Program-made: the position numbers and the translations under genes
Shown here: one piece after another, positions 1 to 64,000 of the stretch
Numbering within the stretch: the stretch's first letter is position 1
Layout of the letters: each line of letters opens with the position of its first letter
IMG/VR virus record: IMGVR_UViG_3300035703_000059
Span: 1-64,000 of that record
Length of the DNA: 64,000 nucleotides
From: a virus
Reading direction: 5' to 3' (one strand)
Notes under the pieces: generated by a model
Database searches by the model: none
The model's input: only the letters and a program-made list of their open reading frames with translations
What the model was told of the DNA's origin: nothing

Positions 1-47
1 AGGAACTCGACAAGCCGGGGTACGAAAACCCCTTCAAGAAGGAGTAA
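1..47 (+). CDS. C-terminal end of an upstream gene (partial)
   Basis: The first bases read in frame as a short charged tail (ending PGYENPFKKE) followed by TAA at 45-47. The next gene starts four bases later and its ribosome site lies within these last codons, so the two are probably one operon. Nothing can be said about function. The gene continues outside the window, where packaging genes could lie. Confidence 0.6.
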   Translation, partial: ELDKPGYENPFKKE

Positions 48-50
48 CCG

Positions 51-2447
51 ATGACGGGTCAGCAGAAAACCGTCTCGCCGGAGGCGCAAGACATTCTCGA
101 CCGCCTCCGCGAGCATTACCGGCAGCAAGGAAAAGCCGCCGCTGCCGCAAACTACAACCGGCACCTCAAGTCGTTCTTCTCATGGGCCGAGGGGCAGGGG
201 TACTCGGTCAAGACCCTGCCGCCCGACTCCGTCGAGACTTTCCTCGCGGCCAGCGGCCAGAAGGAGACGACGGCCTACGTCATGCGGACGCAGATCAAGA
301 GCGCGCTCCGTGAGGCCCACGCGGCTCTCGGCGTCGACTTCGCCCATCTGGAGTACCAGACCGGCAAGCCCCGCGCGGTCCGCCAAGTTCAAAAACAGCG
401 CGAGAAAGAGAAGCGCGCCGAGAAGCGCGCCGCCGCCCTCGACGGCCAACAGCCCACCTTCCTGTTCGACCCGCACGCCCACAACCCCGTCCCCCACTAC
501 GCAGAGGAACCTTCGATGCCCCACGACGTCACCCAGCCGGAACCCCCGGCACCCGCCCCCGCGACCCCGTACCCCACCGGGGCATCGGCCGGCGGGGCTG
601 CGGGACAGCCAATCGTCATTCAGATGCAACAGCCGCGTCCGGTCGCCCCTGCGGCCGTCACCAAGGGTCCGACGGCGACCGCGCAGTCGGCCCAGCGGGG
701 CATCGTCATCAACAACCACACGTTCACCGGCCCCTACGTCAAAATCAGCCGGATTGCCGATGGTTCTGAGCCGTTCGTCGCTCCCGGCACGGAGACGTTC
801 GTGACCACGCTGCCGGCCTCGCAGCTTGTGCCGCACGGCGACCTTGGGGCGTTCCTCCAGCAGTTCATCGTGCCGGGGCTGCGGCTCGCCTCGACGACCG
901 CACAGGTTCAGTTCGTATTCCACGAACTCAACGACCGCCGTCAGCCGACCGGCCGGCGCGACGAACTCGTCGTCTCGGTGCCGATGGGCGGTTCGATGTT
1001 CGGCGGCCAACCGGCCAGCGCCCCGGCGCCTTCGATGCCGTTCGGCGGCTCGCTCCACGGGATGCCGGCCCCGGCCCCGCAGTTCGACCCCGCGACGGCG
1101 TACCTGCTCAAGAAGCTCGACGAGGAGTCCGAGGGCGCGAAGCGCCGGGCCGACGACCTCGCCGTCGAACTCAAGAAGGCGCAGGACGCGCAGACGCAGT
1201 TCCTCCTCATGCAGCAGATGCAGCGGGAGAACGACCTGCGGCGCGACTTGGAGGAGCGCAAGATTCGCGAGATGGAGCGCGCCCAGCAGACCGCCCTCGC
1301 GGCTTCGATGCCGCCCCCGATGCCGACCATCCTGCCGCCGGAGCCTAAGTCCGACGGGACTGCGGAACTCGTCCGCGCGCTGACCGAGTCGAACGCGCGG
1401 GTCTTTGAGGTCATGCTCGCCCGCACGAATCAGCCGGCGCCGGTCGCGCCGCAGCAGAAGGACGCCGCCGAGTGGGTGCTGCCGCTGATTTCGCAGATGC
1501 AGCAGCAGGCGATGGCCCAGCAGCAGGCGAACCAGCAGATGCTCGTTCAAATCATGCAGGGCAATCAGCAGTTCATGCAGGCGCTCGTCACGCGTGAATC
1601 GCCGGAGGTCAAACTCCTCCGTGACGAGTTGCGGGAGGTGAGGGCTGCGGCCAACGCCCCAAAAGGGGATGACATCGAGGAGTTCGCCGAGAAGTTCCAG
1701 AAGCTCAAGGTCGTCGGCGAACTGATGGGTGGCGGCGGCGGAGCCGCGACCACGGGCCTCATCGATAGCCTCGTCGCCAACGCGGACACCATCGGCGCTG
1801 GCGTCGCGAAGATTATCGCTGCCGCGAAGCCGACCCCGCGTCTGCCGATGCGCGCGCCGACGCCGATGGCCGGGGCGCCCATCCAGACCCAGCAGGCGCT
1901 CCCGCCCGGCCAGCCGCAGCAGCAGGCCGCGCCGCCGCCGAAGCCGGAGGTCGCCATCGCGCATCTGGCTGCCGCGTCCGAGGCCGCGCTCGCGGGCGAC
2001 CAAGAGCAGAAGGTCATCGACGAGGTCGTGTCGATGGTGCAGTCGCTCATGGGGCTGCCGCACCCGTTCCCGACCATCGGCCGCAAGGTGCTGGAGGCGC
2101 TGAAGCAGGTGAAAGACCACGATGACCTGTTCTCGGTCGCCAAGCATCTGTGGGTCGCCACCGGGCAGGAAATCGATAAGAAGGCGGCGCGGGCTATCGC
2201 CGACGTGTTCTACAAGTGGTTCCCGCTCGTCCACCAGAGCCTCTTCGGCGAGATGCGCTACCTCGACGGGCAGAGCGAGGAGATGTTCGCGGCCATCATG
2301 GCGGCGGGCGTCCCCCAGCCGGCAGAGGAGCCGGAGTCGGATGAGGAGTCCGGCGAGGACGGCGAGGACGACGGCGAGGAGTCGGAGGACGACGGCGCCA
2401 TCGATACTGCGGCTGTCGATGACAACGCCAAGACCATCGGTGGATAG
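51..2447 (+). CDS. Large Gln/Ala-rich protein with recombinase-like core-binding domain
   Basis: 798 aa; the ribosome site AAGGAG sits just before the ATG. Residues about 8-95 look like the SAM-like core-binding domain of tyrosine recombinases (short helices, a central W, conserved spacing), but no catalytic Arg/His/Tyr domain follows. A Pro/Ala linker leads to a compact mixed domain (about 215-330), then a charged coiled coil (about 345-425), a Gln-rich stretch (about 470-520), an Ala/Pro linker, a helical domain (about 640-750) and an acidic Glu/Asp tail. A strong terminator follows. I do not recognise the family. A DNA-binding scaffold or packaging accessory is possible but is inference. 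A reverse-strand frame of equal length is a shadow. Confidence 0.8.
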   Translation: MTGQQKTVSPEAQDILDRLREHYRQQGKAAAAANYNRHLKSFFSWAEGQGYSVKTLPPDSVETFLAASGQKETTAYVMRTQIKSALREAHAALGVDFAHLEYQTGKPRAVRQVQKQREKEKRAEKRAAALDGQQPTFLFDPHAHNPVPHYAEEPSMPHDVTQPEPPAPAPATPYPTGASAGGAAGQPIVIQMQQPRPVAPAAVTKGPTATAQSAQRGIVINNHTFTGPYVKISRIADGSEPFVAPGTETFVTTLPASQLVPHGDLGAFLQQFIVPGLRLASTTAQVQFVFHELNDRRQPTGRRDELVVSVPMGGSMFGGQPASAPAPSMPFGGSLHGMPAPAPQFDPATAYLLKKLDEESEGAKRRADDLAVELKKAQDAQTQFLLMQQMQRENDLRRDLEERKIREMERAQQTALAASMPPPMPTILPPEPKSDGTAELVRALTESNARVFEVMLARTNQPAPVAPQQKDAAEWVLPLISQMQQQAMAQQQANQQMLVQIMQGNQQFMQALVTRESPEVKLLRDELREVRAAANAPKGDDIEEFAEKFQKLKVVGELMGGGGGAATTGLIDSLVANADTIGAGVAKIIAAAKPTPRLPMRAPTPMAGAPIQTQQALPPGQPQQQAAPPPKPEVAIAHLAAASEAALAGDQEQKVIDEVVSMVQSLMGLPHPFPTIGRKVLEALKQVKDHDDLFSVAKHLWVATGQEIDKKAARAIADVFYKWFPLVHQSLFGEMRYLDGQSEEMFAAIMAAGVPQPAEEPESDEESGEDGEDDGEESEDDGAIDTAAVDDNAKTIGG

Positions 2448-2473
2448 GTAGAGTAGGCGTAAGTGTCGGAACG

Positions 2474-2508
2474 CGGGGAGTCGGCCACGGTGCCGGCTCC
2501 CCGTTTTT
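2474..2508 (+). terminator. Rho-independent terminator
   Basis: A 12-pair stem (CGGGGAGTCGGC with GCCGGCTCCCCG, one G-T pair) with a 6-base loop is followed by TTTTT. It separates the first large gene from the endolysin gene, which has its own promoter-like TAGGCT at 2514. Confidence 0.85.
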
Positions 2509-2513
2509 CGTGG

Positions 2514-2526
2514 TAGGCTGCGCGCC
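2514..2526 (+). promoter_or_regulatory. Leaderless promoter of the endolysin gene
   Basis: TAGGCT (2514-2519) is a -10 hexamer of the TANNNT type placed exactly 7 bases before the ATG at 2527. No Shine-Dalgarno sequence lies between, and a terminator sits just upstream. This geometry puts the transcript start at or next to the ATG. Confidence 0.6.
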
Positions 2527-3246
2527 ATGCCGCTCCTTACCATCAAGCTGCAACGCGTTCCCAACGTCCTCGGCATCTATGGCAAGTCGAAGGACGAGTT
2601 CCCGCAGTCGGCGTCGTGGCTCCACCCGGACGCCGCTCGCGGGTTCGCGGCTCTGCAAGCCGGCCTCGGCCAGCGGGTGCGCGTTTCTGACGTGTTTCGG
2701 ACCGCTGAGCAGTCGCTCGCGGCGCGCGCCATGAAGTCCGGCGTTCAGCCGCCGGGGTTCTCGCTCCACAACTACGGCATCGCCATCGACATCCACACCG
2801 ACGCCATGCTCGCGGCGCTCAAGCTGGACAAGCCGGCCCTCGACAAGCGGTTCACCGAACACGGGTGGTTCTGCCACCGCAAGGACGGCAAGCGCGGCAT
2901 GGAGGATTGGCACTTCAACTTTCTCGGTGTCGGCGACGAAGCCGCGCCGTTCCTCGCGGCGAGCGCGAAGTCGTCGAACACGTCGGCCGCCGGGGATGCG
3001 AAAATCCGCGCGATTCACGGCGACGACTTGACGCTGACCCCTGCGGAGGCGCAGGAAGCGCTGAAAAAGCTGCGGATGTACCACGGCGACCTCGACGGCA
3101 AGTTCGGTCCCCGGTCGCAGCAGGCGCTCATGGTGTTCCAGCGGGCGTGGAAGCTCGTTGACTCCGGCGTGCTGGACGCCAAGACTGAGCGAACACTCGC
3201 CTACGTCACCGCGAATCGCGTCGAACTCGACCCGGCGTCGGTCTAA
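2527..3246 (+). CDS. Endolysin: M15-type peptidoglycan peptidase with peptidoglycan-binding domain
   Basis: 239 aa. The N-terminal two thirds match zinc peptidases of the M15 (VanY/L-Ala-D-Glu peptidase) type: the zinc motif shows as H81 and D88 in FSLHNYGIAIDIH, with the second His in MEDWHF (H129) and a candidate catalytic Glu just before it. Residues about 159-239 form a PG_binding_1 type repeat (LTPAEAQEALKKL, DLDGKFGPRSQQALMVFQ). There is no signal peptide, so it needs a holin or acts from the virion. It follows a terminator, has no Shine-Dalgarno, and appears leaderless. It should cut peptide cross-links during lysis or entry. The family call is secure; exact bond specificity is not. 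Confidence 0.88.
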   Translation: MPLLTIKLQRVPNVLGIYGKSKDEFPQSASWLHPDAARGFAALQAGLGQRVRVSDVFRTAEQSLAARAMKSGVQPPGFSLHNYGIAIDIHTDAMLAALKLDKPALDKRFTEHGWFCHRKDGKRGMEDWHFNFLGVGDEAAPFLAASAKSSNTSAAGDAKIRAIHGDDLTLTPAEAQEALKKLRMYHGDLDGKFGPRSQQALMVFQRAWKLVDSGVLDAKTERTLAYVTANRVELDPASV

Positions 3247-3255
3247 GGGGCATCG

Positions 3256-4023
3256 ATGGCGTCCCAGCTTCTCGTCAACGTGCTGCCGGTCGTGAACCTC
3301 GCGGGGGGCGCGTCCGTCACGCTCGCCCACGGGCTGCGGTCCGGCGACCAGCCGGTAACGCCGACGCAGGTGCTTTGCGACCGGGCCTCGCCTCTCGTCG
3401 TGAGCGCCGCCACCGACATCAGCATCACGGTCACGAATCCGACGGCCTCGCCGCTCACGGCGAACTTCCGCTGCGAGTACGACCACTCGATTCACGCGGT
3501 CGGGGCGACGCCGACGAAGTGGGGCGGGGTGCCGTTCACGGCGGCCGGTGTCGCGGTCTACGGGCAGTTTTTTAGCGACCTCGACCAAGTGATTTCCAAC
3601 GGGACCGGCATCACGCTGATGTCTTTCGAGAACACGTCGAGCGCGAACGGGGTGTCGGTCGTCGACCCCGGCGCCGGTCCGACGCAACTCACCGTGGCTG
3701 CGGCGGGCGTCTACTGCTTCACCCTGTCGCCGCAGCTTCTCAAGACGGCGGGCGGGGGGTCGGGAAAGGTCGCGTTTTGGGCGCGGAAGAACGGCATCGA
3801 TTTGCCGGATTCCGCGTCGGTCGTCGCGCTCACGAACAACCAAGAGAACTTGACGTTCATCGAACTGGTCGTTCCGATGAACGCTGGCGACAATGTCGAA
3901 TGGGCGTGCAACGCGGACGTCGCGAACTGCCGGCTTGAGCACTTCCCCGCGTCTGTCGCGCCCGCGCTTGTGCGTCCTGCCGTCCCCAGCATCATCGCCG
4001 GGGTCAAACTCATCGGAACATAG
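3256..4023 (+). CDS. Virion fibre or decoration protein (shared N-terminal domain, C1q/TNF-like C-terminus)
   Basis: 255 aa, start ATG in GGGGCATCGATGG. Residues 5-90 are clearly homologous to the first 90 residues of the collagen-like protein at 8521 (shared pattern LV-V-VV-LA--AS-TL-H-L-SG, DRA-P-VV, TANFR). The C-terminal 160 residues look like a compact beta sandwich of the C1q/TNF kind (GVYCFTLSPQLL, GSGKVAFWARKNG, NAGDNVEWACNA), common at fibre tips. I infer that the N-terminal domain docks on the virion and the C-terminal domain is the exposed head. It follows the endolysin gene closely and probably shares its transcript. Confidence 0.65.
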   Translation: MASQLLVNVLPVVNLAGGASVTLAHGLRSGDQPVTPTQVLCDRASPLVVSAATDISITVTNPTASPLTANFRCEYDHSIHAVGATPTKWGGVPFTAAGVAVYGQFFSDLDQVISNGTGITLMSFENTSSANGVSVVDPGAGPTQLTVAAAGVYCFTLSPQLLKTAGGGSGKVAFWARKNGIDLPDSASVVALTNNQENLTFIELVVPMNAGDNVEWACNADVANCRLEHFPASVAPALVRPAVPSIIAGVKLIGT

Positions 4024-4043
4024 CCCATCGAAGGAGTCCGCTC

Positions 4044-4430
4044 ATGCCGTTCACGATCATCGAGGAACGCCCCTGCCCGCGCCCGACGCTCGACGTCGCG
4101 CTGAACCTGCGAAACCGGAAGAAGGCCATCGACGTCGCGATGTACGGTCCCGCGAACCCGCGACTGCCGAACGACGGCTACTGGAAGAAGCTCGCGGGCG
4201 TGTGGGGAATCTCGCCGGGCGAGGCGCGGACCATGCGCTGCGGGAACTGCGCGGCCTTTGACATCAAGCGGGAGACGCTGGACTGCATCCGCAAGGGCAT
4301 CGGGCGCGACGGCATCGACCCGCAGGACACCGTGGTCGCGGCCGAACTCGGCTACTGCCGGATGTTCGCCTTCAAGTGCGCGGCGTCGCGGACGTGCAGC
4401 GCATGGGTCGTCGGCGGCCCCATTCGTTGA
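4044..4430 (+). CDS. Cys-rich small protein (CxNCAxF type)
   Basis: 128 aa with ribosome site AAGGAG. The last 65 residues hold six Cys: RCGNCAAF, LDC, GYCRMF, KCAAS and RTCSAW. The spacing suggests a bound metal or Fe-S centre or disulphides. The protein at 18517 has the same CxNCAxF-C-GxCxxW layout, so this element encodes two versions. Neighbours are virion-type genes. Function not known. Confidence 0.65.
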   Translation: MPFTIIEERPCPRPTLDVALNLRNRKKAIDVAMYGPANPRLPNDGYWKKLAGVWGISPGEARTMRCGNCAAFDIKRETLDCIRKGIGRDGIDPQDTVVAAELGYCRMFAFKCAASRTCSAWVVGGPIR

Positions 4431-4438
4431 GGTGGCGC

Positions 4439-4912
4439 ATGGCCCATCGATGCACGAACGGCCGGACCGACCCCGCGCTGTGGGAGCGCGCCAAGCGGGA
4501 CGCTGTAAAGCGTCTCGGTGGGCGCCATTCGGCGCGCGCGATGCAGCTTGCGGGCAAGCTGTACCGCGAGCGCGGGGGCGGGTACTGCGGTGCGCGGACC
4601 AAGGCGCAGCGGAAGCTGTCGAAGTGGACGCGCGAGGATTGGCGGACCTACACGGGCGAGAAGGCGTGTCGGGGCGCGAAGTGCGACCGATACCTGCCGG
4701 CGGCGGCATGGGAGCGCCTGTCGCCGCAGGAGGCGGCGGCGACGCGGTCGCGCAAGCTGAAAGCGCGGCGGCAGTATGTCCCGAACGCCCCGGCGGCGCG
4801 AGCGGCGGGGAGGCGAGCGCGCGGGGTCGGGGCGCTGCCTTCGATGGATTGGCGCAGCGTTGCGGTGTCGGCGCTTGCGGGGATGGCGCTCATCGCTTTC
4901 GCGCGCCGGTAA
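4439..4912 (+). CDS. Basic protein with C-terminal membrane anchor
   Basis: 157 aa; the start follows GAGGTGG. The body is very Arg/Lys/Ala-rich with Cys in GYCGAR and ACRGAKCDRY. The last 20 residues (DWRSVAVSALAGMALIAFARR) are one hydrophobic span followed by two Arg. The KWTREDWRTYTGEKA segment recalls small basic proteins of unknown function in large viruses (DUF5872-like), but this is from memory and weak. It is the first of the series of single-span proteins in the + block. Confidence 0.6.
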   Translation: MAHRCTNGRTDPALWERAKRDAVKRLGGRHSARAMQLAGKLYRERGGGYCGARTKAQRKLSKWTREDWRTYTGEKACRGAKCDRYLPAAAWERLSPQEAAATRSRKLKARRQYVPNAPAARAAGRRARGVGALPSMDWRSVAVSALAGMALIAFARR

Positions 4913-4953
4913 TCGCGCGTCAAGGTGATCGGGTCGTGGTATGAGGTCCGGTC

Positions 4954-5712
4954 ATGGCAGTTACCGTCACCCGGCTCGATGGACAGAATGTCGGACTTCG
5001 TCTGCTGGGGCAGGTCAGCGTCAACGCGTTGTCGTTGAATCTGACGACCGGAGACGTGTCGAGTGCGTTCTTCAACGCCGAGGACTGCCGGATTCTCAAG
5101 CAGTTCGCGCTGTCGTTGTTCCAAATCGTCCCCGTCTCCGCGAGGTCGGCGGCATCGATTGGCCTTCTGGCGCGCCTGTGCGCTGTCTCGCCGGCTGACG
5201 CCTCGACGCTCACGCTGACGTCGTCGGTGTCACAGGGCGTGGCGACGCTCGTCGCGTCGGTCACGGCGTCGCCGGCCTCGCTTCTGCTCACCATCCCGTT
5301 CTCGCCGTCGGGCGGGCTTGTCCCCGGCATGGTGACGTCGAACGCGCAAGGCGGCGGGACCAGCGGGAACTCGTACATCGTGCTGCCCTACGAGGGTCCG
5401 CTCGACGTGGGAGATGCGGTGGTGCGGTCGCCGACGACGGGACGCGTGCGTCGGGCGGACCCGTGGGTAGAGACATTGATGCCGGCCATCGGAATCGCGG
5501 TGGATTGGGAGGGCGGAGACGTGAAGGTGCAGCTTGACGGGATCGTCGGTGGCCTCTACGCCGCGACGGCGCAGCCGCTCTTGTTCGTGGGAGAAAATGG
5601 CCGTCTGGTGCCTATCGCCGACGTCATTCCACGGGTGCAAATGATGGGGTACTGGCTGGACTCCAGCCGGTTCAAGTTGAACATCGACCCGCGAGCCTTC
5701 ATCCGAGCGTGA
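4954..5712 (+). CDS. Beta-rich structural candidate
   Basis: 252 aa, Ser/Thr/Val/Ala-rich, almost no Cys, no membrane span. The central part (GPLDVGDAVVRSPTTGRVRR, then WEGGDVKVQLDG) resembles small beta-barrel capsid-associated proteins, but I cannot name a family. A TATGAG sequence 8 bases before the ATG may be a weak leaderless -10, or GAGG may serve as the ribosome site. It ends a gene group; the next gene has its own promoter. Confidence 0.55.
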   Translation: MAVTVTRLDGQNVGLRLLGQVSVNALSLNLTTGDVSSAFFNAEDCRILKQFALSLFQIVPVSARSAASIGLLARLCAVSPADASTLTLTSSVSQGVATLVASVTASPASLLLTIPFSPSGGLVPGMVTSNAQGGGTSGNSYIVLPYEGPLDVGDAVVRSPTTGRVRRADPWVETLMPAIGIAVDWEGGDVKVQLDGIVGGLYAATAQPLLFVGENGRLVPIADVIPRVQMMGYWLDSSRFKLNIDPRAFIRA

Positions 5713-5733
5713 GTGCTGGAACCGGGTCGCACG

Positions 5734-5762
5734 TTGGTAAATTCGCGACAGTCATGTAGAGT
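5734..5762 (+). promoter_or_regulatory. Promoter for the 5826 gene
   Basis: TTGGTA (5734-5739), a 17-base spacer and TAGAGT (5757-5762) form a sigma70-like promoter in a 113-base gap, about 60 bases before the ATG at 5826. The same TAGAGTCC string recurs at 8509 as a leaderless promoter. Confidence 0.45.
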
Positions 5763-5825
5763 CCTTCTCGTCTTGGGAGTTCGTCCGCGCCTCAAGACGC
5801 AGCAGGGACTCTGAGGTGCGGAATC

Positions 5826-6263
5826 ATGAGTGAACACAACAAGCCCAAGCGTCAGTATCGCCGTCGTCAGAAGTCTCCCGTCGTGTCCGCGACGGAATCG
5901 TCCGCGTCGATGGAGTCGGCTTCGGTCGCGTCGGAGCCGGCCCCTTCGATTCCCTCTCCGACGCCCCCGCGATTGACGAGCGTCGAGATTTTCCATCTCC
6001 GCCTCGCCGAAACCGAGATTCGCGCTGCGCTTGCCGAGAAGGAAGCGGCGCGACTGCGTCGTCTCTACTTCCTCGCGCTCATCGACCCTAAGGGGACGGT
6101 GCTGGCCGAGGAAAAGAACTTGGGGCAAAAGGAACGAGCGCTTCGTGAGGCGCAGGCGAAGTTCGCGGCGCTGCGAGAGCGCGTCGGCAAGCGTTTGAAC
6201 TTGGATATGAGCAAGGCCGGAATCGATGTCGAAACCGGCGAGGTGATGGTGCCGTCCGCGTAA
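5826..6263 (+). CDS. Coiled-coil protein with basic N-terminus
   Basis: 145 aa. Residues 6-16 are basic (KPKRQYRRRQK), 17-50 are a Ser/Pro-rich linker, and 50-125 are a charged helix rich in Ala/Glu/Arg, probably a coiled coil. It precedes the long stalk gene. Function unknown; it may bind nucleic acid through the basic start and oligomerise through the helix. Confidence 0.6.
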   Translation: MSEHNKPKRQYRRRQKSPVVSATESSASMESASVASEPAPSIPSPTPPRLTSVEIFHLRLAETEIRAALAEKEAARLRRLYFLALIDPKGTVLAEEKNLGQKERALREAQAKFAALRERVGKRLNLDMSKAGIDVETGEVMVPSA

Positions 6264-6325
6264 ACCATTCGGCGGATTGGCCGCCGATAATGCCCATCTG
6301 GTGATGGGCGCACAGGAGCAAGACG

Positions 6326-8377
6326 ATGGCTAACGTGAGGAAGTTTCTCTTTTTCGACCCGGCGACGGGTCAGTATCGGGAGCAGACCGCGACCGATACC
6401 ATTCAGATCGCGAACGGCGTTGACGCGCTGGACGCGGTGAACAAGAGCCAGCTTGACGCCGTTGCGGCGGCGGCGGATGCGGCTGTCGAGGCCGAGGAAG
6501 CCCGCGCTCTCGCAGCCGAGGCGGCTCTCCAGAGCGCCATCGATGGCGTGGCGGCCGACCTGTCGGACGAGGTTGATCGCGCGACTGCGGCCGAGCAGGC
6601 CATCGCGGCTGACCTTGCGACCGAGGTTTCGGATCGCGAGGCGGCGATCACGGCTCTCGACGCGGAACTGTCGGCCGACATTCTGGCCGAGCAGACCCGC
6701 GCGCAGGCGGCCGAGGCTTCGCTTCAGTCGGCGCTGACGCAGGAGATCGCGGACCGCGTCGCTGGCGACCTCACCGAGAAGAACCGGGCCGAGGCTGCCG
6801 AGGCTTCGCTGCTGTCGGCGATCAACACCGAGGTCAGCGACCGTATCGCTGCGGTGAGCGCCGAGGCTTCGGCTCGCGCTGCGGCCGACGCGACCGAGCT
6901 GGCTCGCGCGCAGGCGGCGGAAGCCGACCTTCAGTCGCAGATCACCGCCGAGGTTGCGGCGCGTGAGGCCGCGATCACGTCGCTCAACAGCACCCTGTCG
7001 GCGGCCATCACCGCCGAGGAGACGGCCCGCATCGCTGCGGACGGCGTGCTCCAGAGCAACATCGATGATGAGGAGTCGGCTCGTATCGCTGCCGACGCGA
7101 CCCTCACGTCGGACCTCGCGGCCGAGGTTGCGCGTGCGACCGCCGCCGAGAGCGTGCTGACCGCCGACCTCGCGTCGGAGGTTGCGGCTCGCGAGGCCGC
7201 CGTCTCTGCCGAGGCGCTGGCTCGCCAGAACGCCGATGACGGCCTTGCCGCCGACATCGCGGCCGAGGAAGTGCGTGCGCTGGCCGCCGAGGGCGTCCTT
7301 CAGTCGAACATCGATGCCGAGGAAGCGGCGCGTATCGCGGCCGTTTCGGCCGAAGAGGCCGCTCGCATCGCTGGCGATGCCGCGACCCTCGCGTCGGCGA
7401 ACGCCTACGCCGATAGCCTCGTCGAAGGCATCTCGTTCAAGTCGTCCGTGCGCGTCGCGCTGCCGACTTCGTTCGATATGGGCGGCAGCACGATCAATAT
7501 GCCCGCCGACTACGCCAGCGTGGCGTCGGCCCTCGGTACTGAGGCCGGCGACCGCATCCTGCTGATCCAGCCGGAAGGTTCGGCTGGCGCCATGAACGCC
7601 GGTATCTACGTCGTGAACAGCGGCAACACCGCGCTCGTTCGCGCGCCGGATATGGCGGTTGGCTCTGACGCGTCGGGCGCCTACGTCTACGTCGAAGAGG
7701 GCGTGGTCGGAAGCACCATCCCGCACGCCAACCCCGGAACGTCGTTCGTTTGCGCCAACGTCAAGGGTGGCGACATCGTTGGCACCGACCCGCTCGATTT
7801 CGCGGTGTTCCAGCGCGTCGAGAACCTGACCTTCTCCAACGGGGTTCAGAAGATCGGCCTCGACGTTTCGGCCAAGGTCAAGACGAACGGCGCCATCGGC
7901 GCGGGCAGCAACGGGCTTGAGCTGCTGTTCGACACCACCCTGCTGAAGATCGATGGCAGCGGCAACGTCACCATCAACGACCCGCTCGCCGGTGGCCCGC
8001 TGAACATCGCGGACAGCCTGCACGGCCACAGCCACACCAGCGCGGTGCGGCCGTCGACCGCTGCCAACGAGGCGCACTTCGCCAAGTTCAACGGCGACAG
8101 CGCGACGTGGGACTCCTCGTCCTGCATGGCGTTCGTGGAATCGAAGGACGGCAGCGGCACCGCCGTCATCGTGTTCAGCGGCAAGGGCGAGCACTCGTCG
8201 CTCTCCACCGCGCTGTCGGCCTTCTCGGTCGGCGACACGGTGTACGTCGGCGGCGTTGCGGGCGAGTTCTCGGACTTCGCCAGCGTGCCGAGCGGCAAGT
8301 GGGCCATCCCGGTCGGCAAGAAGATGGCGTCGAACGCCCTCCTCGTCGACATCGGAACGGCGCTGCTGAAGGCGTAA
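6326..8377 (+). CDS. Long coiled-coil stalk/fibre protein
   Basis: 683 aa with ribosome site AGGAGCAAGACG. Residues 1-45 resemble phage fibre N-termini (FFDPATGQY, then VDALDAVNKSQLDAV). Residues about 45-360 are an uninterrupted repetitive helix built from variants of RA-AAE--LQS-I--E---R-AA, as in trimeric stalks. The C-terminal 300 residues switch to Gly/Ser/Thr/Asn-rich beta sequence, presumably a receptor-binding head. The head contains a GHSHTS segment like those that bind metal in fibre tips. A terminator follows. Binding partner unknown. Confidence 0.75.
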   Translation: MANVRKFLFFDPATGQYREQTATDTIQIANGVDALDAVNKSQLDAVAAAADAAVEAEEARALAAEAALQSAIDGVAADLSDEVDRATAAEQAIAADLATEVSDREAAITALDAELSADILAEQTRAQAAEASLQSALTQEIADRVAGDLTEKNRAEAAEASLLSAINTEVSDRIAAVSAEASARAAADATELARAQAAEADLQSQITAEVAAREAAITSLNSTLSAAITAEETARIAADGVLQSNIDDEESARIAADATLTSDLAAEVARATAAESVLTADLASEVAAREAAVSAEALARQNADDGLAADIAAEEVRALAAEGVLQSNIDAEEAARIAAVSAEEAARIAGDAATLASANAYADSLVEGISFKSSVRVALPTSFDMGGSTINMPADYASVASALGTEAGDRILLIQPEGSAGAMNAGIYVVNSGNTALVRAPDMAVGSDASGAYVYVEEGVVGSTIPHANPGTSFVCANVKGGDIVGTDPLDFAVFQRVENLTFSNGVQKIGLDVSAKVKTNGAIGAGSNGLELLFDTTLLKIDGSGNVTINDPLAGGPLNIADSLHGHSHTSAVRPSTAANEAHFAKFNGDSATWDSSSCMAFVESKDGSGTAVIVFSGKGEHSSLSTALSAFSVGDTVYVGGVAGEFSDFASVPSGKWAIPVGKKMASNALLVDIGTALLKA

Positions 8378-8428
8378 TGCGATAACCCGAAGCCCGACGG
8401 ACGCGGACCCGGCGGGCAGAGGGTGGGC

Positions 8429-8468
8429 GGGGGTCACACGGGACGCCGTGTGGCCCCCGTCCTCTTTT
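8429..8468 (+). terminator. Rho-independent terminator after the stalk gene
   Basis: A 12-pair stem (GGGGGTCACACG with CGTGTGGCCCCC) with a 6-base loop is followed by GTCCTCTTTT. It closes the 5826-8377 unit. Confidence 0.8.
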
Positions 8469-8508
8469 CTCCGCATCGATGACGTAGCCGGGGGGCGAGC
8501 GAGTAGGG

Positions 8509-8520
8509 TAGAGTCCGCGC
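8509..8520 (+). promoter_or_regulatory. Leaderless promoter of the collagen-like fibre gene
   Basis: TAGAGT (8509-8514) lies exactly 6 bases before the ATG at 8521 with only CCGCGC between, so no ribosome site is available. It follows a terminator by 40 bases. Confidence 0.6.
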
Positions 8521-10746
8521 ATGGCAAATCAAAAACTCGTCACGGTTGTTTCGGTCGTCGATCTTGCGTCGAGCGCATCGATTACGCTCCCGCACGACTT
8601 GTCGTCTGGCGGTGTCGCCGTCTCTCCAACGATGGTCGCGCCGGACCGCGCGACGCCCATCGTCGTCGAGGCCGTGACCGCGACGAGCGTGACGTTCCGA
8701 AACGACTCGGCGGTGCAGACGAGCGCGAATTTCCGCTTGTCCTACGAGCTTTCTCTCATCGCTGACCCGACGACGGTGACGCCGATTTACTGGGAGGGCG
8801 TGCCGGTCGGTGGTGGCGGGGGCGTGCCGGGGCCGGTGGGTCCGCAGGGGCCGCAAGGTATTCAAGGTCCGGCCGGTCCGCAGGGTATTCAAGGCGCGCA
8901 GGGTGCTCCCGGCGCGAGCGTGACCATCGAAGGCAGCGTTGCGACGGTGGGCGACCTTGCGTCGAAGCCACAGGTTTCGGGGCAAGGTTGGATCGTGCAG
9001 GCCGACGGCGACCTGTACGTTTGGGACGCGTCCTCGTCTGCGTGGGAGAGCGTCGGTCAGATTGTCGGTCCGCAGGGTCCGCAGGGCATCCAAGGTGTGC
9101 AGGGCATCCAAGGTCCGCAGGGTGTCGCGGGTACGCCGGGTGCGGCTGCAACGGTGGCCGTCGGCACGGTGACGGGCCTGCCCTCCGGTTCGTCGCCGAC
9201 CGTGGCAAACGCGGGAACGGCGACTGCGGCTGTGCTGAACTTCGGCATCCCGGCTGGCGCAACGGGCGCAACGGGTCCGGCAGGCCCGGCGGGTCCGGCG
9301 GGTGCGCCGGGAACGAACGCGGTCGTTGGTGTTCCGGCCGGGTCTTACGGTGACGGGGCCAACGTCCCTGCGATTACCGTCAACTCGTCGAATCAGATCA
9401 CGAACATCACCCCGACGCCCATCACGCCTGCCGGTATCGGTGCGGTTCCGACCTCGCGGACCGTCACGGCCGGATCGGGGCTGACCGGCGGCGGCGATCT
9501 TTCGGCCAACCGAACGCTGGCTATCGCGGCTTCCGGCGTCACGCCGGGGTCGTACACGGCGGCGAACATTACGGTTGGTGCCGACGGGCGCGTCACGGCG
9601 GCTTCGTCGGCGGTCGCCTTGCCGGCGAACGTCGTCGACATCCTCCAGTATTTCGGCGACGGGTCGGACGGTGACGTGACCCTGCCGACGAGCGGCACGG
9701 GCATCACGACGCTGACGAAGCCCATGTTCTACAACAGCCTCACCATCCCCGCGAACACGTCGCTTCGGACGAACGGTTGGCCGGTGCTGGTGAAGGGGAC
9801 GCTGGATGTTTCGGCGACGAACCGTTCGCCGGCCATTTTCCCCTACGAGATCAATCCCGGCGACGCTGGCGCCACGCCGACAGCAGGTGGTCTTGGCGCG
9901 ACGACGGCTCCCGGCCTCGGACCGGCGTCAGTAGGCGGTGGTAACGGCGGTGCTGGCGCGACGACAGCGGCATCTGGCTCTCCGGGGTCTGGCGGCGCGG
10001 CCTACTCAAACTCCCTCGGCGCTTCGGGCGGCGGGGGCGGAACGGGCGGGCGGTCGTCGGGCGGGGGCGCGGGCATCGGAAACGCGGGCGGCGCGGGCGG
10101 AACACCGGCGGGGGGGACGCCAATTTGGAGTCTTTCGGGGTCAATCCCACTACCGCTTCAGCCCATCAGCCGGGTCGCGTCAACCACACAGACCTTCCCG
10201 ACGTGCGCGGGTGGCGGAGCCGGCGGCGGAGGCGGCGGGTCGAACGACACGAACGCCGCTGGCGGCGGCGGCGGCGGCGGCGCTGGTGGCAAGGCGCTCA
10301 TTCTGTGGGCGAACACCGTCTCGCGCGGCGCCGGAACAGCCATTCCGTGCATCGCTGCGAAGGGCGGTAACGGGGGTAACGGCGGCAACGCGAACCCGGC
10401 AGCGGGTGTCGGTGGTGGCGGCGCGGGTGGCGGTGGCGGAGGTGGCGGATTCGTCATCTTCGGCTACCTGTCCGTGCCGGGAACGCCGGTGGCCGGATTC
10501 ATCGATGCATCGGGTGGCGACGGTGGAAACGGCGGGAACGGCCGCGCGCTCTCCGGGTCGAACTACGGCCTCGGCGGGCAGGGTGGGCAGGGCGGACGTG
10601 GCGGCGTCATTCTGTCCTACGACATGACCGCCGGAGTTGTGACGGCGGTGGATGATCGAGGTACGGCCGCAGCCACGGCAACGACGGCGACGAACTCATC
10701 CGGCACGCTCGGAACGCAGGGCGTGCAGTCGAAGGTCACGATCTAA
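8521..10746 (+). CDS. Collagen-like and glycine-rich virion fibre
   Basis: 741 aa. Residues 1-95 are the same docking-type domain as in the protein at 3256. Collagen triplets follow in three blocks (GPQGPQGIQGPAG near 105, a second near 185, GATGATGPAGPAG near 245), separated by short globular pieces (one reads GDLYVWDASSSAWESVG). Residues about 290-400 are a fibre-type beta domain with SGLTGGGDLSANRTL, typical of fibre tips. The last 300 residues are glycine-rich with GGGGAGGGG runs, as in polyglycine fibre ends. The gene is preceded by a leaderless promoter. The role as an exposed fibre is well supported by composition; the receptor is unknown. Confidence 0.8.
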   Translation: MANQKLVTVVSVVDLASSASITLPHDLSSGGVAVSPTMVAPDRATPIVVEAVTATSVTFRNDSAVQTSANFRLSYELSLIADPTTVTPIYWEGVPVGGGGGVPGPVGPQGPQGIQGPAGPQGIQGAQGAPGASVTIEGSVATVGDLASKPQVSGQGWIVQADGDLYVWDASSSAWESVGQIVGPQGPQGIQGVQGIQGPQGVAGTPGAAATVAVGTVTGLPSGSSPTVANAGTATAAVLNFGIPAGATGATGPAGPAGPAGAPGTNAVVGVPAGSYGDGANVPAITVNSSNQITNITPTPITPAGIGAVPTSRTVTAGSGLTGGGDLSANRTLAIAASGVTPGSYTAANITVGADGRVTAASSAVALPANVVDILQYFGDGSDGDVTLPTSGTGITTLTKPMFYNSLTIPANTSLRTNGWPVLVKGTLDVSATNRSPAIFPYEINPGDAGATPTAGGLGATTAPGLGPASVGGGNGGAGATTAASGSPGSGGAAYSNSLGASGGGGGTGGRSSGGGAGIGNAGGAGGTPAGGTPIWSLSGSIPLPLQPISRVASTTQTFPTCAGGGAGGGGGGSNDTNAAGGGGGGGAGGKALILWANTVSRGAGTAIPCIAAKGGNGGNGGNANPAAGVGGGGAGGGGGGGGFVIFGYLSVPGTPVAGFIDASGGDGGNGGNGRALSGSNYGLGGQGGQGGRGGVILSYDMTAGVVTAVDDRGTAAATATTATNSSGTLGTQGVQSKVTI

Positions 10747-10756
10747 GGGGAGCAGC

Positions 10757-10960
10757 ATGGAAACGCGTGTGGACTGCTACGGCTTGAAGGTGACGCGCTC
10801 GGTGAAGGGCGACCGCGAGATTTACACGCGGGAAGACGGACTGATTGTCGCGTACCCGATTGGGCGAGGGTGGGGGCGAGCGATGCAGGTCATCGAGGCG
10901 CACATCCCGGCGGGGCATCCTGCCGCGTTGACGACCGAGGGACCGGCGACGGCTGGGTAG
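10757..10960 (+). CDS. Small soluble protein, unknown
   Basis: 67 aa after AGGGGAGC, starting 10 bases after the fibre gene, so probably translated from its transcript. It has no span or motif I recognise. Its position suggests a fibre assembly factor or minor virion protein, which is inference only. Confidence 0.5.
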   Translation: METRVDCYGLKVTRSVKGDREIYTREDGLIVAYPIGRGWGRAMQVIEAHIPAGHPAALTTEGPATAG

Positions 10961-10980
10961 TCCAACCATCGATTCCGGTG

Positions 10981-10993
10981 TACGCTGCCGGGC
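10981..10993 (+). promoter_or_regulatory. Leaderless promoter of the transglutaminase-like gene
   Basis: TACGCT (10981-10986) is followed by 7 bases and the ATG at 10994. No ribosome site is present. Same geometry as at 2514, 8509, 18505 and 19043. Confidence 0.55.
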
Positions 10994-11767
10994 ATGGCGA
11001 ATGGATGGAATCCCCTCATCGGCATCGGCTTCACCAGCCTCGGCATTGGCTACCTGTGGGAAGCCTACTCTCGTAACAAGACCGGGACGCCGGCAACACC
11101 GGCGGAGCCGATCACGACGAACGGCCTGCGGAGGCGGCTTCCCCCCGGCTCAACGGGCCTCGGCTACGCGGAGCCGAAAAAGGGAGGCATCCGCTCGATG
11201 AAGATGCACGCGGTCGGCACCATCGAGGACCGTGAGCGGTACATTCGCGAGCAGATCAAGAAGGACAGCCTCAACCCGAAGGTCATCAGCGCGGCGCGCG
11301 CGGTGGTGTCGGGCCGCTGCCCGAAGGCCGACGGCGGCGTGATGTGGTGCGTCAAGCCGAAGGACTCGATGGGCGAGATTCGGCTGATGTTCAAGGCCGT
11401 CGTCGACCCGAACTCGGCGCTCGCGGTGCGCTACACGCGCGACCACCCGACCGTCGACCTCTTTCCGTCGAACGAACTGCTGGACCGTCTCCCCGCAGAG
11501 GACTGCGACGGGATGGTGGTGCGGCTCGGCGCGCTTCTGCGGGCCATTGGATTCCACGTTCGCACGCGCATTGTGGCGCCGGCCGGAAAGCCGAAACAAT
11601 GGGCGCACATCTATCTGATGGTCGCGCCTGTGCCGGGTGTCGCCGACGGATGGTTGCCGCTGGACCCGACGGAGCCGGAGCGCGCGTATCGTGCGCGAAA
11701 CGCGCCGTTTTGGGAGCCGGGAACGGACCAGATCGATCCGCTGAAACTGGACGGGCCAATCATCTAA
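10994..11767 (+). CDS. Membrane-anchored transglutaminase-like cysteine enzyme
   Basis: 257 aa. Residues 7-24 form one hydrophobic span. Residues 78-240 match the transglutaminase-like fold: Cys171 in AEDCDGMVVRLGALLRAIGF, His205 in WAHIYLMV and Asp224 in LPLDPTEP give the Cys-His-Asp triad in the usual order. Such enzymes are often peptidases or amidases; in this setting an action on peptidoglycan peptides or on virion proteins is plausible. Next to it are a TM/coiled-coil protein and a LysM fusion, so a wall-acting set is likely. Substrate unknown. Confidence 0.7.
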   Translation: MANGWNPLIGIGFTSLGIGYLWEAYSRNKTGTPATPAEPITTNGLRRRLPPGSTGLGYAEPKKGGIRSMKMHAVGTIEDRERYIREQIKKDSLNPKVISAARAVVSGRCPKADGGVMWCVKPKDSMGEIRLMFKAVVDPNSALAVRYTRDHPTVDLFPSNELLDRLPAEDCDGMVVRLGALLRAIGFHVRTRIVAPAGKPKQWAHIYLMVAPVPGVADGWLPLDPTEPERAYRARNAPFWEPGTDQIDPLKLDGPII

Positions 11768-11786
11768 GACAACAGGGAGTCCGCGC

Positions 11787-12107
11787 ATGGCCGACAACGG
11801 TGAGAAGTTGGAGGGACTGCTCGACGAACGGTATCGCCCGTCGTTTCGACTGATGGTTGGAATGGGCGTAGGGGTGGGCGTGCTGACGTTCCTCATCAGC
11901 CAAGCAGAGGCGTTCGTCGAGGCGCGCATCGATAAGCGGGTGCTGGCGGGGAACGCGCTGGTGGAGATTCAGACCAAGCGACTTGAGAAGGTGGAGTACC
12001 GGGTCGACGAGGTTCGCGAGGCGGTGATGGAGATTCGCGCCGACGTGCGGACCTTGCGCGAGTCGCGAAACGTCCCGCCGCCGCCGGCCATCCGAAAGGC
12101 GGAGTAG
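11787..12107 (+). CDS. Single-span membrane protein with coiled coil
   Basis: 106 aa. A hydrophobic span at about residues 21-40 (RLMVGMGVGVGVLTFLISQA) is followed by a charged helix to residue 95 (KRLEKVEYRVDEVREAVMEI) and a Pro-rich end. The layout resembles spanin-like or membrane-linking virion proteins. It ends four bases before the next gene. Confidence 0.6.
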   Translation: MADNGEKLEGLLDERYRPSFRLMVGMGVGVGVLTFLISQAEAFVEARIDKRVLAGNALVEIQTKRLEKVEYRVDEVREAVMEIRADVRTLRESRNVPPPPAIRKAE

Positions 12108-12110
12108 CCG

Positions 12111-13316
12111 ATGTCGTGTGAGGTCGTCGCCGGAGAAGCCGCAGACGGTTCCGTCGTGTTGACGGACAATCAATGCCGCACGCTCGACATTCAGAACGTG
12201 CTGGCGTTGTCCGACGGGGCCGGAAACCACGCGGCCTGCGGCTCCAAGGCGTGCGTCTACGAGACGAGCGACCCGTCCACGCTGGTCAAGGTGACGAGCG
12301 ATTGGATGGACGTGTGGGCGCTGAAAAAGACGGCCGGGATGGCGGACGTCGTTCCCGTGAAGCGGATGTTCAAGCTGAAGGGGAAGCGGCGTTCGGTGAA
12401 CGGAGTGGCCGAGAACGCGCTGTACGCCATCGAGGTCGCCCGCGCGCAGCCGCTATCGAAGCGCGACGAGTTGTTCCTCAACACGACGGCGTTCGACGCG
12501 ATCACGCTCTACTTCGACCAGATGCTCCTCCCCGGCGTCTCGCCGAAGAGCGTCATTGATTTTCGCGAGTCGTGTCGAAAGACGGTGGATGCGGCGCGGC
12601 GCGGCGGGAAGCCGTACATGACGACGCCGCAGGCCGACCAAGCGGCGTGCGAGGCCGTGACGAGCGACGCGCTCGATGCGGTGGAGCGGATGGCGAAGCG
12701 CGGCGTCTACTTCACCGACGCCCACGCGGGAAATTGGGGCCGGTACAACGGGCGGCTGGTGGCGCTCGATCTTGGGCTTTCAGCACCGCGAGGGACACGG
12801 ACCCCGAAGGTGCCAGAACTTGAAGGGATGGGCGCGATGAACGACCGGAAGATGCAAAACATGGTGCTGTTCGGCGCGGGCGCGCTGATTCTGTTCCTGC
12901 TTCTGCGGCCGAAGAAGGCCAAGGCGGAGACGTCGCTGCCCGGCAGCGGCACCGGCAGCGGGGAGTCGATCTCGTCGCTCGGCGAGCGGCCCATCGCGCT
13001 CGACCCCGCGTTCGCGAGGGCTTACGGCCCCGTCAAGGCGTACACGGTTCGCCGGGGTGACAGCCTGTCGAGGATCGCCCAGCGCGAGTTTATGACTGAG
13101 GAACTGTGGCCGTTCCTGTGGGACATCAACCGGACGGCGACGCAGTTCGCGGTTCCCGATGCGCTGGAAATCGGCCAGACCATCTACGTCCCGACGCGAG
13201 GCTCAACGAATCGGGCATACTACACGCGGTTCGACGCGCACAAGACGTGGTACATGAGCGGCGGTCGCGGTGTTCCGCCGGAGTCTGTTTCTTCGTTCAC
13301 CGTCATCGCGCTCTGA
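12111..13316 (+). CDS. Kinase-like domain fused to a membrane span and LysM
   Basis: 401 aa. Residues 42-225 show kinase-fold hallmarks: a G-rich loop region (GSKACVYE), Lys60 in TLVKVTSD, a catalytic loop D203-AHAG-N208 and an Asp-Leu-Gly motif at D220, as in aminoglycoside phosphotransferase-type kinases. Residues 250-265 are one hydrophobic span, followed by RPKKAK. Residues 309-361 are a LysM domain (YTVRRGDSLSRIAQ, LEIGQTIYVP). All lie in one uninterrupted frame. A kinase face and a peptidoglycan-binding face on opposite sides of a membrane is the simple reading. I know no named family with this order. The kinase activity is inferred from motifs only. Confidence 0.55.
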   Translation: MSCEVVAGEAADGSVVLTDNQCRTLDIQNVLALSDGAGNHAACGSKACVYETSDPSTLVKVTSDWMDVWALKKTAGMADVVPVKRMFKLKGKRRSVNGVAENALYAIEVARAQPLSKRDELFLNTTAFDAITLYFDQMLLPGVSPKSVIDFRESCRKTVDAARRGGKPYMTTPQADQAACEAVTSDALDAVERMAKRGVYFTDAHAGNWGRYNGRLVALDLGLSAPRGTRTPKVPELEGMGAMNDRKMQNMVLFGAGALILFLLLRPKKAKAETSLPGSGTGSGESISSLGERPIALDPAFARAYGPVKAYTVRRGDSLSRIAQREFMTEELWPFLWDINRTATQFAVPDALEIGQTIYVPTRGSTNRAYYTRFDAHKTWYMSGGRGVPPESVSSFTVIAL

Positions 13317-13327
13317 GGAGTTGGCCC

Positions 13328-13984
13328 ATGTTCGCCCTTCGATATGACCGTCGCCCCGCGCGGCCGACCAACCTCGGCGAGCCGCTGACCGGCGGCACGG
13401 CGCTGTTCCTGTACCTCGGCGGGGGCGCGCTGCTCCTGTCGCTGTTTGGGCGCGGGAAGAAAAAGGCGGCCGACACGTCGACTTCTACTTCACCGTCGCC
13501 GACGTCTGATTCTGCGGCGGGGGCGATACGAGATGCGGCCAATCGGGTCGCTGACTTCACTCCTCCCCAGCTTGCGCCGTTCGTTCCGCCGGGGGGGTTT
13601 CTCATACTGGCGCCCGACATCATCCAGTTGGCGAAGGGGTCGTTCGCGAAGCGCGTGGGCGGACGCTGGTACATCGGGGGCGAGGGCGCGGAGGAGAAGA
13701 ACCCGGAGTTCACGCCGGAATGGTGGCGGAGCAACGAATCCGCAGACGTGAAGGACCGCGTCAACAGCGTGGGCTACGAGCGGTGCCGAAGCCTTCGGAA
13801 CTACTCGACGAAACAGCCGAATACCAAGGCGGACTGCGCGCACCTCATCAGCGGGGAGAGCATGGAATACTGCGTGTTCAAGAAGAACGTGCGGGCGTCG
13901 GCTGAAGAACTGAACAAGAACTGCGCGGGCAAGCTGCCGAACGACATTTACATCGCACAGGACACCGGCACCTACGGGTGGTGA
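13328..13984 (+). CDS. Single-span membrane protein with Cys-containing C-terminal domain
   Basis: 218 aa; ribosome site TGAGGAG and ATG at 13328. One span near residues 22-40 (TALFLYLGGGALLLSLFG) is followed by GRGKKK, a Ser/Thr linker and a 120-residue domain with Cys in YERCRSL, KADCAHL, MEYCVFK and NKNCAGK, suggesting two disulphides. It is likely exposed outside the membrane. No family recognised. Confidence 0.6.
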   Translation: MFALRYDRRPARPTNLGEPLTGGTALFLYLGGGALLLSLFGRGKKKAADTSTSTSPSPTSDSAAGAIRDAANRVADFTPPQLAPFVPPGGFLILAPDIIQLAKGSFAKRVGGRWYIGGEGAEEKNPEFTPEWWRSNESADVKDRVNSVGYERCRSLRNYSTKQPNTKADCAHLISGESMEYCVFKKNVRASAEELNKNCAGKLPNDIYIAQDTGTYGW

Positions 13985-13995
13985 GGAGAGAATCG

Positions 13996-14421
13996 ATGGC
14001 GCTTGATCCAGAGGTCGCACGTCGCTTCGACGACGTGGAGAAGTTGCTCAAGCTGGTGCTGATGGCATCGGGGTCGTCGTTGCCGACGACGAGCGTGGCG
14101 ACGAGTTTTTCGGGCAATCAGATCGGGACGACGGACCGCTATCTGAACCTGTGGACGAACACCTACGACCGGCTCATCGCGCTGAAGATCGTGGGCGCGT
14201 TCGCGATTCCGGGTGCGACGGCGAAGCTGTCGCTGGAGCAGTCGGATGCGGGGCTGATCGAGGTGCTGTCGTCGACCGGCAAGGTCATCAGCGACACCAT
14301 CTGGCTCAAGCCGGGGCAGCGGCTCTTCATCAACACGAACGACGTCGTGTTCACGCTGAACGGTTCGACGTTCAGCGTCCTCATGTTCGACGGCATCAAC
14401 TACATGGAGTTCGTGCGATGA
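13996..14421 (+). CDS. Small beta-rich virion candidate
   Basis: 141 aa, start in GAGAGAATCGATGG. After a short N-terminal helix it is mainly predicted strand (LIALKIVGAFAIP, AKLSLEQSDAGLIEV, RLFINTNDVVFTL), a size and texture like a single small beta sandwich. It overlaps the next gene as ATGA. A minor capsid or spike-base protein is possible. Not recognised. Confidence 0.55.
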   Translation: MALDPEVARRFDDVEKLLKLVLMASGSSLPTTSVATSFSGNQIGTTDRYLNLWTNTYDRLIALKIVGAFAIPGATAKLSLEQSDAGLIEVLSSTGKVISDTIWLKPGQRLFINTNDVVFTLNGSTFSVLMFDGINYMEFVR

Positions 14422-15422
14422 CCCTCTCCCGCGTGCGTCAGTTCGTCCTGTCGATTCACCGTGAAATCGTGGTGGCGTTCCTCGCGGCGTTGACGGTGAC
14501 GTTCGCCGACTGTGCGGCGCAGGCGCAGATCGTCCAGCCGCAGTACGTCCGCCCATCGAAGGGCGCGAGCGTGTTCGTGTTCCCCGGCGCGGACGGCAAG
14601 GGGCTTCCGGCCAACACGAACATCCTCACGAACACCAGCGCCGTCTACGACTTCTCGGCGTTTGAGTCGGCGCAGGTTTTCGTCTCCGCGCAGACGACGT
14701 CGGGTGCAGCGTGCGCGGCCTCGTTCGCCACGGTCACGATCATCGCGCAGGGTTCGTTTAGCAAGACGACGGGATTCGTGAACGTCGCCGACCCCTACGG
14801 CGCTTACACGCAGACGGCCTTTGGTGCGTTCGCCGATGCGTACTCGTTGAGTGACCTGCCGACCTACGTCAAGTTCTCGGCGGGGACGGGCGCGAACGCG
14901 GATGCGTCGTGCCGGCTTCAGATCAACATCATCCCGGTGCCGTTCGCCTCGACGGCCAACGTGCAGGGGCGAGTGGCGGCAAACGGGACGTTCCTCGGCG
15001 CGTACCCGGTCCTCATGGGTGGCTCGGACTACGTCGCTCCGCCAAACCAGCGTGCGCGGATGCTGAAGGTGGACTCCAACGGCGCGATCAGCGCGACGAC
15101 GTTGAGCAGTCGGTACTTCTACACGAACCAGACCCTCACATCGATTCCGTCGGGCGCGGCGACGCGCGTCTTGACGGTGACGGTGGCAGAGGAGGGCGCG
15201 CGGCTTCAGAACGCCGGAAACCAGACCCTCTACTGCGGGTTCGCGTCGACGGCGTCCTCGGCGTCGTACAGCTTCGCGCTCAAGGCGTCGGCGTCGCCCG
15301 ACGACGGCACCGGCGGCGTCATCGACCTGCCATACAAGGGTCAGCCGACGAGCGGCATCTGGTGCGCGGTCAGCGGCGTGACGGCCGGTACGCTCGCGTC
15401 GTTCACCTACGTCCACCCGTAA
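14418..15422 (+). CDS. Secreted or membrane-anchored beta-rich virion protein
   Basis: 334 aa. A hydrophobic N-terminal segment (about 16-36, ending near CAAQAQ) may be a signal peptide or anchor. The remainder is Ala/Thr/Ser-rich beta sequence in two halves of about 150 residues with paired Cys. The ATG overlaps the previous stop (ATGA), indicating translational coupling. Fibre or spike role inferred from texture and neighbours only. Confidence 0.55.
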   Translation: MTLSRVRQFVLSIHREIVVAFLAALTVTFADCAAQAQIVQPQYVRPSKGASVFVFPGADGKGLPANTNILTNTSAVYDFSAFESAQVFVSAQTTSGAACAASFATVTIIAQGSFSKTTGFVNVADPYGAYTQTAFGAFADAYSLSDLPTYVKFSAGTGANADASCRLQINIIPVPFASTANVQGRVAANGTFLGAYPVLMGGSDYVAPPNQRARMLKVDSNGAISATTLSSRYFYTNQTLTSIPSGAATRVLTVTVAEEGARLQNAGNQTLYCGFASTASSASYSFALKASASPDDGTGGVIDLPYKGQPTSGIWCAVSGVTAGTLASFTYVHP

Positions 15423-15432
15423 GGAGTCATCG

Positions 15433-15666
15433 ATGGCAGAGCTTCCGAAGAAGAACTCCAAGAGCGCGGTCGCGCTTGCGTTTGCGCTGGGGACCGGCGC
15501 GGGTGCCGGCGGGCATCAGCTTTCCGTGAACTCGCCGGTCCATCTGACGACGATGGGCGAGACGCCGATTGCCGACGAGTGGGTGTGCGAGCCGGAGGGG
15601 GGCATTTTCGACGCCCCGGTCATTTGCAGGTACAAGACGGTGTCCGCACCGGACGCTGGAAACTAA
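15433..15666 (+). CDS. Small protein, unknown
   Basis: 77 aa, ribosome site AAGGAG before CATCGATGG. Residues 12-27 are Ala/Gly-rich and weakly hydrophobic; two Cys (EWVCEPEG, VICRYK) are near the end. It lies between two structural genes. Confidence 0.5.
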   Translation: MAELPKKNSKSAVALAFALGTGAGAGGHQLSVNSPVHLTTMGETPIADEWVCEPEGGIFDAPVICRYKTVSAPDAGN

Positions 15667-15678
15667 AGGAGACGAGTC

Positions 15679-17160
15679 ATGGCACAGGTTCAGCTTGAAG
15701 AACTGATTTACGCAGAGAGTCTCGACAACAGCGCGGGTCCGCAATACGATCTTCCGCTGCTGAGTGTGGACATCGGTCCCGCGACGTGGGTCGGCACGAT
15801 GGGTGACGGCAGCGTGACGCCGCTGTCCAAGTATTTTGCCGCGCAGCTTCAGCGGGCGGCGGCTCTCGTCAACCCGTCCGACGCGCTGCCCTTGTTCAAG
15901 GCGTTGGTGAGCATCCAGACGCTCAAGAACGGCCAGCCTACCCCGGCGGTGGGCGGAAGCTCGGTTGGCAGCGTCGTGACGTTCTACGCCACGATTCCGG
16001 CCGCGTACATCGGGTCGTTCGTGTGGGGCATGACGCCCGACTCGACCGGCGGCTGGGCGCTTCCCGGTGGAGGAGCGGCTGGTGGCGGCGGTGGCGGAGG
16101 GGGTGCGCCGAGTGGTCCCGCTGGCGGCGTGCTGGACTACGTTGAAATCGATGGCGTCACGAACCCCTCGACCTACCCCAACCCGAACGGCCTTGCGGTG
16201 GTGGTGGACGACGGCGGCGGCGTTTGGCGAATCCCCGTTCGCAACAACGATCCGGGGAAAACCACCTTGGCGATTGGTCCCGACGCAAACAATCCGTTTA
16301 GCGGTGGCACCGAGACTTGGAGTTTCCGAGGGCCGGACGGGGCCGCGACCAACGATCCGCTGATCAATGCCGACGACGGCGTGAAGGCTGAGATTCGCTC
16401 TGGTCGTGGCGGCGATAGTTTGCCGAACGATGTGACGGCGACCGCGAACGGCGGCGCCGGGGCGGAACTTTACGTTTGGGCCGGCGACGGTGGTCAAGGC
16501 GGTGGTGGTGGTGGCGCTGCGGGCGGTGGCGGTGGCGTAACTGTGCGCGCCGGATATGGCGGCCCCGGAGGCGCGGGTGTCGCTGGCGGGCCACCCGGTG
16601 ACGGCGGTGACGCGGGGATTACCGCCGGATACGGCGGCACCGGGTCCGCTACCCATCCAGCAGGAAAAGGCGGTCGGCTTCTTCTCTACGCTGGTGACGC
16701 CGGAAGCGACGTCGGTGGCGGCGTTGGAGCCGGTGGGAATGTCATCATCAAGGGCGGTAATCGGTCTGACAACGGCGCCGCCGGGAACAACGGCCGAATT
16801 TTGCACGACTCCGTTTCGTCTTTCGCGGCGCTTCAAAGCGTCAACATCACCGCCGTAACGACTCAGTTCGGGTTCGTGAACAGCCCGGTCATCGCCATCG
16901 ACAGCGACGCGGCCTACGTCATGGCCCCGGCCGGCAAGCTGATCGAGGACGGAAGCGAGGACGGCGACACCGTGACGATCCAGAACGTCGGCATCTTCGC
17001 GATCACGCTTCAAGGTGAGGCGACGTCTGCCGGCTCGAACCTTCTGATCGGCGGCGGATCATCGAGGCAGCTCAGCCCCAACGGCGGAAACATCACGCTG
17101 CGATGGTCCGACAATTTCACCAAGTGGATCGAGATCGCCTTCGCGGGGTCTGTGACCTAG
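15679..17160 (+). CDS. Glycine-rich virion fibre-like protein
   Basis: 493 aa, ribosome site AAAGGAG. Residues 1-120 are a compact domain with no Gly bias (LPLLSVDIGPATWVGTMGDG). It is followed by several Gly-rich stretches (GGGAAGGGGGGGG near 135, and 270-345) and a C-terminal beta domain. The order resembles the C-terminal half of the collagen-like fibre at 8521 but with a different N-terminal domain, so it probably docks elsewhere. Confidence 0.65.
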   Translation: MAQVQLEELIYAESLDNSAGPQYDLPLLSVDIGPATWVGTMGDGSVTPLSKYFAAQLQRAAALVNPSDALPLFKALVSIQTLKNGQPTPAVGGSSVGSVVTFYATIPAAYIGSFVWGMTPDSTGGWALPGGGAAGGGGGGGGAPSGPAGGVLDYVEIDGVTNPSTYPNPNGLAVVVDDGGGVWRIPVRNNDPGKTTLAIGPDANNPFSGGTETWSFRGPDGAATNDPLINADDGVKAEIRSGRGGDSLPNDVTATANGGAGAELYVWAGDGGQGGGGGGAAGGGGGVTVRAGYGGPGGAGVAGGPPGDGGDAGITAGYGGTGSATHPAGKGGRLLLYAGDAGSDVGGGVGAGGNVIIKGGNRSDNGAAGNNGRILHDSVSSFAALQSVNITAVTTQFGFVNSPVIAIDSDAAYVMAPAGKLIEDGSEDGDTVTIQNVGIFAITLQGEATSAGSNLLIGGGSSRQLSPNGGNITLRWSDNFTKWIEIAFAGSVT

Positions 17161-17186
17161 TTCGGTCATCAACTAGGAGCGCATCG

Positions 17187-17588
17187 ATGGCGTCGTGTCC
17201 GGTCATCCGCAAAGAGTTTCAGCGCCTCACGAACATGAGCGCCGCTGAGATTCGGTCGTGGGCGAAGGATGACCGGGCGAAGTGCTTTTCGCAGAAGGCA
17301 ACGCGGCGACGGCTCACGCAGCCCTCAATCTATCGAGGGCATCGTGTGCCGTCGCTCGCGAACCTTCGCAAGCGCGCCTTCACGGGGGCGTGGTCGGAAG
17401 AGGACTGCTGGTACGGGAACATCGTCAACGGGTTCAACAAGCGGTTCTTGAAGATGAAGCAGAAGCACGGCTGTACGGACGGGATCGTCGTCGCGCTGCG
17501 GAATTGGGGCCACCAGCCGAAGTCGTGCGCGGTCCCGACGAAGAAATGCAAGCGCGAGCATGAGCCGCGCGTATCGAAGAAGGGATGA
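17187..17588 (+). CDS. Basic protein, unknown
   Basis: 133 aa, start in GGAGCGCATCGATGG. Strongly basic, with Cys in SCPVI, AKCFSQ, EDCWYG, HGCTDG, KSCAV and KKCKRE. The helical N-terminal half includes FQRLTNMSAAEIRSWAKDDR. No membrane span. Could bind nucleic acid; no family named. Confidence 0.55.
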   Translation: MASCPVIRKEFQRLTNMSAAEIRSWAKDDRAKCFSQKATRRRLTQPSIYRGHRVPSLANLRKRAFTGAWSEEDCWYGNIVNGFNKRFLKMKQKHGCTDGIVVALRNWGHQPKSCAVPTKKCKREHEPRVSKKG

Positions 17589-17592
17589 GGCC

Positions 17593-18507
17593 ATGACGCG
17601 GCTTGAGGCACAGCGGGATGTCGAGACGGCGCAGCTACAAGCGGAGGCGAAGTATCAGTCCCTTCTGAACCAGCAACGCACGGCGGGACGCAGGGCTGTC
17701 GCAGCGAGCAAGGTGTCCGCGATCAAGACGAACCTCATCGATGTCGCGGAGAAGGCACAGAAGGCGGTGCTGGACTCCGAGAAGCTGATCGCGGGCAACA
17801 TCGGCACCTACGGCATCGCCAGCGGAGCGCTTCGTCGGGAGATCGAGAACAACATCGCCTACGCCAAGCGGTTCACGACGTTGTTCGTGCAGGCCGCGCG
17901 GGACTTCAAAGAAACGGGGCAGTTTTTCCGGGTGGCAGGGTCGTCGCGCGATCCGGCGGGCCTTACGGTCGTGGGCGACCAGTTCAACAGCGGCACCTTG
18001 CTTGCGAACTACGTTGACTTGACCTACGCGACGTCGGTGGCTCTCGGCGCGCAGGGCGACTCGTTGCAGGGCGGCGTCATCACCAACCTGTTCCCGAACT
18101 TGACCGACGCCGTGGCGGTGCCGCTGATGAAGGGTGTCGCGGGGCTGTGGGACGTCGTCAAGACGCTGGGGCAGGCCGGCGTCGATATGGCACAGTTCCT
18201 CGCCGACATTCTCAAGAAGCTGCCGAAGATTGGCGGGTTCGCGCTCGATTGGCTTCCGTGGGTGCTGGCGGTCGTGATCATCGGCCCGCCGCTCATTCGC
18301 ATCATTCTCGCGGGTCGTCGGCGCGGTGCAGACGCGGCGCTGGAAGAGACAGGCGCGACGTTGACTGAGGGGCGCGAGGCGATCACCAGCGGCGCGCGAA
18401 AGGCGGGGTCGATGGCCGTTCGCGGGGGCAAGGTGGCGGCGGCGGCCTACACCGGAAATCCCGCGCTTGCAATCTCTGGATTGTCGAAACGCGCACGTCG
18501 CCGGTAA
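17593..18507 (+). CDS. Coiled-coil and membrane-span protein
   Basis: 304 aa, start after GATGAGGCC. Residues 1-70 are charged helix, followed by amphipathic helices. A strong hydrophobic span at about 227-250 (WLPWVLAVVIIGPPLIRIIL) is followed by AGRRRG, and the C-terminal end is basic (SKRARRR). It is one of the larger membrane proteins of the virion block; a role in the membrane vertex or genome delivery is a guess. Confidence 0.6.
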   Translation: MTRLEAQRDVETAQLQAEAKYQSLLNQQRTAGRRAVAASKVSAIKTNLIDVAEKAQKAVLDSEKLIAGNIGTYGIASGALRREIENNIAYAKRFTTLFVQAARDFKETGQFFRVAGSSRDPAGLTVVGDQFNSGTLLANYVDLTYATSVALGAQGDSLQGGVITNLFPNLTDAVAVPLMKGVAGLWDVVKTLGQAGVDMAQFLADILKKLPKIGGFALDWLPWVLAVVIIGPPLIRIILAGRRRGADAALEETGATLTEGREAITSGARKAGSMAVRGGKVAAAAYTGNPALAISGLSKRARRR

Positions 18508-18510
18508 AGT
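18481..18510 (+). promoter_or_regulatory. Leaderless promoter of the 18517 gene
   Basis: TTGTCG (18481-18486), an 18-base spacer and TAAAGT (18505-18510) lie 6 bases before the ATG at 18517. It overlaps the end of the preceding coding region. Confidence 0.6.
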
Positions 18511-18516
18511 GAAAGA

Positions 18517-18846
18517 ATGGCCTACGGCGCTCGTCAGAACTTGATGATTCGGTCCTATCTGCTCATCGCGGCGAAGCTCGGTGGGTGGACGAAGGACGCG
18601 GGAGCCGATGGCGCGGCCTACGTCTCGCCGGCACAGAATCCCAACCGGGAAAAAGGTGGGGTGTGTCGGAACTGTGCCTTCTGGAACGGGTCCGACGGGT
18701 GCGCGATTGTGAAGGGGCCGATTGCCGCCGAAGGGCTGTGCAAGCTGTGGGTCATCGATGAGTCGCGGCTGGGGGCCGGGCGCGTCGATGGCCGTCTCGC
18801 CGGTCGACCGATGTCGCTTGAGGTCGTGCCGCCCAAACGTCGCTGA
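18517..18846 (+). CDS. Cys-rich small protein, relative of the 4044 product
   Basis: 109 aa. Cys pattern VCRNCAFW, DGCAIV and GLCKLW matches the layout in the protein at 4044 (CGNCAAF, LDC, GYCRMF). The N-terminal 45 residues are helical with no span. A metal or disulphide-stabilised core is likely. A terminator follows at once. Confidence 0.6.
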   Translation: MAYGARQNLMIRSYLLIAAKLGGWTKDAGADGAAYVSPAQNPNREKGGVCRNCAFWNGSDGCAIVKGPIAAEGLCKLWVIDESRLGAGRVDGRLAGRPMSLEVVPPKRR

Positions 18847-18851
18847 AGTGC

Positions 18852-18890
18852 GAAGCCCCGCCGGTGTGCAGCCGGCGAGGCTTCATTTTG
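18852..18890 (+). terminator. Rho-independent terminator
   Basis: GAAGCCCCGCCGG and CCGGCGAGGCTTC pair (one internal mismatch) around a 7-base loop, followed by ATTTTG. It closes the 17593-18846 group, just before the oppositely oriented tRNA gene. Confidence 0.75.
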
Positions 18891-18921
18891 ACTCTGCGAC
18901 GGAGGGGCGCTCGGTCAAAGG

Positions 18922-18996
18922 TGGCTGGCGGGGTAGGAGTCGAACCTACGGCCACGCGATTAACAGTCGCGCGCTCTGCCTCTGAGCTACCCGCCA
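18922..18996 (-). tRNA. tRNA-Asn (anticodon GTT), CCA encoded
   Basis: The minus strand folds as a complete cloverleaf. The acceptor stem is TGGCGGG/CCCGCCA, the D arm GCTC-AGAGGCA-GAGC, the anticodon stem CGCGA-CTGTTAA-TCGCG with GTT, and the T arm GTAGG-TTCGACT-CCTAC. The discriminator is G and 3' CCA is in the DNA. It is antisense to all surrounding genes and sits between a terminator and the leaderless gene at 19056. It may serve translation of the element or be a leftover of host DNA. Confidence 0.93.
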
Positions 18997-19042
18997 ATCG
19001 ATGCCGTTCCTACCGGCGTTCGCCGCTTCCGTCAAGAGCGGG

Positions 19043-19055
19043 TAAACTGCCCGCC
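19043..19055 (+). promoter_or_regulatory. Leaderless promoter of the 19056 gene
   Basis: TAAACT (19043-19048) is followed by 7 bases and ATG at 19056, without a ribosome site. No convincing -35 is seen; GGG directly before the hexamer recurs at other leaderless starts. Confidence 0.55.
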
Positions 19056-19499
19056 ATGCCGGTTCAACGTGTCAGCGGACAAGCGTTCGGGGGGATCGTG
19101 GACGACGCGTTGCGCGCGGTCGTTCCGCAGGCGGTGACGCGCGTCGAGTTTCGTACCTCGCTCACGCCGCCGTCGACCATCGCCACGACGGAGTCGATTC
19201 TGGCGGCGATGATTCGCGGCGACACCGCCGAGAACGCGCCTCCGCCGACGACGGCCGCCGAGAGAGCAGAGCCGTCATACTCGGCGTCGCAGAAGTTCTT
19301 TGCGGCACTCAAGCCGACCTTCATGGTGGAGTCGCCGACGTTCGGGCGGCGTATCTACGCGCCCTACGGCGTGGCCGGACCAAAAGATTTCGTTCGTGGG
19401 CAGCGGACCTTCATCGGCGGCCTCGTCGTGATGTCGCTGGGCCTTGTGGGCCTCGGCTACGCGCTTGGCTATGCCGTGGGCCGCACGATGCCCCGCTAG
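19056..19499 (+). CDS. Membrane protein with C-terminal anchor
   Basis: 147 aa. A soluble N-terminal part with a disordered Thr/Ala/Pro segment precedes a C-terminal span at about 120-140 (GGLVVMSLGLVGLGYALGYA) that ends VGRTMPR. It belongs to the single-span series. Function unknown. Confidence 0.6.
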   Translation: MPVQRVSGQAFGGIVDDALRAVVPQAVTRVEFRTSLTPPSTIATTESILAAMIRGDTAENAPPPTTAAERAEPSYSASQKFFAALKPTFMVESPTFGRRIYAPYGVAGPKDFVRGQRTFIGGLVVMSLGLVGLGYALGYAVGRTMPR

Positions 19500-19539
19500 A
19501 TTTTTCGCGTGCGGTGGACGCGCGCAACAGGAGTCGTCG

Positions 19540-20208
19540 ATGGCGAAAGGCATGAAGTCGGAGGCGGAGCGTCGCGCCGGGTGGCTCGCGAAGCAGCAGA
19601 AGTTCGCGGAGGCCATCGCGAAGCAGCGCGCGATGCGCGACTTCCAGTTTCCCGAAGACCGTCCGCCGCTTCGGCAGGACTCGCTCGTCAAAGGGGAGCG
19701 GCCGGAGGCTCTGCGTAGCCCCGGCGTGGCGTACCTGTGCAACTGCGGCCGTGCAGCGCGCGAGGGCGCGTCCTGCGTGTGCGAGGTCGATCCGCGCGTC
19801 CTGCGGCGCGAGGTGAGCAAGACGAACGCGCAGCGGGAGCGCCGTAAGCGGAGCATCGAGCGCAAGCTGCGTGGGTCGAAAATCGGGCAGGAAGAGCGCG
19901 CGGATCTTGAGCGCGAACTCGCCGAGATTCAAGACTTCTACGTCACCGCGCGGAACCGCACGGAGGCGAACCTTGTCGCCGAAGGACGCGTCGCGGGCAA
20001 GAAGGCCGGGCCGCGTCAGAAGAAGCTGAAGGGCAAGCTGGAGGCGAAGACGGTGGCGCCGGGCGTCGTTCGCCGGACGCGCGTGGACGGGCTTGAGGCG
20101 GTGGGCGACCGGGGCGTCATCAGCATTTGGACGCTGGGTTCCATCTTGCTCATCGGCGTGGGCGTCTACGCGGTTTACAGCACGTTCCAGAAAGAGCCGA
20201 AGGCGTAA
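19540..20208 (+). CDS. Basic coiled-coil protein with C-terminal anchor
   Basis: 222 aa, ribosome site ACAGGAG before TCGTCGATGG. The N-terminal half is charged helix with a four-Cys segment (YLCNCGRAAREGASCVCEV) likely to bind zinc. Residues 90-175 are Lys/Arg-rich helix. A span at about 192-210 (VISIWTLGSILLIGVGVYAVY) is followed by FQKEPKA. It could link the genome to a membrane; this is inference. Confidence 0.6.
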   Translation: MAKGMKSEAERRAGWLAKQQKFAEAIAKQRAMRDFQFPEDRPPLRQDSLVKGERPEALRSPGVAYLCNCGRAAREGASCVCEVDPRVLRREVSKTNAQRERRKRSIERKLRGSKIGQEERADLERELAEIQDFYVTARNRTEANLVAEGRVAGKKAGPRQKKLKGKLEAKTVAPGVVRRTRVDGLEAVGDRGVISIWTLGSILLIGVGVYAVYSTFQKEPKA

Positions 20209-20211
20209 TCG

Positions 20212-20904
20212 ATGGCCGCATTGGCGAATGAGCGCGTCCTCATCATCGGCGACTCGATCACCGTCGGGTCGTTCGGTTCACGCTTGGAGCGGCGCTTCAA
20301 AGACGAGGGCGCGACCGTCAAGCGCGACGCGAAGAGCGGGCGCGCGACGACGTGGTTCTACGCGGACGCGGGCAAGCTGGACGCGGGCCGATTGCCCGGC
20401 CTCGCGGCGTTCAATCCGACGACGGTCATCATCGCGCTGGGGACGAACGATGCGGGGATGTTCACGACGAACGTCGAGCGCGCCAAGAGGTTCTTCGGCA
20501 AGGTGATCGCCGACCTGCGTGACAACGCGGCGGCTCCGCCGACGTTCTGGTGGGTGACGGCGCCGGCCTTCGACTCGCGCGCGAAGAACGTGGACGCGTC
20601 GTGGATCGACGCGCAGATTCGCGCCGTTTCGCCGCTGTTCGACAACGTCATCGACGCGCGTGCGCTGACGAGCGATATGACGGCGAAATCGGATGGGCGC
20701 ACGTCCGACCTCATCCACTTCACGACGAACGGCGGCGCGCGGTACGCCGACCGCGTGTTCGATGCGTTCATGCAGAAGCGCGGAAAGACGCCCGACGTGG
20801 CGCCCCCGAAGCTGCCTTCGAAGGTCGAGCCGATGACCGTGGGTCTGTTCGTGGCGGCGGCCCTCATCGCTTACGCGGTGTGGGTGTCGCGGAGGCGCGG
20901 ATGA
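20212..20904 (+). CDS. SGNH/GDSL hydrolase with C-terminal membrane anchor
   Basis: 230 aa. The four SGNH blocks are visible: Ser15 in IIGDSITVGS, Gly in block II (near 44), Asn79 in ALGTNDA, and Asp166/His169 in SDLIHFTTNG. The family are esterases or lipases that deacylate lipids, sugars or cell-wall acetyl groups. Residues 209-225 are one hydrophobic span ending SRRRG, so the enzyme should sit on a membrane. It starts three bases after the previous stop and overlaps the next gene (ATGA). Substrate unknown; release of cell-wall acetyl groups or lipid cleavage at entry are candidates. Confidence 0.78.
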   Translation: MAALANERVLIIGDSITVGSFGSRLERRFKDEGATVKRDAKSGRATTWFYADAGKLDAGRLPGLAAFNPTTVIIALGTNDAGMFTTNVERAKRFFGKVIADLRDNAAAPPTFWWVTAPAFDSRAKNVDASWIDAQIRAVSPLFDNVIDARALTSDMTAKSDGRTSDLIHFTTNGGARYADRVFDAFMQKRGKTPDVAPPKLPSKVEPMTVGLFVAAALIAYAVWVSRRRG

Positions 20905-21380
20905 AGCGGGTCTGCCTGCCCGTGCGGAACAAGAAGGGCGTGTGCGCGCGTGTCGATGCCGAAACAGCCAAGTGGGCGAAGGCGATGACGTGGCACGTCC
21001 ACAAGGGGTACGTCGCGACGACGCTCGGCAGCGGGAGCGAGGCGCAGCGGCTCTACCTGCATCGATTACTGGTGCCGACGGACGAGGCCGTGGTCGACCA
21101 CAAGAACGGCGACCGTCTCGATAACCGGCTCGGCAATCTGCGTCCGGCGTCCACCTCGCAGAACGGCGCGAACGTCTCGCGGCTGTCGACGAACAAGTCG
21201 GGATTCAAGGGCGTCGTGAAGCACGGTCGAAAGTTCCGCGCCTACGTTCACAAGAGCGGACGGACGCAGTACCTCGGCACGTTCGACACCGCGAAAGAGG
21301 CGGCGTGCGAGTACGACCGGAACGCAAAAAAGCTGTTTGGGCGATTCGCCAAGACGAACAAGGTCAAGTGCGGCGACTGA
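20901..21380 (+). CDS. HNH endonuclease with AP2 domain (homing type)
   Basis: 159 aa. Residues about 45-100 carry the HNH motif (LYLHRLLVP, VVDHKNGDRLDNRLGNLRPA), with NGANVSRLSTNKSGFKGV after it. Residues about 105-150 are an AP2-type DNA-binding domain (FKGVVKHGRKFRAYVHKSGR, YLGTFDTAKEAACEYDRNAK). This pair is typical of free-standing homing endonucleases in phages. Its ATG overlaps the stop of the hydrolase gene. It is probably a selfish gene rather than part of the virion programme. Confidence 0.88.
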   Translation: MKRVCLPVRNKKGVCARVDAETAKWAKAMTWHVHKGYVATTLGSGSEAQRLYLHRLLVPTDEAVVDHKNGDRLDNRLGNLRPASTSQNGANVSRLSTNKSGFKGVVKHGRKFRAYVHKSGRTQYLGTFDTAKEAACEYDRNAKKLFGRFAKTNKVKCGD

Positions 21381-21450
21381 CGCACGTTGACTTTCAACCA
21401 TCGATTCTCAGACCATGAGGTCACGCCGCACCGTCGACTCGGTGCTCTGA

Positions 21451-21462
21451 CGGGATGTCCCG
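21451..21462 (+). promoter_or_regulatory. Leader hairpin of the 21484 gene
   Basis: CGGGATGTCCCG can fold in the 103-base gap; it is followed by CAGAAAGTAAGGAGA and the start codon. The same hairpin-CAGAAAG-AAGGAGA order occurs before the gene at 22149. Confidence 0.4.
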
Positions 21463-21483
21463 CAGAAAGTAAGGAGAAATCTC

Positions 21484-21822
21484 ATGGCCGCTATCGCTGC
21501 AATCTCCAACGTCGCCTACGGCGACCGCTCGGTGTCGTTCACCGCCGTTTCGGCCGGTGTTGCTGACACCCTCGACTTCTCGGTCATCGCCGCCGCGCTG
21601 ACCGCCGCTGGCGTGGCTTCCAGCACGATCAAGAGCTTCCTGTCGACGTCGCACACCGACGCCGCCGGCACGATGGCCGCGATTGCCGCCGCTGGCGGTC
21701 TGGTCGCCGGTCTGACCACGGGCAACGTCGCCGCGTTCGTCTCGGCCGACAACCAGCTTACGCTGCCCCTCGCGGCGACGTGGCAGGTCCGTATCGCGCT
21801 GGCCCACACCATCAGCGCCTAA
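21484..21822 (+). CDS. Small Ala/Val/Thr-rich protein, possibly abundant virion protein
   Basis: 112 aa with the strong ribosome site TAAGGAG. No Cys, no obvious span, smooth small-residue composition (AAIAAISNVAYGDRSVSF, VASSTIKSFLSTS). The leader with a hairpin and near-consensus ribosome site suggests high expression, as for capsid or decoration proteins. Not recognised. Confidence 0.55.
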   Translation: MAAIAAISNVAYGDRSVSFTAVSAGVADTLDFSVIAAALTAAGVASSTIKSFLSTSHTDAAGTMAAIAAAGGLVAGLTTGNVAAFVSADNQLTLPLAATWQVRIALAHTISA

Positions 21823-21857
21823 TTCGCGGGCTGACCGCATCGACACGGAGGGAATCG

Positions 21858-22067
21858 ATGGCAACCAAGAAGAAAAGCACGAAGCGGCCGGCGAAGAAGG
21901 GGAGCGCCAAGGTGTCGCTGAAGGGTCTGGCGGCTCTGCCGCACAAGGATCGCTTCAAGAAGATCGCGCAGTCCTGCCAGCTTGAGGTCACGGCCGGGGG
22001 CAAGTCGCGCGCGAAAGAAGTCGGCAAGTGCATGAAGCGTGAGTTCAAGGCGTTGAAAGACGCGTAA
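21858..22067 (+). CDS. Lys-rich basic small protein
   Basis: 69 aa, start in GAGGGAATCGATGG. The first 24 residues are Lys/Ala/Ser-rich (KKKSTKRPAKKGSAK), the rest a short helical domain with two Cys. It may bind nucleic acid. Compare the more extreme Lys-rich protein at 34476. Confidence 0.55.
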   Translation: MATKKKSTKRPAKKGSAKVSLKGLAALPHKDRFKKIAQSCQLEVTAGGKSRAKEVGKCMKREFKALKDA

Positions 22068-22082
22068 GTCAACCCCTACACG

Positions 22083-22125
22083 CCCCCACATTGACTTTCG
22101 AAGATGAACTTCGAAAGGATGGGGG
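22083..22125 (+). promoter_or_regulatory. Leader hairpin of the 22149 gene
   Basis: A 9-pair stem (CTTTCGAAG/CTTCGAAAG, 5-base loop) is enclosed by a second stem CCCCCA/TGGGGG. It is followed by CAGCAGAAAGAAGGAGA, the ribosome site. No T-run follows, so mRNA protection or translation control is more likely than termination. Confidence 0.5.
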
Positions 22126-22148
22126 CAGCAGAAAGAAGGAGACACCCC

Positions 22149-22784
22149 ATGTACGACTACGGCATGAACGGTTTTGCGGGTCTGATGGACGACATCAAGT
22201 CGAGCGCCGGTGAGGCGTTCGCTGGCGGCGCCGGCCTCGTTGTCGGCGTGAGCCTTGCCAAGTTCGTCACCGCCAAGGTGGACAAGGCGGTTTCGGAGAT
22301 GGAGGCGGGCGCTGGGAAGGACGCGCTCGGCTACGTCACCCCGGCCATCCCGCTGGTTCTCGGCCTTGCGCTGTACGCGAAGTTCCGCAACAGCCCGTCG
22401 CTCGCGGCTCGCAGCCTCGGCGCGGCGAACGGCGCGGGCATGATCGCCTTCTCGCTGGCGACCTACGCCAAGAAGCTGATCGGCCTGTCGAAGAGCGAGG
22501 GCGCCACGGCGGCGGCCAGCTACATCGGCCTCGGCGCGGTGGACACCTACGAGTCCCCGATCCTCGCCGGCCTCGGCAACTACGGCCCGATCAGCGAGTA
22601 CCTCCGCCCCAGCCTCGGCGCTTACGGGATGCGGTCGCCGGGCGCTCCGGTGTTCGTCGAGGACGCTGGCATGGCCGGCGCCCCGACGCAGTTCCAAGAG
22701 GTTCGTGGCAGCGTGAACGGCCTGCACGGCGCTCCGTCGTCCATCGAGATTGTTCCTTCCGCTCTTTCCTCGGTTCTGATGTAA
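22149..22784 (+). CDS. Multi-span Gly/Ala-rich membrane protein
   Basis: 211 aa from the ATG after AAGGAGACACCCC. Three hydrophobic stretches at about 24-44, 66-83 and 99-118 are followed by a soluble Gly/Pro/Ser-rich C-terminal 90 residues. It directly precedes the capsid candidates. In membrane-containing viruses such a gene would encode a major membrane protein, but this is inference. Confidence 0.6.
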   Translation: MYDYGMNGFAGLMDDIKSSAGEAFAGGAGLVVGVSLAKFVTAKVDKAVSEMEAGAGKDALGYVTPAIPLVLGLALYAKFRNSPSLAARSLGAANGAGMIAFSLATYAKKLIGLSKSEGATAAASYIGLGAVDTYESPILAGLGNYGPISEYLRPSLGAYGMRSPGAPVFVEDAGMAGAPTQFQEVRGSVNGLHGAPSSIEIVPSALSSVLM

Positions 22785-22795
22785 GAAGCCCCGCG

Positions 22796-22844
22796 CCGGC
22801 ATCGATGCCGGTGCATTGACCCCCAACTGACGCCTGCGGGCGTC
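22796..22844 (+). promoter_or_regulatory. Two leader hairpins before the main capsid candidate
   Basis: A perfect 16-base palindrome CCGGCATCGATGCCGG (22796-22811) and the hairpin GACGCC-TGC-GGCGTC type stem (22829-22844) precede ACAGGAGAACTACAATG. Together they look like an mRNA-stabilising leader for a highly expressed gene. Confidence 0.45.
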
Positions 22845-22863
22845 GCTCGACAGGAGAACTACA

Positions 22864-23499
22864 ATGGCCGTTCTGCGTCCCACTTCCGAAACTGGCGTGT
22901 ACGAGGTCGAAGGTCTTGGCACCAAGATCCGTTTGATCGAATGGCGTGCCGGCTCCTTCTATGACTCGGTGGCCTTCGCCGCCGGCGCCATCACCCCCGG
23001 CACCAACCAGCTTCTCTTCCAGAACCTCCAGAACAAGAACCGCCAGCACACCAATCTCGACAACAACGCTGGCCGTCTGCCCGCGCTGACCGAGCTGATC
23101 TGCAACCGTATCGGCGCGCACATCACGCAGGCCGTCGGCAGCAGCGTCACCGTCGACACCGACATCATCCAGCTTGCTCACGCGGCTTATATGCAGGTCT
23201 TCGTGAACCAAGATCGCCGGGTCGCGGACCAGCCGCTCTACACCTTCCAGAGCGGCTACGGCATCACCGGCACCACGACCCGCAACGCCACCGGCGTTGT
23301 GACGACCGGCGTCGCGTCGGCCGCTGCGGCTCCGCAGCTTCTCGTCGCGCAGCCCATCGGCCCGAACGACGCGCTGACCGGCAAGATTCAGGTTGACGCG
23401 GCGACGTGGATCGCCGGCTACGCGAACCCCTCGCTGGCCGCGACCAACGTCGTGACCGTGTTCCTCGACGGCCTCATCAAGAAGCCGCAGGGCGCGTAA
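22864..23499 (+). CDS. Major capsid protein candidate
   Basis: 211 aa with a textbook ribosome site (ACAGGAGAACTACAATG), two leader hairpins and its own terminator, the expression layout expected of a major virion protein. It has no span and one Cys. It alternates strand-like segments (TKIRLIEWRAGSFYDSVAF, NVVTVFLDGLI) with loops, consistent with a single small beta sandwich. The next two genes encode proteins of similar size that are related to each other. No HK97-fold signature is visible. Assignment as capsid is by context, not by family recognition. Confidence 0.5.
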   Translation: MAVLRPTSETGVYEVEGLGTKIRLIEWRAGSFYDSVAFAAGAITPGTNQLLFQNLQNKNRQHTNLDNNAGRLPALTELICNRIGAHITQAVGSSVTVDTDIIQLAHAAYMQVFVNQDRRVADQPLYTFQSGYGITGTTTRNATGVVTTGVASAAAAPQLLVAQPIGPNDALTGKIQVDAATWIAGYANPSLAATNVVTVFLDGLIKKPQGA

Positions 23500-23538
23500 G
23501 TCTCCCCGACCATCGATTCCCCCGTCGATGGGGGCGCG

Positions 23539-23575
23539 AGCCGTCAATCCTCACGGATTGGCGGCTTTCGCCTTT
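23539..23575 (+). terminator. Terminator after the capsid candidate
   Basis: AGCCGTCAATCC pairs with GGATTGGCGGCT (11 of 12) around TCAC, followed by TTCGCCTTT. It isolates the capsid candidate transcript from the next gene. Confidence 0.7.
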
Positions 23576-23615
23576 GTGGGGTATGCTCGCCGCGACTCAC
23601 CCGTAAGGAGACTCC

Positions 23616-24188
23616 ATGCAGATCGCACCGCCTCCCGATAACGCCTATATCCAGACGCTTACGTCGCGGATCATCGAAGGCCGAACGATCACGCCCTACG
23701 ACTATCGCGCGATGGTGCTTCCGCTCTACACCACGCTGTCGACGTCGCAGCCCATCGGAAGCGCGACCTACACGATCCCGACGAATATGCGCTTCCGCGT
23801 GCGAAGCATCCTGCCGCACGTTGCGCCGCTCCGCGTGTCGGCGGAGACGATTGCGAACCCCGGCAACTTTGCTCCGCAGAACGTGGCGGGTGACGTGTTC
23901 GACGGCGGCGACGTCATCGACCGTCTCTATGCGAAGGCGATGAACTGCCGCATCAACATCGCGATGCAGAGCCGCGCGTTCGACCTCACCTACAACCAAG
24001 CGTTCGCGATCTCGGACCTCATGGCGGAGAACGGACAGGGTCCGAGCTTCCTCGATATGCCGGGTCTGATTCTGCAAGGAACGACCATCGACTTGAACGC
24101 CGCGCTCATCGATACCGACGCCGACGTGATCGGCAGCCCGACCGAGTACGGCATCGTTCTCGTCGGCGCCTTCATCCGCGTGGACTAA
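23616..24188 (+). CDS. Small beta-rich virion protein A (paralogue of 24200 product)
   Basis: 190 aa, ribosome site TAAGGAG. It aligns with the next protein over the second half: TIPTNMRFRV/RIPGDYSLLV, VIDRLYAKAMNCRINI/VRNRVVAKALNARMVL and the ends TEYGIVLVGAFIRV/TEYGLTLMGAFVRS. A single-jelly-roll capsid or vertex protein would fit the size and texture. Capsid role inferred from neighbours. Confidence 0.5.
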   Translation: MQIAPPPDNAYIQTLTSRIIEGRTITPYDYRAMVLPLYTTLSTSQPIGSATYTIPTNMRFRVRSILPHVAPLRVSAETIANPGNFAPQNVAGDVFDGGDVIDRLYAKAMNCRINIAMQSRAFDLTYNQAFAISDLMAENGQGPSFLDMPGLILQGTTIDLNAALIDTDADVIGSPTEYGIVLVGAFIRVD

Positions 24189-24199
24189 GGGGAAAAACC

Positions 24200-24838
24200 G
24201 TGGCGATTCTGACTCCCGCTCCGATCAACTTTCAGCAGAAAATCCGCAGCGAACTTGCGGAGGCTCTGCGGCTGAACTTCGGCGACATCTTTCCGACCAT
24301 CCTGCACCTTCGGGTGACGCTGGGCGGGACGCTGAACCCCGGACCGCCCCCGACGGTGACGCTGCCGACCCCCGGCAACGACATCTTCCGCATCCCCGGC
24401 GACTACTCGCTGCTCGTCGGCGAGATTCGCGGCCACATCGCGCTCAACGAACTGTCGCAGGAGTCGACGACGGCTCCGACGAACACGGGCCTTCTGAACA
24501 TCGCCGGTGTGCGTAACCGCGTCGTCGCCAAGGCGCTGAACGCGCGCATGGTGCTGGTCAACGCGGACCGCGACAATCTGAAGTTCGTGGAGACGGACAT
24601 CGCGAACAGCGCGAACCCGCTGGGCATCAGCGCGAACCTCTGCCTCGCGAACCTGCTCCCGGCGGCCGGTGGCTCCCCGATCAAGCTGATCGGGGACGGC
24701 GACGTCATGCCGCTCATCGTGCCGGGCAACGAGCGCATCAAGCTGACCGTCGCACTCAACGACGAGAACGCGTCGCTGGGCCAGACGGAGTACGGACTGA
24801 CGCTGATGGGCGCCTTCGTGCGTTCGCGGGGTAGCTGA
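24200..24838 (+). CDS. Small beta-rich virion protein B (paralogue of 23616 product)
   Basis: 212 aa starting at GTG after AAGGGGAAAAACC. It shares the C-terminal TEYG-(hydrophobic)-GAF motif and two internal blocks with the 23616 product. The stop overlaps the next ATG by one base (TGATG). Viruses with two small single-beta-barrel capsid proteins encode such pairs side by side; this is the closest analogy, not proof. Confidence 0.5.
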   Translation: MAILTPAPINFQQKIRSELAEALRLNFGDIFPTILHLRVTLGGTLNPGPPPTVTLPTPGNDIFRIPGDYSLLVGEIRGHIALNELSQESTTAPTNTGLLNIAGVRNRVVAKALNARMVLVNADRDNLKFVETDIANSANPLGISANLCLANLLPAAGGSPIKLIGDGDVMPLIVPGNERIKLTVALNDENASLGQTEYGLTLMGAFVRSRGS

Positions 24839-26631
24839 TGAAAACGGTCGCCGACCAAGTGCGTGAAATCCGCGCCGCTCTCATCGCGCAGCACAAGCGC
24901 GAGGGCGTCGGCGACATCGCCTCCGCGAAGATGCAGACCGAGCGCGAACTGGCGCTCACGAAGATCTACGGGGGCGTCCCCGGCTACTACGGCCCGCCGC
25001 CGCCCTCGCGTGGTCTGAGTGCGGTGTCGAACGCGATCTGCCCGCCGGGATTCAAGCGGGACCGCGTCTCCAATCAATGCACCGTCGCCATCGAAGAGAA
25101 CCCGTCGTACCTGCCGGGCATCACCGAGTTCCAAGGCCCGACGCTGATGCAGAACTCGCGCGTCGACAACTTCGTCATGCAGGCGCCGAAGTTCCGTGCG
25201 CCGACGATGCTGTCGGGCCTCGGTGATCTGTCGACTGATGCCCCGTGGCCGGCGTATACCGCGACTGAGTTGACGTGCAACGCGTTCAGCGGAGACGATG
25301 GGTATGCGAAATGGTCGATGTCGCAAAAAGTCAACCAAGCGGTAATCAAATGGGTGGCCTACTGGAGAAATCCGAATAACACCAGCCCCTCCGGCGGCAC
25401 CGTATCTTCTCTTCGCGCCGATTTGATCACGGAGAGGGATGTCACGGACGAATTCAAAAACGCGGTTCGCAAGCGAAACCCCTGTCGCCCCTCTCACATC
25501 GATGCGCTAGTCCGCGCCTTCCCGCCGGGCCGTGGGGCCGGCGTGCTGGCGTGTGAGACAACCTATGAGTGCGCCAAGTACGGCAAGGTCTGCGTGAACG
25601 GGGTGTGCGAGGGTCAGTTAGTGTTCTGCGAGAAGACTGATGACTGCCAGAAGCTCGACTTTACCTACGTCTGCTCCAACGAAATCAGCTCCGTTCGTCC
25701 CCAGCCGCACGCGATATATAGTGCGCCTTACTGCACGCCAGCCCGCGCTAACGAAGTTGCGTTGTGGTCGGCCAAGAAGCGTGCAGCGGCGGCGGCAGCA
25801 ACGGCTGAAGCTCGCGCCTTGCAGCAATCCGCGAATCGCGCCCAGCAGGCCCGTCAGCGTGCCGCATCCGGTGCTTCGGCACGAACGGCGGCCATCGAGA
25901 GCGCCATACCCAGCATTTCTGCGTCGAAGTCTGCGGGGCGCGCGCGGGCAGCCGTTGCCGCAGCGGCAGCAGCAGCGGCGGCTCGCGGCGTTGGTCCGGG
26001 GACATCGACGATGTCGCCGGCCGATGCAGCGGCTCGTCAGCGCGCGGCGGCGGCCGTAGCTGCGGCGGCGGCTGTGGCGCGAGGACGCGGCCTTACGCCG
26101 GGAGCAGGCGCGGCGGCGGCCGATATGTCGCGCGCGGGCCAGCAGGCCACCGCCGACGCGGCGGCAGCGCAGGCGGCGCGTCAATCGTCGGCCGACAAGG
26201 CGGCGTGCCGACCGGAGTGCAAGACGGGCGAGGTCGCGGAGCGCATCCCCGGCACGAAGTGCTATCGATGCGTCGTTCCGCCGCTCCCGACCGACACGAA
26301 GCCACCCGAAACCAAGGTGTGCGACCCCGGATTCGTTCTCAACGCCGACGGCGGCTGCGTTCCGGCCACGCAAATCGAGCGTCCGCCGGAGTGTCCGGCG
26401 TGTCCGAAGGTGCGATGCCCGTCGTGTCCGCCCCAGCAGTCGTGTCCGACCTGCCCGCCGTGTGACGTCACCGGCGGATACGGTGGCAGCGGCGGCGGCG
26501 GTAGCGGCGGCGGTGGGGGTGGCGGCGTCACCTACATCGACAAAGAGTGTCCGGCCTGCCTTCAGAAGAAACCGAGCATTTGGCCGTGGGTGGTCGCCGG
26601 CGTTGCGACCCTCTACGCTGTCACCCGATAA
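24838..26631 (+). CDS. Ala-rich and Cys-rich protein with C-terminal anchor
   Basis: 597 aa. N-terminal helix, then a domain with about ten Cys (residues 70-310, e.g. CETTYECAKYGKVCVNGVC), a long Ala/Arg helix (about 310-450), Pro/Cys repeats (CPACPKVRCPSCPP near 515), a Gly linker and a last span WPWVVAGVATLYAVTR. The CETTYECAKYGKVC part resembles small disulphide-rich modules seen in secreted proteins. The stretch near 25250-25760 looks lower in GC than its surroundings, so the domain may be imported. Probably a membrane-anchored surface spike. Confidence 0.6.
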   Translation: MKTVADQVREIRAALIAQHKREGVGDIASAKMQTERELALTKIYGGVPGYYGPPPPSRGLSAVSNAICPPGFKRDRVSNQCTVAIEENPSYLPGITEFQGPTLMQNSRVDNFVMQAPKFRAPTMLSGLGDLSTDAPWPAYTATELTCNAFSGDDGYAKWSMSQKVNQAVIKWVAYWRNPNNTSPSGGTVSSLRADLITERDVTDEFKNAVRKRNPCRPSHIDALVRAFPPGRGAGVLACETTYECAKYGKVCVNGVCEGQLVFCEKTDDCQKLDFTYVCSNEISSVRPQPHAIYSAPYCTPARANEVALWSAKKRAAAAAATAEARALQQSANRAQQARQRAASGASARTAAIESAIPSISASKSAGRARAAVAAAAAAAAARGVGPGTSTMSPADAAARQRAAAAVAAAAAVARGRGLTPGAGAAAADMSRAGQQATADAAAAQAARQSSADKAACRPECKTGEVAERIPGTKCYRCVVPPLPTDTKPPETKVCDPGFVLNADGGCVPATQIERPPECPACPKVRCPSCPPQQSCPTCPPCDVTGGYGGSGGGGSGGGGGGGVTYIDKECPACLQKKPSIWPWVVAGVATLYAVTR

Positions 26632-26642
26632 GGAGAATCGAT

Positions 26643-27950
26643 ATGGCTAACAATCGTCGAAACGTGGTCCCCAGCCAGATTGCCCCCCAGCTTATGCAGA
26701 TGCGCGATCTGTCTGCCGGCAACGACATCTACCGTCAGTCGCGCCGCGCCGTCGAGGCGATGGCCGCGCTGGAGCGTCGGCGTCAAATTCTGACGTCGAA
26801 GGGCTACGTCTCTGAGGCGGGCCGCACGTTGCAGGGCATGGCGGATGTGTTCGCCGCCGCTCCGACGCTGCCGGAACTGGAGAACGCGATCAAGCAGCTT
26901 CTCCCCGACGGCTCCATCGTCAGCGGTCGCGAGTATTACGACCGCATCCAGAAGCAACTGAACCCGGTCTGGTACAACGGCGGCTACTCCCGCCCCTCGG
27001 ACTTCAACGAGTTCGTCAAGCAGAACCTCAAGGTGACGAACTACCCGGCCGAGTACCAGCCCTACGTCATGCCGGGCGTGCAGGCCGCGTCGTACTTCTA
27101 CGTCACGCAGCAGGCGCAGAAGGCCGGTTCGGCTCTCAGCGGCTTCAGCCCCGCTCCGCGCAGCGTCGTCGAGGGCGCGCGCATGGAGGAGCAGGCGCGC
27201 AAGAAGGCTGTGGCGCTGATGGCGCTCGCGGGCCTTGGGCGAATCGGTAAGGGCGTTGAGCGTTGCTGGGGATTCAACTGCCCCGACGAGACGGGTGACT
27301 TTGAGTTCACGGTTCCCGCGTCGATTGTGAATTCCAAGCTGACGGGCATCGATTACTTGAAGATGAACACGTCATGGATGTCGGGGACGGCGGGATGCCA
27401 GACCGAAATCACCAATAAGTCCGGCGGCAAGGTGTTCGGCCTCGCCATCGATGACGGCGACTCAAACAGCTACAACAACGCCAACGCGATCCGTCGAGTG
27501 AAGGCCGCCGCCGTCGCGCAGGCGCTCTACAAGGTGGGCGGCGAGGCGTACTTGACGCTTCCCAACCTCTACACCTATGGCGCCATGAAGGCGCATGACG
27601 TGCGAGAGCTTGAGCAGCTTATCCGCACCTATGGTACGGCAGACCGGATTGCAGCCAGCGCACAGAAACCGCCCGACACGTTGTTCGGGGACGGGTCGAG
27701 TTCTCGGTCGAGTAGCTGTAAATTCGACATGGGTAAGATGCCCTCGCTGGACGACGTGGCGAAGGTTTGGGACACCGTTTCGTCGCGGATTCCCGGCGGC
27801 GGCGGAGAGGTGACTCCTCCTCCGGGCGGCGACACGCCTCCCCCCGACGACGAGGAGAAGGGCGGGATCGATGCGCTGACGATGGTCGGCGTCGTCGGCG
27901 TCCTCGCCCTCGGCGGCATCGCGCTCTACTTCGCGCGCCAGAACCGATAG
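26643..27950 (+). CDS. Membrane-anchored virion protein
   Basis: 435 aa starting at ATG in GGAGAATCGATATGG. Largely helical N-terminal 240 residues, then a beta-containing middle with a few Cys, a Pro/Gly linker (GGGGEVTPPPGGDTPPPDDE) and one terminal span (MVGVVGVLALGGIALYFA) ending RQNR. No family recognised. It is part of a four-gene run of C-terminally anchored proteins (24838-28818). Confidence 0.6.
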   Translation: MANNRRNVVPSQIAPQLMQMRDLSAGNDIYRQSRRAVEAMAALERRRQILTSKGYVSEAGRTLQGMADVFAAAPTLPELENAIKQLLPDGSIVSGREYYDRIQKQLNPVWYNGGYSRPSDFNEFVKQNLKVTNYPAEYQPYVMPGVQAASYFYVTQQAQKAGSALSGFSPAPRSVVEGARMEEQARKKAVALMALAGLGRIGKGVERCWGFNCPDETGDFEFTVPASIVNSKLTGIDYLKMNTSWMSGTAGCQTEITNKSGGKVFGLAIDDGDSNSYNNANAIRRVKAAAVAQALYKVGGEAYLTLPNLYTYGAMKAHDVRELEQLIRTYGTADRIAASAQKPPDTLFGDGSSSRSSSCKFDMGKMPSLDDVAKVWDTVSSRIPGGGGEVTPPPGGDTPPPDDEEKGGIDALTMVGVVGVLALGGIALYFARQNR

Positions 27951-27960
27951 GAGGCGTGTC

Positions 27961-28218
27961 ATGGCTTGTTCCGCAGACGTTTTGACGAAGTACCCGGCCG
28001 GCACGCTTGAGAACTACAAGCGGTATCCCAACGTCCAGTTCGCGAATGAGTGCTGGTACGGCTACGACGGCGTCAACACGGTCGTTTGGGCGCAAGATCC
28101 CGCCGTGCTTTACAAGGGGCAGGTCGACGACAAGATGAGCACCACGCAGATGATCGGGTGGGGCGTTCTTGGCCTCGCCCTCGTCTACGGGATCTGGTCA
28201 GCGTCGAAGAGCCGATAA
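27961..28218 (+). CDS. Small C-terminally anchored protein
   Basis: 85 aa, ribosome site TAGGAGG. A soluble 55-residue start with two Cys is followed by the span MIGWGVLGLALVYGIW and SASKSR. It starts 10 bases after the previous gene. Confidence 0.55.
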   Translation: MACSADVLTKYPAGTLENYKRYPNVQFANECWYGYDGVNTVVWAQDPAVLYKGQVDDKMSTTQMIGWGVLGLALVYGIWSASKSR

Positions 28219-28230
28219 CCGGGAGAAGCC

Positions 28231-28818
28231 GTGGCCGAAACTCGTCGATTTTCACAGGCCAACGACTTCGGATTCGTCAACCGTCAAGACGACGAGGTGA
28301 TGTGCGCCGCAAGCGGCGCCGTGCCGTATCGGACGGTCTGCCAAGTCATCGATGACGCGGCGATCTACTACGCAACCGCCGGGGAAGGCGCCCTGCTCGA
28401 CATCCGGCGCTGGTACAGCCAAAGCCCCGAATTCTTCCCCGGCTCGTTCCTCCCGGCGGGCGCGATTCCGGCGTTCTACCGGGCGATTCTGGCGCGTGCG
28501 TTTTTCGCCGAGTTTGGCGGCGCGAACTTCGTCCCGACGCTTCGGCAGATGATCGTCGTGCTGAACATGGTCGAGGAACCGCGCGGGCGTGAGGACGACT
28601 ACGCCAAGACGCGGACGGCGGTGAAGGCGATCCTCGGCGTGTGCGAAAAGACGTTCAACGGACAGCCCGCGTGCAGTCCGGGGGAAATATCGTGGGCCGC
28701 AGAGCGGATGAACGCCCTTGATCGGGCAGAAACCGCCGGCCCCGGCGTCAACATGATGCTCATCGCCGTTCCGGCGCTCTTGTTTGCGGGCGCGCTGCTG
28801 CTTCGGCGGCGCGGGTAG
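28231..28818 (+). CDS. C-terminally anchored protein
   Basis: 195 aa starting with GTG after GGGAGAAGCC. The soluble part is mostly helical with Cys at VMCAAS, TVCQVI, GVCEKT and PACSPG. It ends with the span MMLIAVPALLFAGALLL and RRRG. Same C-terminal design as its neighbours. Confidence 0.55.
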   Translation: MAETRRFSQANDFGFVNRQDDEVMCAASGAVPYRTVCQVIDDAAIYYATAGEGALLDIRRWYSQSPEFFPGSFLPAGAIPAFYRAILARAFFAEFGGANFVPTLRQMIVVLNMVEEPRGREDDYAKTRTAVKAILGVCEKTFNGQPACSPGEISWAAERMNALDRAETAGPGVNMMLIAVPALLFAGALLLRRRG

Positions 28819-28827
28819 GGGAACGCG

Positions 28828-30927
28828 ATGGCCGACAACGAGAACACCACACCGCCGGGATTCGTCAGCACCTTTCCCGTGTTCGCTGAGTGCGATTCCA
28901 TTCTGCGCGCAACGCGGGAGGGCATCGGTCTTTTGACGGGTGGGGAAGAGGGCAGGCGCCGGGTCGATGTGAAGTACCTTCGATGCCAGCTTCTCACGCA
29001 GAGCCGGACCGAACTTGGAGATCGGTCGCTGCTCCAGTTTCCGCTGTGGTGGGACTGCCGGCCGACGAGCGGCACCTTCGATCCGGGTGACGTTTTGCGG
29101 CGGGCCTACGCAAAATACACGCAGAAAGACCCCAACTCTGCGGACATCGGATTCATCGCAGGCATCCTTCGCGAGATCGACGACCTTCAAGAGGGGGGCG
29201 GCTCCAGCGAGGACCGGGCCAACTACGAGGGAAACGCGGGTTCGTACACCATCATTCAGAACCTCCTGCTGGCCCTCTCCGACTTCCCTCGGCAGGGGTC
29301 GGACGGACGCGCGAACCTTGAGACAATCGTCGATTTGTCGCTGCGCGTGACCGACTCGATCAAAGACATCATCGTCAAAGCGTTTCCGGCGGCGGGCGGC
29401 GTCGGCGACAACGTCGTCCGCATCCTCAAGATTTTCCTCGACGGCATCTTCTACATGGGTGACGCGGTCGCCGAGGAGAAGGCGCTGCGGACCGAGATGG
29501 CCTCGCGGCTAATCTCCGACGAACGCGTGACGAACGTCGGCGGCGGCTACGAGAAGTTCTACGGCAACCGGCCATCGATGATCACGACCCGGTCGTGGTG
29601 CGCTGCCGGAAACGCTGCGCGCGACAACTACCTCGCCCCCGGAACGAACGGCGCGTACCTTCGGGCGAAGACCCGATACGATGACGCGCGGCGGTTCTTG
29701 GACACGTTCGCCGCGATGCTTGAGCGGACGCAGGGCGAGTCGACGCCGAAGACGCGCGAGCGGGTATTCGCACGATTCCAGCTAATCGGAAGCTGGATGC
29801 TGGCGTATGCCGCCGACGAGGTATGGCTGTCGGATTACATTACCTACGACACCATCTTCGACCGCCTTCGATTGTCGGCGGCAGACGCGGTCGTGAAGGT
29901 GACGTTTGAGCCGAGGCTCATCGAGTTCAAGCGCCTCTACCCGTATTCGGCGCGGGCGGCGACTCGTCTTGAGTGCGATTACCCCGACTGCGACACGGAT
30001 TTCTGGATTCCGTTTTGGGCGGACACGAAAGCCGGAAACTGGAATCTGAAAACCGGAACTGCCGACATCGGTGTGACGGAAAAGGCGATCAGAGACGCGA
30101 CGAACATCACCTTCGACTTTTACGCCACCGCGATTCCGAAGCGAAGCGTGACCGGGCGCCGGTACAACAGCTACAAGTCGAAGTCGGTCGTGGACGTGTC
30201 GCTTACGGTCATGCCGCTTGTGAACACGCTGTATGAGTGGGCGCGAGCCGCTGCCCCTACATGGGGGAAGATTAAGCAATACAATCTGATCCGTTACGCG
30301 CTGACCGGGTACGCGACCGGCGCCGTCAAAGACTTCGGCGAGTACGCGAAGAACCGCATCGATGTCTACGACCCGGCGTTTCGCCAGAGGTTCATCGACA
30401 CCCCGCTGACGTGGCAGCAGATCGCGCTCTACATCATCGCCGGGCGCACGGACCTTGGGCCGCAGCCGAGGCCGGAAGAGTTCAACGTCGCGGCGACGCG
30501 GTGTCCCGGCGGCTCGTCGGACACGTCCTGCCTGCCCTGCGAGAAGATCAAGAATCGGCGCCCCATCGGCGCACGGGAAGTCCAAATCCCGATGCTCGTC
30601 GGCTACACGCCGCCTCTGGCGACGTTCGTCGGCAGCACGAACTATCGGGGTTCGGTGGAGTACGCGGCGTGGCGAAAGGCGCTCGTCGATGCGGGTTATC
30701 CGGGGTACTACATCGACTGCATCGAACGTGACGTGACGTGGGTGTCCTCGCGGGCTGGCGAGGTGATTTCGGTTCGTCCGCCGCCGCCGCTCGTCGTCAG
30801 TCTACCGCTGGCCGCTGTGCCGAAGCCCCGCGCGGTGCGGACGTCGGACATTCCCGAACTCACCGGAATCACCCGGCCGCTCGTCGCCGAGATCGCGGGG
30901 CCGATGCTGCCTCGAAGGACTCGATAA
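28828..30927 (+). CDS. Large virion or membrane-associated protein, unknown
   Basis: 699 aa, the largest gene of this run. It is soluble, mixed alpha/beta, with scattered Cys (LECDYPDCDTDF, TRCPGGSSDTSCLPCEKI). The next gene starts directly at its stop (TAA then ATG), so the two are coupled. Neither an ATPase P-loop nor portal or terminase features are visible. A vertex, adhesin or genome-delivery role is possible; I do not recognise it. Confidence 0.6.
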   Translation: MADNENTTPPGFVSTFPVFAECDSILRATREGIGLLTGGEEGRRRVDVKYLRCQLLTQSRTELGDRSLLQFPLWWDCRPTSGTFDPGDVLRRAYAKYTQKDPNSADIGFIAGILREIDDLQEGGGSSEDRANYEGNAGSYTIIQNLLLALSDFPRQGSDGRANLETIVDLSLRVTDSIKDIIVKAFPAAGGVGDNVVRILKIFLDGIFYMGDAVAEEKALRTEMASRLISDERVTNVGGGYEKFYGNRPSMITTRSWCAAGNAARDNYLAPGTNGAYLRAKTRYDDARRFLDTFAAMLERTQGESTPKTRERVFARFQLIGSWMLAYAADEVWLSDYITYDTIFDRLRLSAADAVVKVTFEPRLIEFKRLYPYSARAATRLECDYPDCDTDFWIPFWADTKAGNWNLKTGTADIGVTEKAIRDATNITFDFYATAIPKRSVTGRRYNSYKSKSVVDVSLTVMPLVNTLYEWARAAAPTWGKIKQYNLIRYALTGYATGAVKDFGEYAKNRIDVYDPAFRQRFIDTPLTWQQIALYIIAGRTDLGPQPRPEEFNVAATRCPGGSSDTSCLPCEKIKNRRPIGAREVQIPMLVGYTPPLATFVGSTNYRGSVEYAAWRKALVDAGYPGYYIDCIERDVTWVSSRAGEVISVRPPPPLVVSLPLAAVPKPRAVRTSDIPELTGITRPLVAEIAGPMLPRRTR

Positions 30928-31731
30928 ATGGACACCCCCATCTACAAGCGCGCATGGTTCTGGGTCGTCGTCGGTGGGGCGATTCTCCTCGCCATCCGCC
31001 GCAAGCAGGTCGAACTGACCCCTCCGCCGAAGCTGCCGGGGCCGGAGGTCGCGCCTCCGTCGGGGTCGGCGTCGATTGACCCGTTCCGCACGACGAACCT
31101 GTCGGCCGAGCAGGAGCGCGCGTTCATCGCCGCCCTGCCGAGAGCCGGCCAGCAGTACGGCGCGCTGTTCGCACAGGCGGGTCGCGAGAAGGGCATCTCG
31201 CCGCTCTTGCTCGCGGCCATCTGCGAGACGGAGACGTACTACGGCGAGGCGGCGGCGTGCAAAGGCAAGGGTCCGGCCTGCGAGGGAACGCTCGCCGACG
31301 ACTTCGGCCTCATGCAGATCAACAGCAAGGCGCACCCGGAGTTCTTCAAGCGAAGCGTCAACGGCACGCCCGCGTGGAAGGTGCCGCTGGAAAACATCCG
31401 CTACGGTGCCGAGGTCTGGAACTCGTCGCTCGCATCGATGCGCGGGCGTCCGAACTCCAGCGGCAAGGTCGACGTCGGCGCGCGGCGAGCCGCGCAGCTT
31501 CTCGTCAAGCCGGGCAAGTACCCCGACCCGCGTCCGATGGACATCGATCTCGCACGCTGGGCCGCGACTTCGGGCTACAATGCAGGACCGATGGCGGCAA
31601 TCATCGCGGTGGCGGCGGACAGGTCGCCGGACGCCGTGACGCACGGCAGCAAGTACGGCAAGACGGTTCTGGACAAGCTGGGGAGAATCTTCAACAAGAC
31701 GGTCGAGAACTTGAACCGGGGAGCACAATGA
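30928..31731 (+). CDS. Membrane-anchored lytic transglycosylase (SLT domain)
   Basis: 267 aa. Residues 9-24 are one hydrophobic span followed by RRK. From about 75 on there is a goose-type/SLT lysozyme fold: catalytic Glu in LLLAAICETETYYG, DDFGLMQINSKAHPEF, then ARWAATSGYNAG, the classic three SLT signatures. The enzyme cuts glycan strands. Its N-terminal anchor fits local wall opening during genome entry from a virion membrane, as for transglycosylases in membrane viruses. The ATGA overlap couples it to the next gene. Confidence 0.85.
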   Translation: MDTPIYKRAWFWVVVGGAILLAIRRKQVELTPPPKLPGPEVAPPSGSASIDPFRTTNLSAEQERAFIAALPRAGQQYGALFAQAGREKGISPLLLAAICETETYYGEAAACKGKGPACEGTLADDFGLMQINSKAHPEFFKRSVNGTPAWKVPLENIRYGAEVWNSSLASMRGRPNSSGKVDVGARRAAQLLVKPGKYPDPRPMDIDLARWAATSGYNAGPMAAIIAVAADRSPDAVTHGSKYGKTVLDKLGRIFNKTVENLNRGAQ

Positions 31732-31925
31732 GCGCGCCGAAAGTGATCAAGACGATGCAGTTTCCGACGCCGACAGCGGCGAAGCAGTACCTCGCGCAGA
31801 TGGGGGCGCAGTACCGCAAGATCGACGAGTTGACCGGCAAGCCGCTCTACAAGACCCCGGCGGGCATCGTGTTCCGCCCGTCGTCACCGCAGGCGCTTGA
31901 AGTGCTTGCGAACTGTGTGTGCTAG
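31728..31925 (+). CDS. Small protein, unknown
   Basis: 65 aa overlapping the transglycosylase stop (ATGA). It is soluble, basic in the middle, and ends with two Cys (NCVC). No family recognised. Confidence 0.5.
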   Translation: MSAPKVIKTMQFPTPTAAKQYLAQMGAQYRKIDELTGKPLYKTPAGIVFRPSSPQALEVLANCVC

Positions 31926-31934
31926 GAGTCATCG

Positions 31935-32306
31935 ATGGCCGATATGATTGCGATGCTGAACGGGCTGGGCGCCTACGGCGAGTTTCCGATTGGGGACGTC
32001 GATCCGGCGACGAGCGCGCGCATCGGCCAGACCTCGCCGGGGACGGGCCTGTCGAACGAGCAGATCACCGTCTACAACCCGCAGCCGTACACGCTGGGGA
32101 AGATCGACGACGAGGAAGAGGGTCTGAGCGGGACGACGTGGCTGTTCATCGTGCTGGGCCTCGGCGCTGCGGCGTGGGGCATCTCCAAGATGGTCAAGTC
32201 TGCGTCGCCGGAGCCGGGCGAGGACTTCCTCGACGGCATCGCCGAGCCGGAGATGATCGAACTCAACGCGCCCCCCGCACGCACGCGGGGCAAGGGGAAG
32301 CGATGA
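31935..32306 (+). CDS. Single-span membrane protein
   Basis: 123 aa, start in AGGAGTCATCGATGG. A soluble 70 residues is followed by a span at about 74-92 (WLFIVLGLGAAAWGISKMV) and a 30-residue acidic/basic tail ending RGKGKR. It overlaps the next gene (ATGA). Confidence 0.6.
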   Translation: MADMIAMLNGLGAYGEFPIGDVDPATSARIGQTSPGTGLSNEQITVYNPQPYTLGKIDDEEEGLSGTTWLFIVLGLGAAAWGISKMVKSASPEPGEDFLDGIAEPEMIELNAPPARTRGKGKR

Positions 32307-32533
32307 CGCTTGAGCAATTTCTCGCCGACGACCGGACCCGCGAACTGATGACGCGCATCGTCAACGGTGAGCCGCCGAAGTCGGCTGTGGCCGGACTCGC
32401 GGGAAACGTGCTGGCCGCAGAACTTGCGAAGTTGATGGGCGTTCCGCCGCCCCCGATGACGCAGGCATCGAAGCAAACGGTGACGGTCAAAGCGACGCCC
32501 GACGTGGTCGACGCAGAATTCAAAGAGGTGTGA
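32303..32533 (+). CDS. Small helical protein, unknown
   Basis: 76 aa, translationally coupled to the previous gene. An acidic helical first half is followed by a Pro-rich link (GVPPPPM) and a Thr/Val-rich end. No span, no Cys. Confidence 0.5.
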   Translation: MTLEQFLADDRTRELMTRIVNGEPPKSAVAGLAGNVLAAELAKLMGVPPPPMTQASKQTVTVKATPDVVDAEFKEV

Positions 32534-32534
32534 G

Positions 32535-32927
32535 ATGGCTCGCGAAGTGAACTACTACCAGTTGGCGGCTCTTGGGGCGGACGCCTGTCCCGCCAACATG
32601 AGGACGGTGCAGAAGCCCGACGGCGGCGTCGAGTGCGTGCCGCTGGAAGGTCCGGCTCCGCAGGGCTACCTCGCGCGGATCAAGGGCGCCGCGACGACCG
32701 AAGAGTTGTCGGCGGTCTACAACGGCGCGCTCGTTGACCCGGCGGTGTCTCGCGAGATGCTGAAGGAACTCGGCGAAGCCTACGCGTGGAAGTACGCCGA
32801 ACTGACGACGAGGCCGGGCAAGAAGGGGCTGCGTTGGCACCATGCGTTCTACGTCGTCGGCGTCGCGCTCCTCTGGAACGCGTGGCGCAAGTCGCAGGGC
32901 AAGCCGTTCAATCCGTTTTCACGGTAG
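32535..32927 (+). CDS. C-terminally anchored small protein
   Basis: 130 aa, starting one base after the previous stop. Two Cys near the start (DACPANM, VECVPLE), a helical centre and a terminal hydrophobic segment (HHAFYVVGVALLWNAW) followed by RKSQGK. Confidence 0.55.
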   Translation: MAREVNYYQLAALGADACPANMRTVQKPDGGVECVPLEGPAPQGYLARIKGAATTEELSAVYNGALVDPAVSREMLKELGEAYAWKYAELTTRPGKKGLRWHHAFYVVGVALLWNAWRKSQGKPFNPFSR

Positions 32928-32938
32928 GGGAGATACCG

Positions 32939-33229
32939 ATGAAGCCGATGCTGACGTTCGTCTACATGGATGGGTGCGGGGCGTGCGAGACGGCGAAGCC
33001 GGAACTCGACGCGTTCAAGGCCGCGCACCCGGAGATCGCCATTCGACGAATCGACCTTCTCGCGGTCCGCTGGCCGGAGGGGTCGTGGGCGCCGACGGCG
33101 ACGCCGACCTATCTCGCGGAGTTCGGGAACCGTCGGCCGGTGGGGTACGTCGGCGCGCTCAAGAAGGCGCAGATCGAGCAGTTCCTTCGTGAAGCCGCGC
33201 CGCGACTCGGACTCGCGGCTCCGTTCTGA
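32939..33229 (+). CDS. Thioredoxin-like protein
   Basis: 96 aa with GGGGAG before the ATG. The sequence TFVYMDGCGACETAKPELDAF has the strand-CxxC-helix start of thioredoxins (Cys13, Cys16), followed by IAIRRIDL, then the cis-Pro region TATPTYLAEF. The full length is that of a minimal thioredoxin fold. It could form disulphides in the many Cys-containing virion proteins nearby; that role is inference. Confidence 0.75.
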   Translation: MKPMLTFVYMDGCGACETAKPELDAFKAAHPEIAIRRIDLLAVRWPEGSWAPTATPTYLAEFGNRRPVGYVGALKKAQIEQFLREAAPRLGLAAPF

Positions 33230-33238
33230 GGCGCATCG

Positions 33239-33556
33239 ATGACTCTCCTCGCCATCCTCGCCATCGGATTCGCCGCCGCCGGCCTCGCGCTCGTCGTTCG
33301 CGCGCTCGTCCCGACGCTGTGGCTCCTCATCAAGCCGTTCTCCTGCGACCTCTGTATGTCGTGGTGGGGGTCGGTGGTGTTCACGCTTCTCGCCGGGGAG
33401 TGGTCCGTGGACGCGCTGACGGGCCTGTTCGGAGGCGTCGCAGTCTCGGTCGCGATGCTGAAGGTCGTCTCTTCGTTGTCCGATGTGGGCGCCGCGCCCC
33501 CGCCCACGTTGTCGGATTCCCCCGACTTGGGCGATACTTTTCCCGAAAAGGAGTGA
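33239..33556 (+). CDS. Two-span membrane protein with CxxC
   Basis: 105 aa. Hydrophobic N-terminal segment 2-32, then FSCDLCMSWW and a second span near 45-75, with a polar tail. The CxxC followed by aromatic residues recalls small DUF1360-type membrane proteins. It sits next to the thioredoxin-like gene, so a thiol partner is conceivable. Confidence 0.55.
   Translation: MTLLAILAIGFAAAGLALVVRALVPTLWLLIKPFSCDLCMSWWGSVVFTLLAGEWSVDALTGLFGGVAVSVAMLKVVSSLSDVGAAPPPTLSDSPDLGDTFPEKE
33509..33538 (+). promoter_or_regulatory. Promoter of the 33561 gene
   Basis: TTGTCG (33509-33514), an 18-base spacer and GATACT (33533-33538) lie in the end of the upstream gene. The AAAAGGAGTGACCCC leader and ATG at 33561 follow. 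Confidence 0.45.
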
Positions 33557-33560
33557 CCCC

Positions 33561-34406
33561 ATGTTCTCTTCCGGCAATCCCGAACTGATGTCCGCCCTCG
33601 CCGGCATCGCGCGCCTCGGCGCCGCGCCGAGCGTGACCAAGCGTGCGAAGAAGCTGCCCGCAGAAGCGCGCGCGGAGTTGAGGTCGATTCAGAAGCGGTT
33701 TGCCGATGATCGCAAGGCCGCCATCGAAGCGCTGTTCGCGAAGTACCCCGCAGCGAAGATGCTGTCGCCGAAGGAGATGAGCGAGATTCGGCAGGTCGTC
33801 GATCTCTTCATCCTCAACGACGACTCCAAGGTGACGTCGTCGGGCGTGCAGTCGGACGGCGGCATGACGCTCAAGGTCGGCGGCAAGGTCGTCGCCGAGC
33901 GCAAGGCTCCGTACTCCCGATTCATGCGCGTCTGTGCCGGCGAGTTCGGTGCGGATATGACCAGCCGCCGCGCGGCGAACGCGCTGCTCGACGCGCTGGG
34001 CGCGGGCCTCTCGTTCCGTGACCGCGACGGTCGCGCGTTCATCACCCCGAAGGGGCGCGGCGCCGGTCGTCTGGTGTCCGAGTCGGCGTGCCACACCGTC
34101 GAGGTCAACGCTTCGATGCGTAACCGCGCAGTCGCCAACGTGAACCGCGCCATCCGCGAAGCCGGTCTGGACATCCAGCGGTTCGCCATGCCGACCGAGG
34201 GCGCATCGGCGACGTCGCCGGTGCAGCGCGCGGTCGCGGCTCGCGAGGCGACGGCTGCGGCCGAGCGCGCAGCGGTGGCCGAGGCGTATCGTGGAAGTCA
34301 GTCGGCGGCGGCGCAGTACGAGTCGATGGTTTCGCGCCCCACCAAGCGTCAGCAGGCTGCACGGAAGGCGGCGGCGACCCGCCGTCGGAACGCGTCGCGT
34401 CGATAG
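33561..34406 (+). CDS. Basic alpha-helical protein, unknown
   Basis: 281 aa from ATG at 33561 after AAAAGGAG. Highly basic at the C-terminus (KRQQAARKAAATRRRNASRR) with an Ala-rich helix before it; the central part (SRFMRVCAGEFGADMT, AFITPKGRGAG) is a compact domain. No span. It has its own promoter and precedes the Lys-rich protein, so nucleic-acid binding in the virion is plausible. Confidence 0.6.
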   Translation: MFSSGNPELMSALAGIARLGAAPSVTKRAKKLPAEARAELRSIQKRFADDRKAAIEALFAKYPAAKMLSPKEMSEIRQVVDLFILNDDSKVTSSGVQSDGGMTLKVGGKVVAERKAPYSRFMRVCAGEFGADMTSRRAANALLDALGAGLSFRDRDGRAFITPKGRGAGRLVSESACHTVEVNASMRNRAVANVNRAIREAGLDIQRFAMPTEGASATSPVQRAVAAREATAAAERAAVAEAYRGSQSAAAQYESMVSRPTKRQQAARKAAATRRRNASRR

Positions 34407-34475
34407 TCAGTCAACCTTGCGGCGTAGACCGCACAACAAGCGGCACCCCCGCCGCGCAAGAAACAGGAGGCCGTT

Positions 34476-34664
34476 ATGGCTGCAAAGCGTCCGAAGAAGG
34501 TGATGGCGAAGATCAAGGGCAAGAAGATGGAGTGCAAGCTGAACTGGAAGGGCAAGGATCCCAAGAAGAAGCCGAAGGCGTCCTGCAAGCCCGTCGTCGC
34601 CAAGAAGGCCTCCAAGAAGAAGGCCTCCAAGAAGAAGAGCAGCAAGAAGTCGAGCAAGAAGTAA
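34476..34664 (+). CDS. Lys-rich histone-H1-like protein
   Basis: 62 aa, ribosome site ACAGGAGG. The C-terminal 25 residues consist mainly of Lys/Ser/Ala (KKASKKKASKKKSSKKSSKK), the start carries two Cys. Such tails condense DNA non-specifically. It may neutralise the packaged genome. Confidence 0.7.
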   Translation: MAAKRPKKVMAKIKGKKMECKLNWKGKDPKKKPKASCKPVVAKKASKKKASKKKSSKKSSKK

Positions 34665-34747
34665 TCGACGCCCTGCACCACTAGGGTCGATGAACGCAGG
34701 GGTCGTCGGACAGGTGCCGACGGCCCCTCGTCTTTACGGAGGAATCG

Positions 34748-35083
34748 ATGGAACCGACACCGTTCACAGGCAGCTTGACGTTCGATCACGTTCTCGCGTT
34801 TCTCGGCGCGCTGGTGCCGCTGATGAGCGCGCTCGCGGCGTTCCTCAACCACAAGGTCCGCGTCAGCGGGACGGCGTCGCCGTTCCTGCTCAACGCGGCG
34901 GCGGCGGTGAACGTGCTGGCCGTCAACGTCGACAAGGCGACCCAGCTTGCGAAGCTCGCACGCGGTCTGCCGGTGCCGTCGACTCCCGCACCGGCGGCTC
35001 CCGCCGTGGTGGACGTCGGCGCAGCGGCCGTTGAGCCGGCGCCTGCGGGTCAGCCGGAAGTGTGTCCGACGTGCGGGCGCTAA
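34748..35083 (+). CDS. Small membrane protein, holin candidate
   Basis: 111 aa, ribosome site GGAGGAATCGATGG. One hydrophobic stretch at about 13-35 (VLAFLGALVPLMSALAAFL) is followed by NHKVR, a Pro/Ala-rich tail and a terminal CPTCGR. It begins the overlapping four-gene membrane cassette that looks like a lysis set. Holin is a guess from position and size. Confidence 0.5.
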   Translation: MEPTPFTGSLTFDHVLAFLGALVPLMSALAAFLNHKVRVSGTASPFLLNAAAAVNVLAVNVDKATQLAKLARGLPVPSTPAPAAPAVVDVGAAAVEPAPAGQPEVCPTCGR

Positions 35084-35343
35084 TCGCGTCGGTGGTGACG
35101 GGGCTGGTCGTCGCGCTTTCGACGGCTGCCCTGTTCCTGCTCCGCGTCATCCCTCGCCGGGACGAGGAGCAGCGTCAGCGGGCGGAGGCATTGGCCGCCG
35201 ACCTGCGGCGGAAGATCGAGGAAGCCAAGGCCGCTCGCGCGGCGGCGGTCGCGCAGCAGGTCGCGGTGGTGACGCAGGCCGGCGAGGCGGACAAGAGCGC
35301 CGACTCCGTGGGCGTCGCGAACCGAATCATCGGAGGCTCGTGA
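35062..35343 (+). CDS. Inner-membrane spanin-like protein (GTG start)
   Basis: 93 aa starting at GTG inside the previous gene (22-base overlap). N-terminal span (residues 6-27, ALIASVVTGLVVALSTAALFLL) then RVIPRRDEEQRQR and a long charged helix. This is the layout of Rz-type inner spanins. It ends in a TGATG overlap with the next gene. Confidence 0.55.
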   Translation: MSDVRALIASVVTGLVVALSTAALFLLRVIPRRDEEQRQRAEALAADLRRKIEEAKAARAAAVAQQVAVVTQAGEADKSADSVGVANRIIGGS

Positions 35344-35564
35344 TGCAGAACCAGAAGAACACCCAGCTTGTTCGCATGGCCGACGTGTTCGTCATCGGCC
35401 CGCTGATGACCTACGGCGGACTCCGCATGATGAAGAGCGGCGAGAAGCTGCTCGGCCTCACGCTCGCGGCGTTCGGTCTGGCGACCGTCGTCTATAACGG
35501 CGTGAACTACATCGATATGAAAGAAGCGCTCGACCGAGAGGACCGCATCGATGGGCCGATTTGA
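35343..35564 (+). CDS. Small membrane protein of the lysis cassette
   Basis: 73 aa. Two modest hydrophobic segments (VFVIGPLMTYGGL and LLGLTLAAFGLATVVY) around a basic turn. The start overlaps the previous stop by one base, and the end overlaps the next gene by 14 bases. Possibly a second holin component. Confidence 0.5.
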   Translation: MQNQKNTQLVRMADVFVIGPLMTYGGLRMMKSGEKLLGLTLAAFGLATVVYNGVNYIDMKEALDREDRIDGPI

Positions 35565-36000
35565 GTGGGTCTTGATCGCGCTGTACGGCGCGCTCCTCGC
35601 GTGGATTCCGATGTGCCACGACGCGCGCGCCGACGAGGCGTGCCGGGCAGTCGGCGACACCGTCGTCTGCCAGCGCGCGGGGTTCGACACGCTCGTCGAC
35701 AAGTGCGTGGACGCCGACACGCGGGCCAAGGTCTGCTCGATCAATCTCTTTGAGGCGGTCCGCCAGCGCGACGAGTCGCGCGCGGCGTTCGACGCCTGTG
35801 CGGCAGCGCCGCGCCCCGTGCCTCCGCCCCCGCCGGAGCCGTCCCGGCGTCCGCTGGTGGCCGTGGCCGTCGCTGCGGCAGGTGCGGCGGCTGTCGCCCT
35901 GTCGGCGACGCTCGACGTGCCTGTGGGCGCCCGTGCGGCCCTCGCAGGGGCCGGCGTGCTGGGCATGGGCGCGGGTGTCGGCCTCGCGGTGGCGTGGTAG
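35551..36000 (+). CDS. Secreted or membrane protein with four Cys
   Basis: 149 aa. An N-terminal hydrophobic start (WVLIALYGALLAWIPMC) is followed by a domain with paired Cys (DEACRAV, VVCQRA, DKCVDA, KVCSIN), a Pro-rich link and two terminal hydrophobic segments (about 103-120 and 127-147). Overlaps the previous gene. It could be the outer partner of the spanin-like protein or an unrelated envelope protein. Confidence 0.5.
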   Translation: MGRFEWVLIALYGALLAWIPMCHDARADEACRAVGDTVVCQRAGFDTLVDKCVDADTRAKVCSINLFEAVRQRDESRAAFDACAAAPRPVPPPPPEPSRRPLVAVAVAAAGAAAVALSATLDVPVGARAALAGAGVLGMGAGVGLAVAW

Positions 36001-36046
36001 GCTCGCGGGGACACCGCGCAACTGATTGCGCCAACAGGAGTCATCG

Positions 36047-36328
36047 ATGGCAGCCAAGAAGAAGAGGAAGTCCTCGTCGAAACGCAAGATGACGGAGGCG
36101 CAGTACCGCGCTGCCGTGCGCGCAGGACGTATCGTTCCGGCCAACTACCAAGCGGCCGTGATGGCCGACGTTGATGACGAGTGGAACCGGGCCGTGCGCC
36201 GGCAGCAGGGCGTCGGCGGGCTTACCAGCCCCGACGGCGTCATGGGATTGGCCGTCGGCGCGGTGATCGGAATCGTGGGCGCGCTCCTGTGGAAAGCGTC
36301 GAGCGACATCGCGAAGAAAGACGCGTAG
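36047..36328 (+). CDS. Basic protein with C-terminal membrane span
   Basis: 93 aa, start in AGGAGTCATCGATGG. Very basic start (KKKRKSSSKRK), helical middle and a span at about 66-84 (GVMGLAVGAVIGIVGALLW), ending SSDIAKKDA. Last gene of the + block. Confidence 0.6.
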   Translation: MAAKKKRKSSSKRKMTEAQYRAAVRAGRIVPANYQAAVMADVDDEWNRAVRRQQGVGGLTSPDGVMGLAVGAVIGIVGALLWKASSDIAKKDA

Positions 36329-36352
36329 CAATCGCGCAACCGGCCGGGAGAA

Positions 36353-36399
36353 ACGAAAAAAGGGGGGCGACGGCGAAAGATGCCGTCGCCCCCCGTTTC
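36353..36399. terminator. Bidirectional terminator between the converging gene blocks
   Basis: A perfect 13-pair stem (GGGGGGCGACGGC with GCCGTCGCCCCCC, 7-base loop) is flanked by AAACGAAAAAA on the left and CGTTTCC on the right. It can stop transcripts from both sides and lies precisely where the + and - blocks meet. Confidence 0.85.
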
Positions 36400-36412
36400 C
36401 TTCGATGCCGTT

Positions 36413-36703
36413 CTACTCGCCGAGTTCGTAGGGGCCGTCGGACGCGCGCACGAACTCCGGCGCGTAGTACCGATACCGGCGGACCATCGAGGTCATGCCT
36501 TCCGGCACGAAGTATTCGAAGCGCCGCGCGAGGAGCCGGCGCTTGACCAGTTCGTTCGCGCGCTGGGCGAGGCCGCGCTTGGTGCGCGTGCCTGCGGTCT
36601 GAGCAGCGAGGACGTCGTAAGCCTCATCGATGGTGATGCCGACAACGCCGGTCGCACGGGTGGCGTCGAGGAAGATGGGGTCGATGATCGAGATTCGGGC
36701 CAT
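36413..36703 (-). CDS. Winged-helix-like small protein downstream of the recombinase
   Basis: 96 aa, starting one base after the recombinase stop, so co-translated. The helices TIDEAYDVLAAQ, KRGLAQRANELVKRRLLARR and the following strands (FEYFVPEG, VRRYRYYAPEF) suggest a winged helix. A recombination directionality factor or regulator is a reasonable guess by position. Confidence 0.55.
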   Translation of the reverse strand: MARISIIDPIFLDATRATGVVGITIDEAYDVLAAQTAGTRTKRGLAQRANELVKRRLLARRFEYFVPEGMTSMVRRYRYYAPEFVRASDGPYELGE

Positions 36704-36704
36704 G

Positions 36705-37697
36705 TTACTTTCTCCGCAGCACGTCGGCCGCGCTGCCTTTCGTGAAGGGGTTGTTTCGGCGGTCGTACATCTCAAGGGTTTCGGTTCGCTTGTGGCCGGT
36801 GGTCTGCATCGTGGCGCTGTCGGCGACGCCGCGCGCACGGGCCTCGGTGACGTGTCCGGCGCGCAGGCTGTGGCCGCTGAACGTGGTGCCGTCGAGTCCG
36901 GCGCGGTCGGCCGTGCTTTTGACGATGAGGGCGACGCTCTGCGGTGAGAGCGCCTTCGCGCGCACCCCGCCCTCGCGGGCAAGGGGGCGGAACACCGGGC
37001 CGTTCGCGATGCCAGCCTCTCGCATCCAAGCGGCGAGGGCGGACGCCGCGCAGGTCGGGCCGCCGATGTAGGGGATCGCCTTGTCGAGTCCGGCGCCCCG
37101 CTGGTCGGTCTTGGACCGGCGCACCGTGACGACGACGCCCTCCTGCGACCATCGAAGGTCGCGGGCTTCCAGCGCGCACAGTTCGGACCGGCGGAACGCC
37201 CCGGCGTAACCGACGAGCAAGATCGCCCGCGCGCGCCGGGCCTCAAGGTCGGTCCGGTCGCCGAACGTGGCGACCATCGCTTCGATGGCGTCGAACGTCG
37301 CAGGCGCCTTCGCCTCGACGCGGATGCCGAACGTGGCCTCGACGCCCTTCATGGCCGTCTTGACCGCCTCGGTCGAGCAGGGGTTCGGCAGGCTCTTGAC
37401 CCCGTGCATCTTGCCGATGGCCGCGAGCCGCCGCCGCAGGGACGACGGCTTGAGGGTGTCGGCCCGCGCGACGAGGTAGGCGACGACGGTGCGCGGGTCG
37501 GCGGGCAGGTTGGAGCTTCGATGCTCGCGGCAGAAGTCCGAGAAGTCCGCCCAATCGGCCCGGTACGCCCGCTGCGTGTTCTTCGGCACCGCGCGCTCGA
37601 CGTAGCCGCGCGCGGCCTCAAGAGCGGGCGCGAGGGCGGCGAGGTCGGCGGTCGGCACGGGGCCGGAGAGAACGAGCGCGTCGGGTTTCTTGGGCAT
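36705..37697 (-). CDS. Tyrosine recombinase/integrase
   Basis: 330 aa. Core-binding domain at about 24-110; catalytic residues in order: R169 (GAFRRSEL), K196 (RRSKTDQR), H276 and R279 (GHSLRAGHV), H302 (TTGHKRTE) and the nucleophile Y311 (LEMYDRR). All of the expected set are present, so it should be active. GAGG lies 11 bases before the ATG; I prefer this start over one 21 codons upstream. It could integrate the element or resolve multimers. A structured repeat lies just upstream and a terminator with the same GGGGGGCGACG string just beyond the module. Confidence 0.93.
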   Translation of the reverse strand: MPKKPDALVLSGPVPTADLAALAPALEAARGYVERAVPKNTQRAYRADWADFSDFCREHRSSNLPADPRTVVAYLVARADTLKPSSLRRRLAAIGKMHGVKSLPNPCSTEAVKTAMKGVEATFGIRVEAKAPATFDAIEAMVATFGDRTDLEARRARAILLVGYAGAFRRSELCALEARDLRWSQEGVVVTVRRSKTDQRGAGLDKAIPYIGGPTCAASALAAWMREAGIANGPVFRPLAREGGVRAKALSPQSVALIVKSTADRAGLDGTTFSGHSLRAGHVTEARARGVADSATMQTTGHKRTETLEMYDRRNNPFTKGSAADVLRRK

Positions 37698-37715
37698 GAC
37701 GAACCTCGGAAAAGA

Positions 37716-37788
37716 GGGGGGCGACGCGAGTCGGAGGGGTGAGGGCAGCGGTGGATTCACGCGCCGCCAACCGACCCACGTCGCCCCC
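37716..37788 (-). repeat. Structured inverted repeat between the recombinase and the 37797 gene
   Basis: GGGGGCGACG (37717-37726) pairs with CGTCGCCCCC (37779-37788); inside, GTCGG/CCGAC and GCGG/CCGC can continue the stem. The outer string GGGGGGCGACG is identical to the arm of the terminator at 36362. It may be a terminator, an mRNA processing site or a recombination-related repeat. Confidence 0.45.
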
Positions 37789-37796
37789 TTTGCGGG

Positions 37797-37964
37797 CTAC
37801 GGGAAAAGGATGGCGTACAGGATGCCAAGCACCGTGACAACGCCGATTACGGTCCCGGCGTCGGGGCCGGTCGGGGGGAAGTCCATCGCGAGGGCAACGG
37901 TCCGCGCCCATCGAAGGCGGCGCTCTTCGGGAGTCAGTTCGTCAGTTCGTCGGTCGGTCGGCAT
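37797..37964 (-). CDS. Small membrane protein
   Basis: 55 aa, too short for many gene finders. Charged start (TDRRTDELTPEERRLRWAR), then a span at about 38-54 (TVIGVVTVLGILYAILF). GAGG 20 bases upstream is a poor ribosome site; GGGAACG is nearer. A promoter with an operator-like inverted repeat lies about 70 bases upstream. Confidence 0.5.
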   Translation of the reverse strand: MPTDRRTDELTPEERRLRWARTVALAMDFPPTGPDAGTVIGVVTVLGILYAILFP

Positions 37965-38030
37965 GGTCGTTCCCTTCGGGGAGGGGTCCAGCGGGGGGCG
38001 GGGCTGCCCCGGCCGCTGACCGGCCTCGCT

Positions 38031-38060
38031 AGTGATAACACCGCTTATCGCTACTGACAA
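38031..38060 (-). promoter_or_regulatory. Promoter with overlapping operator-like inverted repeat
   Basis: On the minus strand TTGTCA (38060-38055), a 17-base spacer and TATCAC (38037-38032) form a sigma70-like promoter. AGTGATAA (38031-38038) and TTATCGCT (38045-38052) are an inverted repeat (one mismatch) covering the -10 and spacer. It would drive the small membrane gene and perhaps the recombinase. Confidence 0.6.
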
Positions 38061-38079
38061 GCAAGACCCCTTGCCTGCC

Positions 38080-38100
38080 AGCCCCCAGCCGGGGGCTTCT
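38080..38100. other. Short GC hairpin
   Basis: AGCCCCC-AGCC-GGGGGCT lies between the promoter and the end of the gene at 38121. On the + strand TTCTGTT follows; on the minus strand no T-run follows. It may end the upstream minus transcript weakly. Confidence 0.35.
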
Positions 38101-38120
38101 GTTCGTGCGTTCAGTTCGGG

Positions 38121-38438
38121 TTAGCCGGCGCGGAAGGACGCGCAGACGACACCCGGCGCGATGCCGTCTGCCGCTGTGCCGACCAGTTCGACCGCCACCT
38201 TGGCCGGGTCGCTGATCCACGAGCTAGAGCTGTATCCGACGCGCTCGACGCATTGGTCGCGGTAGTCCCACCGCTCGCCCCAAGCGTTGTAGTGGTGCTT
38301 CTCCTTGTTGGGCGCCCCCTTTACGCTGCCATCGCTGGGATGCATCTTGCGGGCAGTCTCCTCATCGGGGGCGGCGACGACGGCGCTTTCGTAGGTGTCA
38401 TAGCCGCGTGCGGTGCTGTGGATTCGGTACAGGTTCAT
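38121..38438 (-). CDS. Small phage-type protein, unknown
   Basis: 105 aa, start AGGAGAGAATCGATGAAC. It begins NLYRIHSTARGYDTYESAVV, a kind of opening I associate with a small conserved protein of many phages, and carries Trp-rich central loops. Soluble. Function unknown. It overlaps the stop of its upstream neighbour's frame by four bases. Confidence 0.6.
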   Translation of the reverse strand: MNLYRIHSTARGYDTYESAVVAAPDEETARKMHPSDGSVKGAPNKEKHHYNAWGERWDYRDQCVERVGYSSSSWISDPAKVAVELVGTAADGIAPGVVCASFRAG

Positions 38439-38644
38439 CGATTCTCTCCTCGCGTCTTGCCGACGCGCTCGTACAGGGGTTTGCCGTTCGCGTCGACGTC
38501 GTCCGTGATGACGTAGACGCCGAACGGCGTCTGAATCTCCTCCGGCGGGTTCGCCGGCAGTCCGTGTGCCTCAATCCACCGGAGCCAATCGTTCGGCGTC
38601 CAAAGAGCGGTGCAGACCGGAGGAACCGGGAATCGAAGGTTCAC
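38435..38644 (-). CDS. Small protein, unknown (GTG start)
   Basis: 69 aa. GTG start in the GTGA overlap with the preceding gene, ribosome site AAGGAGACGCC. Sequence includes WTPNDWLRWIEAHG, FGVYVITDDVDANGKPLYER. No family recognised. Confidence 0.5.
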   Translation of the reverse strand: MNLRFPVPPVCTALWTPNDWLRWIEAHGLPANPPEEIQTPFGVYVITDDVDANGKPLYERVGKTRGENR

Positions 38645-38925
38645 GGCGTCTCCTTGAGCGCCTCGCGCGCGTCGATGGTGTCCTGCACCCGATTGACGAT
38701 GGCGGTCAGTTCGTCGGCGACCTCGGCGAGACGGAACATCCTCTGTCGATGCTCGTCGAGCGCCGCCTGCCACGCGACGACGCCCTGCGGGTAGTAGTCG
38801 CGATGGTTCGGTGCGTTCATGGCAATCGCGCGGATCGCGTCCCGCACGGCGACGAGCGCATCCTCGTACCCGTCGCGCAGCGCCTCTGCCGACGTGCCGT
38901 TCAAGTGAATGGTCGGGTGAATCAT
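38641..38925 (-). CDS. Small helical protein, unknown
   Basis: 94 aa after GAAGGAGGACTGAG. Mainly helix (SAEALRDGYEDALVAVRDAI and RLAEVADELTAIVNRVQ). Ends overlapping the next GTG start. Soluble. Unknown role. Confidence 0.55.
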   Translation of the reverse strand: MIHPTIHLNGTSAEALRDGYEDALVAVRDAIRAIAMNAPNHRDYYPQGVVAWQAALDEHRQRMFRLAEVADELTAIVNRVQDTIDAREALKETP

Positions 38926-38926
38926 C

Positions 38927-39142
38927 TCAGTCCTCCTTCTGTGTCTCGGTGGCCCACGTCACCGATATGTATGTCGCCGCCGCTACCAGCCCGGCGATGA
39001 ACGCCTTTTGCTCCTCCTTCGATGCGAACCGATACCGTTTCGTCGGGAGCCACGCCCCGTTGAACCTGTCGACATCGACCTTGAATGGCCGCACCGCCCG
39101 CTTCTTTGCTGCGGGGGCCGCGCGCACACTCTTCTCCGCCAT
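38927..39142 (-). CDS. Small basic protein, unknown
   Basis: 71 aa, starting in TGATG at the previous gene's stop, with GTGAGGAG upstream. Basic N-terminus (AEKSVRAAPAAKKRAVRPFK) and a helical end. Unknown. Confidence 0.5.
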   Translation of the reverse strand: MAEKSVRAAPAAKKRAVRPFKVDVDRFNGAWLPTKRYRFASKEEQKAFIAGLVAAATYISVTWATETQKED

Positions 39143-39435
39143 CACCACTCCTCACCAGCGGGGCTGTTCAGCCACCGCTCCGTCATCTCGCGCTCGCGCT
39201 CGCGGGCGCCTTTGAGCCACCGCATCCGTTCGATGTCGTTCGCCAATCGAACCTCGTCCGGTCGCGCGGTGACGACCGTCGACATCCGCTGCATGAGTTC
39301 GGTCTGCACCAGCACGCCGCCGGCATAGACGCTGCCTTCGAAGGTGCCTACCGCCCCGGCGTGAGGACCGGAGCCGGTGACGACCACGACATCCCCGGCC
39401 TCCAGTTCGTTCCCCGCTGCATCGATGACCTGCAT
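39142..39435 (-). CDS. Small protein with KOW-like beta start
   Basis: 97 aa, starting in TGATG at the previous stop. The first 45 residues (NELEAGDVVVVTGSGPHAGA, VGTFEGSVYAGGVLVQ) read like an SH3/KOW-type barrel; the rest is a charged helix. Unknown role. Confidence 0.5.
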   Translation of the reverse strand: MQVIDAAGNELEAGDVVVVTGSGPHAGAVGTFEGSVYAGGVLVQTELMQRMSTVVTARPDEVRLANDIERMRWLKGAREREREMTERWLNSPAGEEW

Positions 39436-39614
39436 CAGTTCCACACTCCCGACGCCGCCGCCTCGCGAACGGCATCCCACATCCGCGCTTCCAGCAGCGC
39501 GTGAAGCCTCAGTTGTTCCAGCGTCTCCGCAGAGAGGTGGTCCGCGTTCGCGCATCGCTCTCCGCAGAACGTCCCCGTCGTCGTCGGCTTGCTGCACACC
39601 AAGCACTCAAACAT
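39435..39614 (-). CDS. Tiny zinc-finger-like protein
   Basis: 59 aa. It starts with a CxxC...CxxxC arrangement (FECLVCSKPTTTGTFCGERC), a probable zinc knuckle, followed by helix. The start is in GAGGAGGCTTCGATG behind a small hairpin. First gene of this cotranslated group. Confidence 0.6.
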   Translation of the reverse strand: MFECLVCSKPTTTGTFCGERCANADHLSAETLEQLRLHALLEARMWDAVREAAASGVWN

Positions 39615-39650
39615 CGAAGCCTCCTCGCGGCGCGTGGCCGCTTCCTGTGG
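39615..39650 (-). promoter_or_regulatory. Hairpin ribosome-site leader
   Basis: On the minus strand the order is ACAGGAAG, the hairpin GCGGC-CACGC-GCCGC, then GAGGAGG and CTTCGATG. The same order occurs before 41637, 45143 (ACGGAAG), 47746 and 58725. Confidence 0.5.
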
Positions 39651-39657
39651 TGGTCCG

Positions 39658-40767
39658 TTAGGCCGACGCGAACTCCACGTCGAGCCGCGCCTCTGCCCGC
39701 ATCTGGCGATGGCTCTGGTGGTTCCAATCCTTCAAGACGTTGACGGGCATGACGACCGCGACCTCGCCGTTCTGGCCTTCGATGACCAGCGGCTCGCGCG
39801 GCGAGCGGTAGACCACCGACACCCGTTCGCCCGGCGGCACCGCGAGGGCGAGGTACTGCTTGTTGACGCGCAGCCACTCCTCGTCGGCGAACTGTACGAA
39901 CTCCTCGTTGCCCCCGACGACGCCTTCGATGTGGACGGGCGGCGTCGGCGAGTCGCTGAAGAACGCCGCACGGTCGGGGCGAAGCGAGAGGTTCAGCACG
40001 CGCGTCTTCTCACGGGTGTTCGCCGGCAGCGGCTTGCCATCGGGGTCATGCGTCGTCGCGGCTTCGACGGCCGAGAGGAGATCGGCCGGCGTCGTGTCGA
40101 GGTGGACCGTCTCATCGTGCTGGCGGTACAGGGGAACGGTCGAGGAGAAGATGTCGACGAGGCCCATCGGCATCGTGTCCGTCTTCTCCGCGCGGACCGA
40201 GAGCCGCGCTTCGATGGGGCCGCCCCGGATGAGGAGCGAGACGAGGCGCGAGTCGCGCGAGAGGCGGATGGTCGTCTGCCTCGGTGCCAGCGTGAACAGG
40301 CGGACGAACAGCGCGAGCATCCCACCCGGCACGCGGAACGTCGGGAAGTCGGACGGCACGCCGCACGGCGCCGTGTGAAGCCGCTTGCCGTCGCTGACGT
40401 ACATCCGCCCCGCGTGAACGTAGACGCTGAACAACATATCGGTGCCGAGTTCGAAGAAGTCCTTTCGAGCCTCGGCGCCCTCGGTGTAGGCCCACGCGGA
40501 GACGAACGGGATGACATCGACGGCCACGGCGTCGTGCGGCGCGGGGCCGAGAGACGAGACACCGGGCGACGACTCGACGGCGAACACCTTGGGCTTCGAC
40601 CGCATGAACTCCGGCAGCGCATCGATGTCGCCGCGAAGCCGAAGCTCCGCGCGCGGCTCGCCGGGGGCGAACTCGTCGCCCATGACCAAATCGATGCCGT
40701 CGTCGGCGACGACCGCCGTGACCTGCCCGACACCCGTGAATCCCTTGAACAGCTTGTCAGCCTTCAT
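39658..40767 (-). CDS. Possible DNA polymerase sliding clamp (DnaN-like)
   Basis: 369 aa, the usual length of bacterial beta clamps. The C-terminal part resembles clamp domain III: YRSPREPLVIEGQNGEVAVV followed by MPVNV, close to the P-(L/V)-I...MP end seen in DnaN. Earlier parts show strand-rich repeats (RQTTIRLSRDSRLVSLLIRG, IEARLSVRAE) with three-domain spacing. The N-terminal third is not clearly clamp-like. A phage clamp would serve the PolA-type polymerase at 52136. I rate this as a lead, not a secure assignment. Confidence 0.45.
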   Translation of the reverse strand: MKADKLFKGFTGVGQVTAVVADDGIDLVMGDEFAPGEPRAELRLRGDIDALPEFMRSKPKVFAVESSPGVSSLGPAPHDAVAVDVIPFVSAWAYTEGAEARKDFFELGTDMLFSVYVHAGRMYVSDGKRLHTAPCGVPSDFPTFRVPGGMLALFVRLFTLAPRQTTIRLSRDSRLVSLLIRGGPIEARLSVRAEKTDTMPMGLVDIFSSTVPLYRQHDETVHLDTTPADLLSAVEAATTHDPDGKPLPANTREKTRVLNLSLRPDRAAFFSDSPTPPVHIEGVVGGNEEFVQFADEEWLRVNKQYLALAVPPGERVSVVYRSPREPLVIEGQNGEVAVVMPVNVLKDWNHQSHRQMRAEARLDVEFASA

Positions 40768-40993
40768 CGGTCATATCCTCTCGCGCACGCTGGCGCTGAA
40801 ACTTGCCCCACGTCTTTGCGGCAGCCTCGTTGAAGGCCGCCGGGTCTGCTTCCATCTGAAGGGCGACGGTTAGTCCGTACACGTCGTCCCACTTGAGCCG
40901 GAGCGGCTTCGCCTCGCCTGTCTCGACGAACGCGTGCCACAGCTCCTCGGCCCACTCACGGCCGACCGTCTTGGATTCTCTGAGCGTCAGCAT
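40757..40993 (-). CDS. Small helical protein, unknown
   Basis: 78 aa after GTGAGGCTTCGATG. Contains SKTVGREWAEELWHAFVE and many charged residues. It overlaps the clamp-like gene's start by 11 bases, so the two are likely coupled. Confidence 0.55.
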   Translation of the reverse strand: MLTLRESKTVGREWAEELWHAFVETGEAKPLRLKWDDVYGLTVALQMEADPAAFNEAAAKTWGKFQRQRAREDMTDEG

Positions 40994-41000
40994 CGAAGCC

Positions 41001-41330
41001 TCACGTCGGATAGATGCCGGAGTACCAAGAGGTCGCCTGCTCCGCGAATACCCCGTGAGGCAAGAGCGCGGCCATGACGGCTTCGATGCCGCGCGCGTAG
41101 CCGTAGTCCCAGTTGAAATAGGGCGCGTGGTCGCCGCCGTCGTGGACGACGATCAACACGGCGTTCTGCGCGTAGTCCTCGCCACGCTCCCGCCACTCGG
41201 CCGGCGAATAGAACGCCTTGCATCCCCCGGTGTCGAGCGCGTTCCGCTTCTCCAACAGCGCGACGATGGCGTTGTACGCGGCCACGCCCTTCGCACACAG
41301 CCCTTCCGGCATCTCCAGTTCTTTACGCAT
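41001..41330 (-). CDS. Phage-type protein, unknown
   Basis: 109 aa, start AGGAGAGAATCGATGCG. Soluble; includes ALDTGGCKAFYSPAEW and VLIVVHDGGDHAPYFNWDYG. The HDGGDHAP part could bind metal. No family named. Confidence 0.55.
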   Translation of the reverse strand: MRKELEMPEGLCAKGVAAYNAIVALLEKRNALDTGGCKAFYSPAEWRERGEDYAQNAVLIVVHDGGDHAPYFNWDYGYARGIEAVMAALLPHGVFAEQATSWYSGIYPT

Positions 41331-41340
41331 CGATTCTCTC

Positions 41341-41637
41341 CTACTGCCCGATGAGGGCGATGGTCCCGTCGACCGAGACGTGTCCCGCGCGTTCGATAGC
41401 CTCGATGAGTTCGGGCGATGCCGTGAAGGGCTTGCCCAAGTAAAGAAGGTGGTGGCTGTACGCGCCGCCCGCGTGAACCGCGAAGAGGCCGTCGCCCGTG
41501 TTGAGATCGACGCGCGCGATGGCGTCGTCGGCTTGAATGAGGGCCAGCCTGTCCGTGGGCTTGCGCGGATAGACGACGCACTCGCGGACCTTGCGCGTGC
41601 CGGGGAACTTGACCGTAACCTTGTCGAAGCGTGCCAT
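41341..41637 (-). CDS. Small beta-rich protein, unknown
   Basis: 98 aa, start GAGGAGACATCGATGG behind a hairpin leader. Strand-rich (DKVTVKFPGTRKVRECVVYP, IARVDLNTGDGLFAVHAG). The opening DKVTVKFPG resembles DTVTIKFPHESDR in the protein at 43743, so the two may share a domain. Confidence 0.55.
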   Translation of the reverse strand: MARFDKVTVKFPGTRKVRECVVYPRKPTDRLALIQADDAIARVDLNTGDGLFAVHAGGAYSHHLLYLGKPFTASPELIEAIERAGHVSVDGTIALIGQ

Positions 41638-41695
41638 CGATGTCTCCTCGCGGGGCGCGCTTCGATGCGCGCTCCCGCTTCCTGTGAATGTTGAA
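41638..41695 (-). promoter_or_regulatory. Hairpin ribosome-site leader
   Basis: The minus strand reads ACAGGAAGC, then GGG-A-GCGCGC, loop ATCGAA, GCGCGC-CCC, then GAGGAGACATCGATG. It is the strongest of the small leader hairpins (about 10 pairs). Confidence 0.55.
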
Positions 41696-41704
41696 CGTGC
41701 CGAA

Positions 41705-42058
41705 CTAGCCGTCGCCGTACCGGGAGAAGTTGATGAGTCTCAACTCCTCTCCGTTCGCGTCGGTCCACGCGATCTGTTCCGGCGTGTAGTCGACGAAGAA
41801 CTCATCGTCGGTGTCGCCTTTGCGCGTCGAGGCGTAGCCCAGCGCAAACCGCTTCGCATCGATGCCGTCGACCGTATCGGCCGTTCCAAGCGCGCCGACG
41901 AGACGCATCCCCGGCGTGTTCGGGCCGAAGATCTCTTTGCCGTTGTCCCGCACGACGACCTCGACTGCGGCAGCGCCGCGCTCATCGAAGCCCGTCTGGA
42001 ACATCTCGATCACCATCCCCTTGCGGGGCTTCAGCACTACCACTCGCTCGCGCATCAT
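41705..42058 (-). CDS. Small protein, unknown
   Basis: 117 aa. Mixed alpha/beta (RERVVVLKPRKGMVIEMFQT, ALGYASTRKGDTDDEFFVDY), soluble, no Cys. The start overlaps the stop of the next upstream gene. Unknown. Confidence 0.55.
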   Translation of the reverse strand: MMRERVVVLKPRKGMVIEMFQTGFDERGAAAVEVVVRDNGKEIFGPNTPGMRLVGALGTADTVDGIDAKRFALGYASTRKGDTDDEFFVDYTPEQIAWTDANGEELRLINFSRYGDG

Positions 42059-42303
42059 CGCGCCTCCTCCTCTCGCAGTACCTCGGCTTCAGCCGCCGAA
42101 ATTCGCTTCTCACCGCACGGCTCGTTCCACGAACAATACGCGCAGAGCGCATAGCCAACGGTGTCCTTCTTGCAGCCGCAGGGACACTCGCATCGATGTT
42201 CGTGGTAGCCCGGCTTCGCGTGCAGCCGGTACGCCTCGTAGAACTCCATCCCGTTCTTGATCGCCTTCCGTAGATTGCGGTGGCAGTCACAACGCTTCGC
42301 CAT
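42055..42303 (-). CDS. Small Cys-rich zinc-binding candidate
   Basis: 82 aa, start TAGGAGGCATCGATGG. Nine Cys and several His (KRCDCHRN, HEHRCECPCGCKKD, ALCAYCSWNEPCG) strongly suggest two zinc sites. DNA or RNA binding possible. Overlaps the next gene by four bases. Confidence 0.65.
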   Translation of the reverse strand: MAKRCDCHRNLRKAIKNGMEFYEAYRLHAKPGYHEHRCECPCGCKKDTVGYALCAYCSWNEPCGEKRISAAEAEVLREEEAR

Positions 42304-42312
42304 CGATGCCTC

Positions 42313-42897
42313 CTAGTGGCAGACGCAGAGTTCGTTCAGCTTGCTCTTCGCCGACGCCACGGCCTCTTCGACCAGCCCGTATTCGCGGGCAGCTTCCTCG
42401 ACCGTCTCCAGCTTCACCCAGCCCTCGCACTCGATGCCTCCGATAGACGCGCGGCCAAGTTCGACCCCGTTGCGCCACGCCTCGACCGTGACGACGATGC
42501 CGAACAGGTCGCCGGCAGCGAGCTTCGATGCCGCCATGCGCGCGTCGTCCAGCGCATCGCGCCACGCCTCTTGCTCGGAGATGCCGTTACTCATCCGCCA
42601 CTTGACCCGCTCCTCGATCTCGTAGACCGCGAACCAGCCCCAAGCGCGATGCGACGTGCGCTCCCACGACGGCGACCCCTCGCCCCGGTCCACCTTGCGC
42701 CACGCGTCCGGGTTACGGATGAGGAAGGCGCCCTCCGGCGCGTTCTTCTCCTCGCAGAAGACCCCGTAGTGCGAGTAGTCCCACGACTCATCGTAGTCCC
42801 ACGTCACCCGGACATCGAAGCCCTCGACCTCGGCCTTCAGCCCCTCGCGACCGCCGCGCCCCTTCATCTCTTCGAACTTGATCTCGGTGGTGTCCAT
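42313..42897 (-). CDS. Soluble protein, unknown
   Basis: 194 aa, start GAGTGAATCGATGG. Trp/Glu-rich, mixed fold, with YDESWDYSHYGVFCEEKN, AWGWFAVYEIEERVKW and a C-terminal helix. No motif recognised. Confidence 0.55.
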   Translation of the reverse strand: MDTTEIKFEEMKGRGGREGLKAEVEGFDVRVTWDYDESWDYSHYGVFCEEKNAPEGAFLIRNPDAWRKVDRGEGSPSWERTSHRAWGWFAVYEIEERVKWRMSNGISEQEAWRDALDDARMAASKLAAGDLFGIVVTVEAWRNGVELGRASIGGIECEGWVKLETVEEAAREYGLVEEAVASAKSKLNELCVCH

Positions 42898-42901
42898 CGA
42901 T

Positions 42902-43222
42902 TCACTCCTCCCCGTTCGTCGCGGGTTCCAAAAAGTCGACGTGGTAGAAGCCGCCGCCCGGTTCGTAGACCTCGCCTTCCCACTCGATGTCGACGTGCGG
43001 GCCGGACTTGAAGATCCGCGCCTCCGGTCCGACGTACCCGTATCGATACCGCTTGGTCGCCCGGTGTGTCGGCTCCGGCGCGAGCGCGAAACGAACGCGC
43101 AGCCCTCGCGGAAAGCGCGCCAGCGCCCGCGTGCAATCGCACGGGTCGTCTCGGTGCGGCCGAACCGCGATGCCGCACGCCTCGCAGCGCGGCGGGAACA
43201 CGTCATGCTGATAGCTCATCAT
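42902..43222 (-). CDS. Small Cys-containing protein, unknown
   Basis: 106 aa; start at the first of two ATGs (ATGATG), the first overlapping the upstream stop. N-terminal Cys cluster (PRCEACGIAVRPHRDDPCDC) is a probable zinc site; the C-terminal half is strand-rich. Unknown. Confidence 0.55.
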   Translation of the reverse strand: MMSYQHDVFPPRCEACGIAVRPHRDDPCDCTRALARFPRGLRVRFALAPEPTHRATKRYRYGYVGPEARIFKSGPHVDIEWEGEVYEPGGGFYHVDFLEPATNGEE

Positions 43223-43473
43223 CGCGCTGCCTCCTCTTCTTCGGCGCACTCCTCTTCGAACCCATCCGCGCTCAGAGCGAGGAGCGCATCGATGTCGATG
43301 CCCTCGCGCTTGCACAGGTGGCGCAGGTCGCAGAGAAGGTCGCAGGTGAAAGACTCGATCTCTTGGGTCCGGTCCGCCCCGACCAGCACATCGATGCTGT
43401 CGTTGTCGGCGTAGGCAATCACCGCACCCAGCGCGCGCTCCGCGCGGTCGTCGTTCGTAGGTGAACCCGACAT
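43219..43473 (-). CDS. Small acidic protein, unknown
   Basis: 84 aa, start in TGATG at the previous gene's stop, GGAGGCGG upstream. Helical, with a Cys-containing centre (SFTCDLLCDLRHLCKREG) and a Glu-rich end (EEECAEEEEAAR). Confidence 0.55.
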   Translation of the reverse strand: MSGSPTNDDRAERALGAVIAYADNDSIDVLVGADRTQEIESFTCDLLCDLRHLCKREGIDIDALLALSADGFEEECAEEEEAAR

Positions 43474-43637
43474 CACTCCGCCTCCTCTTCCAGCGTGAGG
43501 CACGACGGCGGATAGCGCACCGTCGCCCCGTAGCTTCCAGCCAGCCGAACCGTCACCGTCTCCGGCGTCACATCGATGACCCGGCATCGCCGATTCAGCG
43601 GGTCAACCACCACCATTCCGACAACGAACGCTCCCAT
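43473..43637 (-). CDS. Tiny beta-rich protein
   Basis: 54 aa, below usual size cut-offs. Start GGAGGCTTCGATGG. Strand-rich (AFVVGMVVVDPLNRRCRVID, VTVRLAGSYGATVRY), compatible with one small barrel. Its stop overlaps the next ATG (TGATG), which supports that it is translated. Confidence 0.55.
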   Translation of the reverse strand: MGAFVVGMVVVDPLNRRCRVIDVTPETVTVRLAGSYGATVRYPPSCLTLEEEAE

Positions 43638-43742
43638 CGAAGCCTCCACCCGCGCACAACGCGCGACCGCTGGACCCTCGCGAGAAGGCCCAGCGGTCGA
43701 GCGGGGGCCGCGCGCAACCGCGCCGCCCCTCGCGTCGATCCC
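43638..43742 (-). promoter_or_regulatory. Structured intergenic cassette 1
   Basis: On the minus strand: hairpin C (GGGCGGC-GCGGTTGC-GCGCGGCCCCC type), hairpin A (CGACCGCTGG 43699-43690 with CCAGCGGTCG 43673-43664), small hairpin B (CGCGC-GTTGT-GCGCG), then GGAGG and the start at 43637. The same order A, B, C with different stem sequences occurs at 45144, 46573 and (A, C) 47963. Confidence 0.6.
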
Positions 43743-44375
43743 TCACTCCGCCGACGACCACGATTCGACGGCCATCGTTTCCTCGCGGCTGCGCTGCTCC
43801 GCACGCTCCGCCCGCTCCTGCTCGTAGGTGGCAACCAGCCGGCACGCGTCCGGCGCGTAGCACCATCGATTGGTCGGGCAGCGAAGGTTCTGCGGCAGGT
43901 CCGACACCCACGCGTGCTGCTTCCGATTCCCGTAGCCGCTGCCCGTCCAGTAGACCGGCGAGAAGGGGACGCCCGCCGCCTTCAGCGCGCCCAGCCAGCC
44001 CAGCAGGTTCGTGTCGTACTGCTCGATGTCGAGCGCCTTCAGCACGTCGAGGTGCCGCTTGACGGCATCGATGGTCGCTCGCGTCTGCTCGCGGAACGTC
44101 GCGGCGTAGGGCGCCGAGTACGGCGCACCGCCGACATCCCAGAACGGACCGTGCGCCGTCGAGGCGCGCAGGTCGAGAACCTCCGACACATACTTTCCGT
44201 TGTCGTTACGGTCGAGGCGATGACGCTGGAAGGAAACGTAGATGCTCGACTCGTAGCGGTCCGACTCGTGAGGGAACTTGATCGTCACGGTGTCGTAGTC
44301 GTTCGTCGCGTCGGCGTTGATGATGATCTCCGCCGAATGAAACCCCAGCTTCGCCAACTTGTTCTTCGTAGCCAT
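43743..44375 (-). CDS. Soluble protein, unknown
   Basis: 210 aa, start TAGGAGGCATCGATGG. Beta-rich start (SAEIIINADATNDYDTVTIK) then helical with a Trp/Tyr/Cys-rich middle (RCPTNRWCYAPDACR). Unknown. The opening shares a short strand pattern with the 41341 product. Confidence 0.6.
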   Translation of the reverse strand: MATKNKLAKLGFHSAEIIINADATNDYDTVTIKFPHESDRYESSIYVSFQRHRLDRNDNGKYVSEVLDLRASTAHGPFWDVGGAPYSAPYAATFREQTRATIDAVKRHLDVLKALDIEQYDTNLLGWLGALKAAGVPFSPVYWTGSGYGNRKQHAWVSDLPQNLRCPTNRWCYAPDACRLVATYEQERAERAEQRSREETMAVESWSSAE

Positions 44376-44384
44376 CGATGCCTC

Positions 44385-44645
44385 CTAGTTGATTCCGCAA
44401 TACGCGGCGATGTGACCTTCGGGAATACGAACGAGAACGCGCCAGCCGGCACGAACGTCTTTCGCCTTCGATGGCGGAAGGTGCGCGAGGAAGTCGCCGA
44501 TGTTGTCCTCGCTCTGAAGGTAGAGGAGCGCTTCGCCGGAGAGCGGCGGGGCGTCCATCAGCTTGCGGAGCCGCCGTCCCGCCTTGTCCGACTTCGGCTC
44601 TATCTCGACGTGACCGAACCTGTTTTGCTCGACGATGACCAGCAT
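44385..44645 (-). CDS. Small protein, unknown
   Basis: 86 aa, start TAGGAGGCATCGATG. Mixed fold, soluble (VEIEPKSDKAGRRLRKLMDA). Unknown. Confidence 0.55.
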   Translation of the reverse strand: MLVIVEQNRFGHVEIEPKSDKAGRRLRKLMDAPPLSGEALLYLQSEDNIGDFLAHLPPSKAKDVRAGWRVLVRIPEGHIAAYCGIN

Positions 44646-44654
44646 CGATGCCTC

Positions 44655-45143
44655 CTAGCGTGACCGAATGATGTGGTGGAAGATGTGCGCGACAAGCTGC
44701 GCCTTCGACTCGACGGAAAGCGCATCGAATCCGTCGCGGACCGACTCGTAGGTGGGCGGCGGCGGAGCCGCCGGACCGATGCCGTTCGCCCGAAGAATGA
44801 CGGAGAGCGCTTCGGGATCGCGCGTCTGCATCGCCTTGATGAGATCCGTCCAGTTGAGGCGGAGAGAGGCAGCGACCGCCTCTGCCGTGACCGGAGCATC
44901 GATGGGGACGCCCGCGTGATTCAGACACGAACGCAACGCCAGCGGGTCCGTGTCCTGCATCTCTTTGAGAAGGTCGGTCCAATCGTAGGACGCCACCACG
45001 TCGGCCACGTCATACACGTTATCGATGCCAACGCTCGACGCCTCGACTATCTCCCGAATGTCGCTCCCGTCGAAATCGTACAGGTCGCTCGCGTCAATCT
45101 CGACTTCCACTTCGACCGTCTTCGTAAAAAGGGGGCGGCCCAT
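44655..45143 (-). CDS. Protein with two W-(T)DL..M..DP repeats
   Basis: 162 aa, start GGAGAGAATCGATGG behind a hairpin leader. Two internal repeats of about 30 residues: DWTDLLKEMQDTDPLALRSC and NWTDLIKAMQTRDPEALSVI. The 60-residue product at 47780 carries one more copy (SWVELFRRMWATDPAGFVRA). The repeat is helical and may be a protein-protein interaction motif. Not recognised. Confidence 0.6.
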   Translation of the reverse strand: MGRPLFTKTVEVEVEIDASDLYDFDGSDIREIVEASSVGIDNVYDVADVVASYDWTDLLKEMQDTDPLALRSCLNHAGVPIDAPVTAEAVAASLRLNWTDLIKAMQTRDPEALSVILRANGIGPAAPPPPTYESVRDGFDALSVESKAQLVAHIFHHIIRSR

Positions 45144-45261
45144 CGATTCTCTCCTCGCCGCGTGATGCGGCTTCCGTGAAACGTCCAACCGTTTCCGTCA
45201 GACCCCAACCATCGATGGCCGGAGGCTGACGGAAACGGCGCGCGGATGCGCGCCGGTCCCC
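45144..45261 (-). promoter_or_regulatory. Structured intergenic cassette 3
   Basis: On the minus strand: hairpin C (CGGCGCGC-ATCC-GCGCGCCG), hairpin A with 13 perfect pairs (CCGTTTCCGTCAG 45238-45226 and CTGACGGAAACGG 45201-45189), hairpin B (GCCGC-ATCAC-GCGGC), then GAGGAGAG and the start at 45143. The A loop contains an ATCGAT. Confidence 0.65.
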
Positions 45262-46572
45262 TTACGCCGCGAGAGCGAGTTCCACCTTGCGAACGAGATT
45301 CTTGTCGGTGAGGAGCGACCCGGCTTCACGCTCCACCGCGTCGGCATCGAAGGCGCCGCGCCACCGGAAGCCTTCGTGAACGGAACGCGTCACCGCGTTC
45401 ACCACGTCGGCGCGCGTGAACCCCGGCTCCTCCATCCAAGCGGATAGAAGGCCAGCCGCCACCTCGGTTTCCTTTCCGGGGAGCGAGAGGATCTTCGCCT
45501 TCGATAGCCCTTCGAAGAACCGATTGGCCGGCATCCCGTCGGTCAGAAGGATCTCGGACCGTGCCTGTCCCCAATCGTGCCGGAACGCGCCGAACTTCAC
45601 TTCGGCTTCGGCGAACGCCGACGCCAGCGCGACGTGAATCTCGGTCGGGGCGCCGACGTGCTTCAGCGAGAACAACGCGTGCTTCAGTTGGCCGATGACG
45701 ATGAGGTTCAAGCATCGATTCCGCCACGCCACAAGCTCGCCCGTGATGGCGCCCTCGCGAACGTCGTTCGCGCGGAGCCTCAGACCGATCTTGAAAACGT
45801 CACCGGCCGCCAGATCCACCACTTGATCCGGCATCGAGAGGAAGTCGAGCGCCAGCCGCTCGCCGTCGTATCGAACGTCGCCCTTCCACGTCTGCATCAG
45901 ATCGGCCGACGACGAGAGGAGCGACGCTAGAACCATGTCGGCATCGAAGGCCGTGTATTTCGTAGAGGCGATCCGGTACACCTCCGGCCGTTCCAGCGTC
46001 CGCCCATCGATACCCACCTCGCGATAGGCCGCCACAAGCTGCTTCGACTCGCGAGGCAGGTAGTCGTTCAACATCGCCGCACGGACCGCGAGCGAAGCGT
46101 GCGGGGCGTGCGCCGCCGCGAACCGGGGCGCGTCGGGACAAAGGCCGAAGGCGTGTTCCCATGCCGTCGGCGTCAGATCCACGTCCATCCCGTTCAACGT
46201 CACCGCGCCCGTTTTGGCATCGAAGCCGACGAGGCTCAGATCCATCTCGGTTTCGGCGCGATTCTCCCGCTGAATCGCCTTCAGCCGGTCATAAGCCGCC
46301 GTCGCGCCGTCGGGCATCGAGTCGATCTTTCGCCGCTCGATAGTGAAGTTACGGACGCCGGTTTCGTTCACGCGCGACCCGGCCGGATAGATTGGGTCCG
46401 TCCGCGCCGCCGCCTCCTCGCCGAAAGTCTCGACAAGCGCGCGACGCTGGCGAGCGATACGCGCCGCCGCCACCGTCGAAACCGTGCCAGCCTCGCCCGT
46501 CATGGTAACAGGCGACTTCGCCTTGCCCTTCGCGCCGCCCACGATCTCGCCGTTCGTTTTGACGATCTGCAT
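45262..46572 (-). CDS. DUF932-like phage/plasmid protein
   Basis: 436 aa, start GGGTGAATCGATGC. The central part looks like DUF932: YDGERLALDFLSMPDQVVDL, VFKIGLRLRANDVREG and AWRNRCLNLIVIG, which matches the conserved hydrophobic/Gly/Cys-Asn signature of that family. DUF932 proteins are widespread in phages and plasmids, often near replication genes; molecular role unclear. It lies between a ParB-like gene and structured cassettes. Confidence 0.65.
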   Translation of the reverse strand: MQIVKTNGEIVGGAKGKAKSPVTMTGEAGTVSTVAAARIARQRRALVETFGEEAAARTDPIYPAGSRVNETGVRNFTIERRKIDSMPDGATAAYDRLKAIQRENRAETEMDLSLVGFDAKTGAVTLNGMDVDLTPTAWEHAFGLCPDAPRFAAAHAPHASLAVRAAMLNDYLPRESKQLVAAYREVGIDGRTLERPEVYRIASTKYTAFDADMVLASLLSSSADLMQTWKGDVRYDGERLALDFLSMPDQVVDLAAGDVFKIGLRLRANDVREGAITGELVAWRNRCLNLIVIGQLKHALFSLKHVGAPTEIHVALASAFAEAEVKFGAFRHDWGQARSEILLTDGMPANRFFEGLSKAKILSLPGKETEVAAGLLSAWMEEPGFTRADVVNAVTRSVHEGFRWRGAFDADAVEREAGSLLTDKNLVRKVELALAA

Positions 46573-46702
46573 CGATTCACCCCTTGCGCGTCAAGCGCGC
46601 AAAACACGGACCCTCGCCCGTTGAAAGCGTCCCGGCCGACCGAGGCGCTTTCGACGGACGGCGGGGAGCGCGCGCAACGCGCCCCCGCTCGTCCTTCGAT
46701 TC
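46573..46702 (-). promoter_or_regulatory. Structured intergenic cassette 2
   Basis: On the minus strand: hairpin C (GGGGGCGCG-TTG-CGCGCGCTCCCC), hairpin A (CCGTCGAAAGCG paired with CGCTTTCAACGG, one mismatch), hairpin B (TTGCGCG-CTTGA-CGCGCAA), then GGGG and the start at 46572. It shares GGACCCTCGC and the C element with the 43638 cassette. Confidence 0.6.
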
Positions 46703-47746
46703 CTACCGGCGCATCGAACCAAGCGCCTTCGCCAGCGCGGCGAACTTGCCAGCCTGCGCGGGAGTCGGCGCCCCCCCGTCGATGACGAACGAGAGCGTCA
46801 TCCACGCGCCTTGCAACGCCGCCTTCTCGACATCCGACAAGCCCGCCGTGATCACGGCCGCTTGCACGGCCATGACAACCGCGCCGATCTCGTCCATCTT
46901 CGGACGGCCGGAACGCGGACCCGTATCGGCCGGAACATCGGCCGAGTCGCCCTTCGATGCCGCCATGCGCTTCGTTTTGAGCGACGGGGCGATCTCGACT
47001 CCCTTCGCTTCGGCAATCGCAGCGTACACGTCACGCGTCGCGATCTTCGCCGCGCCCCCGTCCGTCGTCTTACGCTTCCCGCTTTCGTCCGTCGCCAGCG
47101 CAACGGCCGCCTTCTGACGTGCAGCCGTGAGGATCGCGTTTTGATCTTCGTGTGGACGCGTAGAAAGCTCCGCGCCCGAAGTCGTCGACAATTCGCCAGC
47201 GTTGACGGCCGCTTTGATCTCGTCGCTCGCCTTGTCGAGAATGTTGAGGAGATCCTTCAGCCCGTCCACCTTGCGGCCCATAGCGCGGGCCACGTCCGCC
47301 TTCGATTTCCCGGCCGCCAGCGCCGCCTTCGCCGCACGGGCCTGTGCCATGATCGAAGGCGCCATGCGAACGGCGTTCAATTCGTGCGAGAGAAGGACGC
47401 TATCGATGTCCGACTTCGGCGCCGCCTTCACCTTGAACGGGATCGTCTTTCGTCCGGCTTCGATAGCGTGCAACGTCCGGCGCCGGCCGTCCTCCACTTC
47501 AAGCCGGCCCTCTTCGTTCACGAACACGATCACGTCGAACATGACGCCGTGCTTCTTGATCGAAGCGAGCGTCACCGGGTCAATCGGATAGGCCGAAAGG
47601 TCCGCCCGTTCGTCGTAACGCGGATGTGCCGCGTCCGTCACGATGAACAATTCCTTCGGATCGATCTCGCCACGGAACCCAACCGGGAAACGCTCGCTCA
47701 TCGAAGCCTCCACCGAAACAGTCTCGTTCTTCTTCGCAGCACCCAT
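46703..47746 (-). CDS. ParB/sulfiredoxin-like DNA-binding protein
   Basis: 347 aa, start GAGGAGGCTTCGATGG. Residues about 30-110 are the ParB N-terminal domain, with the EDGRRRTLHAIEAG motif (normally nucleotide binding) and VEDG. An HTH follows (SKADVARAMGRKVDGLKDLL). The C-terminal third is helical. No ParA ATPase is present in the window. ParB-like proteins in phages range from partition factors to regulators and nickases; which applies here is open. Confidence 0.8.
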   Translation of the reverse strand: MGAAKKNETVSVEASMSERFPVGFRGEIDPKELFIVTDAAHPRYDERADLSAYPIDPVTLASIKKHGVMFDVIVFVNEEGRLEVEDGRRRTLHAIEAGRKTIPFKVKAAPKSDIDSVLLSHELNAVRMAPSIMAQARAAKAALAAGKSKADVARAMGRKVDGLKDLLNILDKASDEIKAAVNAGELSTTSGAELSTRPHEDQNAILTAARQKAAVALATDESGKRKTTDGGAAKIATRDVYAAIAEAKGVEIAPSLKTKRMAASKGDSADVPADTGPRSGRPKMDEIGAVVMAVQAAVITAGLSDVEKAALQGAWMTLSFVIDGGAPTPAQAGKFAALAKALGSMRR

Positions 47747-47779
47747 CGAAGCCTCCTCGCCGCGAATCGCGGCTTCCTG
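47747..47779 (-). promoter_or_regulatory. Hairpin ribosome-site leader of the ParB-like gene
   Basis: The minus strand reads ACAGGAAGC, then GCCGCG-ATT-CGCGGC and GAGGAGGCTTCGATG. It sits between the 47780 gene and the ParB-like gene. Confidence 0.55.
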
Positions 47780-47962
47780 TTAGATCGAGAAATCCAGATC
47801 GGACCCGCCACCGAAAGCCGAGAAGTCGACTCCCGCTTGAGCGCAAGCCCGCACGAACCCGGCCGGGTCCGTCGCCCACATCCTACGAAAAAGCTCTACC
47901 CACGAAAGATTCGGGTCGGCCGCGATGTCCGCCTCCCCGAAAGAATCCGATACGTTCGCCAT
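47780..47962 (-). CDS. Small protein with one W-EL..M..DP repeat
   Basis: 60 aa, start after GGGGTGAATT. One copy of the helical motif repeated in the 44655 product (SWVELFRRMWATDPAGFVRA). First gene after a long leader and terminator-like hairpin, so its expression may be controlled by attenuation. Confidence 0.55.
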   Translation of the reverse strand: MANVSDSFGEADIAADPNLSWVELFRRMWATDPAGFVRACAQAGVDFSAFGGGSDLDFSI

Positions 47963-48058
47963 AATTCACCCCGTATGAAAAACCGTCCTATCGGCGGCCC
48001 GTCCGAAAACCGGCCGCCGATAGGACGGGGCGCGCGTCACCACGCGCGCCACGTCCCT
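47963..48058 (-). promoter_or_regulatory. Structured cassette 4 with attenuator-like hairpin
   Basis: A perfect 17-pair inverted repeat, CCGTCCTATCGGCGGCC (47983-47999) and GGCCGCCGATAGGACGG (48012-48028), 12-base loop. On the minus strand it is followed by TTTTTC, the form of an intrinsic terminator, 20 bases before the start at 47962. A C-type hairpin (GGCGCGCG-type arms, 48030-48050) precedes it. Confidence 0.7.
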
Positions 48059-48720
48059 TGATTTGCTTTCCCCGTTCACTCTACCGATAACAGAGGCGAC
48101 GCGCCGTGAGGCTTCCCGATTGGGGCCGCTTGTTCCGATAGTGCCGACGTTACAGAGGCGGATTTCTAGTAGAGGGATCCGCTTGTCGCGACAACGTGCC
48201 TTCGATACTTGACGCTCGATTGACCGACGGGAGGCGACCGACAAGCGCGCCGGGAAAATTCACCGGGCGCCGTTCGCGCTTCTCGCCACCTATCGAGCGC
48301 TTCGCATAGGGAAAGGCTAAAGGGCTTCTATTCGGACCCGCTTCTTCCGCGCGGGTCGCACGATCCGATTCGGACCGTTTTCGTTTTCAGCGCGCCCCCC
48401 TTAGTAGCCTTCGGGGGGGCTTCCTTCTCTATCCCGTTCCGATTCGACACCCCGCGAAGAGGGGGGTGCGCTCGGACCCGATCTAGAGCCTTCGTGACGG
48501 GCAACGGTCCCGTCTTTCGCGCGTCGAATACGCGTCTACTGTATGCAATCGAAGGCTTCGATTGGGTCGCGCGGCTGGCCCGTCCTAAGACGGCGCTTCG
48601 CGCTTGCCTTTCGCGAATCGTTCGACTCCGTTTCCGGTCCGATAGCCTTTCGGCCGATTCGTGCCTTCGATTGTCCGGGGGGCCGGACTAGCAAGCCCCC
48701 CCTTCGTCTAACCTTTCGTC
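48059..48720. other. Gene-poor leader region
   Basis: No convincing coding region on either strand; short frames here lack ribosome sites and protein-like composition. It has several hairpins (GCCCCCC/GGGGGGC near 48390; CACCCC/GGGGTG near 48450; CAATCGAAG/CTTCGATTG at 48546-48564) and a perfect palindrome TTGTCGCGACAA near 48184. It would be the first 660 bases transcribed from the promoters at 48725-48928. Confidence 0.6.
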
Positions 48721-48724
48721 CCTC

Positions 48725-48754
48725 AGTATAGTGCGAGAGGGGTCAAGGTGTCAA
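48725..48754 (-). promoter_or_regulatory. Tandem promoter P1
   Basis: Minus strand: TTGACA (48754-48749), 18-base spacer, TATACT (48730-48725). Near-consensus sigma70. Spacer contains CCCCTCTCGCA, shared with P2. Confidence 0.75.
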
Positions 48755-48811
48755 GCCCTTTTCGTCTTACCGTCGGGGGCCGTCGTTCAAGCCCCCCAAT
48801 CTTTCCCGCTT

Positions 48812-48840
48812 AGTATATGCGAGAGGGGGCGCGGCGTCAA
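48812..48840 (-). promoter_or_regulatory. Tandem promoter P2
   Basis: Minus strand: TTGACG (48840-48835), 17-base spacer, TATACT (48817-48812). GGGGCTTGAC and the spacer sequence CCCTCTCGCA repeat those of P1. Confidence 0.75.
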
Positions 48841-48899
48841 GCCCCTTTCGCTCTTTTTTCGGTCCCCCGCCTAGCAGGGCGGACCGTCGAACGTGAAAG

Positions 48900-48928
48900 A
48901 GTATGCCACGGGGCGCCCCCTTACGCAA
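48900..48928 (-). promoter_or_regulatory. Tandem promoter P3 (weaker)
   Basis: Minus strand: TTGCGT (48928-48923), 17-base spacer, CATACT (48905-48900). Same orientation and similar GC-rich spacer as P1 and P2. Confidence 0.45.
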
Positions 48929-49075
48929 GTAAAAAAAGAAGCCCCCTTGTCGATTCCGGCCGGACGGGGCCAGGGCGCGCCCCCCCTCGCATGATTCTAG
49001 GAATAGAGGCAAATCGATAGGGGGCGCAGTAACTGCGAAAGGACGGCATTATCGGCCCTCTCTCGCATGAAACCT

Positions 49076-49111
49076 GGGGGCGCGGGGGCCGGGTCCGGGG
49101 GGCGCGGGGGG
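49076..49111 (+). other. G-quadruplex-capable G-run tract
   Basis: Five G-runs (GGGGG, GGGGG, GGG, GGGGGG, GGGGGG) are separated by 2-3 bases on the + strand. It lies between the terminator at 49151 and the tandem promoters. Confidence 0.6.
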
Positions 49112-49150
49112 CCGGACGGCCGGACGGCCGGGTCGCGCGCGCGGAGAAAC

Positions 49151-49180
49151 GAAAAACCCCGCGAGCTTTCGCTCGCGGGG
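49151..49180 (-). terminator. Rho-independent terminator of the 49.2-58.7 kb unit
   Basis: Minus strand: CCCCGCGAGC-GAAA-GCTCGCGGGG followed by TTTTTCGTTTC. Ten perfect pairs with a GAAA tetraloop. It ends transcription of the HTH/ATPase group before the gene-poor region. Confidence 0.9.
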
Positions 49181-49209
49181 GCAGGGCGCAACGCCCTTTT
49201 CTCAATCAA

Positions 49210-49485
49210 TCAGCGCCAGAATCCCAGCGGCATCGATGGCGCGTCGCCGCCCGCCTCTGCCTCTGTCTCCGCCTTCTTGGGACGGTCGATCTTCGTCAAG
49301 CTGGGCGCTGGCCGCTTGTCCGTGAGAATGACCCACGCATCGATTCCCACTTCCGGCAGGCCGCGCTCCCGATGAAGCTGGTCGAGCTTCTTCGCCGGGA
49401 CGCGCCCCTCGTCGATCCACTTCTGAATCGTGCGGCGCGAAACGCCCCACATCTGCGACGCCTGCGATACCGTCAACTGCGCCAT
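49210..49485 (-). CDS. Excisionase/MerR-type helix-turn-helix protein
   Basis: 91 aa, GGGAGTGACC before the ATG. LTVSQASQMWGVSRRTIQKW is a typical winged helix-turn-helix start, then IDEGRVPAKKL as in excisionase-type DNA-binding proteins. The last third is a flexible Ala/Glu tail. Regulator or directionality factor; it is last in its transcription unit. Confidence 0.75.
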   Translation of the reverse strand: MAQLTVSQASQMWGVSRRTIQKWIDEGRVPAKKLDQLHRERGLPEVGIDAWVILTDKRPAPSLTKIDRPKKAETEAEAGGDAPSMPLGFWR

Positions 49486-49495
49486 CGGTCACTCC

Positions 49496-51163
49496 CTATC
49501 CACGTTGAATCACGGTCCATCCCGACGGCACCGACGTCGGCCCCACCGGAGACGTCAGTATAACTTGATGAGGGGACTCGCCAAGGGCGGTCATCACCTC
49601 GCAGAGCGTCGCCGGATCGAACGCGCGCTCTTCGGGGATGACGCACGCGTACTGCCCTTCGGTGACGCACGCCGCCGCGAGCGCCGCCATGACCCGCGCC
49701 CACTCGGCACCCGACAACGCCGTGTGCAGGTGTCCGCCGCGCACCAGACCGAACTGGACGACCTCGCGCTCGCCGTCCCGCAATCGAAGGTCGAACACGT
49801 CGCCGACGGGCAGATTGGCTTGCACCCGCGCGACGAACGACTCCAGCGCCTTCACCAGCAGGGCGCCCATCGCGAGGTCGAGCGCCCCCTTGAGTTCGGC
49901 CCACTCGCCGGCCTGCCGCTCGGCGTCCAGCGCGGTCTTCTGCGCCGTCTGCGCGGTCTGCCATGCCGCCGCGCGGGTCTGAAGCTCGGTGAGGTGCGCC
50001 GCTGCCGCCTCCTGCGCCTTGCGGGCCTCTTCGACGGACTCCAGCGGATCGCGGTCGCCATCAACGACCTTCTCCGCGTCCGCCGCCGATGCCTCCAGCG
50101 CCTCGACGTCACCTATCGCCCGCTCGGCCGCCGCCCGCGCCTTGTTCGCCAGCGACTCGGCCTCGGCGTAGGCGGCACGCGCTGCCGCGCTCTGCTTGCG
50201 GTACTCGGCGATGGCTTCGTGGTTCGCCCGAATCGGCCCGACCAGCGCGCCCCCGCAGACCAGACACTCCCCGGCGTCAATCGACAACTCGCACACCGAC
50301 GACACCCGCGCGAGGTTCGCGTCGTTGTCGGAGGGCTTTTCCAGCGCGTCAAGCTGCGTCTGGCGCTCTTGGAACAGCGCGATCAGCCGCTCCGCCTCGG
50401 CGCGCGCCGTCTCCAGCCGCTCCGCCGTCCGGCCCATGCCATCGAAGGCTTGCTGCGCGGCCATGACCTCGACGAGCCGCTTCTGCGCCTCGGACGCCGC
50501 CTTCTTCGCCGCCTTGATCTCGGAGTCGGTCGGCGGCGCGTTCGCGCCCCCCGTCACCAGCGCCGCCGCGCCCTTCGCCGCCTTCGCCTCGGCCGTCAGC
50601 GACCGCGCCCCCGCGCCCGCCGCCTCCAGAGCCGCCACCAGCGCGTCCGCCGGCAGGATGTCGCGTGGCAACGTCCCCAGCACCTTTTCCAGCGTCTCGC
50701 GGAGATGGGACGGAACCAGCGAACGCACGTCGTCCAGCGTCAAATCGCCCGACGCCTTCGCCAGCAGGTACTTCCGCGCCGTTTGCGGACTCCCCAGCAC
50801 CGCCTCCCGCAAGCTGCGGATGGGCAGCACGTCGGCGTGACAACGATCCGACGGCTTGTCGCCGGTCGCCTTCTTCGCCTTCGCCGTCGACCCCGACGTG
50901 CGGTAGGCCGCGACGACACCGTCGTCGAACGTCGCCAGCGCCTCCAGTTCCTTCGCCCCGTTCTGCGCGAGGCTCATCACGTCCACCTCGCGCGCAACGT
51001 CCACCCGACCCGCGATGTCGCTCGCGCGACCGGTCAACGCCAGTTCGACCGTATTGACGATGGTGGATTTGCCCGACCCGTTCGGCCCCACGACGAGAGT
51101 CTTTGCCCCCAACTCGACGTCGCACCCCTTCTTGACGTTACCTTTCACCCCGACGATGTGCAT
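49496..51163 (-). CDS. SbcC/Rad50/RecF-like ATPase
   Basis: 555 aa. Walker A GPNGSGKST at residues 26-34, long coiled coils, a zinc-hook CLVCGGALVG near the middle, ABC-type signature region LSGAEWARVMAAL and a Walker-B-like ACVIPEERAFD near the C-terminus (Glu-Glu after the hydrophobic strand). The protein is short for SbcC, more like phage gp46-type or RecF-type DNA-end ATPases. No SbcD-like nuclease is next to it. Likely role in recombination or DNA-end processing. Confidence 0.82.
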   Translation of the reverse strand: MHIVGVKGNVKKGCDVELGAKTLVVGPNGSGKSTIVNTVELALTGRASDIAGRVDVAREVDVMSLAQNGAKELEALATFDDGVVAAYRTSGSTAKAKKATGDKPSDRCHADVLPIRSLREAVLGSPQTARKYLLAKASGDLTLDDVRSLVPSHLRETLEKVLGTLPRDILPADALVAALEAAGAGARSLTAEAKAAKGAAALVTGGANAPPTDSEIKAAKKAASEAQKRLVEVMAAQQAFDGMGRTAERLETARAEAERLIALFQERQTQLDALEKPSDNDANLARVSSVCELSIDAGECLVCGGALVGPIRANHEAIAEYRKQSAAARAAYAEAESLANKARAAAERAIGDVEALEASAADAEKVVDGDRDPLESVEEARKAQEAAAAHLTELQTRAAAWQTAQTAQKTALDAERQAGEWAELKGALDLAMGALLVKALESFVARVQANLPVGDVFDLRLRDGEREVVQFGLVRGGHLHTALSGAEWARVMAALAAACVTEGQYACVIPEERAFDPATLCEVMTALGESPHQVILTSPVGPTSVPSGWTVIQRG

Positions 51164-51356
51164 TTTCTCTCCCCGATTGCGCTCGACGTAACCCGTCGAG
51201 CAGTAGTGGATGTGGTGACATCCCTTCGCGTAACCAGCGGTAAACCGACCGCTGACTTGCCCCCGTTGCTTTGGCGATCTGATCCATCGTCCAGCCCTTG
51301 TCGAGCAACGCTTGGACGATTTGTGCGGCCTCTTGTGCCTGTGATGTGCGCGGCAT
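51138..51356 (-). CDS. Helix-turn-helix regulator
   Basis: 72 aa. Helix-turn-helix in DKGWTMDQIAKATGASQRSV followed by YRWLREG. Basic C-terminal end overlaps the ATPase gene by 26 bases. A promoter-like TTGACA...CATACC lies 35-60 bases upstream. Confidence 0.65.
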   Translation of the reverse strand: MPRTSQAQEAAQIVQALLDKGWTMDQIAKATGASQRSVYRWLREGMSPHPLLLDGLRRAQSGRENAHRRGER

Positions 51357-51389
51357 GACGGTACTCCCGGCGAGATTCAATGCCGCGAG

Positions 51390-51425
51390 GGTATGCCACC
51401 TTCTATTGTACCTGTCAAGTGTCAA
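51390..51425 (-). promoter_or_regulatory. Promoter upstream of the HTH gene
   Basis: Minus strand: TTGACA (51418-51413), 17-base spacer, CATACC (51395-51390). A second TTGACA directly upstream makes a direct repeat (TTGACACTTGACA), which could be a regulator site. Confidence 0.4.
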
Positions 51426-51837
51426 TCCACCATCCGGTGGTGTAGTCCTCTGGATCGTCCACCACAATCTCGACAGCGCGCTCGATCTTCGCCGGCTTGT
51501 TCTCGTCGGCCACCGCGCGCGTCATCACCAGCACCGGGCGCCCCTGCCCCATCGCCGACGACACCACGGCCTGCGTCGCCGCTCCGATGGTCCGGCCGGG
51601 AACCAGAATCGCGTCGTAGAATGGCTGGCGCGTCGACATATCGATTCTCGCCACCACGTCCAGCGCCCACGACTTCCAGCCGCCCGCGCTTGCCGCGTAC
51701 TGGAAATAGTCGTCCCGACCAGAGACGAACGTCGCCTCCCCCAGCCCCTCGTCGTCGAACAGCGCCGCCGCGTCCGCAATCCACGCCGCCGTCTCGGCCT
51801 CGTCCATCGATTTCGGGTGTGCGAAAAAGACCCTCAT
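51415..51837 (-). CDS. Small Rossmann-like protein, possibly deoxyribosyltransferase-like
   Basis: 140 aa. Begins RVFFAHPKSMDEAETAAWIA, with later blocks DAILVPGRTIGAATQAVVSS and GQGRPVLVMTR. The strand-helix order resembles nucleoside 2-deoxyribosyltransferase or SLOG/TIR-like small domains. The active site is not secure. It overlaps the next gene by one base. Confidence 0.4.
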   Translation of the reverse strand: MRVFFAHPKSMDEAETAAWIADAAALFDDEGLGEATFVSGRDDYFQYAASAGGWKSWALDVVARIDMSTRQPFYDAILVPGRTIGAATQAVVSSAMGQGRPVLVMTRAVADENKPAKIERAVEIVVDDPEDYTTGWWIDT

Positions 51838-52136
51838 CAGTCGTCTCCCCGGTTGATCAACGTCACCGCGTCCTCGGCCCCCGACTCCAACTCCGCGATG
51901 CGCTCGGACAATTGCGCCACAATCGCGCGGTACGTCTCAATCTGGTGTTGCACCGGGTCGGGGCAGTCGTCGGTGTATCCCGGCCAATTCACCGCCGAGA
52001 ACTGGTCCGCGCCCCACAGGTAGAGGAAATACTCCCCGAACTCCATCGACTCACACAGCGCGGCCACGATCCGCCCGATGTAGTTCGTCTTCTCCTCATG
52101 CGTCATTCCGTCCGTCACTTCTTTGTCCAGCAGCAT
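51837..52136 (-). CDS. Small acidic protein, unknown
   Basis: 99 aa, start overlapping the polymerase stop. Helical, acidic, with Trp/Tyr-rich centre (YFLYLWGADQFSAVNWPGY). Co-translated with the polymerase gene; could be an accessory. Unknown. Confidence 0.55.
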   Translation of the reverse strand: MLLDKEVTDGMTHEEKTNYIGRIVAALCESMEFGEYFLYLWGADQFSAVNWPGYTDDCPDPVQHQIETYRAIVAQLSERIAELESGAEDAVTLINRGDD

Positions 52137-54787
52137 CAGACCTCACTCCATCGAAGCCCAATCTTGGGCTTCGCCGCAAAGGACACGTCCGGCAAACCCG
52201 GCACGGTCCGGTTCATCGCTTCCTTGATCATTCGCGCGACCGTGTTCGCATCGCACTCGCACCCCGGCGGGCAGAATCCGAACTCGCGCTCCTTCTCGAT
52301 CACCTTGCCGTCCGCATCCAGCGGCCGGTACTCGTCGTGCGGACACGGCACCTCAAACGTCAACGCGTCGTGGCATTGGTTGACGAGGCCCGTCCCCGGC
52401 CCCCACAACTCGCACTTGAGCGGACCTTCGACGAGGTCGAACGTCGCCATGTGGATGATGTGCGCGCCCGCGCTCTGGACGCCGAAATTGATGATCTCGT
52501 TGAACTTCTCGCCGTCGAGGAAGTCACGCCGACGGCCGAGAACCGGGTCGACGATGTACCCCACCGTCCGATAGGTGTCCAAGCACTCGTCCCACCACTT
52601 CTGAAGCTGCGGAATCTCCCGCAGCCACCGCTTCCGAAGCGTGGCGACTTGATTCAGCGTCAAGTCGGGGTACATCAGCGTGCCGTCCGCGTTCTCCGCG
52701 CTCGTCACCAGCCCATGCACCGTCTCGTCGCCGGAGCCATAGAACGACGCGTAAGCGATGCTCTTCGCGATTTTTCGCAGCTTGTCCCATTGGTCCGACT
52801 TCGGCACCAGCCCGTCGAACTGCTTTCCGAACATCATCGATGCCGTCTGCGCGTGCGGATCGCCGCCAGCCGAAAACGTCTCCAAGTAGCGCGGGATTTG
52901 GGCCACCGACGCGATGATCCGAAGCTCCAACTGGTCCGCGTCCGCGCCCACCAGCACCCGCCCCGGCTCCGCTTTCACCAGCGCCCGCAGGTGCTTCGGG
53001 AAGTTCTGGGCGTTCGGATTCGATGACGACAGCCGGCCCGACGTCGTCCCGTGCGCGTTGTAGTCCGGGTGAATCCGCCCGTCCGGCAGAATGAGGCCGC
53101 GAGCCGCCTCATCCTGCTCGTCCTCGCTGCGAAACTGCACCCCATCGACCGGCTGGCCGTAGGGGACGAGCCGCGTGACGTAGGTGCCGTACTCCTTCGC
53201 CACCTTGCGATACCGTCGCAAGGAATCGATGAACTTCACGATGTTCTCGCGGTCCCGGTTCTGCGTCCGCAGCAGGCGAAGCGACTCGTCCGACGTCGAG
53301 GGGTCGCCCAGCTTCGTCATCTCGGCCGGCGTCAGCCCCCACTTGTCGAAAAGCAGGTCGCGAATCTGATAGGTGCTGTTCGGATTGAGGTTCGGATTCT
53401 CGGCGTTGACGCGCGTCTCCGCGAGGTAGTCGGCGATCTTGACCCGAAGCTCGTCCGACACCTTGTTCCGCAGCGGCCGGTCCACCCACATCCCCGTCCG
53501 ATGCAGGTCCGCGCAAATCGCCTGCACCCGATGGTCGAATCCCACGACGTTTTCCTGCCGCCGCAGCTTCACCGCGTCCGCCAGCTTCGGCATCACGCGC
53601 GCCGTCACCACGCAGTCGACGGCACAGTAGGTCGTCAACTCCTCGTCGGTCTGCGCCACCTCCGCCGTGTGCGCGGCCTTCCATGACGTGACGTCGGTGT
53701 AGACGCTGCCGATGTACCCCAGCTTGTGCGGCAGTTCGCTCTCGACGCTGCGGTGCAAAAGGATGGTGTCGAGGAGCGGCTTCGGCGTGACGCCGAAATG
53801 CTGCTCGATGACGATGCGGTCGAAGTACCCCGCGTTGTGGCCGACCTTCAGCTTCGTGTCATCGATGAAGAAGTCCCGCAGGATGCCCCGCAGCCGCAGC
53901 AGGTCCGACGCGGTGTACCACGGCGGATCGACGAGCGAACCGTTCGGGCCTTCGATGCTCTTGAGCGAGACGACGATGGACGCGTTCTCGTTCGCGATGC
54001 CCACGCACTTGAGTTCCGCGATGAGCGGGTCGTCGAACGTCGTCTCGACGTCGTAGATGTACGGGATGTCCGTGCGCGCGAGGAACGCCTCGACCTCGTC
54101 GGGCGACGGCGTCAAATCGATGTACGGGTGCTGCCAGCCCAGCCCACCCCGGAACCATCGGAACGCGCGTGACAGGTCGCTGCGGAACGCCCGCGTCCAG
54201 CGCCGCGCCCGCAGCACGAACGCGGGGTGCAGCGTCGGCAGCACCTTCACGTCCTTCGGCTTGTCGCCGCCGGTGATGAAGTTCCCGATGACGTCGAACC
54301 GGCCCTCGACCGGGCCACCGCGAATCTCGGTGACGCTCGCCGCCTGCCCCGTCACCGCTTGGAAGGCGATCTTCCCCAGCGTGATGATGTTCTTCGTCTG
54401 GCCGATGTCGTGCATCAGCCTCGGTCGGCAGCAATCGATGGGGTGCGGCAGGGGGTCTTCTTTCGCCGCGATCCGCTTCTTGTTGTCCCGCGACAGCTTC
54501 ACCAGCACGCGGTCCAGTTCGTTCTCTGGTGGCCGGCACGCGAGGGCCGTCGTGATCGAGACGGCGCCGCGCGGGATGCCCACCGCCTTCAGCGACTCGT
54601 TGAACTCGATGCCTGCCGAGTCGACGAGCGGGCGCTGCTCCTCGACGTCCTTCTCACGCGGCGACTCCGTCACGACCACCGCGACAGAACCGGGCCGAAT
54701 CTCGGCCGGGACCGGGACACCCGCGCGCGCCTTTCGCAGAACGCACTCGTCGCATCGCGCGCCGTCGTCTCGCGGGTCGTAGATCAT
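52136..54787 (-). CDS. Fusion of uracil-DNA glycosylase and family A DNA polymerase with 3'-5' exonuclease
   Basis: 883 aa. Residues 1-215: family 4/5-type UDG with four Cys for a 4Fe-4S cluster (CDECVLRKA, LACRPPEN, PIDCCRPRL) and VVVTESPREKDVEEQRPLVD. Residues about 240-420: 3'-5' exonuclease with YIYDVETTFDDP, GHNAGYFDR and TYCAVDCVV. Residues about 470-883: PolA with motif A ADADQLELRIIAS, motif B DKLRKIAKSIAYASFYG and motif C QCHDALTFEVP. In motif C the usual HDE Glu is Ala. UDG-PolA fusions are known in phages. This should be the replicative polymerase; the fusion may remove or tolerate uracil. Confidence 0.9.
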   Translation of the reverse strand: MIYDPRDDGARCDECVLRKARAGVPVPAEIRPGSVAVVVTESPREKDVEEQRPLVDSAGIEFNESLKAVGIPRGAVSITTALACRPPENELDRVLVKLSRDNKKRIAAKEDPLPHPIDCCRPRLMHDIGQTKNIITLGKIAFQAVTGQAASVTEIRGGPVEGRFDVIGNFITGGDKPKDVKVLPTLHPAFVLRARRWTRAFRSDLSRAFRWFRGGLGWQHPYIDLTPSPDEVEAFLARTDIPYIYDVETTFDDPLIAELKCVGIANENASIVVSLKSIEGPNGSLVDPPWYTASDLLRLRGILRDFFIDDTKLKVGHNAGYFDRIVIEQHFGVTPKPLLDTILLHRSVESELPHKLGYIGSVYTDVTSWKAAHTAEVAQTDEELTTYCAVDCVVTARVMPKLADAVKLRRQENVVGFDHRVQAICADLHRTGMWVDRPLRNKVSDELRVKIADYLAETRVNAENPNLNPNSTYQIRDLLFDKWGLTPAEMTKLGDPSTSDESLRLLRTQNRDRENIVKFIDSLRRYRKVAKEYGTYVTRLVPYGQPVDGVQFRSEDEQDEAARGLILPDGRIHPDYNAHGTTSGRLSSSNPNAQNFPKHLRALVKAEPGRVLVGADADQLELRIIASVAQIPRYLETFSAGGDPHAQTASMMFGKQFDGLVPKSDQWDKLRKIAKSIAYASFYGSGDETVHGLVTSAENADGTLMYPDLTLNQVATLRKRWLREIPQLQKWWDECLDTYRTVGYIVDPVLGRRRDFLDGEKFNEIINFGVQSAGAHIIHMATFDLVEGPLKCELWGPGTGLVNQCHDALTFEVPCPHDEYRPLDADGKVIEKEREFGFCPPGCECDANTVARMIKEAMNRTVPGLPDVSFAAKPKIGLRWSEV

Positions 54788-54790
54788 CGG

Positions 54791-54985
54791 TCAGCCTTTC
54801 GTTCGTTTGGGCGTCCGCCGACAGGGGACGCACATCCCGCTGCGGTTGAAAGCCGCGATGCGGTTTCCACAGCCGGGAATGACGCAGGTCTTTGCGTGGT
54901 TCACACAACCGGCGCAGTAATCGGTCTGCTTGCTAGATCGAAGATTCAGCGTCTTTCCGCAGCCAAGACAGATGGGCGAACGCAT
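54791..54985 (-). CDS. Tiny zinc-ribbon-like protein
   Basis: 64 aa, next to the polymerase. Cys pattern ICLGCGKTL, YCAGC, TCVIPGCGN and MCVPCRR gives eight Cys in four CxxC-type pairs, so two zinc ribbons. Basic end. Likely nucleic-acid binding. Confidence 0.65.
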   Translation of the reverse strand: MRSPICLGCGKTLNLRSSKQTDYCAGCVNHAKTCVIPGCGNRIAAFNRSGMCVPCRRTPKRTKG

Positions 54986-54989
54986 CGCC

Positions 54990-55502
54990 TCACCTCGTCA
55001 TCAAGTCGGTGTAGCTGAAGCGCTCTTTGAGGGCTTCGTCGACACCCAGCGGCTCGACGGACAGCTTGATCAACTCGCCGTCGTACAGAAAGATGTGCTT
55101 CGGGACCGTCACGCGGCCCTCGACGAACGCGATGCCGGTGTCGGTGATCCGCCAGTACCCCGCGTGCGGAGAGTCGGTTTCGGTCGGCGAAAGCACGTTG
55201 CCGGTTGCCTCCTCAACGAGTCCCCAATAACGCATCTTGGCGAAATCCCCGCCGCGCGCGGCGCTGAACCGGGGGCCGAGAGACGAGGGAACGTGAATCC
55301 ACTCGCGGATGTCGCCCGCATCCTTGTAGATCTTCCACATCTCGATGAGCGCGCGCGCCATCGCGCTCGTCATGGTCCGCCGGTAGACCTTCGCGAACTG
55401 GTCGCAGCACGGGCAGCGCACTCCGTCATCGATGTTCTGGCGCACCCACTCGCGGGCGCTGTTCAACGTCGTCTCGGTCAGTTCGACCTTCTCGGTTTCC
55501 AT
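54990..55502 (-). CDS. Conserved phage-type protein with CPCC motif
   Basis: 170 aa. N-terminal helix, then VRCPCCDQFAKVYRRTMTSA, an opening I associate with a widespread family of phage hypothetical proteins. The C-terminal half is strand-rich with YWRITDTGIAFVEGR, like a winged helix. Function unknown. It starts at the ATG 20 codons into the open frame. A terminator lies just upstream of its gene. Confidence 0.65.
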   Translation of the reverse strand: METEKVELTETTLNSAREWVRQNIDDGVRCPCCDQFAKVYRRTMTSAMARALIEMWKIYKDAGDIREWIHVPSSLGPRFSAARGGDFAKMRYWGLVEEATGNVLSPTETDSPHAGYWRITDTGIAFVEGRVTVPKHIFLYDGELIKLSVEPLGVDEALKERFSYTDLMTR

Positions 55503-55522
55503 CGTCGCCTCCGATTTCGGAC

Positions 55523-55560
55523 AAAAAAGAGGCCGGCTCGCCCCGCCACCGCTGCCGGCC
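55523..55560 (-). terminator. Terminator upstream of the 54990 gene
   Basis: Minus strand: GGCCGGC and GCCGGCC pair around a 16-base loop and are followed by TCTTTTTTG. It would end the transcript of the ssDNA-binding candidate gene. Confidence 0.75.
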
Positions 55561-55651
55561 AACTCGCCCTGTCGGCGAGTACCCTGTGATTGGGGATGTG
55601 GAGAGGGTTCACCCCCGCCGTGCGCTCACCACAAGCGCGGACCTCCCGCTA

Positions 55652-56245
55652 CTACTTGCCGAGCATGGCGCGCAGGCCGCCCGCACCGGCCGGCTTCGGA
55701 GCCGCCGTCACGGTCATCGCCGGGGCCGCCGCAGGGGCCGCCGCCTTCGCGGGCGCCTTCACCGACGCCTTGGCGGCGACGGGAGCCGCCGCGACCGCGA
55801 TCTCCGTGCCGGTCAGCGACGAGAACGACTCCGGCGTGATGAACTGCCGGTCGCTCTGCGACGTCGGGTCGTTGACGTCCTTCGCCTTGTAGTAGATGTA
55901 CGCCTCCTTGCCGTTGAACGTCTCCTCGCTGATCCCGATCTCGCCCGTCTCGATCTGGGCGGCGGTGTACCCGCAGGACAGCAGGGCCGTCTTCCACGAC
56001 CGCAGGTTGCCGGCCTTCGTCAGATCGAGGCCGATGAAGAGCCGCGTCTCGACACCCGCGAACGGCCCCTCTGCGATCACCGTCTGGAACCGCACCGACT
56101 TCTTGCCATCCTTGTCGTACTCGATGGCCTCGGTGATGTTCACCTTGTACGCGCCCGTCTCCGGCTCGACGTACCCGGCGCCGGGGTTGCGGGCCTGCAC
56201 GCCCGCCACGTTGATCTGCGCCGACCAGTTCTTGTTTTCCGACAT
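55652..56245 (-). CDS. DUF669-like single-stranded DNA-binding candidate
   Basis: 197 aa. Residues 5-145 form a beta-rich domain (GAYKVNITEAIEYDKDGKKS, VETRLFIGLDLT, GKEAYIYYKAKDVNDPTS, RQFITPESFSSL) like the DUF669 family and phage ssDNA-binding proteins. A low-complexity Ala/Pro/Lys tail (AKASVKAPAKAAAPAAAP) ends in GGLRAMLGK, the kind of tail that recruits partners. It stands next to the Sak4-like ATPase and the polymerase. Confidence 0.7.
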   Translation of the reverse strand: MSENKNWSAQINVAGVQARNPGAGYVEPETGAYKVNITEAIEYDKDGKKSVRFQTVIAEGPFAGVETRLFIGLDLTKAGNLRSWKTALLSCGYTAAQIETGEIGISEETFNGKEAYIYYKAKDVNDPTSQSDRQFITPESFSSLTGTEIAVAAAPVAAKASVKAPAKAAAPAAAPAMTVTAAPKPAGAGGLRAMLGK

Positions 56246-56377
56246 CTTACGCTCCGTTTGCCATCGATGTATCGCGTCCCGTGCGGGTCGACAGCGGTGC
56301 CGCCTGTTTTGCCTCTGTGCGACGAAGAGGGGTCTGAGGGCGTGGGACGATGAGGTTTTGCCCTCGAAATCGTTATC

Positions 56378-56608
56378 CTATCGAGTGAACTTTCGGCGCT
56401 TCGTGGCCGATTTTTCGGCCTTCGCCGCCTTCTTTTTCGGCTTCAGCGGCTTGCGGTCGAACTCCTTGCGGAGAGCCGCAACCGCTTCTCCTGCACCGCA
56501 CTTGCACACGGCCCCAAGGCCCAATTCCAAGGGACAAGTGTGCGTGTGGTTTACGAACTCGATGACATCTCTGATCAACTTCTTCTGCCTTGGTGTGAAC
56601 CGCTGCAT
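56378..56608 (-). CDS. Small basic protein, unknown
   Basis: 76 aa. Helical start (PRQKKLIRDVIEFVNHTHTC), two to three Cys/His, Lys-rich end (KPLKPKKKAAKAEKSATKRR). It sits between the ssDNA-binding candidate and the ATPase gene. Nucleic-acid binding likely. Confidence 0.55.
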   Translation of the reverse strand: MQRFTPRQKKLIRDVIEFVNHTHTCPLELGLGAVCKCGAGEAVAALRKEFDRKPLKPKKKAAKAEKSATKRRKFTR

Positions 56609-56620
56609 CCCGTACTCCTA

Positions 56621-57523
56621 TCAGCCCAACTTCGGCTTCGGCTTGTCCGTGAACATCGACAGGACGTCGGCTTTCGCGCGCATCAGCACCGCGCGGTCCA
56701 GCGAATCCCGCAACACCCAGCGGACGTGTAAATCGTTGTCGGTCTGCTCTCTCGCGAGTTCGATGGCCTCCGCGACCAGCCCCGACTCATTCGCCGGGTC
56801 GTTGAACATCGCGACGGCCAGCGCCTCGACGAGTTCTTCCTGCCACTCCAGCTTCGGGGCGCGCGGTATGACGTACCCCGCGCTCCGCAGAATCTCCGCC
56901 ACGTTCATCGGCGCCCGGTCCGGCGTGACGCCGTGCCTGTCTTTCGTGACCCACGACGGGTCATCGATGGTGCAGCGGTAGCACCCGTGCCAGCCTCGCC
57001 GCGTCTGATCGAACGCGGCACGCAGCACCACGTCGCAGGCCGTCGGCACGTCCTCTGGCAACCGCCCCGGCAGGCGCGGACCGCCGCGAACGAACACCCC
57101 GTTGACGGTCCGGGGCGTCGATTCGTGCGCCGTGAGGACAACGTGCATCCCCGCGTGCCTCGCGGTGTCGCGGAACTCCAGCACCGCGTCTCGCAGCGCG
57201 CCCCACAGCTTGAACCCCGAAAACTTCTTCTCAAGCTGTGCAACCGTCGACTCTGCGAGGAGCGAGAAGTCATCGACGATGATGGCCGAGTACCGCTTGT
57301 CCTTGCCGCGCTCACGCACGATCTTGGTCGCGTCGAGTATCGATGCGGCTTCCGTGTGGTCGGGGACGTGGCCGACGACCAGATGGGCCGGCTTGATTGC
57401 TCCCGGTGGGGCGACGAACAGCCCCGTGGGGAACGAGAAGAGGAGGTCCGTGGTCTTTCCGATGCCCGATGGCCCGTAGATCGCGACCACCGCGTTCGCG
57501 CCAGAGAAAGGAGCCGCGCTCAT
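56621..57523 (-). CDS. Sak4-like/AAA_24 ATPase
   Basis: 300 aa. Walker A GPSGIGKTTDLL near residue 16, Walker B SAIIVDDFSLLAES near 95, HVVLTAHES sensor strand near 150. The size and layout fit the phage RadA-like Sak4/AAA_24 family (single-strand annealing or recombination ATPases). Location between an ssDNA-binding candidate and the polymerase supports this. A packaging ATPase is less likely given these neighbours. Confidence 0.75.
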   Translation of the reverse strand: MSAAPFSGANAVVAIYGPSGIGKTTDLLFSFPTGLFVAPPGAIKPAHLVVGHVPDHTEAASILDATKIVRERGKDKRYSAIIVDDFSLLAESTVAQLEKKFSGFKLWGALRDAVLEFRDTARHAGMHVVLTAHESTPRTVNGVFVRGGPRLPGRLPEDVPTACDVVLRAAFDQTRRGWHGCYRCTIDDPSWVTKDRHGVTPDRAPMNVAEILRSAGYVIPRAPKLEWQEELVEALAVAMFNDPANESGLVAEAIELAREQTDNDLHVRWVLRDSLDRAVLMRAKADVLSMFTDKPKPKLG

Positions 57524-57864
57524 CGTTCACCCGCGCCAATCTTGCTCCGCAGCCTCTCCAACTCAGACTCCAACTCTTCGACGTCGTTCTCAAGGTCCGC
57601 CCGCTCGCTTTGCAGACGCTCGACCTCGTCCTCCAGCTTGATCACGTCCTCGTTCAGAGCGGCGACTTCCTGCCGAAGTTTCGCCACCTCTCCCGGCTTC
57701 ACCGCCTCGCCGTCGAGGGCCGACGTGATTTCCTCGGCAATCACTCGCGCGATCTCCCCCGACCGCGCCGGATAGAACACCACCGCCACCGTTCGTCCTG
57801 TCGGGTCTACCACCGTGTTTCCGCGCGCCATCCACGGCGTTGCAGGCATGAGCGACTTGTGCAT
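57520..57864 (-). CDS. Small coiled-coil protein
   Basis: 114 aa, start GGGAGTAATCGATG. Residues 62-108 are a heptad-rich coiled coil (LEDEVERLQSERADLENDVE). The start overlaps the ATPase gene by four bases downstream. Could be a partner of the ATPase. Unknown. Confidence 0.6.
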   Translation of the reverse strand: MHKSLMPATPWMARGNTVVDPTGRTVAVVFYPARSGEIARVIAEEITSALDGEAVKPGEVAKLRQEVAALNEDVIKLEDEVERLQSERADLENDVEELESELERLRSKIGAGER

Positions 57865-57867
57865 CGA

Positions 57868-58725
57868 TTACTCCCTTGTGATGACGTGCGAAACGTAGAC
57901 GCCGCCGGGGACGAGCGTGAAAACGTGCATGGTCTTGCCGTCCAGCTTGAGCAGGGGCGCGATGTTGCCGCCGTCGGGCAGGAACACACCGGCGCTTCGC
58001 TCCAGCGACACCGTCGGCTTGTAGGCCGCAGGCGGGGCAGGCACCGCGCCAGCCTTCTCGGCCGCCGTCGGCTGAATGCCCGTGATTTCGTAGATTTCGC
58101 GAATCTGCTCCTCGCGCGACGCTGACGGCGTCGGCAGGGGAGCGGCCTTCGGAGCGACCTTCGGCTCGACCTTCTTCTTTGGCTTCTCCGCAGGTGCGGG
58201 CGAGGGCTTCGATGCCGGCTTCGGCGCGGGCGCCGTCGCCGCCACGACCTTCTTAGGAGTCCGCTGCTTCCCGTCGTACCCTTCCATCTTCTTGCGAATC
58301 GACAGCATCGTGTCTGCCGCCGGGACGTAGTCACCGGCCATGATGCGCTGGACGTAGGACTTGGAGAGTTTCAGCAGGTCGGCGAGGTCTTGCGTGATCA
58401 TCCCGTGCCGCTTGCGGAACTCCCGCAACTCGCGGGCGATGACCGGCAGCACCAGTTCCTTCGATGGCGGCGTGACCTCGACCGCCTTCGGCATCACGAA
58501 GGCCTTTGCTGCCTGCGCGGCATCGAAGAGAATCTGCTCTCGGCTTTTTCGCTGAATCTGCGCGAGGTAGTCCGCGCGGACCTCATCCGAGAGCGTGCCG
58601 ATGCTCTGCTCGATGCCGCTGATGTCGTTGATGGTTCTGCCGGTTGCGAGAGCGAGGTCTACCAGATCGACCTTCAGCATCTCGCGGCGCGCAAACGCCG
58701 CCTTACCAATCTCTTCTCGGTTCAT
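57868..58725 (-). CDS. XRE-type helix-turn-helix regulator
   Basis: 285 aa. HTH at about 100-130 (MITQDLADLLKLSKSYVQRI). An N-terminal helical domain (about 1-80) and a long Ala/Pro/Lys linker (about 165-215) lead to a C-terminal domain with FLPDGGNIAPLLKLDGKTMH. The gene has a near-consensus promoter with an overlapping operator-like repeat, so autoregulation is likely. Could be the repressor of the - block or of a lysogenic switch with the recombinase. Confidence 0.65.
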   Translation of the reverse strand: MNREEIGKAAFARREMLKVDLVDLALATGRTINDISGIEQSIGTLSDEVRADYLAQIQRKSREQILFDAAQAAKAFVMPKAVEVTPPSKELVLPVIARELREFRKRHGMITQDLADLLKLSKSYVQRIMAGDYVPAADTMLSIRKKMEGYDGKQRTPKKVVAATAPAPKPASKPSPAPAEKPKKKVEPKVAPKAAPLPTPSASREEQIREIYEITGIQPTAAEKAGAVPAPPAAYKPTVSLERSAGVFLPDGGNIAPLLKLDGKTMHVFTLVPGGVYVSHVITRE

Positions 58726-58727
58726 CT

Positions 58728-58764
58728 CATGTCCTCACCCAGCTTCGCCGGGCTTCCTGTGCCG
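58728..58764 (-). promoter_or_regulatory. Hairpin ribosome-site leader of the regulator gene
   Basis: Minus strand: ACAGGAAG, CCCGGC-GAA-GCTGGG, then GAGGACATGAGATG. Same order as the leaders at 39615, 41638, 45144 and 47747. Confidence 0.5.
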
Positions 58765-58787
58765 ACCGCCTCGATCAGCGTGACGAC

Positions 58788-58818
58788 CTTATACCGTAGG
58801 CTTTTGACGAATGTCAAA
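58788..58818 (-). promoter_or_regulatory. Promoter and operator of the XRE-type regulator
   Basis: Minus strand: TTGACA (58817-58812), 18-base spacer, TATAAG (58793-58788). TTTGAC-GAAT-GTCAAA (58803-58818) is a perfect inverted repeat covering the -35. Confidence 0.75.
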
Positions 58819-58826
58819 GGAAAAAA

Positions 58827-59168
58827 TCAGCCCCCCTTCACTTTTTTTCGACGCCCCCGAACCACAGCATCAGCGACTTTGCCACCATGACCTGCCCCTT
58901 TCCCAGCAGTTCCTCCACGCGCACCGCCAAGTCCTCGTCCACGAACGCCGCCTCGCACCCCGGCACTTCCATCCGCCGAAACCCCTGCGGCGCTGCGCTT
59001 TCGTTTACGGGCAGGACGAATATTGCTTCCATCACTCAACTCCTTCACCGGCGCCACGACCGGCAACATCGACACACAGAACGGATACCCGCTGCACGCC
59101 CACACTTGACCGTGTTTCCCGACCCGAATCTTCATCGCGCTCGCACAGCGCGGACACGCCGGAGTCAT
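58827..59168 (-). CDS. Zinc-finger protein, overlapping another frame
   Basis: 113 aa as open frame. Residues 1-36 are a topoisomerase-type zinc finger (PACPRCASAMKIRVGKHGQV, WACSGYPFC). After about residue 48 the sequence becomes Arg/Gly-rich (GVRGGVRGRGLGGARGG), typical of out-of-frame translation, exactly where the 58838-59032 frame starts. Either the two genes overlap, or a frameshift joins or truncates them. Its ATG overlaps the previous stop (ATGA). A related finger is at 61750. Confidence 0.5.
   Translation of the reverse strand: MTPACPRCASAMKIRVGKHGQVWACSGYPFCVSMLPVVAPVKELSDGSNIRPARKRKRSAAGVSADGSAGVRGGVRGRGLGGARGGTAGKGAGHGGKVADAVVRGRRKKVKGG
58838..59032 (-). CDS. Small protein in an overlapping frame
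   Basis: 64 aa with protein-like composition (FVLPVNESAAPQGFRRMEVP, DEDLAVRVEELLGKGQVM). Ribosome site AAGGAGTTGAG. It overlaps the Arg/Gly-rich half of the zinc-finger frame, so this frame is more credible in that stretch. Confidence 0.5.
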   Translation of the reverse strand: MEAIFVLPVNESAAPQGFRRMEVPGCEAAFVDEDLAVRVEELLGKGQVMVAKSLMLWFGGVEKK

Positions 59169-59458
59169 TCGTCATCTCTCGGCGTCTCGACGAACCGCGC
59201 AAGCGTTCCTGCACCACTCACCGCAGAGTCATACGCGTCGGCAATCGCCACGCGCATCTTCTCGGCGCCCCGCGCGAACGCGCGGTCCTGCTCCTCGACG
59301 CGGCGCGCCAACAACTCGACCCGTTCCAGCGCGGAAGCAAGCTGTTCGCGCGCCAAATCACGCTGTTTCGTCGTCAACTGGTACAGCGCGTTCGACACGG
59401 TGTAGTCGTTCTTCCACCGCTCGGCCTCGGCCTTCAACTGTGCTTCTCGCAAGATCAT
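59165..59458 (-). CDS. Small coiled-coil protein
   Basis: 97 aa. Helical throughout (LREAQLKAEAERWKNDYTV, REQLASALERVELLARRVEE). Both ends overlap neighbours by four bases. Unknown. Confidence 0.55.
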   Translation of the reverse strand: MILREAQLKAEAERWKNDYTVSNALYQLTTKQRDLAREQLASALERVELLARRVEEQDRAFARGAEKMRVAIADAYDSAVSGAGTLARFVETPRDDE

Positions 59459-59649
59459 GTGAGCTTCCCTCGCGTCACTTCGTACTCGCAGTACCGTGTG
59501 CCGCGTGGCTTGACCTCGCGACCTCGCTTCTTCTCCGCTCTTTCGCACGCCCGGCAAATCTCGCGGCCTCGCAGCAGCGTCACGCCGTCGCAGGCGGTCT
59601 GCGCCGGACAAATCCGAACCGTCGTCTCAAGGATGCCCCGATGTCCCAT
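59455..59649 (-). CDS. Tiny Cys-rich protein
   Basis: 64 aa. Cys at VRICPAQTAC and EICRACERAEKK, a likely zinc site with a basic second half. Overlaps both neighbours. Unknown. Confidence 0.55.
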   Translation of the reverse strand: MGHRGILETTVRICPAQTACDGVTLLRGREICRACERAEKKRGREVKPRGTRYCEYEVTRGKLT

Positions 59650-59980
59650 CGTGATTCTCCGCGCGAATCTGCTCTTCGTAATGCTCCAGCGCGTACCGAA
59701 TCGACTCCATCGTCGCCACCGCACGCGGTCCCCAAGTCCACTTCCCCTCTATCGAATTCGGCCCCGCACCGGCGAAGAAATCGCGCGCCGGCCGCACCCA
59801 CCGCCGGCCCATGTTCCGGTCCTTGTAGATGACGCACAACGTCAAGTCGTCCTCGCGAATCACCAGCCCGCAGATGACGTAAACCGTGTTCCGACCTCGG
59901 TGCAGGACCGTGATGTCCAGCCCTTCGATGCTCTCCATCACCCGCGACACGTCGAAGACGCGGTCCGGCACCCGGCTCAT
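59627..59980 (-). CDS. Small protein, unknown
   Basis: 117 aa. Beta-rich first part (GLDITVLHRGRNTVYVICGL, LCVIYKDRNMGRRW), helical end. Overlaps the next gene by 23 bases. Unknown. Confidence 0.5.
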   Translation of the reverse strand: MSRVPDRVFDVSRVMESIEGLDITVLHRGRNTVYVICGLVIREDDLTLCVIYKDRNMGRRWVRPARDFFAGAGPNSIEGKWTWGPRAVATMESIRYALEHYEEQIRAENHDGTSGHP

Positions 59981-60171
59981 CGCGTCTCTCCCGCCGCCAG
60001 CTTCAGCACGACCCACAGCTTCTTCGCAAGGTCGGGATTCCGTTCCAGCGCCTCCGTCATCTGCGCGATGGCCCAACGGTCCTCCGCCACGCGATCCTTC
60101 GGGTCCACCGTCCCACCGCACAGGTCGCACTCCTCGCAGCCACCACATCCCTCCCGAACGTAAGTCGTCAT
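59977..60171 (-). CDS. Tiny Cys-rich protein
   Basis: 64 aa. YVREGCGGCEECDLCGGTVD gives four Cys as in a rubredoxin or zinc knuckle, then a helix. Overlaps both neighbours by one to four bases. Unknown. Confidence 0.55.
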   Translation of the reverse strand: MTTYVREGCGGCEECDLCGGTVDPKDRVAEDRWAIAQMTEALERNPDLAKKLWVVLKLAAGETR

Positions 60172-60419
60172 CACTTGCCTCCCTTCACGACGGTCCGGCT
60201 GTCGAGCGCCGTCATATGACCCCACTCGTCCCGCAGCGCGAACATCAGTTCGTCGCGCGTGTAGCCCATATGCCGCGCCATGACGGCGACGGAGAGCAGA
60301 GTCGTCTTGATCGCCCCCGCATCCCGCACACCCGCCGGCACGGCCGCCATCGCCTCTTTCGTCGCCCCGATCACCGACTGACGCAACTCCGGCGTCATGA
60401 TTTCCATCTTAGTGGTCAT
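60171..60419 (-). CDS. Small helical protein
   Basis: 82 aa. Helical, with Met-rich start (TTKMEIMTPELRQSVIGATK), no Cys. Unknown. Start overlaps the upstream gene's stop. Confidence 0.5.
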   Translation of the reverse strand: MTTKMEIMTPELRQSVIGATKEAMAAVPAGVRDAGAIKTTLLSVAVMARHMGYTRDELMFALRDEWGHMTALDSRTVVKGGK

Positions 60420-60585
60420 TCTCGCCCCTTCTCGTCCGAGTCACTTCGAACATCTCTTGGTAGAAATCGATGCGTCCCTGCATCAGTTCGACCTTGGTTT
60501 CCAACAGCGCCAGCGCCAGCGACAATCGATGCACCTCGTCGCTCATCGTCCGGCGCCACGCCTCGACGTCTTGCTCCCCGATCAT
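60409..60585 (-). CDS. Tiny helical protein
   Basis: 58 aa, GGAGGTCGCGGG upstream. One long helix (SDEVHRLSLALALLETKVEL). Overlaps neighbours. Unknown. Confidence 0.5.
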   Translation of the reverse strand: MIGEQDVEAWRRTMSDEVHRLSLALALLETKVELMQGRIDFYQEMFEVTRTRRGENDH

Positions 60586-60770
60586 CCCGCGACCTCCCTC
60601 TTGTCCAGCAGGCACTCCGCGTGCGCGTCCTCAAATGCTCGCAGCATCGCCGACAAGTCCCGCACCGGCATCGGGAGCAGCAGGCGCAAATCAGCCCGAC
60701 ACTCCTCGCACACCAGCGGCATAACGACCGCGTCCCTTACCATTGTTTGCTCGCCGATTACCACCGCCAT
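60582..60770 (-). CDS. Tiny protein with CxxC
   Basis: 62 aa. VMPLVCEECRADLRLLLPMP with a later single Cys. Overlaps the next gene by four bases. Unknown. Confidence 0.5.
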   Translation of the reverse strand: MAVVIGEQTMVRDAVVMPLVCEECRADLRLLLPMPVRDLSAMLRAFEDAHAECLLDKREVAG

Positions 60771-60779
60771 CTGCGCCCC

Positions 60780-60974
60780 CTATTGCGATTCCCACGCCTT
60801 CGTCTCGGACATCAACGCCTTCGCCTCGTCGCTCGACTTGCCGAAGTGCCGTTGGATGGTGTGCCGGCAGAGTCTTTCACTCTCGTCCTTCTGCCCGGCG
60901 ACGCACATCGCACCGAGGAAGCCGCAGGCGACGAGGAGAACGGCCACCAGAGTCACGTCAACGCCGTCACGCAT
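60780..60974 (-). CDS. Tiny membrane protein
   Basis: 64 aa. N-terminal hydrophobic span (VTLVAVLLVACGFLGAMCVA), possibly a lipoprotein-like or signal segment, then a charged helix. Unknown. Confidence 0.5.
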   Translation of the reverse strand: MRDGVDVTLVAVLLVACGFLGAMCVAGQKDESERLCRHTIQRHFGKSSDEAKALMSETKAWESQ

Positions 60975-61179
60975 CGATGCCCTCCTTCTTAGGGTACAGC
61001 GCCGTGCGCGCGATGCGCGCCGCCGCGTGAACCTTGTCGCTCGCGCTGCTCGTCGACTCGTATTCCATGAGCGAGATTTGGGCGAGCGCGTTCCGCAGCC
61101 GCTTGATCTCGCGTTCGCTGTCGGCCGTCTCCAGCGCCGTCGCAATCCGCTTCGCCGTGTCCATGATCCCGAACATCAC
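60967..61179 (-). CDS. Small helical protein
   Basis: 70 aa. Charged helices (AKRIATALETADSEREIKRL). Overlaps neighbours at both ends. Unknown. Confidence 0.5.
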   Translation of the reverse strand: MMFGIMDTAKRIATALETADSEREIKRLRNALAQISLMEYESTSSASDKVHAAARIARTALYPKKEGIDA

Positions 61180-61553
61180 GGCTCTCCCTTTTCGACGCGC
61201 AGTTCCAGCTTCAACAGTTCCGTCATGCGCCGCTCGGCCCGATTCAACGCCTTCAGCGCCGCGTCCTTCTTCGCGACCTCTGCGGCGAACGCGAGGTCGA
61301 TGGCTTCCTTCTTCGTCAACCCGACGCGAAGTTCCGTGCGCTCGTCCTTTCGTATTCGGAAGCGGTAGTCGAAGGCCGCTTTTGCGGCGTAGCTGTCGTC
61401 AACAGCGATTCGGTCGCCTGTCGCGATGTACCCCTTCGGCCCCTTGACTGCCTCACCGCGATACAGCGTCGGGGTTTCCTTCTTCCACTCGCGCTCGATC
61501 TCCATGCCCCAATCGATGCCCCACAACTCCACGACCTTCTTTTCAGCGGCCAT
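61176..61553 (-). CDS. Small protein, unknown
   Basis: 125 aa starting at ATG 61553. Trp-rich start (VVELWGIDWGMEIEREWKKE), strand-rich middle and a charged C-terminal helix. Overlaps the next gene by four bases. Unknown. Confidence 0.55.
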   Translation of the reverse strand: MAAEKKVVELWGIDWGMEIEREWKKETPTLYRGEAVKGPKGYIATGDRIAVDDSYAAKAAFDYRFRIRKDERTELRVGLTKKEAIDLAFAAEVAKKDAALKALNRAERRMTELLKLELRVEKGEP

Positions 61554-61750
61554 CACTCTTCTCCTCCCTCGTCTGGCACAGGAATCCCCGCCAAACACCG
61601 GGCCTCTGTTCGCCCCGAAATACGTCCCAATCGAAACGCCGTCTCCGCAGCTTGGTCGACATCGGCCCTGTGCGTCTTCATGGCAAGGTGGAACACGCCC
61701 CCCGTGACAAGAAAACCAGACGCCACTCCGGCCAAAAATGCGTACAACAT
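61553..61750 (-). CDS. Small membrane protein
   Basis: 65 aa. N-terminal span (LYAFLAGVASGFLVTGGVFH) and a soluble helical tail with one Cys. One-base overlaps with both neighbours. Unknown. Confidence 0.5.
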   Translation of the reverse strand: MLYAFLAGVASGFLVTGGVFHLAMKTHRADVDQAAETAFRLGRISGRTEARCLAGIPVPDEGGEE

Positions 61751-61998
61751 CAGTCACTCCCCCATCCGTCCGCGCCGTCCCATTCGGCCCACGGACTGTC
61801 GTTTGGGTCGAACACGTCGCCCCATTGAATCGGACACTCTGAACCGTCGAGTTCCCGCGTCCCGCGACACTTGGGGAACGCCATGCACCCCAAGAACTTG
61901 CCCCTCTCCCGCCGGTTCGTTCGGACCACCATCTCACCCGCGCATCGCGGACACGCGTGCTCGACCTTCGATGGCAGCTTGACGCCCCACGCGCCCAT
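61750..61998 (-). CDS. Topoisomerase-type zinc-finger protein
   Basis: 82 aa. VEHACPRCAGEMVVRTNRRE then GKFLGCMAFPKCRGTREL is a clear C4 topoisomerase I finger, followed by an acidic Trp-rich tail. Related to the 59168 product. Probably binds single-stranded nucleic acid. Confidence 0.75.
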   Translation of the reverse strand: MGAWGVKLPSKVEHACPRCAGEMVVRTNRRERGKFLGCMAFPKCRGTRELDGSECPIQWGDVFDPNDSPWAEWDGADGWGSD

Positions 61999-62369
61999 CA
62001 CTTGTCCCCCTTGTCGAGTTCCGTGATGAGCGCGTCGGCGTAGCGCACCGCTTCCGACGCGTGCCACTCGATGTCGAGTCCGGTCAGATTCTCCTTCGAA
62101 TTCGCCAGAATCCCCTGCATCGCCGCCGTCGCGATGCGCTCACGCCGCCCTGCTTCCGGCGCGGCCACGCGCAGCTTCTCGATCTCGGCCTTCAGCGTTT
62201 CGGCTTCCTGCCGGACCGCGTAGACCTCGTTGTCCCGCTCATGGACGCCCATAATCGCCGCGCTACCCGCCTCACACGCATCTGCGAGTCCCGGCATCTT
62301 CACGTCGTTTCTCAGCCACGACGCCGCCTGCTTCAGCTTCCCCGCCATATCCTCATGCCACGGTGTCAT
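61998..62369 (-). CDS. Small helical protein
   Basis: 123 aa. Helical with a coiled-coil centre (AVRQEAETLKAEIEKLRVAA). One-base overlaps with both neighbours. Unknown. Confidence 0.55.
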   Translation of the reverse strand: MTPWHEDMAGKLKQAASWLRNDVKMPGLADACEAGSAAIMGVHERDNEVYAVRQEAETLKAEIEKLRVAAPEAGRRERIATAAMQGILANSKENLTGLDIEWHASEAVRYADALITELDKGDK

Positions 62370-62758
62370 CACTTCTCCCCCGTCGTCTGTTCCAGAATCT
62401 CTGCCGCCTTCGCACACGCCGCGTCCGAGTCCGCAAACTCACCCGGCGCCGTCACCGTTCCGTCGGGCCAGTAGACGTTCAGCACCCACGTTTTCAGCGG
62501 CGTCGGCAACACCTCAAACCGCAACCGGCGCCCGTAGTGGTAGGCCATGAGTCGGAACGGGCGCCCGCGAGTGTCGTTCCGACTGTGCCAACGCAGAATC
62601 GGTTTCCCCTCCAGCTCCTCGTCAATCTCTTGGATCAACTCCTCATACATCGGAACGATGCTATCGATGGGCCGGCAGATCGAAAACGAGTCGTCGGTGT
62701 CGTCGAGGCACAGCTTCGCTCGACACAGCAGTTCCTCCAGCCTCTCTTCCCGCGTCAT
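62369..62758 (-). CDS. Small protein, unknown
   Basis: 129 aa. Helical start (TREERLEELLCRAKLCLDDT), strand-rich end (RRLRFEVLPTPLKTWVLNVY). One-base overlaps with neighbours. Unknown. Confidence 0.55.
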   Translation of the reverse strand: MTREERLEELLCRAKLCLDDTDDSFSICRPIDSIVPMYEELIQEIDEELEGKPILRWHSRNDTRGRPFRLMAYHYGRRLRFEVLPTPLKTWVLNVYWPDGTVTAPGEFADSDAACAKAAEILEQTTGEK

Positions 62759-63582
62759 CACTCCTCCACCGTCGCCGTAATCACGGCACTCTCGCCCCAC
62801 CGACAAATCTCATACGCCTCGCACGTCCCGTAGGCCGTGACGCACGTCTGCTCCGACAACGCCTTCGGCCAATCCCACGGGTCTGTGTCCGACAACGAGT
62901 CGATGACCCGCCGCGCGTGCGCCACCGACAACGTGAACTTCTGCCGGGCCACCGGCGCGGGGTCCACGACCTGCCTCGACATCTCGCCGGACAGCGAGAC
63001 GAGATTCAGCTTCACGCCGCCGAACTCGGAGCCGTAGACCGCCGCTCCGAAGTTCTGCATCCCAAGGAACTGCCCCGACAACGTGTACCGCAGCGGAATC
63101 TTGGCATCGATGCGCCCGACGGTCTTGTGGTCCCAAATGTAGACCTTGCCGTTCGGCTCCCGCACGACGAGGTCGAGCCTCTGCGTGAACGGCTGTCCCG
63201 CAATATCCGCGCGGAACACCTCTTCGATGGCCATCGGCTCCACGCGCTCCGACGCGTAGTGCGCCGCGTACTTGCGGTAGAGCAGGTGGATTTCCTCGAC
63301 GTATGCCTCGCCGCCAATCTTCTTCGCCGTCTCGACCACCGCGTCATACGGCAGCGCCCACTCGCCGGGGTCACGGCCCTCTTGCTGCGACTGCATCCGC
63401 GCGTAGTGCTGCGCGAGCGCCGCGTGCATCAGCGACCCTCGCAGCAGCGGCGCCGACTTGGTCTTTTGCAGCACGTTGAGCCGGAACTTGTAGGCGAACA
63501 ACTGCGGACACCGCAGCGCCGTCTCGACCGCGTGCCAACCCCATTCCCCCGACGAGCCGGCATCGATGATTTTCCCGGTCAT
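62758..63582 (-). CDS. PD-(D/E)XK nuclease (RecB/Cas4-like)
   Basis: 274 aa. Starts with an invariant-like CPQLFAYKFRLNVLQ region, GSLMHAALAQHYARMQ (His motif), then QRLDLVVREPNGKVYIWDHK with the PD-(D/E)xK core as D...(I)WDHK and the QFLGMQNFGAAVYG helix. This order matches PDDEXK_1 exonucleases in phages. Together with Sak4, SSB-like and SbcC-like proteins it completes a recombination module. No iron-sulphur Cys set is evident. Confidence 0.82.
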   Translation of the reverse strand: MTGKIIDAGSSGEWGWHAVETALRCPQLFAYKFRLNVLQKTKSAPLLRGSLMHAALAQHYARMQSQQEGRDPGEWALPYDAVVETAKKIGGEAYVEEIHLLYRKYAAHYASERVEPMAIEEVFRADIAGQPFTQRLDLVVREPNGKVYIWDHKTVGRIDAKIPLRYTLSGQFLGMQNFGAAVYGSEFGGVKLNLVSLSGEMSRQVVDPAPVARQKFTLSVAHARRVIDSLSDTDPWDWPKALSEQTCVTAYGTCEAYEICRWGESAVITATVEE

Positions 63583-63770
63583 TTACCCTCCGTATTCTTC
63601 GGGACGTAGCGATCCATCTTCGTCTCGACCGAGAAGGGGCTGTTCGCCAGCCCCAGCGCGCGCTGAAGTTCGCGCACGCGCCCGACGAGACGGTGGACCG
63701 TCTCGACTCCCGCGCCGTTGTACCGGGTGGCGTTGATGGCAATCTCGTTGAGTTCCTGCTCTGAAATCAT
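63579..63770 (-). CDS. Tiny helical protein
   Basis: 63 aa, overlapping the nuclease start by four bases. Helical (ETVHRLVGRVRELQRALGLA). Unknown. Confidence 0.5.
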   Translation of the reverse strand: MISEQELNEIAINATRYNGAGVETVHRLVGRVRELQRALGLANSPFSVETKMDRYVPKNTEGK

Positions 63771-64000
63771 GATTTGTCCTCCGGCGTCGGTAGGGCGCGC
63801 AGTTCTTCGGCTATGTCATCGGCACCCCACCCAAAGGACGCCTCGTTGCACACCCTCAGAGACGCCTCGCGCATCGCTTCCGCGCCGCGCTGGTAGGCTG
63901 CTGCTTCAGCGCGCTTTCGCTGGCCGGCTCTCTCAGCAAAGCCATCCCATATCGCATCGGCCTCCAGCATAAGCCGCGCGCGGTTTTCGGCGGCAGCAGC
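63767..64000 (-). CDS. Helical protein, cut by the window end (partial)
   Basis: The frame stays open to the right edge and upstream codons read naturally (AAAENRARL before the Met at 63970), so the gene very probably starts outside the window. Ala/Glu/Arg-rich helix with one Cys. Unknown. Confidence 0.55.
   Translation of the reverse strand, partial: AAAAENRARLMLEADAIWDGFAERAGQRKRAEAAAYQRGAEAMREASLRVCNEASFGWGADDIAEELRALPTPEDKS

Follow-up and report, generated by a model that had tools for sequence, protein, structure and literature searches.

The 64.0-kb window analysed here, part of the 75,406-base IMG/VR record IMGVR_UViG_3300035703_000059, belongs to a large virus which is, as our results support well, tailless. 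We consider it likely that this virus has a particle that is most likely icosahedral, that it probably contains an internal membrane and that it works like SSIP-1, a virus with a 44-kb circular dsDNA genome, a 100-nm particle of T=49 symmetry, an internal membrane and two major capsid proteins (PMC6260650, PMC6356626, PMC4958249). The large and tailless character, already put forward in the earlier note, is upheld by the closed circle, by the lack of recognisable terminase, portal, HK97 capsid and tail genes, by a pair of paralogues with a predicted jelly-roll and by relatedness to SSIP-1; the membrane, also proposed there, is read from transmembrane (TM) content and from SSIP-1 kinship.

The ends of the record overlap by exactly 127 bases, which closes the circle at about 75.3 kb, and the element is therefore a complete circular dsDNA genome, beyond the 64 kb previously set as its minimum. 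A 127-base end overlap is found in two different genomes, and an open frame spans the junction in G001. The genome set comprises four genomes (G000–G003), with relatives (G001–G003) drawn from IMG/VR virus contigs, one of which also closes as a circle, of 85.7 kb. A search for a host found no relatives among 84,980 GTDB genomes, and none turned up among 72,556 plasmids. The size of known membrane-containing bacterial viruses had been given in the earlier note as 10–35 kb, a range exceeded by SSIP-1 with its 43.8 kb.

The + block (g01–g50, 51–36328) is composed, as had been described, of cell-wall hydrolases (g02, g13, g37), fibres (g08, for which the match is weak, and g09) and many small proteins. 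The − block holds a PolA/Sak4/PD-(D/E)XK replication set, which is of tailed-phage type, and includes the most conserved protein of the genome, g83 (68–73% in relatives). The conserved neighbour of g83, g81, could possibly be its ssDNA-binding partner, judging by position alone, and the presence of a tyrosine recombinase and a ParB-like protein suggests an integrating or plasmid-like phase.

Table. Main features of the element, with positions in the window and supporting evidence.
Feature	Position	Strand	Evidence
g02, endolysin, VanY D-Ala-D-Ala carboxypeptidase with peptidoglycan-binding domain	2527..3246	+	Pfam PG_binding_1 6.9e-9, VanY 1.1e-5; PHROG endolysin 6e-11
g08, coiled-coil fibre or stalk	6326..8377	+	YadA_stalk 2.7e-4, under Pfam cut-off (weak); alanine-rich repeats
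g09, collagen-like glycine-rich fibre	8521..10746	+	GXY repeats; PHROG tail-fibre matches via repeat region
g11, candidate cysteine protease (transglutaminase-like), homologous to SSIP-1 virion protein gp34	10994..11767	+	
g13, LysM protein, one TM segment	12111..13316	+	Pfam LysM 9.6e-6; TM scan
g24, GDSL esterase/lipase, C-terminal TM anchor	20212..20904	+	Pfam Lipase_GDSL_2 1.9e-13; TM at 208
g27, tiny very basic two-cysteine protein (+16), family I	21858..22067	+	Same place in G001 and G002
g28, membrane protein immediately upstream of capsid genes	22149..22784	+	Family in all four genomes
g29, virion protein candidate	22864..23499	+	Most conserved protein of structural block, 57–69% identity; no Pfam or PHROG family match
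g30, candidate capsid protein, paralogous to g31	23616..24188	+	hhalign
g31, single jelly-roll capsid protein candidate	24200..24838	+	AlphaFold2 model
g32–g36, virion protein candidates without family	24838..30927	+	C-terminal TM anchor in g33 and g35 (TM scan); g32, g33, g36 without Pfam or PHROG match, g35 without PHROG match
g37, transglycosylase, homologous to SSIP-1 gp54, with hydrophobic segment at N-terminus	30928..31731	+	Pfam SLT 5.3e-8
g39–g50, small-protein cluster, many with one TM segment, including thioredoxin-like g42	31935..36328	+	
g45, tiny basic two-cysteine protein (+26, 45% K/R), family II, end of structural block	34476..34664	+	Same-position counterparts in G001–G003
g52, tyrosine recombinase	36705..37697	-	Pfam Phage_integrase 4.2e-12; all four genomes, 55–58%
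g74, ParB-like protein	46703..47746	-	PHROG 5.7e-20
g76, SbcC/AAA_23-like ATPase	49496..51163	-	Pfam 3.5e-7; relatives 46–51%
g79, DNA polymerase A with uracil-DNA-glycosylase domain	52136..54787	-	Pfam 1e-44, 4.7e-13; relatives 58–60%
g81, conserved protein adjoining g83	55652..56245	-	All four genomes, 32–57%; no significant Pfam or PHROG family match
g83, RecA-fold ATPase (Sak4/AAA_24)	56621..57523	-	Pfam AAA_24 8.4e-16; PHROG Sak4 6.6e-18
g98, PD-(D/E)XK nuclease	62758..63582	-	Pfam 5.5e-11

The relatedness to SSIP-1 is carried by two protein matches and by gene order. Among 50,697 phages, g11 matches SSIP-1 alone (E 5e-4); its comparison with gp34 gives 1.6e-9 with the family HMM and 95% with hhalign, the DCD...H.Y...LDPT pattern is conserved, and a transglutaminase-like homologue of gp34 is present as G001_121 as well. 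Likewise, g37 matches gp54 (HMM 1.6e-9; hhalign 96.6%). The membrane protein g28 is a possible counterpart of gp44, which it matches weakly (HMM E 0.0015; hhalign P 0.0012 over 78 columns) and whose position it shares. The SSIP-1 order gp34 – gp44 – gp45/gp46 – gp54 is thus matched, in the same orientation, by g11 – g28 – (g29) g30/g31 – g37, the g28–gp44 link being weak, and g30/g31, like gp45/gp46, are a pair of adjacent related proteins of about 200 amino acids.

None of the capsid candidates has a family match, and a sequence search against solved structures also returned none. Among the three products singled out earlier as possible single jelly-rolls, the one starting at 24200 (g31) is predicted, with moderate confidence, to have this fold; the one starting at 23616 (g30) is its paralogue (hhalign of A3 against A4: 99%, E 5.7e-18, 29% identity), while the one starting at 22864 (g29) did not yield a usable model (pLDDT 40). 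The AlphaFold2 model of g31 (pLDDT 66.5, pTM 0.60) resembles virus capsid chains of HHIV-2, HCIV-1, SH1 and SPV1 with Z scores of 6.2–6.6, its best structural matches being non-viral beta-sandwiches (Z 7.5), and values below 8 can reflect a common arrangement. At the sequence level, profile comparison, in which g31 was represented by the joint g30/g31 profile A2 and by a file named after g30, detects no similarity between g29–g31 and SSIP-1 gp45–gp47, and no link was found to the capsid proteins of SH1 and P23-77.

An alternative to be weighed is that the element belongs to the tailed phages (Caudoviricetes) and that divergence has made its terminase, portal, capsid and tail proteins unrecognisable. 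It is favoured by the replication module with its UDG-PolA, Sak4 and PD-(D/E)XK nuclease, by the resemblance of g09 to tail fibres and by the fact that some Pfam models (Terminase_6C, TerL and HK97) also miss the true tailed phages Serbin and Kuura. As they miss known positives, the Pfam negatives for terminase, portal and capsid, and for FtsK, were not relied on. With the PHROG profiles, however, Kuura gives clear matches for terminase (1e-55), portal (3e-9) and capsid (9e-25), whereas the element gives none of the kind, and a hidden terminase was rejected on these scans. The absence of recognisable terminase, portal, HK97 capsid, tape measure, sheath and tube genes, noted before for 36 kb, now extends over the closed 75.3-kb circle in both PHROG and Pfam scans, with the collagen-like fibre g09 as sole tail-type exception. 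Two other PHROG matches were discarded, the 'tail protein' being the GDSL lipase g24 and the 'terminase small subunit' the helix-turn-helix protein g75. With no tape-measure-like gene, with two paralogous proteins of about 200 amino acids, one of which is modelled as a jelly-roll, and with SSIP-1 gp34 and gp54 homologues in conserved order, a tailed phage appears unlikely.

That the virus is tailless and icosahedral, with the same capsid type, but devoid of an internal membrane also seems improbable. In its favour, the share of + block proteins with a predicted TM segment, 40% versus 7% in the − block, is only moderately above the 18–32% of tailed controls. As a sign of a membrane this content is only moderately informative, and it gives no clean separation of membrane-containing from tailed viruses, as SSIP-1 has 26% and tailed Serbin 32%. 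Against a membraneless particle stand the C-terminal TM anchors of nine + block proteins, versus 2 in each tailed control, one such anchor being carried by the lipase g24, and the membrane of the nearest relative, SSIP-1 (PMC6356626, PMC6260650). An internal membrane is probably present. A plasmid or satellite using the capsid of another virus could account for the circularity, the ParB-like protein, the tyrosine recombinase and the missing packaging motor, but is very improbable, since the structural block makes up half of the genome, with an endolysin, fibres and SSIP-1 virion homologues, since g29 has no match among 72,556 plasmids, and since the relatives come from virus contigs.

A packaging ATPase of the FtsK/HerA type had been suggested to lie outside the window, as an alternative to a terminase; neither is found in the closed circle. 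The HerA/FtsK packaging ATPase profile phrog_2666, which detects P23-77 (2.9e-40) and SH1 (1.6e-78), finds nothing in G000–G003 nor in SSIP-1. The FtsK model of Pfam, silent for P23-77 and SH1, is above cut-off in PM2 and only sub-threshold here, on an SbcC-like Walker A. The RecA-type g83 aligns weakly to the SSIP-1 virion ATPase gp40 and sits in the replication module; it is annotated as a recombination protein and is a possible packaging candidate. Each relative also encodes several tiny, very basic proteins, mostly with two cysteines, which are candidate DNA condensers; basic proteins number 4–6 per genome, and a single tiny one occurs across nine control viruses.

If the element is, as we favour, a tailless SSIP-1-like virus, its capsid would consist of g30 and g31, as single jelly-rolls, many small TM proteins would sit in a lipid vesicle beneath the capsid, and g29 would be another protein of the virion. 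g08 and g09 could be receptor-binding fibres or spikes, and membrane-anchored g37 and g24 might open the cell envelope as DNA passes through the membrane. The maturation of virion proteins would fall to g11, with (L/M)xGLG sites as its possible targets. The tiny two-cysteine proteins could condense the genome, which would enter the particle either via the RecA-type ATPase (g83, comparable to gp40) or by motorless co-assembly. A broader proposal, advanced tentatively and as a real possibility rather than as the expected outcome, is that these genomes form a new high-rank group of tailless, membrane-containing bacterial viruses of 75–86 kb, remotely akin to SSIP-1 and characterised by two paralogous single jelly-roll capsid proteins, GLG-site proteolytic maturation, and particles filled without a terminase or HerA/FtsK motor, through protamine-like two-cysteine condensation with or without a RecA-type ATPase.

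SSIP-1 has been without close relatives in phage collections since 2012. A group of relatives reaching double its size would extend tailless membrane phages beyond small genomes and, if these genomes are such relatives, would show that a replication module of tailed-phage type can accompany an SSIP-1-type virion. The usual packaging motors are missing, and g11, g27/g45, g29–g31 and g83 are concrete proteins through which these points can be addressed.

Among known systems, Tectiviridae and Corticoviridae (PRD1, PM2) are tailless and membrane-containing, with membrane-anchored lytic enzymes, as proposed for the element, but have one double jelly-roll capsid protein, an FtsK/HerA ATPase and genomes of 7–18 kb (PMC5894146). 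Matshushitaviridae and Sphaerolipoviridae (P23-77, SH1, HHIV-2, HCIV-1; realm Singelaviria) share with it two adjacent single jelly-roll capsid proteins (candidates in the element), many small TM proteins, a transglycosylase in the case of P23-77, and the resemblance of the g31 model to HHIV-2, HCIV-1 and SH1 chains. Their genomes are however smaller (17–31 kb), P23-77 and SH1 carry the ATPase that the element lacks, and there is no convincing sequence similarity. Serratia phage Serbin and Caulobacter phage Kuura resemble the element in that their replication module, with PolA and a PD-(D/E)XK nuclease, occupies a distinct, convergently oriented block, but they carry the terminase, portal, major capsid and tail genes that are not recognisable here. 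SSIP-1 differs by a genome 1.7–2 times smaller, by not having the PolA/Sak4/PD-(D/E)XK module and by the absence of the several tiny basic two-cysteine proteins; it has in common with the element the lack of a terminase and of the phrog_2666 ATPase, the circular dsDNA genome, the gp34/g11 and gp54/g37 pairs and the order of the genes.

The window covers bases 1-64000 of the IMG/VR record. That record (75,406 bases) and its relative G001 (85,791 bases) each begin and end with an identical stretch of 127 bases, a usual largest assembly k-mer, and an open frame crosses the junction of the G001 ends. The simplest reading is therefore that both genomes are closed circles, with lengths of 75,279 and 85,664 bp respectively, which allows the absence of packaging genes to be assessed on a whole genome. 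Two other relatives, G002 (57.3 kb) and G003 (52.6 kb), are partial; G+C is about 65-67% in all four genomes.

Nearly all predicted proteins of at least 45 aa were scanned against PHROG, the batch scans covering all but two short genes, at record 64276-64479 and 70524-70682 within the last 11 kb. Among the matches listed (best 25 families, behind which a very weak match might stay hidden), there is no terminase, portal or capsid on the circle, and the same library detects all three in the tailed phage Kuura. The tail-type matches listed are g09, a collagen-like fibre, and g24, which is a GDSL lipase; g75, matched as a terminase small subunit, is a helix-turn-helix protein. Six-frame Pfam searches for tailed-phage genes also found nothing, a weak negative because the three models tested on Kuura and Serbin miss these phages too. 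The lack of recognisable terminase, portal, HK97 capsid and tail genes, noted earlier for the structural block, extends to the closed circle. The packaging ATPase of FtsK/HerA type that the earlier note envisaged outside the window was not found in the circle: the corresponding model, phrog_2666, gives strong matches in P23-77 and SH1 and none in the four genomes or in the tailless membrane-containing phage SSIP-1.

The virion protein candidate g29 (57-69% identity) and the capsid candidates g30 and g31, which are paralogues (E 5.7e-18), are common to all four genomes. AlphaFold2, run on a joint g30/g31 alignment, predicts a jelly-roll-like beta sandwich for g31 (pLDDT 66.5, pTM 0.60). Its best solved-structure match is peptidylglycine monooxygenase (Z 7.5); the highest-scoring viral proteins are HHIV-2 (6.6), STIV turret (6.6), SPV1 (6.5), HCIV-1 (6.4), SH1 (6.2) and PR772 (6.1). 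These matches support a predicted jelly-roll fold and no particular family; the model of g29 (22864) is unusable. In the relatives, proteins encoded just downstream of the capsid genes have an ILPPRR-like N-terminal motif in common, their remainder being not obviously alignable.

Tiny basic proteins (at most 150 aa, net charge at least 0.18 per residue) number 4-6 per genome, most with exactly two cysteines, against one in total in nine controls (SSIP-1, P23-77, SH1, PM2, Serbin, Kuura, GTE2, Molivia and 50 kb of Rctr197k). Four families recur between genomes; family I lies just upstream of the capsid genes, and family II closes the structural block. Such proteins may act as protamine-like condensers of the genome.

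Replication genes comprise a PolA with uracil glycosylase domain, the Sak4-like g83, a PD-(D/E)XK nuclease, an SbcC-like ATPase, a helicase and a DUF3987 protein, a set similar to that of tailed phages. Searching IMG/VR with g83 gave 22 loci, mostly at 65-74% identity, several sharing the neighbourhood, and one set at 45-47% whose remaining genes differ. The more distant contigs L047-L049 (g83 about 45%) share the replication module and have a 1225-1321-aa polymerase protein, their other genes being different. A search of 84,980 bacterial and archaeal genomes, dependent on exact short patterns, found no relative of g29 or g83. Elsewhere, g01 weakly matches the SAM-like core-binding domain of tyrosine recombinases, the catalytic domain not being detected; by eye, G001_113 and h18 resemble it. 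A 61-nt inverted repeat (87%) lies in a non-coding stretch in which GTAGGTAGAA is repeated in both orientations; this stretch is a possible origin or attachment site. A 1.46 kb stretch without called gene, between ParB-like and helix-turn-helix genes, contains a strong hairpin and repeated G+C-rich motifs, and is possibly a partition or regulatory region.

Coordinates of the features discussed
Feature	Position	Strand	Remark
Structural block	51-36328	+	g01-g50
Replication block	g51 to about 68.5 kb	-
Short mixed arm		both
Helicase and DUF3987 protein	record 66.9-70.1 kb		part of replication set
tRNA-Asn (GTT)	window 18922-18996	-	single; opposite strand, within structural block
GLG example	window 31935-32306		MLNGLGAYG
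GLG example	window 24838-26631		MLSGLGDLS
GLG example	window 22149-22784		ILAGLGNYG
Tiny basic proteins	window 21858-22067, 34476-34664; record 71100-71465, 74033-74347
ILPPRR-like motif proteins	L010:3905-5062; L016 (G002_060); L017 (G003_022, G003_024)
g01	window 51-2447
Similar to g01	L012:19075-19980 (G001_113); L002:9848-10870 (h18)
Non-coding stretch	L002:10935-11282 (record 72935-73282)		inverted repeat
Stretch without called gene	window 47747-49209		hairpin 47983-48028

The tripeptide GLG, often in the context (L/M/A)xGLG(A/D/Y), is twofold enriched in proteins of the structural block (56 observed, 29 +/- 5 after shuffling), a figure overstated because homologous copies, as well as some TM segments, are counted too. 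Neither the replication block (18 vs 21) nor SSIP-1 shows such an excess. The shape of the motif is reminiscent of the adenovirus protease consensus. GLG looks like a maturation cleavage site, for which the transglutaminase-like g11 would be the candidate protease.

Among 50,697 phage records, the sole match of g11 is gp34 of SSIP-1 (E 5e-4; family profile 1.6e-9; hhalign 95%), which is annotated as a structural protein; a Cys-His-Asp set is conserved. The transglycosylase g37 matches gp54 (1.6e-9; hhalign 96.6%), though enzymes of this type are widespread. For the membrane protein g28 the match to gp44 is weak (E 0.0015, P 0.0012), with similar values for unrelated families in the same search. 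We consider it likely that this is a large virus without a tail, allied to SSIP-1. Taxonomically, a new high-rank group is plausible, with the capsid link and a membrane as candidate features. SSIP-1 itself has a 44 kb genome and a tailless, membrane-containing particle of about 100 nm with T=49 (PMC6260650, PMC6356626). The SSIP-1 ATPase gp40, with PHROG matches to UvsX and Sak4, is RecA-like, and so is g83; gp44 and g28 each lie immediately upstream of capsid genes, and the SSIP-1 order gp34 - gp44 - gp45/gp46 - gp54 is mirrored here by g11 - g28 - g29/g30/g31 - g37.

Follow-up and report, generated by a model that had tools for sequence, protein, structure and literature searches.

Hairpin cassettes between the genes of a phage operon as possible marks of mRNA cutting and termination

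We found four structured RNA cassettes in the intergenic gaps of a leftward gene run in an unclassified phage, and give a probability of roughly one half to the reading that they are gene-boundary RNA elements of a polycistronic operon, with the cassette in gap 4 ending or attenuating transcription and those in gaps 1-3 processing or protecting the mRNA. The hairpins may mark the places where the long messenger RNA of this phage is cut or ended.

The cassettes lie in a stretch of 64,000 nucleotides (hereafter the window) with a GC content of about 66%, which covers positions 1 to 64,000 of the 75.4-kb IMG/VR record IMGVR_UViG_3300035703_000059. Genes were called with a simple ORF caller written for this analysis, on which the gene starts given here depend. 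The calls form one minus-strand run that extends leftward from near 49.5 kb to 36.4 kb, in which most neighboring genes either overlap or lie less than 70 nt apart; from about 38.1 to 48 kb, the only gaps in the leftward operon longer than 100 nt are the four that hold cassettes. Most of the large proteins encoded in the window have no phage-family match. A single protein encoded at 52136-54787 on the minus strand combines a uracil-DNA glycosylase domain with a family A DNA polymerase, and a tRNA-Asn gene (18922-18996, minus strand) lies on the strand opposite to its neighbours. The window is also rich in the palindrome CATCGATG, with 46 copies against about 2.5 expected under an order-2 model (92 against 5.1 when both strands are counted), predominantly in a single codon frame and at start codons (sites include 44373, 44643 and 45210); ATCG precedes the start codon of 22 of 122 genes, and the relatives L009-L018 have zero copies of the palindrome. 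The features of the cassette region are as follows, in the order of leftward transcription.

48725..48840, minus strand: two tandem, near-identical sigma70-like promoters (48840-48812, TTGACG/TATACT; 48754-48725, TTGACA/TATACT)
48051..48722, minus strand: non-coding leader of about 670 nt, from the tandem promoters to the gap 4 hairpins, with no gene called
47963-48075, minus strand: gap 4 cassette; z -5.65
48029..48050, minus strand: C hairpin of gap 4, a GC hairpin
47983..48028, minus strand: A hairpin of gap 4, 17+3 bp, then TTTTTC; -41.5 kcal/mol, tail TTTTTCATACGG
46703..47746, minus strand: ParB-like gene between gaps 3 and 4; phrog_1033, E 6e-20
46573..46702, minus strand: gap 3 cassette, 5' of the DUF932-like gene; z -4.25
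46661..46688, minus strand: C hairpin of gap 3, related to that of gap 1
46618..46657, minus strand: A hairpin of gap 3 (16 bp, two mismatches), lacking a U tract; -23.1 kcal/mol
46584..46602, minus strand: B hairpin of gap 3, a small stem
45262..46572, minus strand: 436-aa DUF932-like gene between gaps 2 and 3, a relative of a gene in contig L067
45144..45261, minus strand: gap 2 cassette, 3' of the DUF932-like gene; z -3.81
45237..45254, minus strand: C hairpin of gap 2, a GC hairpin
45188..45239, minus strand: A hairpin of gap 2 (14+9 bp, one mismatch), lacking a U tract; -39.3 kcal/mol; outermost pairs overlap C
45157..45171, minus strand: B hairpin of gap 2, GCCGC-atcac-GCGGC, adjoining GAGGAG
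43743-44375, minus strand: 210-aa gene on the upstream side of gap 1
43638..43742, minus strand: gap 1 cassette, between the 210-aa and 54-aa genes; z -4.38
43704..43729, minus strand: C hairpin of gap 1, GGGGCGGCGCGGTTGCGCGCGGCCCC, related to that of gap 3
43664..43699, minus strand: A hairpin of gap 1, 16 bp with a UCGC loop, no U tract; -31.8 kcal/mol, tail CGCGTTGTGCGC
43651..43663, minus strand: B hairpin of gap 1, a small stem ahead of the Shine-Dalgarno site
43473-43637, minus strand: 54-aa gene on the downstream side of gap 1

The comparison of these spacers with shuffled ones, which the original prediction had proposed, came out in its favor: in each of the four gaps, none of 200 dinucleotide shuffles reached the folding energy of the real sequence. 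When all minus-strand 60-nt windows of the 64 kb were taken in 10-nt steps and ordered by folding energy, the four cassettes held ranks 2, 3, 4, and 5. Together, the shuffle z-scores and these ranks show that the fold signal is real and goes well past base composition. The strongest fold in the ranking (17301-17360, -43.9 kcal/mol) falls inside a called plus-strand gene at 17187-17588. Other gaps of similar size have mostly unremarkable folds, and several of the remaining strong folds are U-tailed terminators.

Each gap has the predicted arrangement on the minus strand, with hairpin C, hairpin A, usually a small hairpin B, the Shine-Dalgarno site, and then ATG; gap 4 lacks B. C is a GC-rich hairpin shortly 3' of the upstream gene's stop codon, A is a long hairpin of 16-23 pairs closed by a four-base loop, and B, found in gaps 1-3, is a small stem close to the Shine-Dalgarno site. 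We rejected B as a part of the cassette, since stems adjoining the Shine-Dalgarno site are also present where C and A are absent, as ahead of the genes with starts at 47746, 41637, and 39614, making B a separate element. Such stems precede 11 minus-strand genes, a count not beyond that of shuffled sequences (mean 5.1, maximum 14). Small GC stems adjoin GAGGAG just before the starts at 39614, 41637, 45143, and 47746, and at 7465 in L002, and several of these are preceded by AGGAAGC or GGAAGC.

How far the cassettes form one family depends on the hairpin considered. In pairwise alignments of C with its 5' flank, gaps 1 and 3 were related (p<0.002 against 500 shuffles) and gaps 3 and 4 weakly so (p=0.046), these p-values being uncorrected: with correction for the six window pairs the first becomes about 0.012 and the second would not survive. 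The C of gap 2 showed no kinship to those of the other gaps by the same alignments. Gaps 1 and 3 also have GGACCCTCGC in common (43672-43681 and 46608-46617), as had been noted, and its structural place differs, within the A hairpin in gap 1 and downstream of it in gap 3. A covariance model built from the four copies of C and run over 222 kb of this phage and its relatives recovered the same four loci, one of them also on the opposite strand (E 0.011), but no further ones, all other places scoring E 0.17 or worse.

The claim that the stems covary gained no support. The A stems cannot be aligned and hence offer no homologous pairs, so they give no covariation; RNAalifold on the four gaps returned a covariation term of only -0.62 kcal/mol and did not recover the A stems. 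Nor is the cassette module kept in a close relative. Searching with part of the DNA polymerase gave five contigs at about 70% identity in that part and five at 43-46%, and of the five closest only one, L009, has DNA across the whole cassette region. L009 keeps the polymerase, an SMC-like gene, and an integrase, but neither the ParB-like nor the 436-aa gene has a match in it, and the module is thus missing there. What stands of the proposed repeated control or processing element is a repeated structured intergenic RNA with folds beyond those of shuffles and some kinship in C; it does not stand as one functional type, as the gap 4 cassette looks like an intrinsic terminator and those of gaps 1-3 do not.

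For gap 4, termination or attenuation is the step with the best support. Since its A hairpin, with a 17-bp GC stem, is followed by TTTTTC, it is probably an intrinsic terminator or attenuator below the leader of about 670 nt, resembling known leader attenuators in having a strong GC hairpin and U tract after a long leader. The leader itself, taken without its terminal cassette, has modest structure (z -2.3 against shuffles) and no Rfam match; it may be a discrete leader or a non-coding RNA that stops at the gap 4 terminator. In gaps 1-3, in contrast, no run of T adjoins the A stem (tails CGCGTTGTGCGC, TGGACGTTTCAC, and GCGAGGGTCCGT), which sets these hairpins apart from intrinsic terminators.

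The gap 4 terminator, textbook in form, leads to the alternative that survives best, in which all four cassettes act on transcription as terminators or pause sites of differing strength, those of gaps 1-3 serving as terminators that are weak or lack a U tract and as protectors of 3' ends, which sets an expression gradient along the operon. The A stems are as strong as those of the phage's U-tailed terminators (for example, 36362-36394, 49157-49180, and 2473-2504). The tails in gaps 1-3, however, have only 2-4 T in 12 nt, compared with 4-9 T in the phage's own terminator-like hairpins, and genes in the same direction follow directly, with no promoter found between gaps 1-3 and those genes. We regard this account as possible but doubtful. 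An antiterminator role for C, in competition with A, was rejected as a shared feature because pairing of the 5' flank of C with the 5' arm of A was significant only in gap 3 and borderline in gap 4 (p = 0.38, 0.42, 0.007, and 0.046 for gaps 1-4, against shuffled flanks). Hiding of the Shine-Dalgarno site was likewise rejected as a rule, which argues against a translational switch: the unpaired probability is 0.22, 0.80, 0.61, and 0.74 for the genes after gaps 1-4 against an all-gene mean of 0.46, with gap 1 alone falling below the mean.

It is improbable that the cassettes are a neutral by-product, that is, GC-rich leftover spacer without present function, perhaps from decayed former ribozymes. 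C is indeed a low-complexity GCGCG sequence and the module is not conserved in L009, but perfect or near-perfect stems of 16-23 bp are expected to decay without selection, and all four cassettes have extreme folds. We give somewhat less credit still to long inverted repeats acting at the DNA level as binding sites of a phage protein such as the ParB-like one encoded between gaps 3 and 4. The repeats are perfect or near-perfect, yet a sequence-specific binding protein would not tolerate A arms unrelated in sequence, and each element follows the direction of the genes and sits after a stop codon and ahead of a ribosome site. Searches of viral and genome contigs, and of the records of the contigs identified as relatives, brought up no relative of the ParB-like protein; among GenBank phages, it has 35 partial matches below 60% identity.

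The reading of gaps 1-3 as sites of mRNA processing draws instead on what surrounds the DUF932-like gene elsewhere. The only relative found for its 436-aa product is a protein encoded in another viral contig, the 52.9-kb L067 (31% identity over 417 aa, E 1e-35), with none in GenBank phages or plasmids; the DUF932 assignment comes from the L067 homolog only, at an E-value of 0.00056, below Pfam's cut-off. In L067, both gaps beside the homologous gene hold Twister-P5 (RF02684) ribozymes on the coding strand (4965-5018, 51.1 bits; 6723-6776, 49.4 bits), both above the gathering score of 37.6 bits and the only two in the contig. The likeness between the two loci rests on this one gene at about 31% identity, as the neighboring genes of L067 do not match those of the window and the window's polymerase has no match in the contig. 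A weaker Twister-P5 match, which at 27.8 bits (E 0.0026) falls short of the gathering score of 37.6, lies at 15208-15270 in L009, where the corresponding operon has its first gap, and keeps GAGGG, UAA, and CGGUCCCAA. This gap comes after a relative of the window gene at 38641-38925, a junction not homologous to that of any cassette.

These twisters make the processing role suggested by the original prediction plausible, and they are also an argument for supposing that the cassettes are themselves self-cleaving ribozymes, of an unrecognized class or as extremely divergent twisters. Twister-P5 elements and the cassettes are alike in their place, in the gaps around homologous genes and on the genes' strand; Twister-P5 is likewise a compact intergenic element, with a short outer stem enclosing an inner hairpin and then a second hairpin. 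Different ribozyme classes, moreover, share loci near phage genes (PMC10085705). The cassettes, however, lack the twister core. No Rfam family matches them; ribozyme models gave no match in the region up to E 5 or in the window up to E 3, and Twister-P5 none in the whole 75-kb record up to E 10. The twister core segment CCCAAGCC (YCCAAGCC) is absent from the whole window, the twister segment UAAUGC (TAATGC) and the hammerhead core CUGANGA ... GAAA from the four gaps, and the four cassettes have no unpaired core in common, the flanks of A being wholly different. Self-cleavage of the cassettes at large is accordingly very improbable, and slightly more so is the narrower version in which the C and A hairpins of gaps 1-3 take the place of the L067 twisters as self-cleaving RNAs of an undescribed class or as a twister reduced beyond recognition.

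Returning to the cassettes as gene-boundary elements, we infer that gaps 1-3 hold mRNA processing or stabilizing hairpins, positional analogs of ribozymes. In favor of this, all four operon gaps longer than 100 nt are cassettes, the other junctions being short or overlapping, and Twister-P5 flanks both sides of the only relative of the 436-aa gene, with a twister-like element in L009. Because ribozymes hold that place in L067, cutting or end protection of the mRNA is favored in gaps 1-3; because the cassettes have no common catalytic core, it would most likely be the work of a host or phage nuclease rather than of self-cleavage. Transcription from the tandem promoters, some 700 nt upstream, would be ended or attenuated by the U-tailed hairpin of gap 4, so that the operon downstream would depend on read-through. 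The C and A hairpins of gaps 1-3 would then divide the read-through transcript into separate messages, by way of cutting by a double-strand-specific nuclease such as RNase III, by blocking exonucleases at RNA ends, or both, and the ParB-like, DUF932-like, and downstream genes would be expressed and decay separately.

A close precedent for cutting of this kind is the early mRNA of phage T7, which has intercistronic hairpins for RNase III. The cassettes likewise place a stable double-stranded stem between genes of what, judging from gene order, is a single operon transcript, but their stems are shorter, T7 lacks a paired GC hairpin C, and cleavage in the window is only predicted. A stems of 16-23 bp, some of them mismatched, are short for efficient RNase III cleavage, and this counts against processing. 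Phage-related hammerhead ribozymes, which are active and flank genes in polycistronic RNAs (PMC3088659), offer a further parallel, with several structured copies around the genes of one phage-type operon; the window gaps differ in lacking the hammerhead core, and no self-cleavage is known for the cassettes.

Both twister and hammerhead ribozymes are enriched in the neighborhood of the same phage-related genes, for a reason still unexplained (PMC10085705). If unrelated hairpins stand in for twisters around the same gene, this would suggest that they share a job, the division of an operon mRNA at fixed gene boundaries. Were that so, different RNA solutions could serve it, and the window and L067 would provide a concrete pair of loci.

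Follow-up and report, generated by a model that had tools for sequence, protein, structure and literature searches.

What is the long gene-free stretch that lies ahead of a ParB-like gene in this phage: the template of an abundant non-coding RNA, or an attenuated leader whose read-through switches on the genes that follow? The initial annotation had offered both readings. The window analysed here, bases 1–64,000 of a virus record of 75,406 bases (∼65% G+C), is from a tailed phage. Its plus strand carries tail protein and LysM/endolysin genes, and its minus strand carries UDG-PolA polymerase, SbcC-like, Sak4-like, exonuclease and ParB-like genes. The polymerase (52136–54787) combines DNA polymerase A with a uracil-DNA-glycosylase-like domain and is of a large uncultivated phage group. 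A tRNA-Asn gene, the only tRNA gene, lies on the minus strand within the plus-strand gene block (18922–18996), and the window has four identical copies of a 13-nt ribosome site plus start codon (GGAGGCTTCGATG), at several gene starts.

The leader and its promoters in the window

The last gene of the operon upstream of the stretch encodes a small HTH protein of 91 aa (49485–49210, minus strand as for all transcribed features below; Pfam HTH_17, 1.7e-08). The terminator scan placed an intrinsic terminator with a 10 bp stem, a GAAA loop and a TTTTTC tail at 49180–49157. Since the HTH operon is closed by this terminator, the leader forms a transcription unit of its own. No gene was called in the window between the HTH gene, with its stop at 49210, and the ParB gene. 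Our own reading of the sequence, as distinct from the gene-caller output, gives a 60-aa ORF (47962–47780) with a ribosome-site-like stretch, GGGGTGA; no Pfam match was found for it when 59 of the 60 residues were searched. The ParB-like protein of 347 aa (47746–46703; PHROG 1033 ‘ParB-like partition protein’, 5.7e-20) and further genes complete an operon of 11.5 kb (47962–36413). Genes were called with a simple codon-usage script, which missed short genes and mis-called some antisense frames, for example one that overlaps ParB and extends into the terminator; the gap lengths given here are therefore approximate.

Three tandem promoters firing leftward had been proposed, and two of them stand. 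P1 (48754–48725, TTGACA-18-TATACT) and P2 (48840–48812, TTGACG-17-TATACT) were found by promoter scan on the minus strand and have 11/12 and 10/12 sigma-70 consensus bases respectively. The features expected of a sigma-70 promoter, namely −35 and −10 boxes spaced by 16–18 nt and a score above chance, were present in both and not in P3 (48928–48900, TTGCGT-17-CATACT). The latter is a weak promoter-like site read by eye; as it has 7/12 consensus bases and was not reported by any promoter scan, the three promoters are really two and a possible third. Over 2 kb the sigma-70 scan gave two sites where 0.3 would be expected. Apart from P1 and P2, no site in the whole 75,406-base record reaches 10/12 consensus bases, the chance level being 0.33 per strand as judged from six shuffles of the record. 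From 47962 down to 36413 the minus strand had no further site with at least 9/12, and the lack of another strong promoter there fits, without proving, control of the operon by read-through. P1 and P2 share a 33-nt unit at 85% identity, part of which recurs twice upstream in inverted orientation, on the plus strand at 49055–49070 (repeat D4, inverted pair I7) and 48979–48994 (repeat D4, inverted pair I4). These are putative operator-like repeats, and to judge from the sequence the P1/P2 unit with its inverted upstream copies looks like an operator array.

Beyond the promoters about 690 bases are without a called gene; the initial annotation had given 660 gene-free bases. From P1 the candidate long non-coding leader is ∼740 nt (48718–47976), and the placing of the −10 boxes predicts RNAs of about 740, 830 and 920 nt from P1, P2 and P3. 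The whole leader including its hairpin was more stably folded than 20/20 shuffles (z −4.8). Without the terminal hairpins it was better than 40/40 shuffles, with z −2.8 in the sense and −1.7 in the antisense orientation; a slightly shorter cut gave −2.9 and −2.8, near-equal on both strands, so the difference between sense and antisense is not robust. Windows of 120 nt across the leader showed little fold excess (mean z −0.56), and five coding controls gave z from −0.9 to +1.3 on the sense strand.

A repeat search of the leader body found a 12-nt word twice, at 48671–48660 and 48206–48195, with 9 nt complementary to 48556–48548, between the two copies. A repeated 12-mer arises in 22/500 shuffles of the leader and a repeat with a 9-nt complement in 0/500. 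The word pair and its complement, chosen post hoc and seen in a single lineage, may form a second switch. Tetraloops were not enriched in the window leader (2 versus 1.0 in shuffles), the content of unpaired A did not differ from that of shuffles, and no twister ribozyme match was found in the window. Rfam searches gave no relative of the leader RNA and a search of the plasmid collection with the leader DNA gave no match.

Hairpins predicted to compete in the window and its relatives

The leader ends in a hairpin, H2 (48028–47983), which with 17 perfect pairs is the longest perfect hairpin in the window (z −8.9) and which continues for three more pairs past a G-G mismatch. It is followed by TTTTTC (47982–47977) and ends 20 bases ahead of the ATG at 47962 of the 60-aa ORF; the 17-pair hairpin and T run that had been described just before the first gene are thus confirmed. 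The terminator scan of the window did not list H2; its tail resembles those of both plain window terminators (TTTTTC at 49157 and TTTTTTC at 36362). Folding placed a 9-bp hairpin, H1 (48050–48029), immediately upstream with a 5′ extension, so that it spans 48057–48029 in all. The extension, 48057–48052, can pair with 48027–48022, the 5′ base of H2. In the window the H2 state is the more stable by ∼10 kcal/mol. Further along this operon a hairpin scan found a second H1/H2 pair (45261–45189), placed between the 436-aa gene and the one that follows it. Its long hairpin (45238–45189) is intercistronic, has its own H1 and lacks a T run. The competitor of this second pair was equalled by 2, 6 and 23 of 300 shuffles with 8 arm bases, and by 10, 8 and 45 of 300 with 6 arm bases, for three upstream lengths.

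Viral contigs were scanned with alignments of the polymerase, SbcC, ParB and HTH proteins. The order SbcC, HTH, long gap, ParB was found in three lineages: the window, L008, and the pair L088 and L089, which are 99.86% identical over the gap. L008 and L088/L089 are uncultivated lineages whose DNA polymerases are each about 58% identical to that of the window. In both L008 and L088 a longer homologue of the window HTH protein is followed by 1.4–2 kb without a recognised conserved gene, an exceptional 16-bp hairpin and a homologue of the ParB-like protein, each in the same place as in the window; two ORFs were called between the hairpin and ParB in L088 (14039–14200 and 14202–14534). L091, with a polymerase 60% identical, had no HTH or ParB hit, no gap after SbcC and no hairpin of at least 13 pairs in the stretch examined. 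L108 has a ParB-like gene and lacks the leader, and the more distant mapped relatives had no gap of leader size after SbcC. ParB and HTH scans of the viral contigs found no further lineage with the layout, the remaining matches being already known records. No relative was found by single-protein searches of the viral contigs (polymerase, ParB), in the genome contigs or with the SbcC-like protein in the phage collection. The ParB profile matched 0/15 relative records, with no positive control among the 15.

The leader bodies of the three lineages could not be aligned (alignment z 1.8–2.3, not significant), and DNA searches of the phage collection with all three leaders gave no match. The L088 body gave z −3.3 sense and −1.6 antisense in one cut and −1.3 and −1.0 in another; it alone was enriched in tetraloops (5 versus 1.0; 2/200 shuffles). 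The L008 body had no excess fold stability (z +0.35), and no sigma-70 site was reported within the stretch of L008 scanned. Given that the fold results differ among cuts and lineages, the evidence for a conserved folded body is mixed.

The idea that H1 and H2 compete arose in the window, and L008 and L088 served as its tests. There is one exceptional hairpin per lineage, of 17, 16 and 16 perfect pairs in the window, L008 and L088, and in each case it lies between the leader and the downstream genes. The energy of the H1 extension is 8.0, 11.2 and 15.6 kcal/mol in the same order, and this was matched by 38/500, 1/500 and 0/500 shuffles of the upstream sequence. By this measure the mutually exclusive upstream hairpin is strong in both relatives; in the window it is weak, and 14–23/300 shuffles were as good with 8 arm bases and 37–69/300 with 6. 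As background, 28 hairpins with arms of at least 13 bp, made distinct by sequence from a pool that included overlapping loci, were taken from 2.87 Mb of fetched phage DNA and examined in both orientations, giving 56 tests. A z above 3 was obtained in 2/56, which were the H2 of L008 and of L088 in the sense direction; the second window hairpin ranked third (z 1.98) and the window H2 sixth (z 1.57). Antisense competitors gave z −0.8, 1.3 and 1.1 in the window, L008 and L088, and neither plain window terminator has such a competitor (72–300/300 shuffles as good). What is constant in the three lineages is the H1/H2 geometry and not the sequence of the leader body.

Two further features of the relatives were observed. 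At 12778–12953 of L088 there are four to five tandem repeats 31–34 nt apart, the last 61 nt on, which run up to and into a promoter-like site and are a putative operator array. The palindrome GAATCGATTC occurs 17 times in 22,574 bases of L008 and 16 times in 21,641 bases of L088 (0.00–0.05 expected), about every 1.3 kb within and between genes, and is absent from the window and L091; it could be a site for ParB or another protein, or a host-type iterated palindrome (cf. HIP1).

Possible roles of the leader

Directly supported are the promoter matches, the lack of called genes, the hairpins, their predicted exclusive pairing and the recurrence of this geometry in two diverged lineages. The recurrence of the layout in two distant relatives suggests, from sequence comparison, an RNA switch ahead of a gene cluster. 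Our tentative reading, to which we give not quite an even chance, is that P1 and P2 drive a long leader ending in a bistable attenuator, which yields a discrete RNA by default and allows read-through when H1 wins. P1 and P2 would serve as sigma-70 promoters of the host type, with the HTH protein probably gating them through the surrounding operator-like repeats, and would transcribe the ∼740 nt non-coding leader. By default the 17-bp H2 would form beside the U tract, transcription would stop and a discrete structured RNA would be left. If H1 formed first and extended, it would take the 5′ base of H2 and draw the H2 stem off the U tract, and polymerase would pass into the 11.5-kb operon, from the 60-aa ORF and ParB onward. 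Some signal would presumably tip the balance between H1 and H2.

In favour of the switch, both of the record's best promoters are directed into the leader region, HTH, long gap, long hairpin and ParB are syntenic in L008 and L088/L089, and the window has a second H1/H2 pair in its own operon. Against it, the window competitor is weak, with the H2 state ∼10 kcal/mol ahead, the leader bodies are unalignable, and L008 has neither fold excess in its body nor a sigma-70 site in the scanned stretch. A terminator hairpin with a U tract, as expected of an attenuator, is present in the window (17 bp and TTTTTC) and absent in L008 and L088; the second window pair lacks the U tract too, so termination at these three places is doubtful, and in L008 and L088 there may be another type of terminator or a processing site. 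A leader of such length is, to our knowledge, unusual for an attenuator. As for the two readings of the initial annotation, the promoters and hairpin fit both, and the comparative evidence speaks more for a 3′-terminal, attenuator-like switch. The two can also hold together, because termination by default would itself yield a discrete RNA.

The first alternative is a stand-alone large ornate RNA like GOLLD or ROOL, abundant, structured and acting in trans, with H2 merely its terminator. The size of 0.7–1.0 kb, the strong promoters and 3′ hairpin and the sense-strand fold excess of the window (z −2.8) and L088 (z −3.3) agree with this, as does the phage setting, which GOLLD and ROOL share (PMC12286853). 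We regard it as rather unlikely. Rfam gave no GOLLD or ROOL match, with the E limit at 10 for the window stretch and at 0.5 for L008 and L088, the bodies are unalignable and that of L008 is of ordinary stability, no tRNA gene is near the window leader, and the competition between H1 and H2 would be left unexplained.

If instead leader and operon formed one transcript, H1/H2 could be an RNase III-like processing site at which it is cut in the long stem. In keeping with such a site, the stems of L008 and L088 have 16 perfect pairs and no U tract, and the second window pair is intercistronic. Downstream of the ParB-like gene, L192, from the same record as L008, contains four successive twister-P5-like sequences (11103–11165, 11640–11707, 12252–12318 and 13494–13566; E 9.4e-05 to 0.067). 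Two of the four have E below 0.001, one is above the gathering score, and the first three sit in gaps between called genes. Such elements would cut the L008 operon RNA into pieces, which makes cutting of this RNA plausible and processing a serious rival. Its probability is nevertheless low to our minds, given that H2 of the window bears the terminator-like TTTTTC and that a processing site has no need of a mutually exclusive upstream hairpin. That the region acts as DNA, as a ParB centromere or a replication origin with incidental inverted repeats, is very improbable: the ParB-like gene adjoins and tandem repeats precede the L088 leader (four to five, 31–34 nt apart, the last 61 nt on), but these repeats are upstream of the leader and not inside it, there is no A+T-rich stretch (62% G+C) and only the sense orientation has a strong competitor.

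Taking the attenuator reading further, the locus might represent a phage control element of a new kind, which we consider doubtful. In such an element a host promoter would drive a long RNA whose body is nearly free to vary, while a fixed bistable pair of 3′ hairpins, reused inside the operon, would decide between release of the large RNA and expression of the ParB-like operon. If so, RNA regulation would be kept by geometry alone, almost without recognisable sequence conservation, and family searches based on sequence would overlook such elements. An early large phage RNA would then be linked to control of a ParB-like operon, and further elements could be found by searching for long hairpins with a competitor arm instead of for sequence.

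Comparison with known systems

In transcription attenuators and the expression platforms of riboswitches an antiterminator overlaps the terminator. The present leader is alike in that the upstream hairpin overlaps the 5′ base of a terminator-like hairpin, a T run is present in the window and the leader precedes an operon. It is unlike them in that the leaders are 0.7–1.0 kb long, no Rfam element, recognised ligand or leader peptide was found and the T run is absent in two of the three lineages. Searches of the open-licence PMC literature yielded no report of an element of this sort ahead of the ParB gene of a phage.

PMC12286853 describes GOLLD and ROOL as large RNAs of phages that are frequently encoded close to tRNAs and whose function is unknown, and ROOL as ∼0.66 kb and coded in phages and prophages. 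With GOLLD as described there the leader shares the character of a large non-coding phage RNA; it differs in that no covariance-model match was found, in preceding a ParB-like gene and in not being near tRNAs, the single tRNA gene of the window (18922–18996) being ∼29 kb away. ROOL, as described there, is likewise a large RNA coded in phages and prophages. The leader again gives no covariance-model match to it and is not near tRNAs, and unlike ROOL it ends in competing hairpins.
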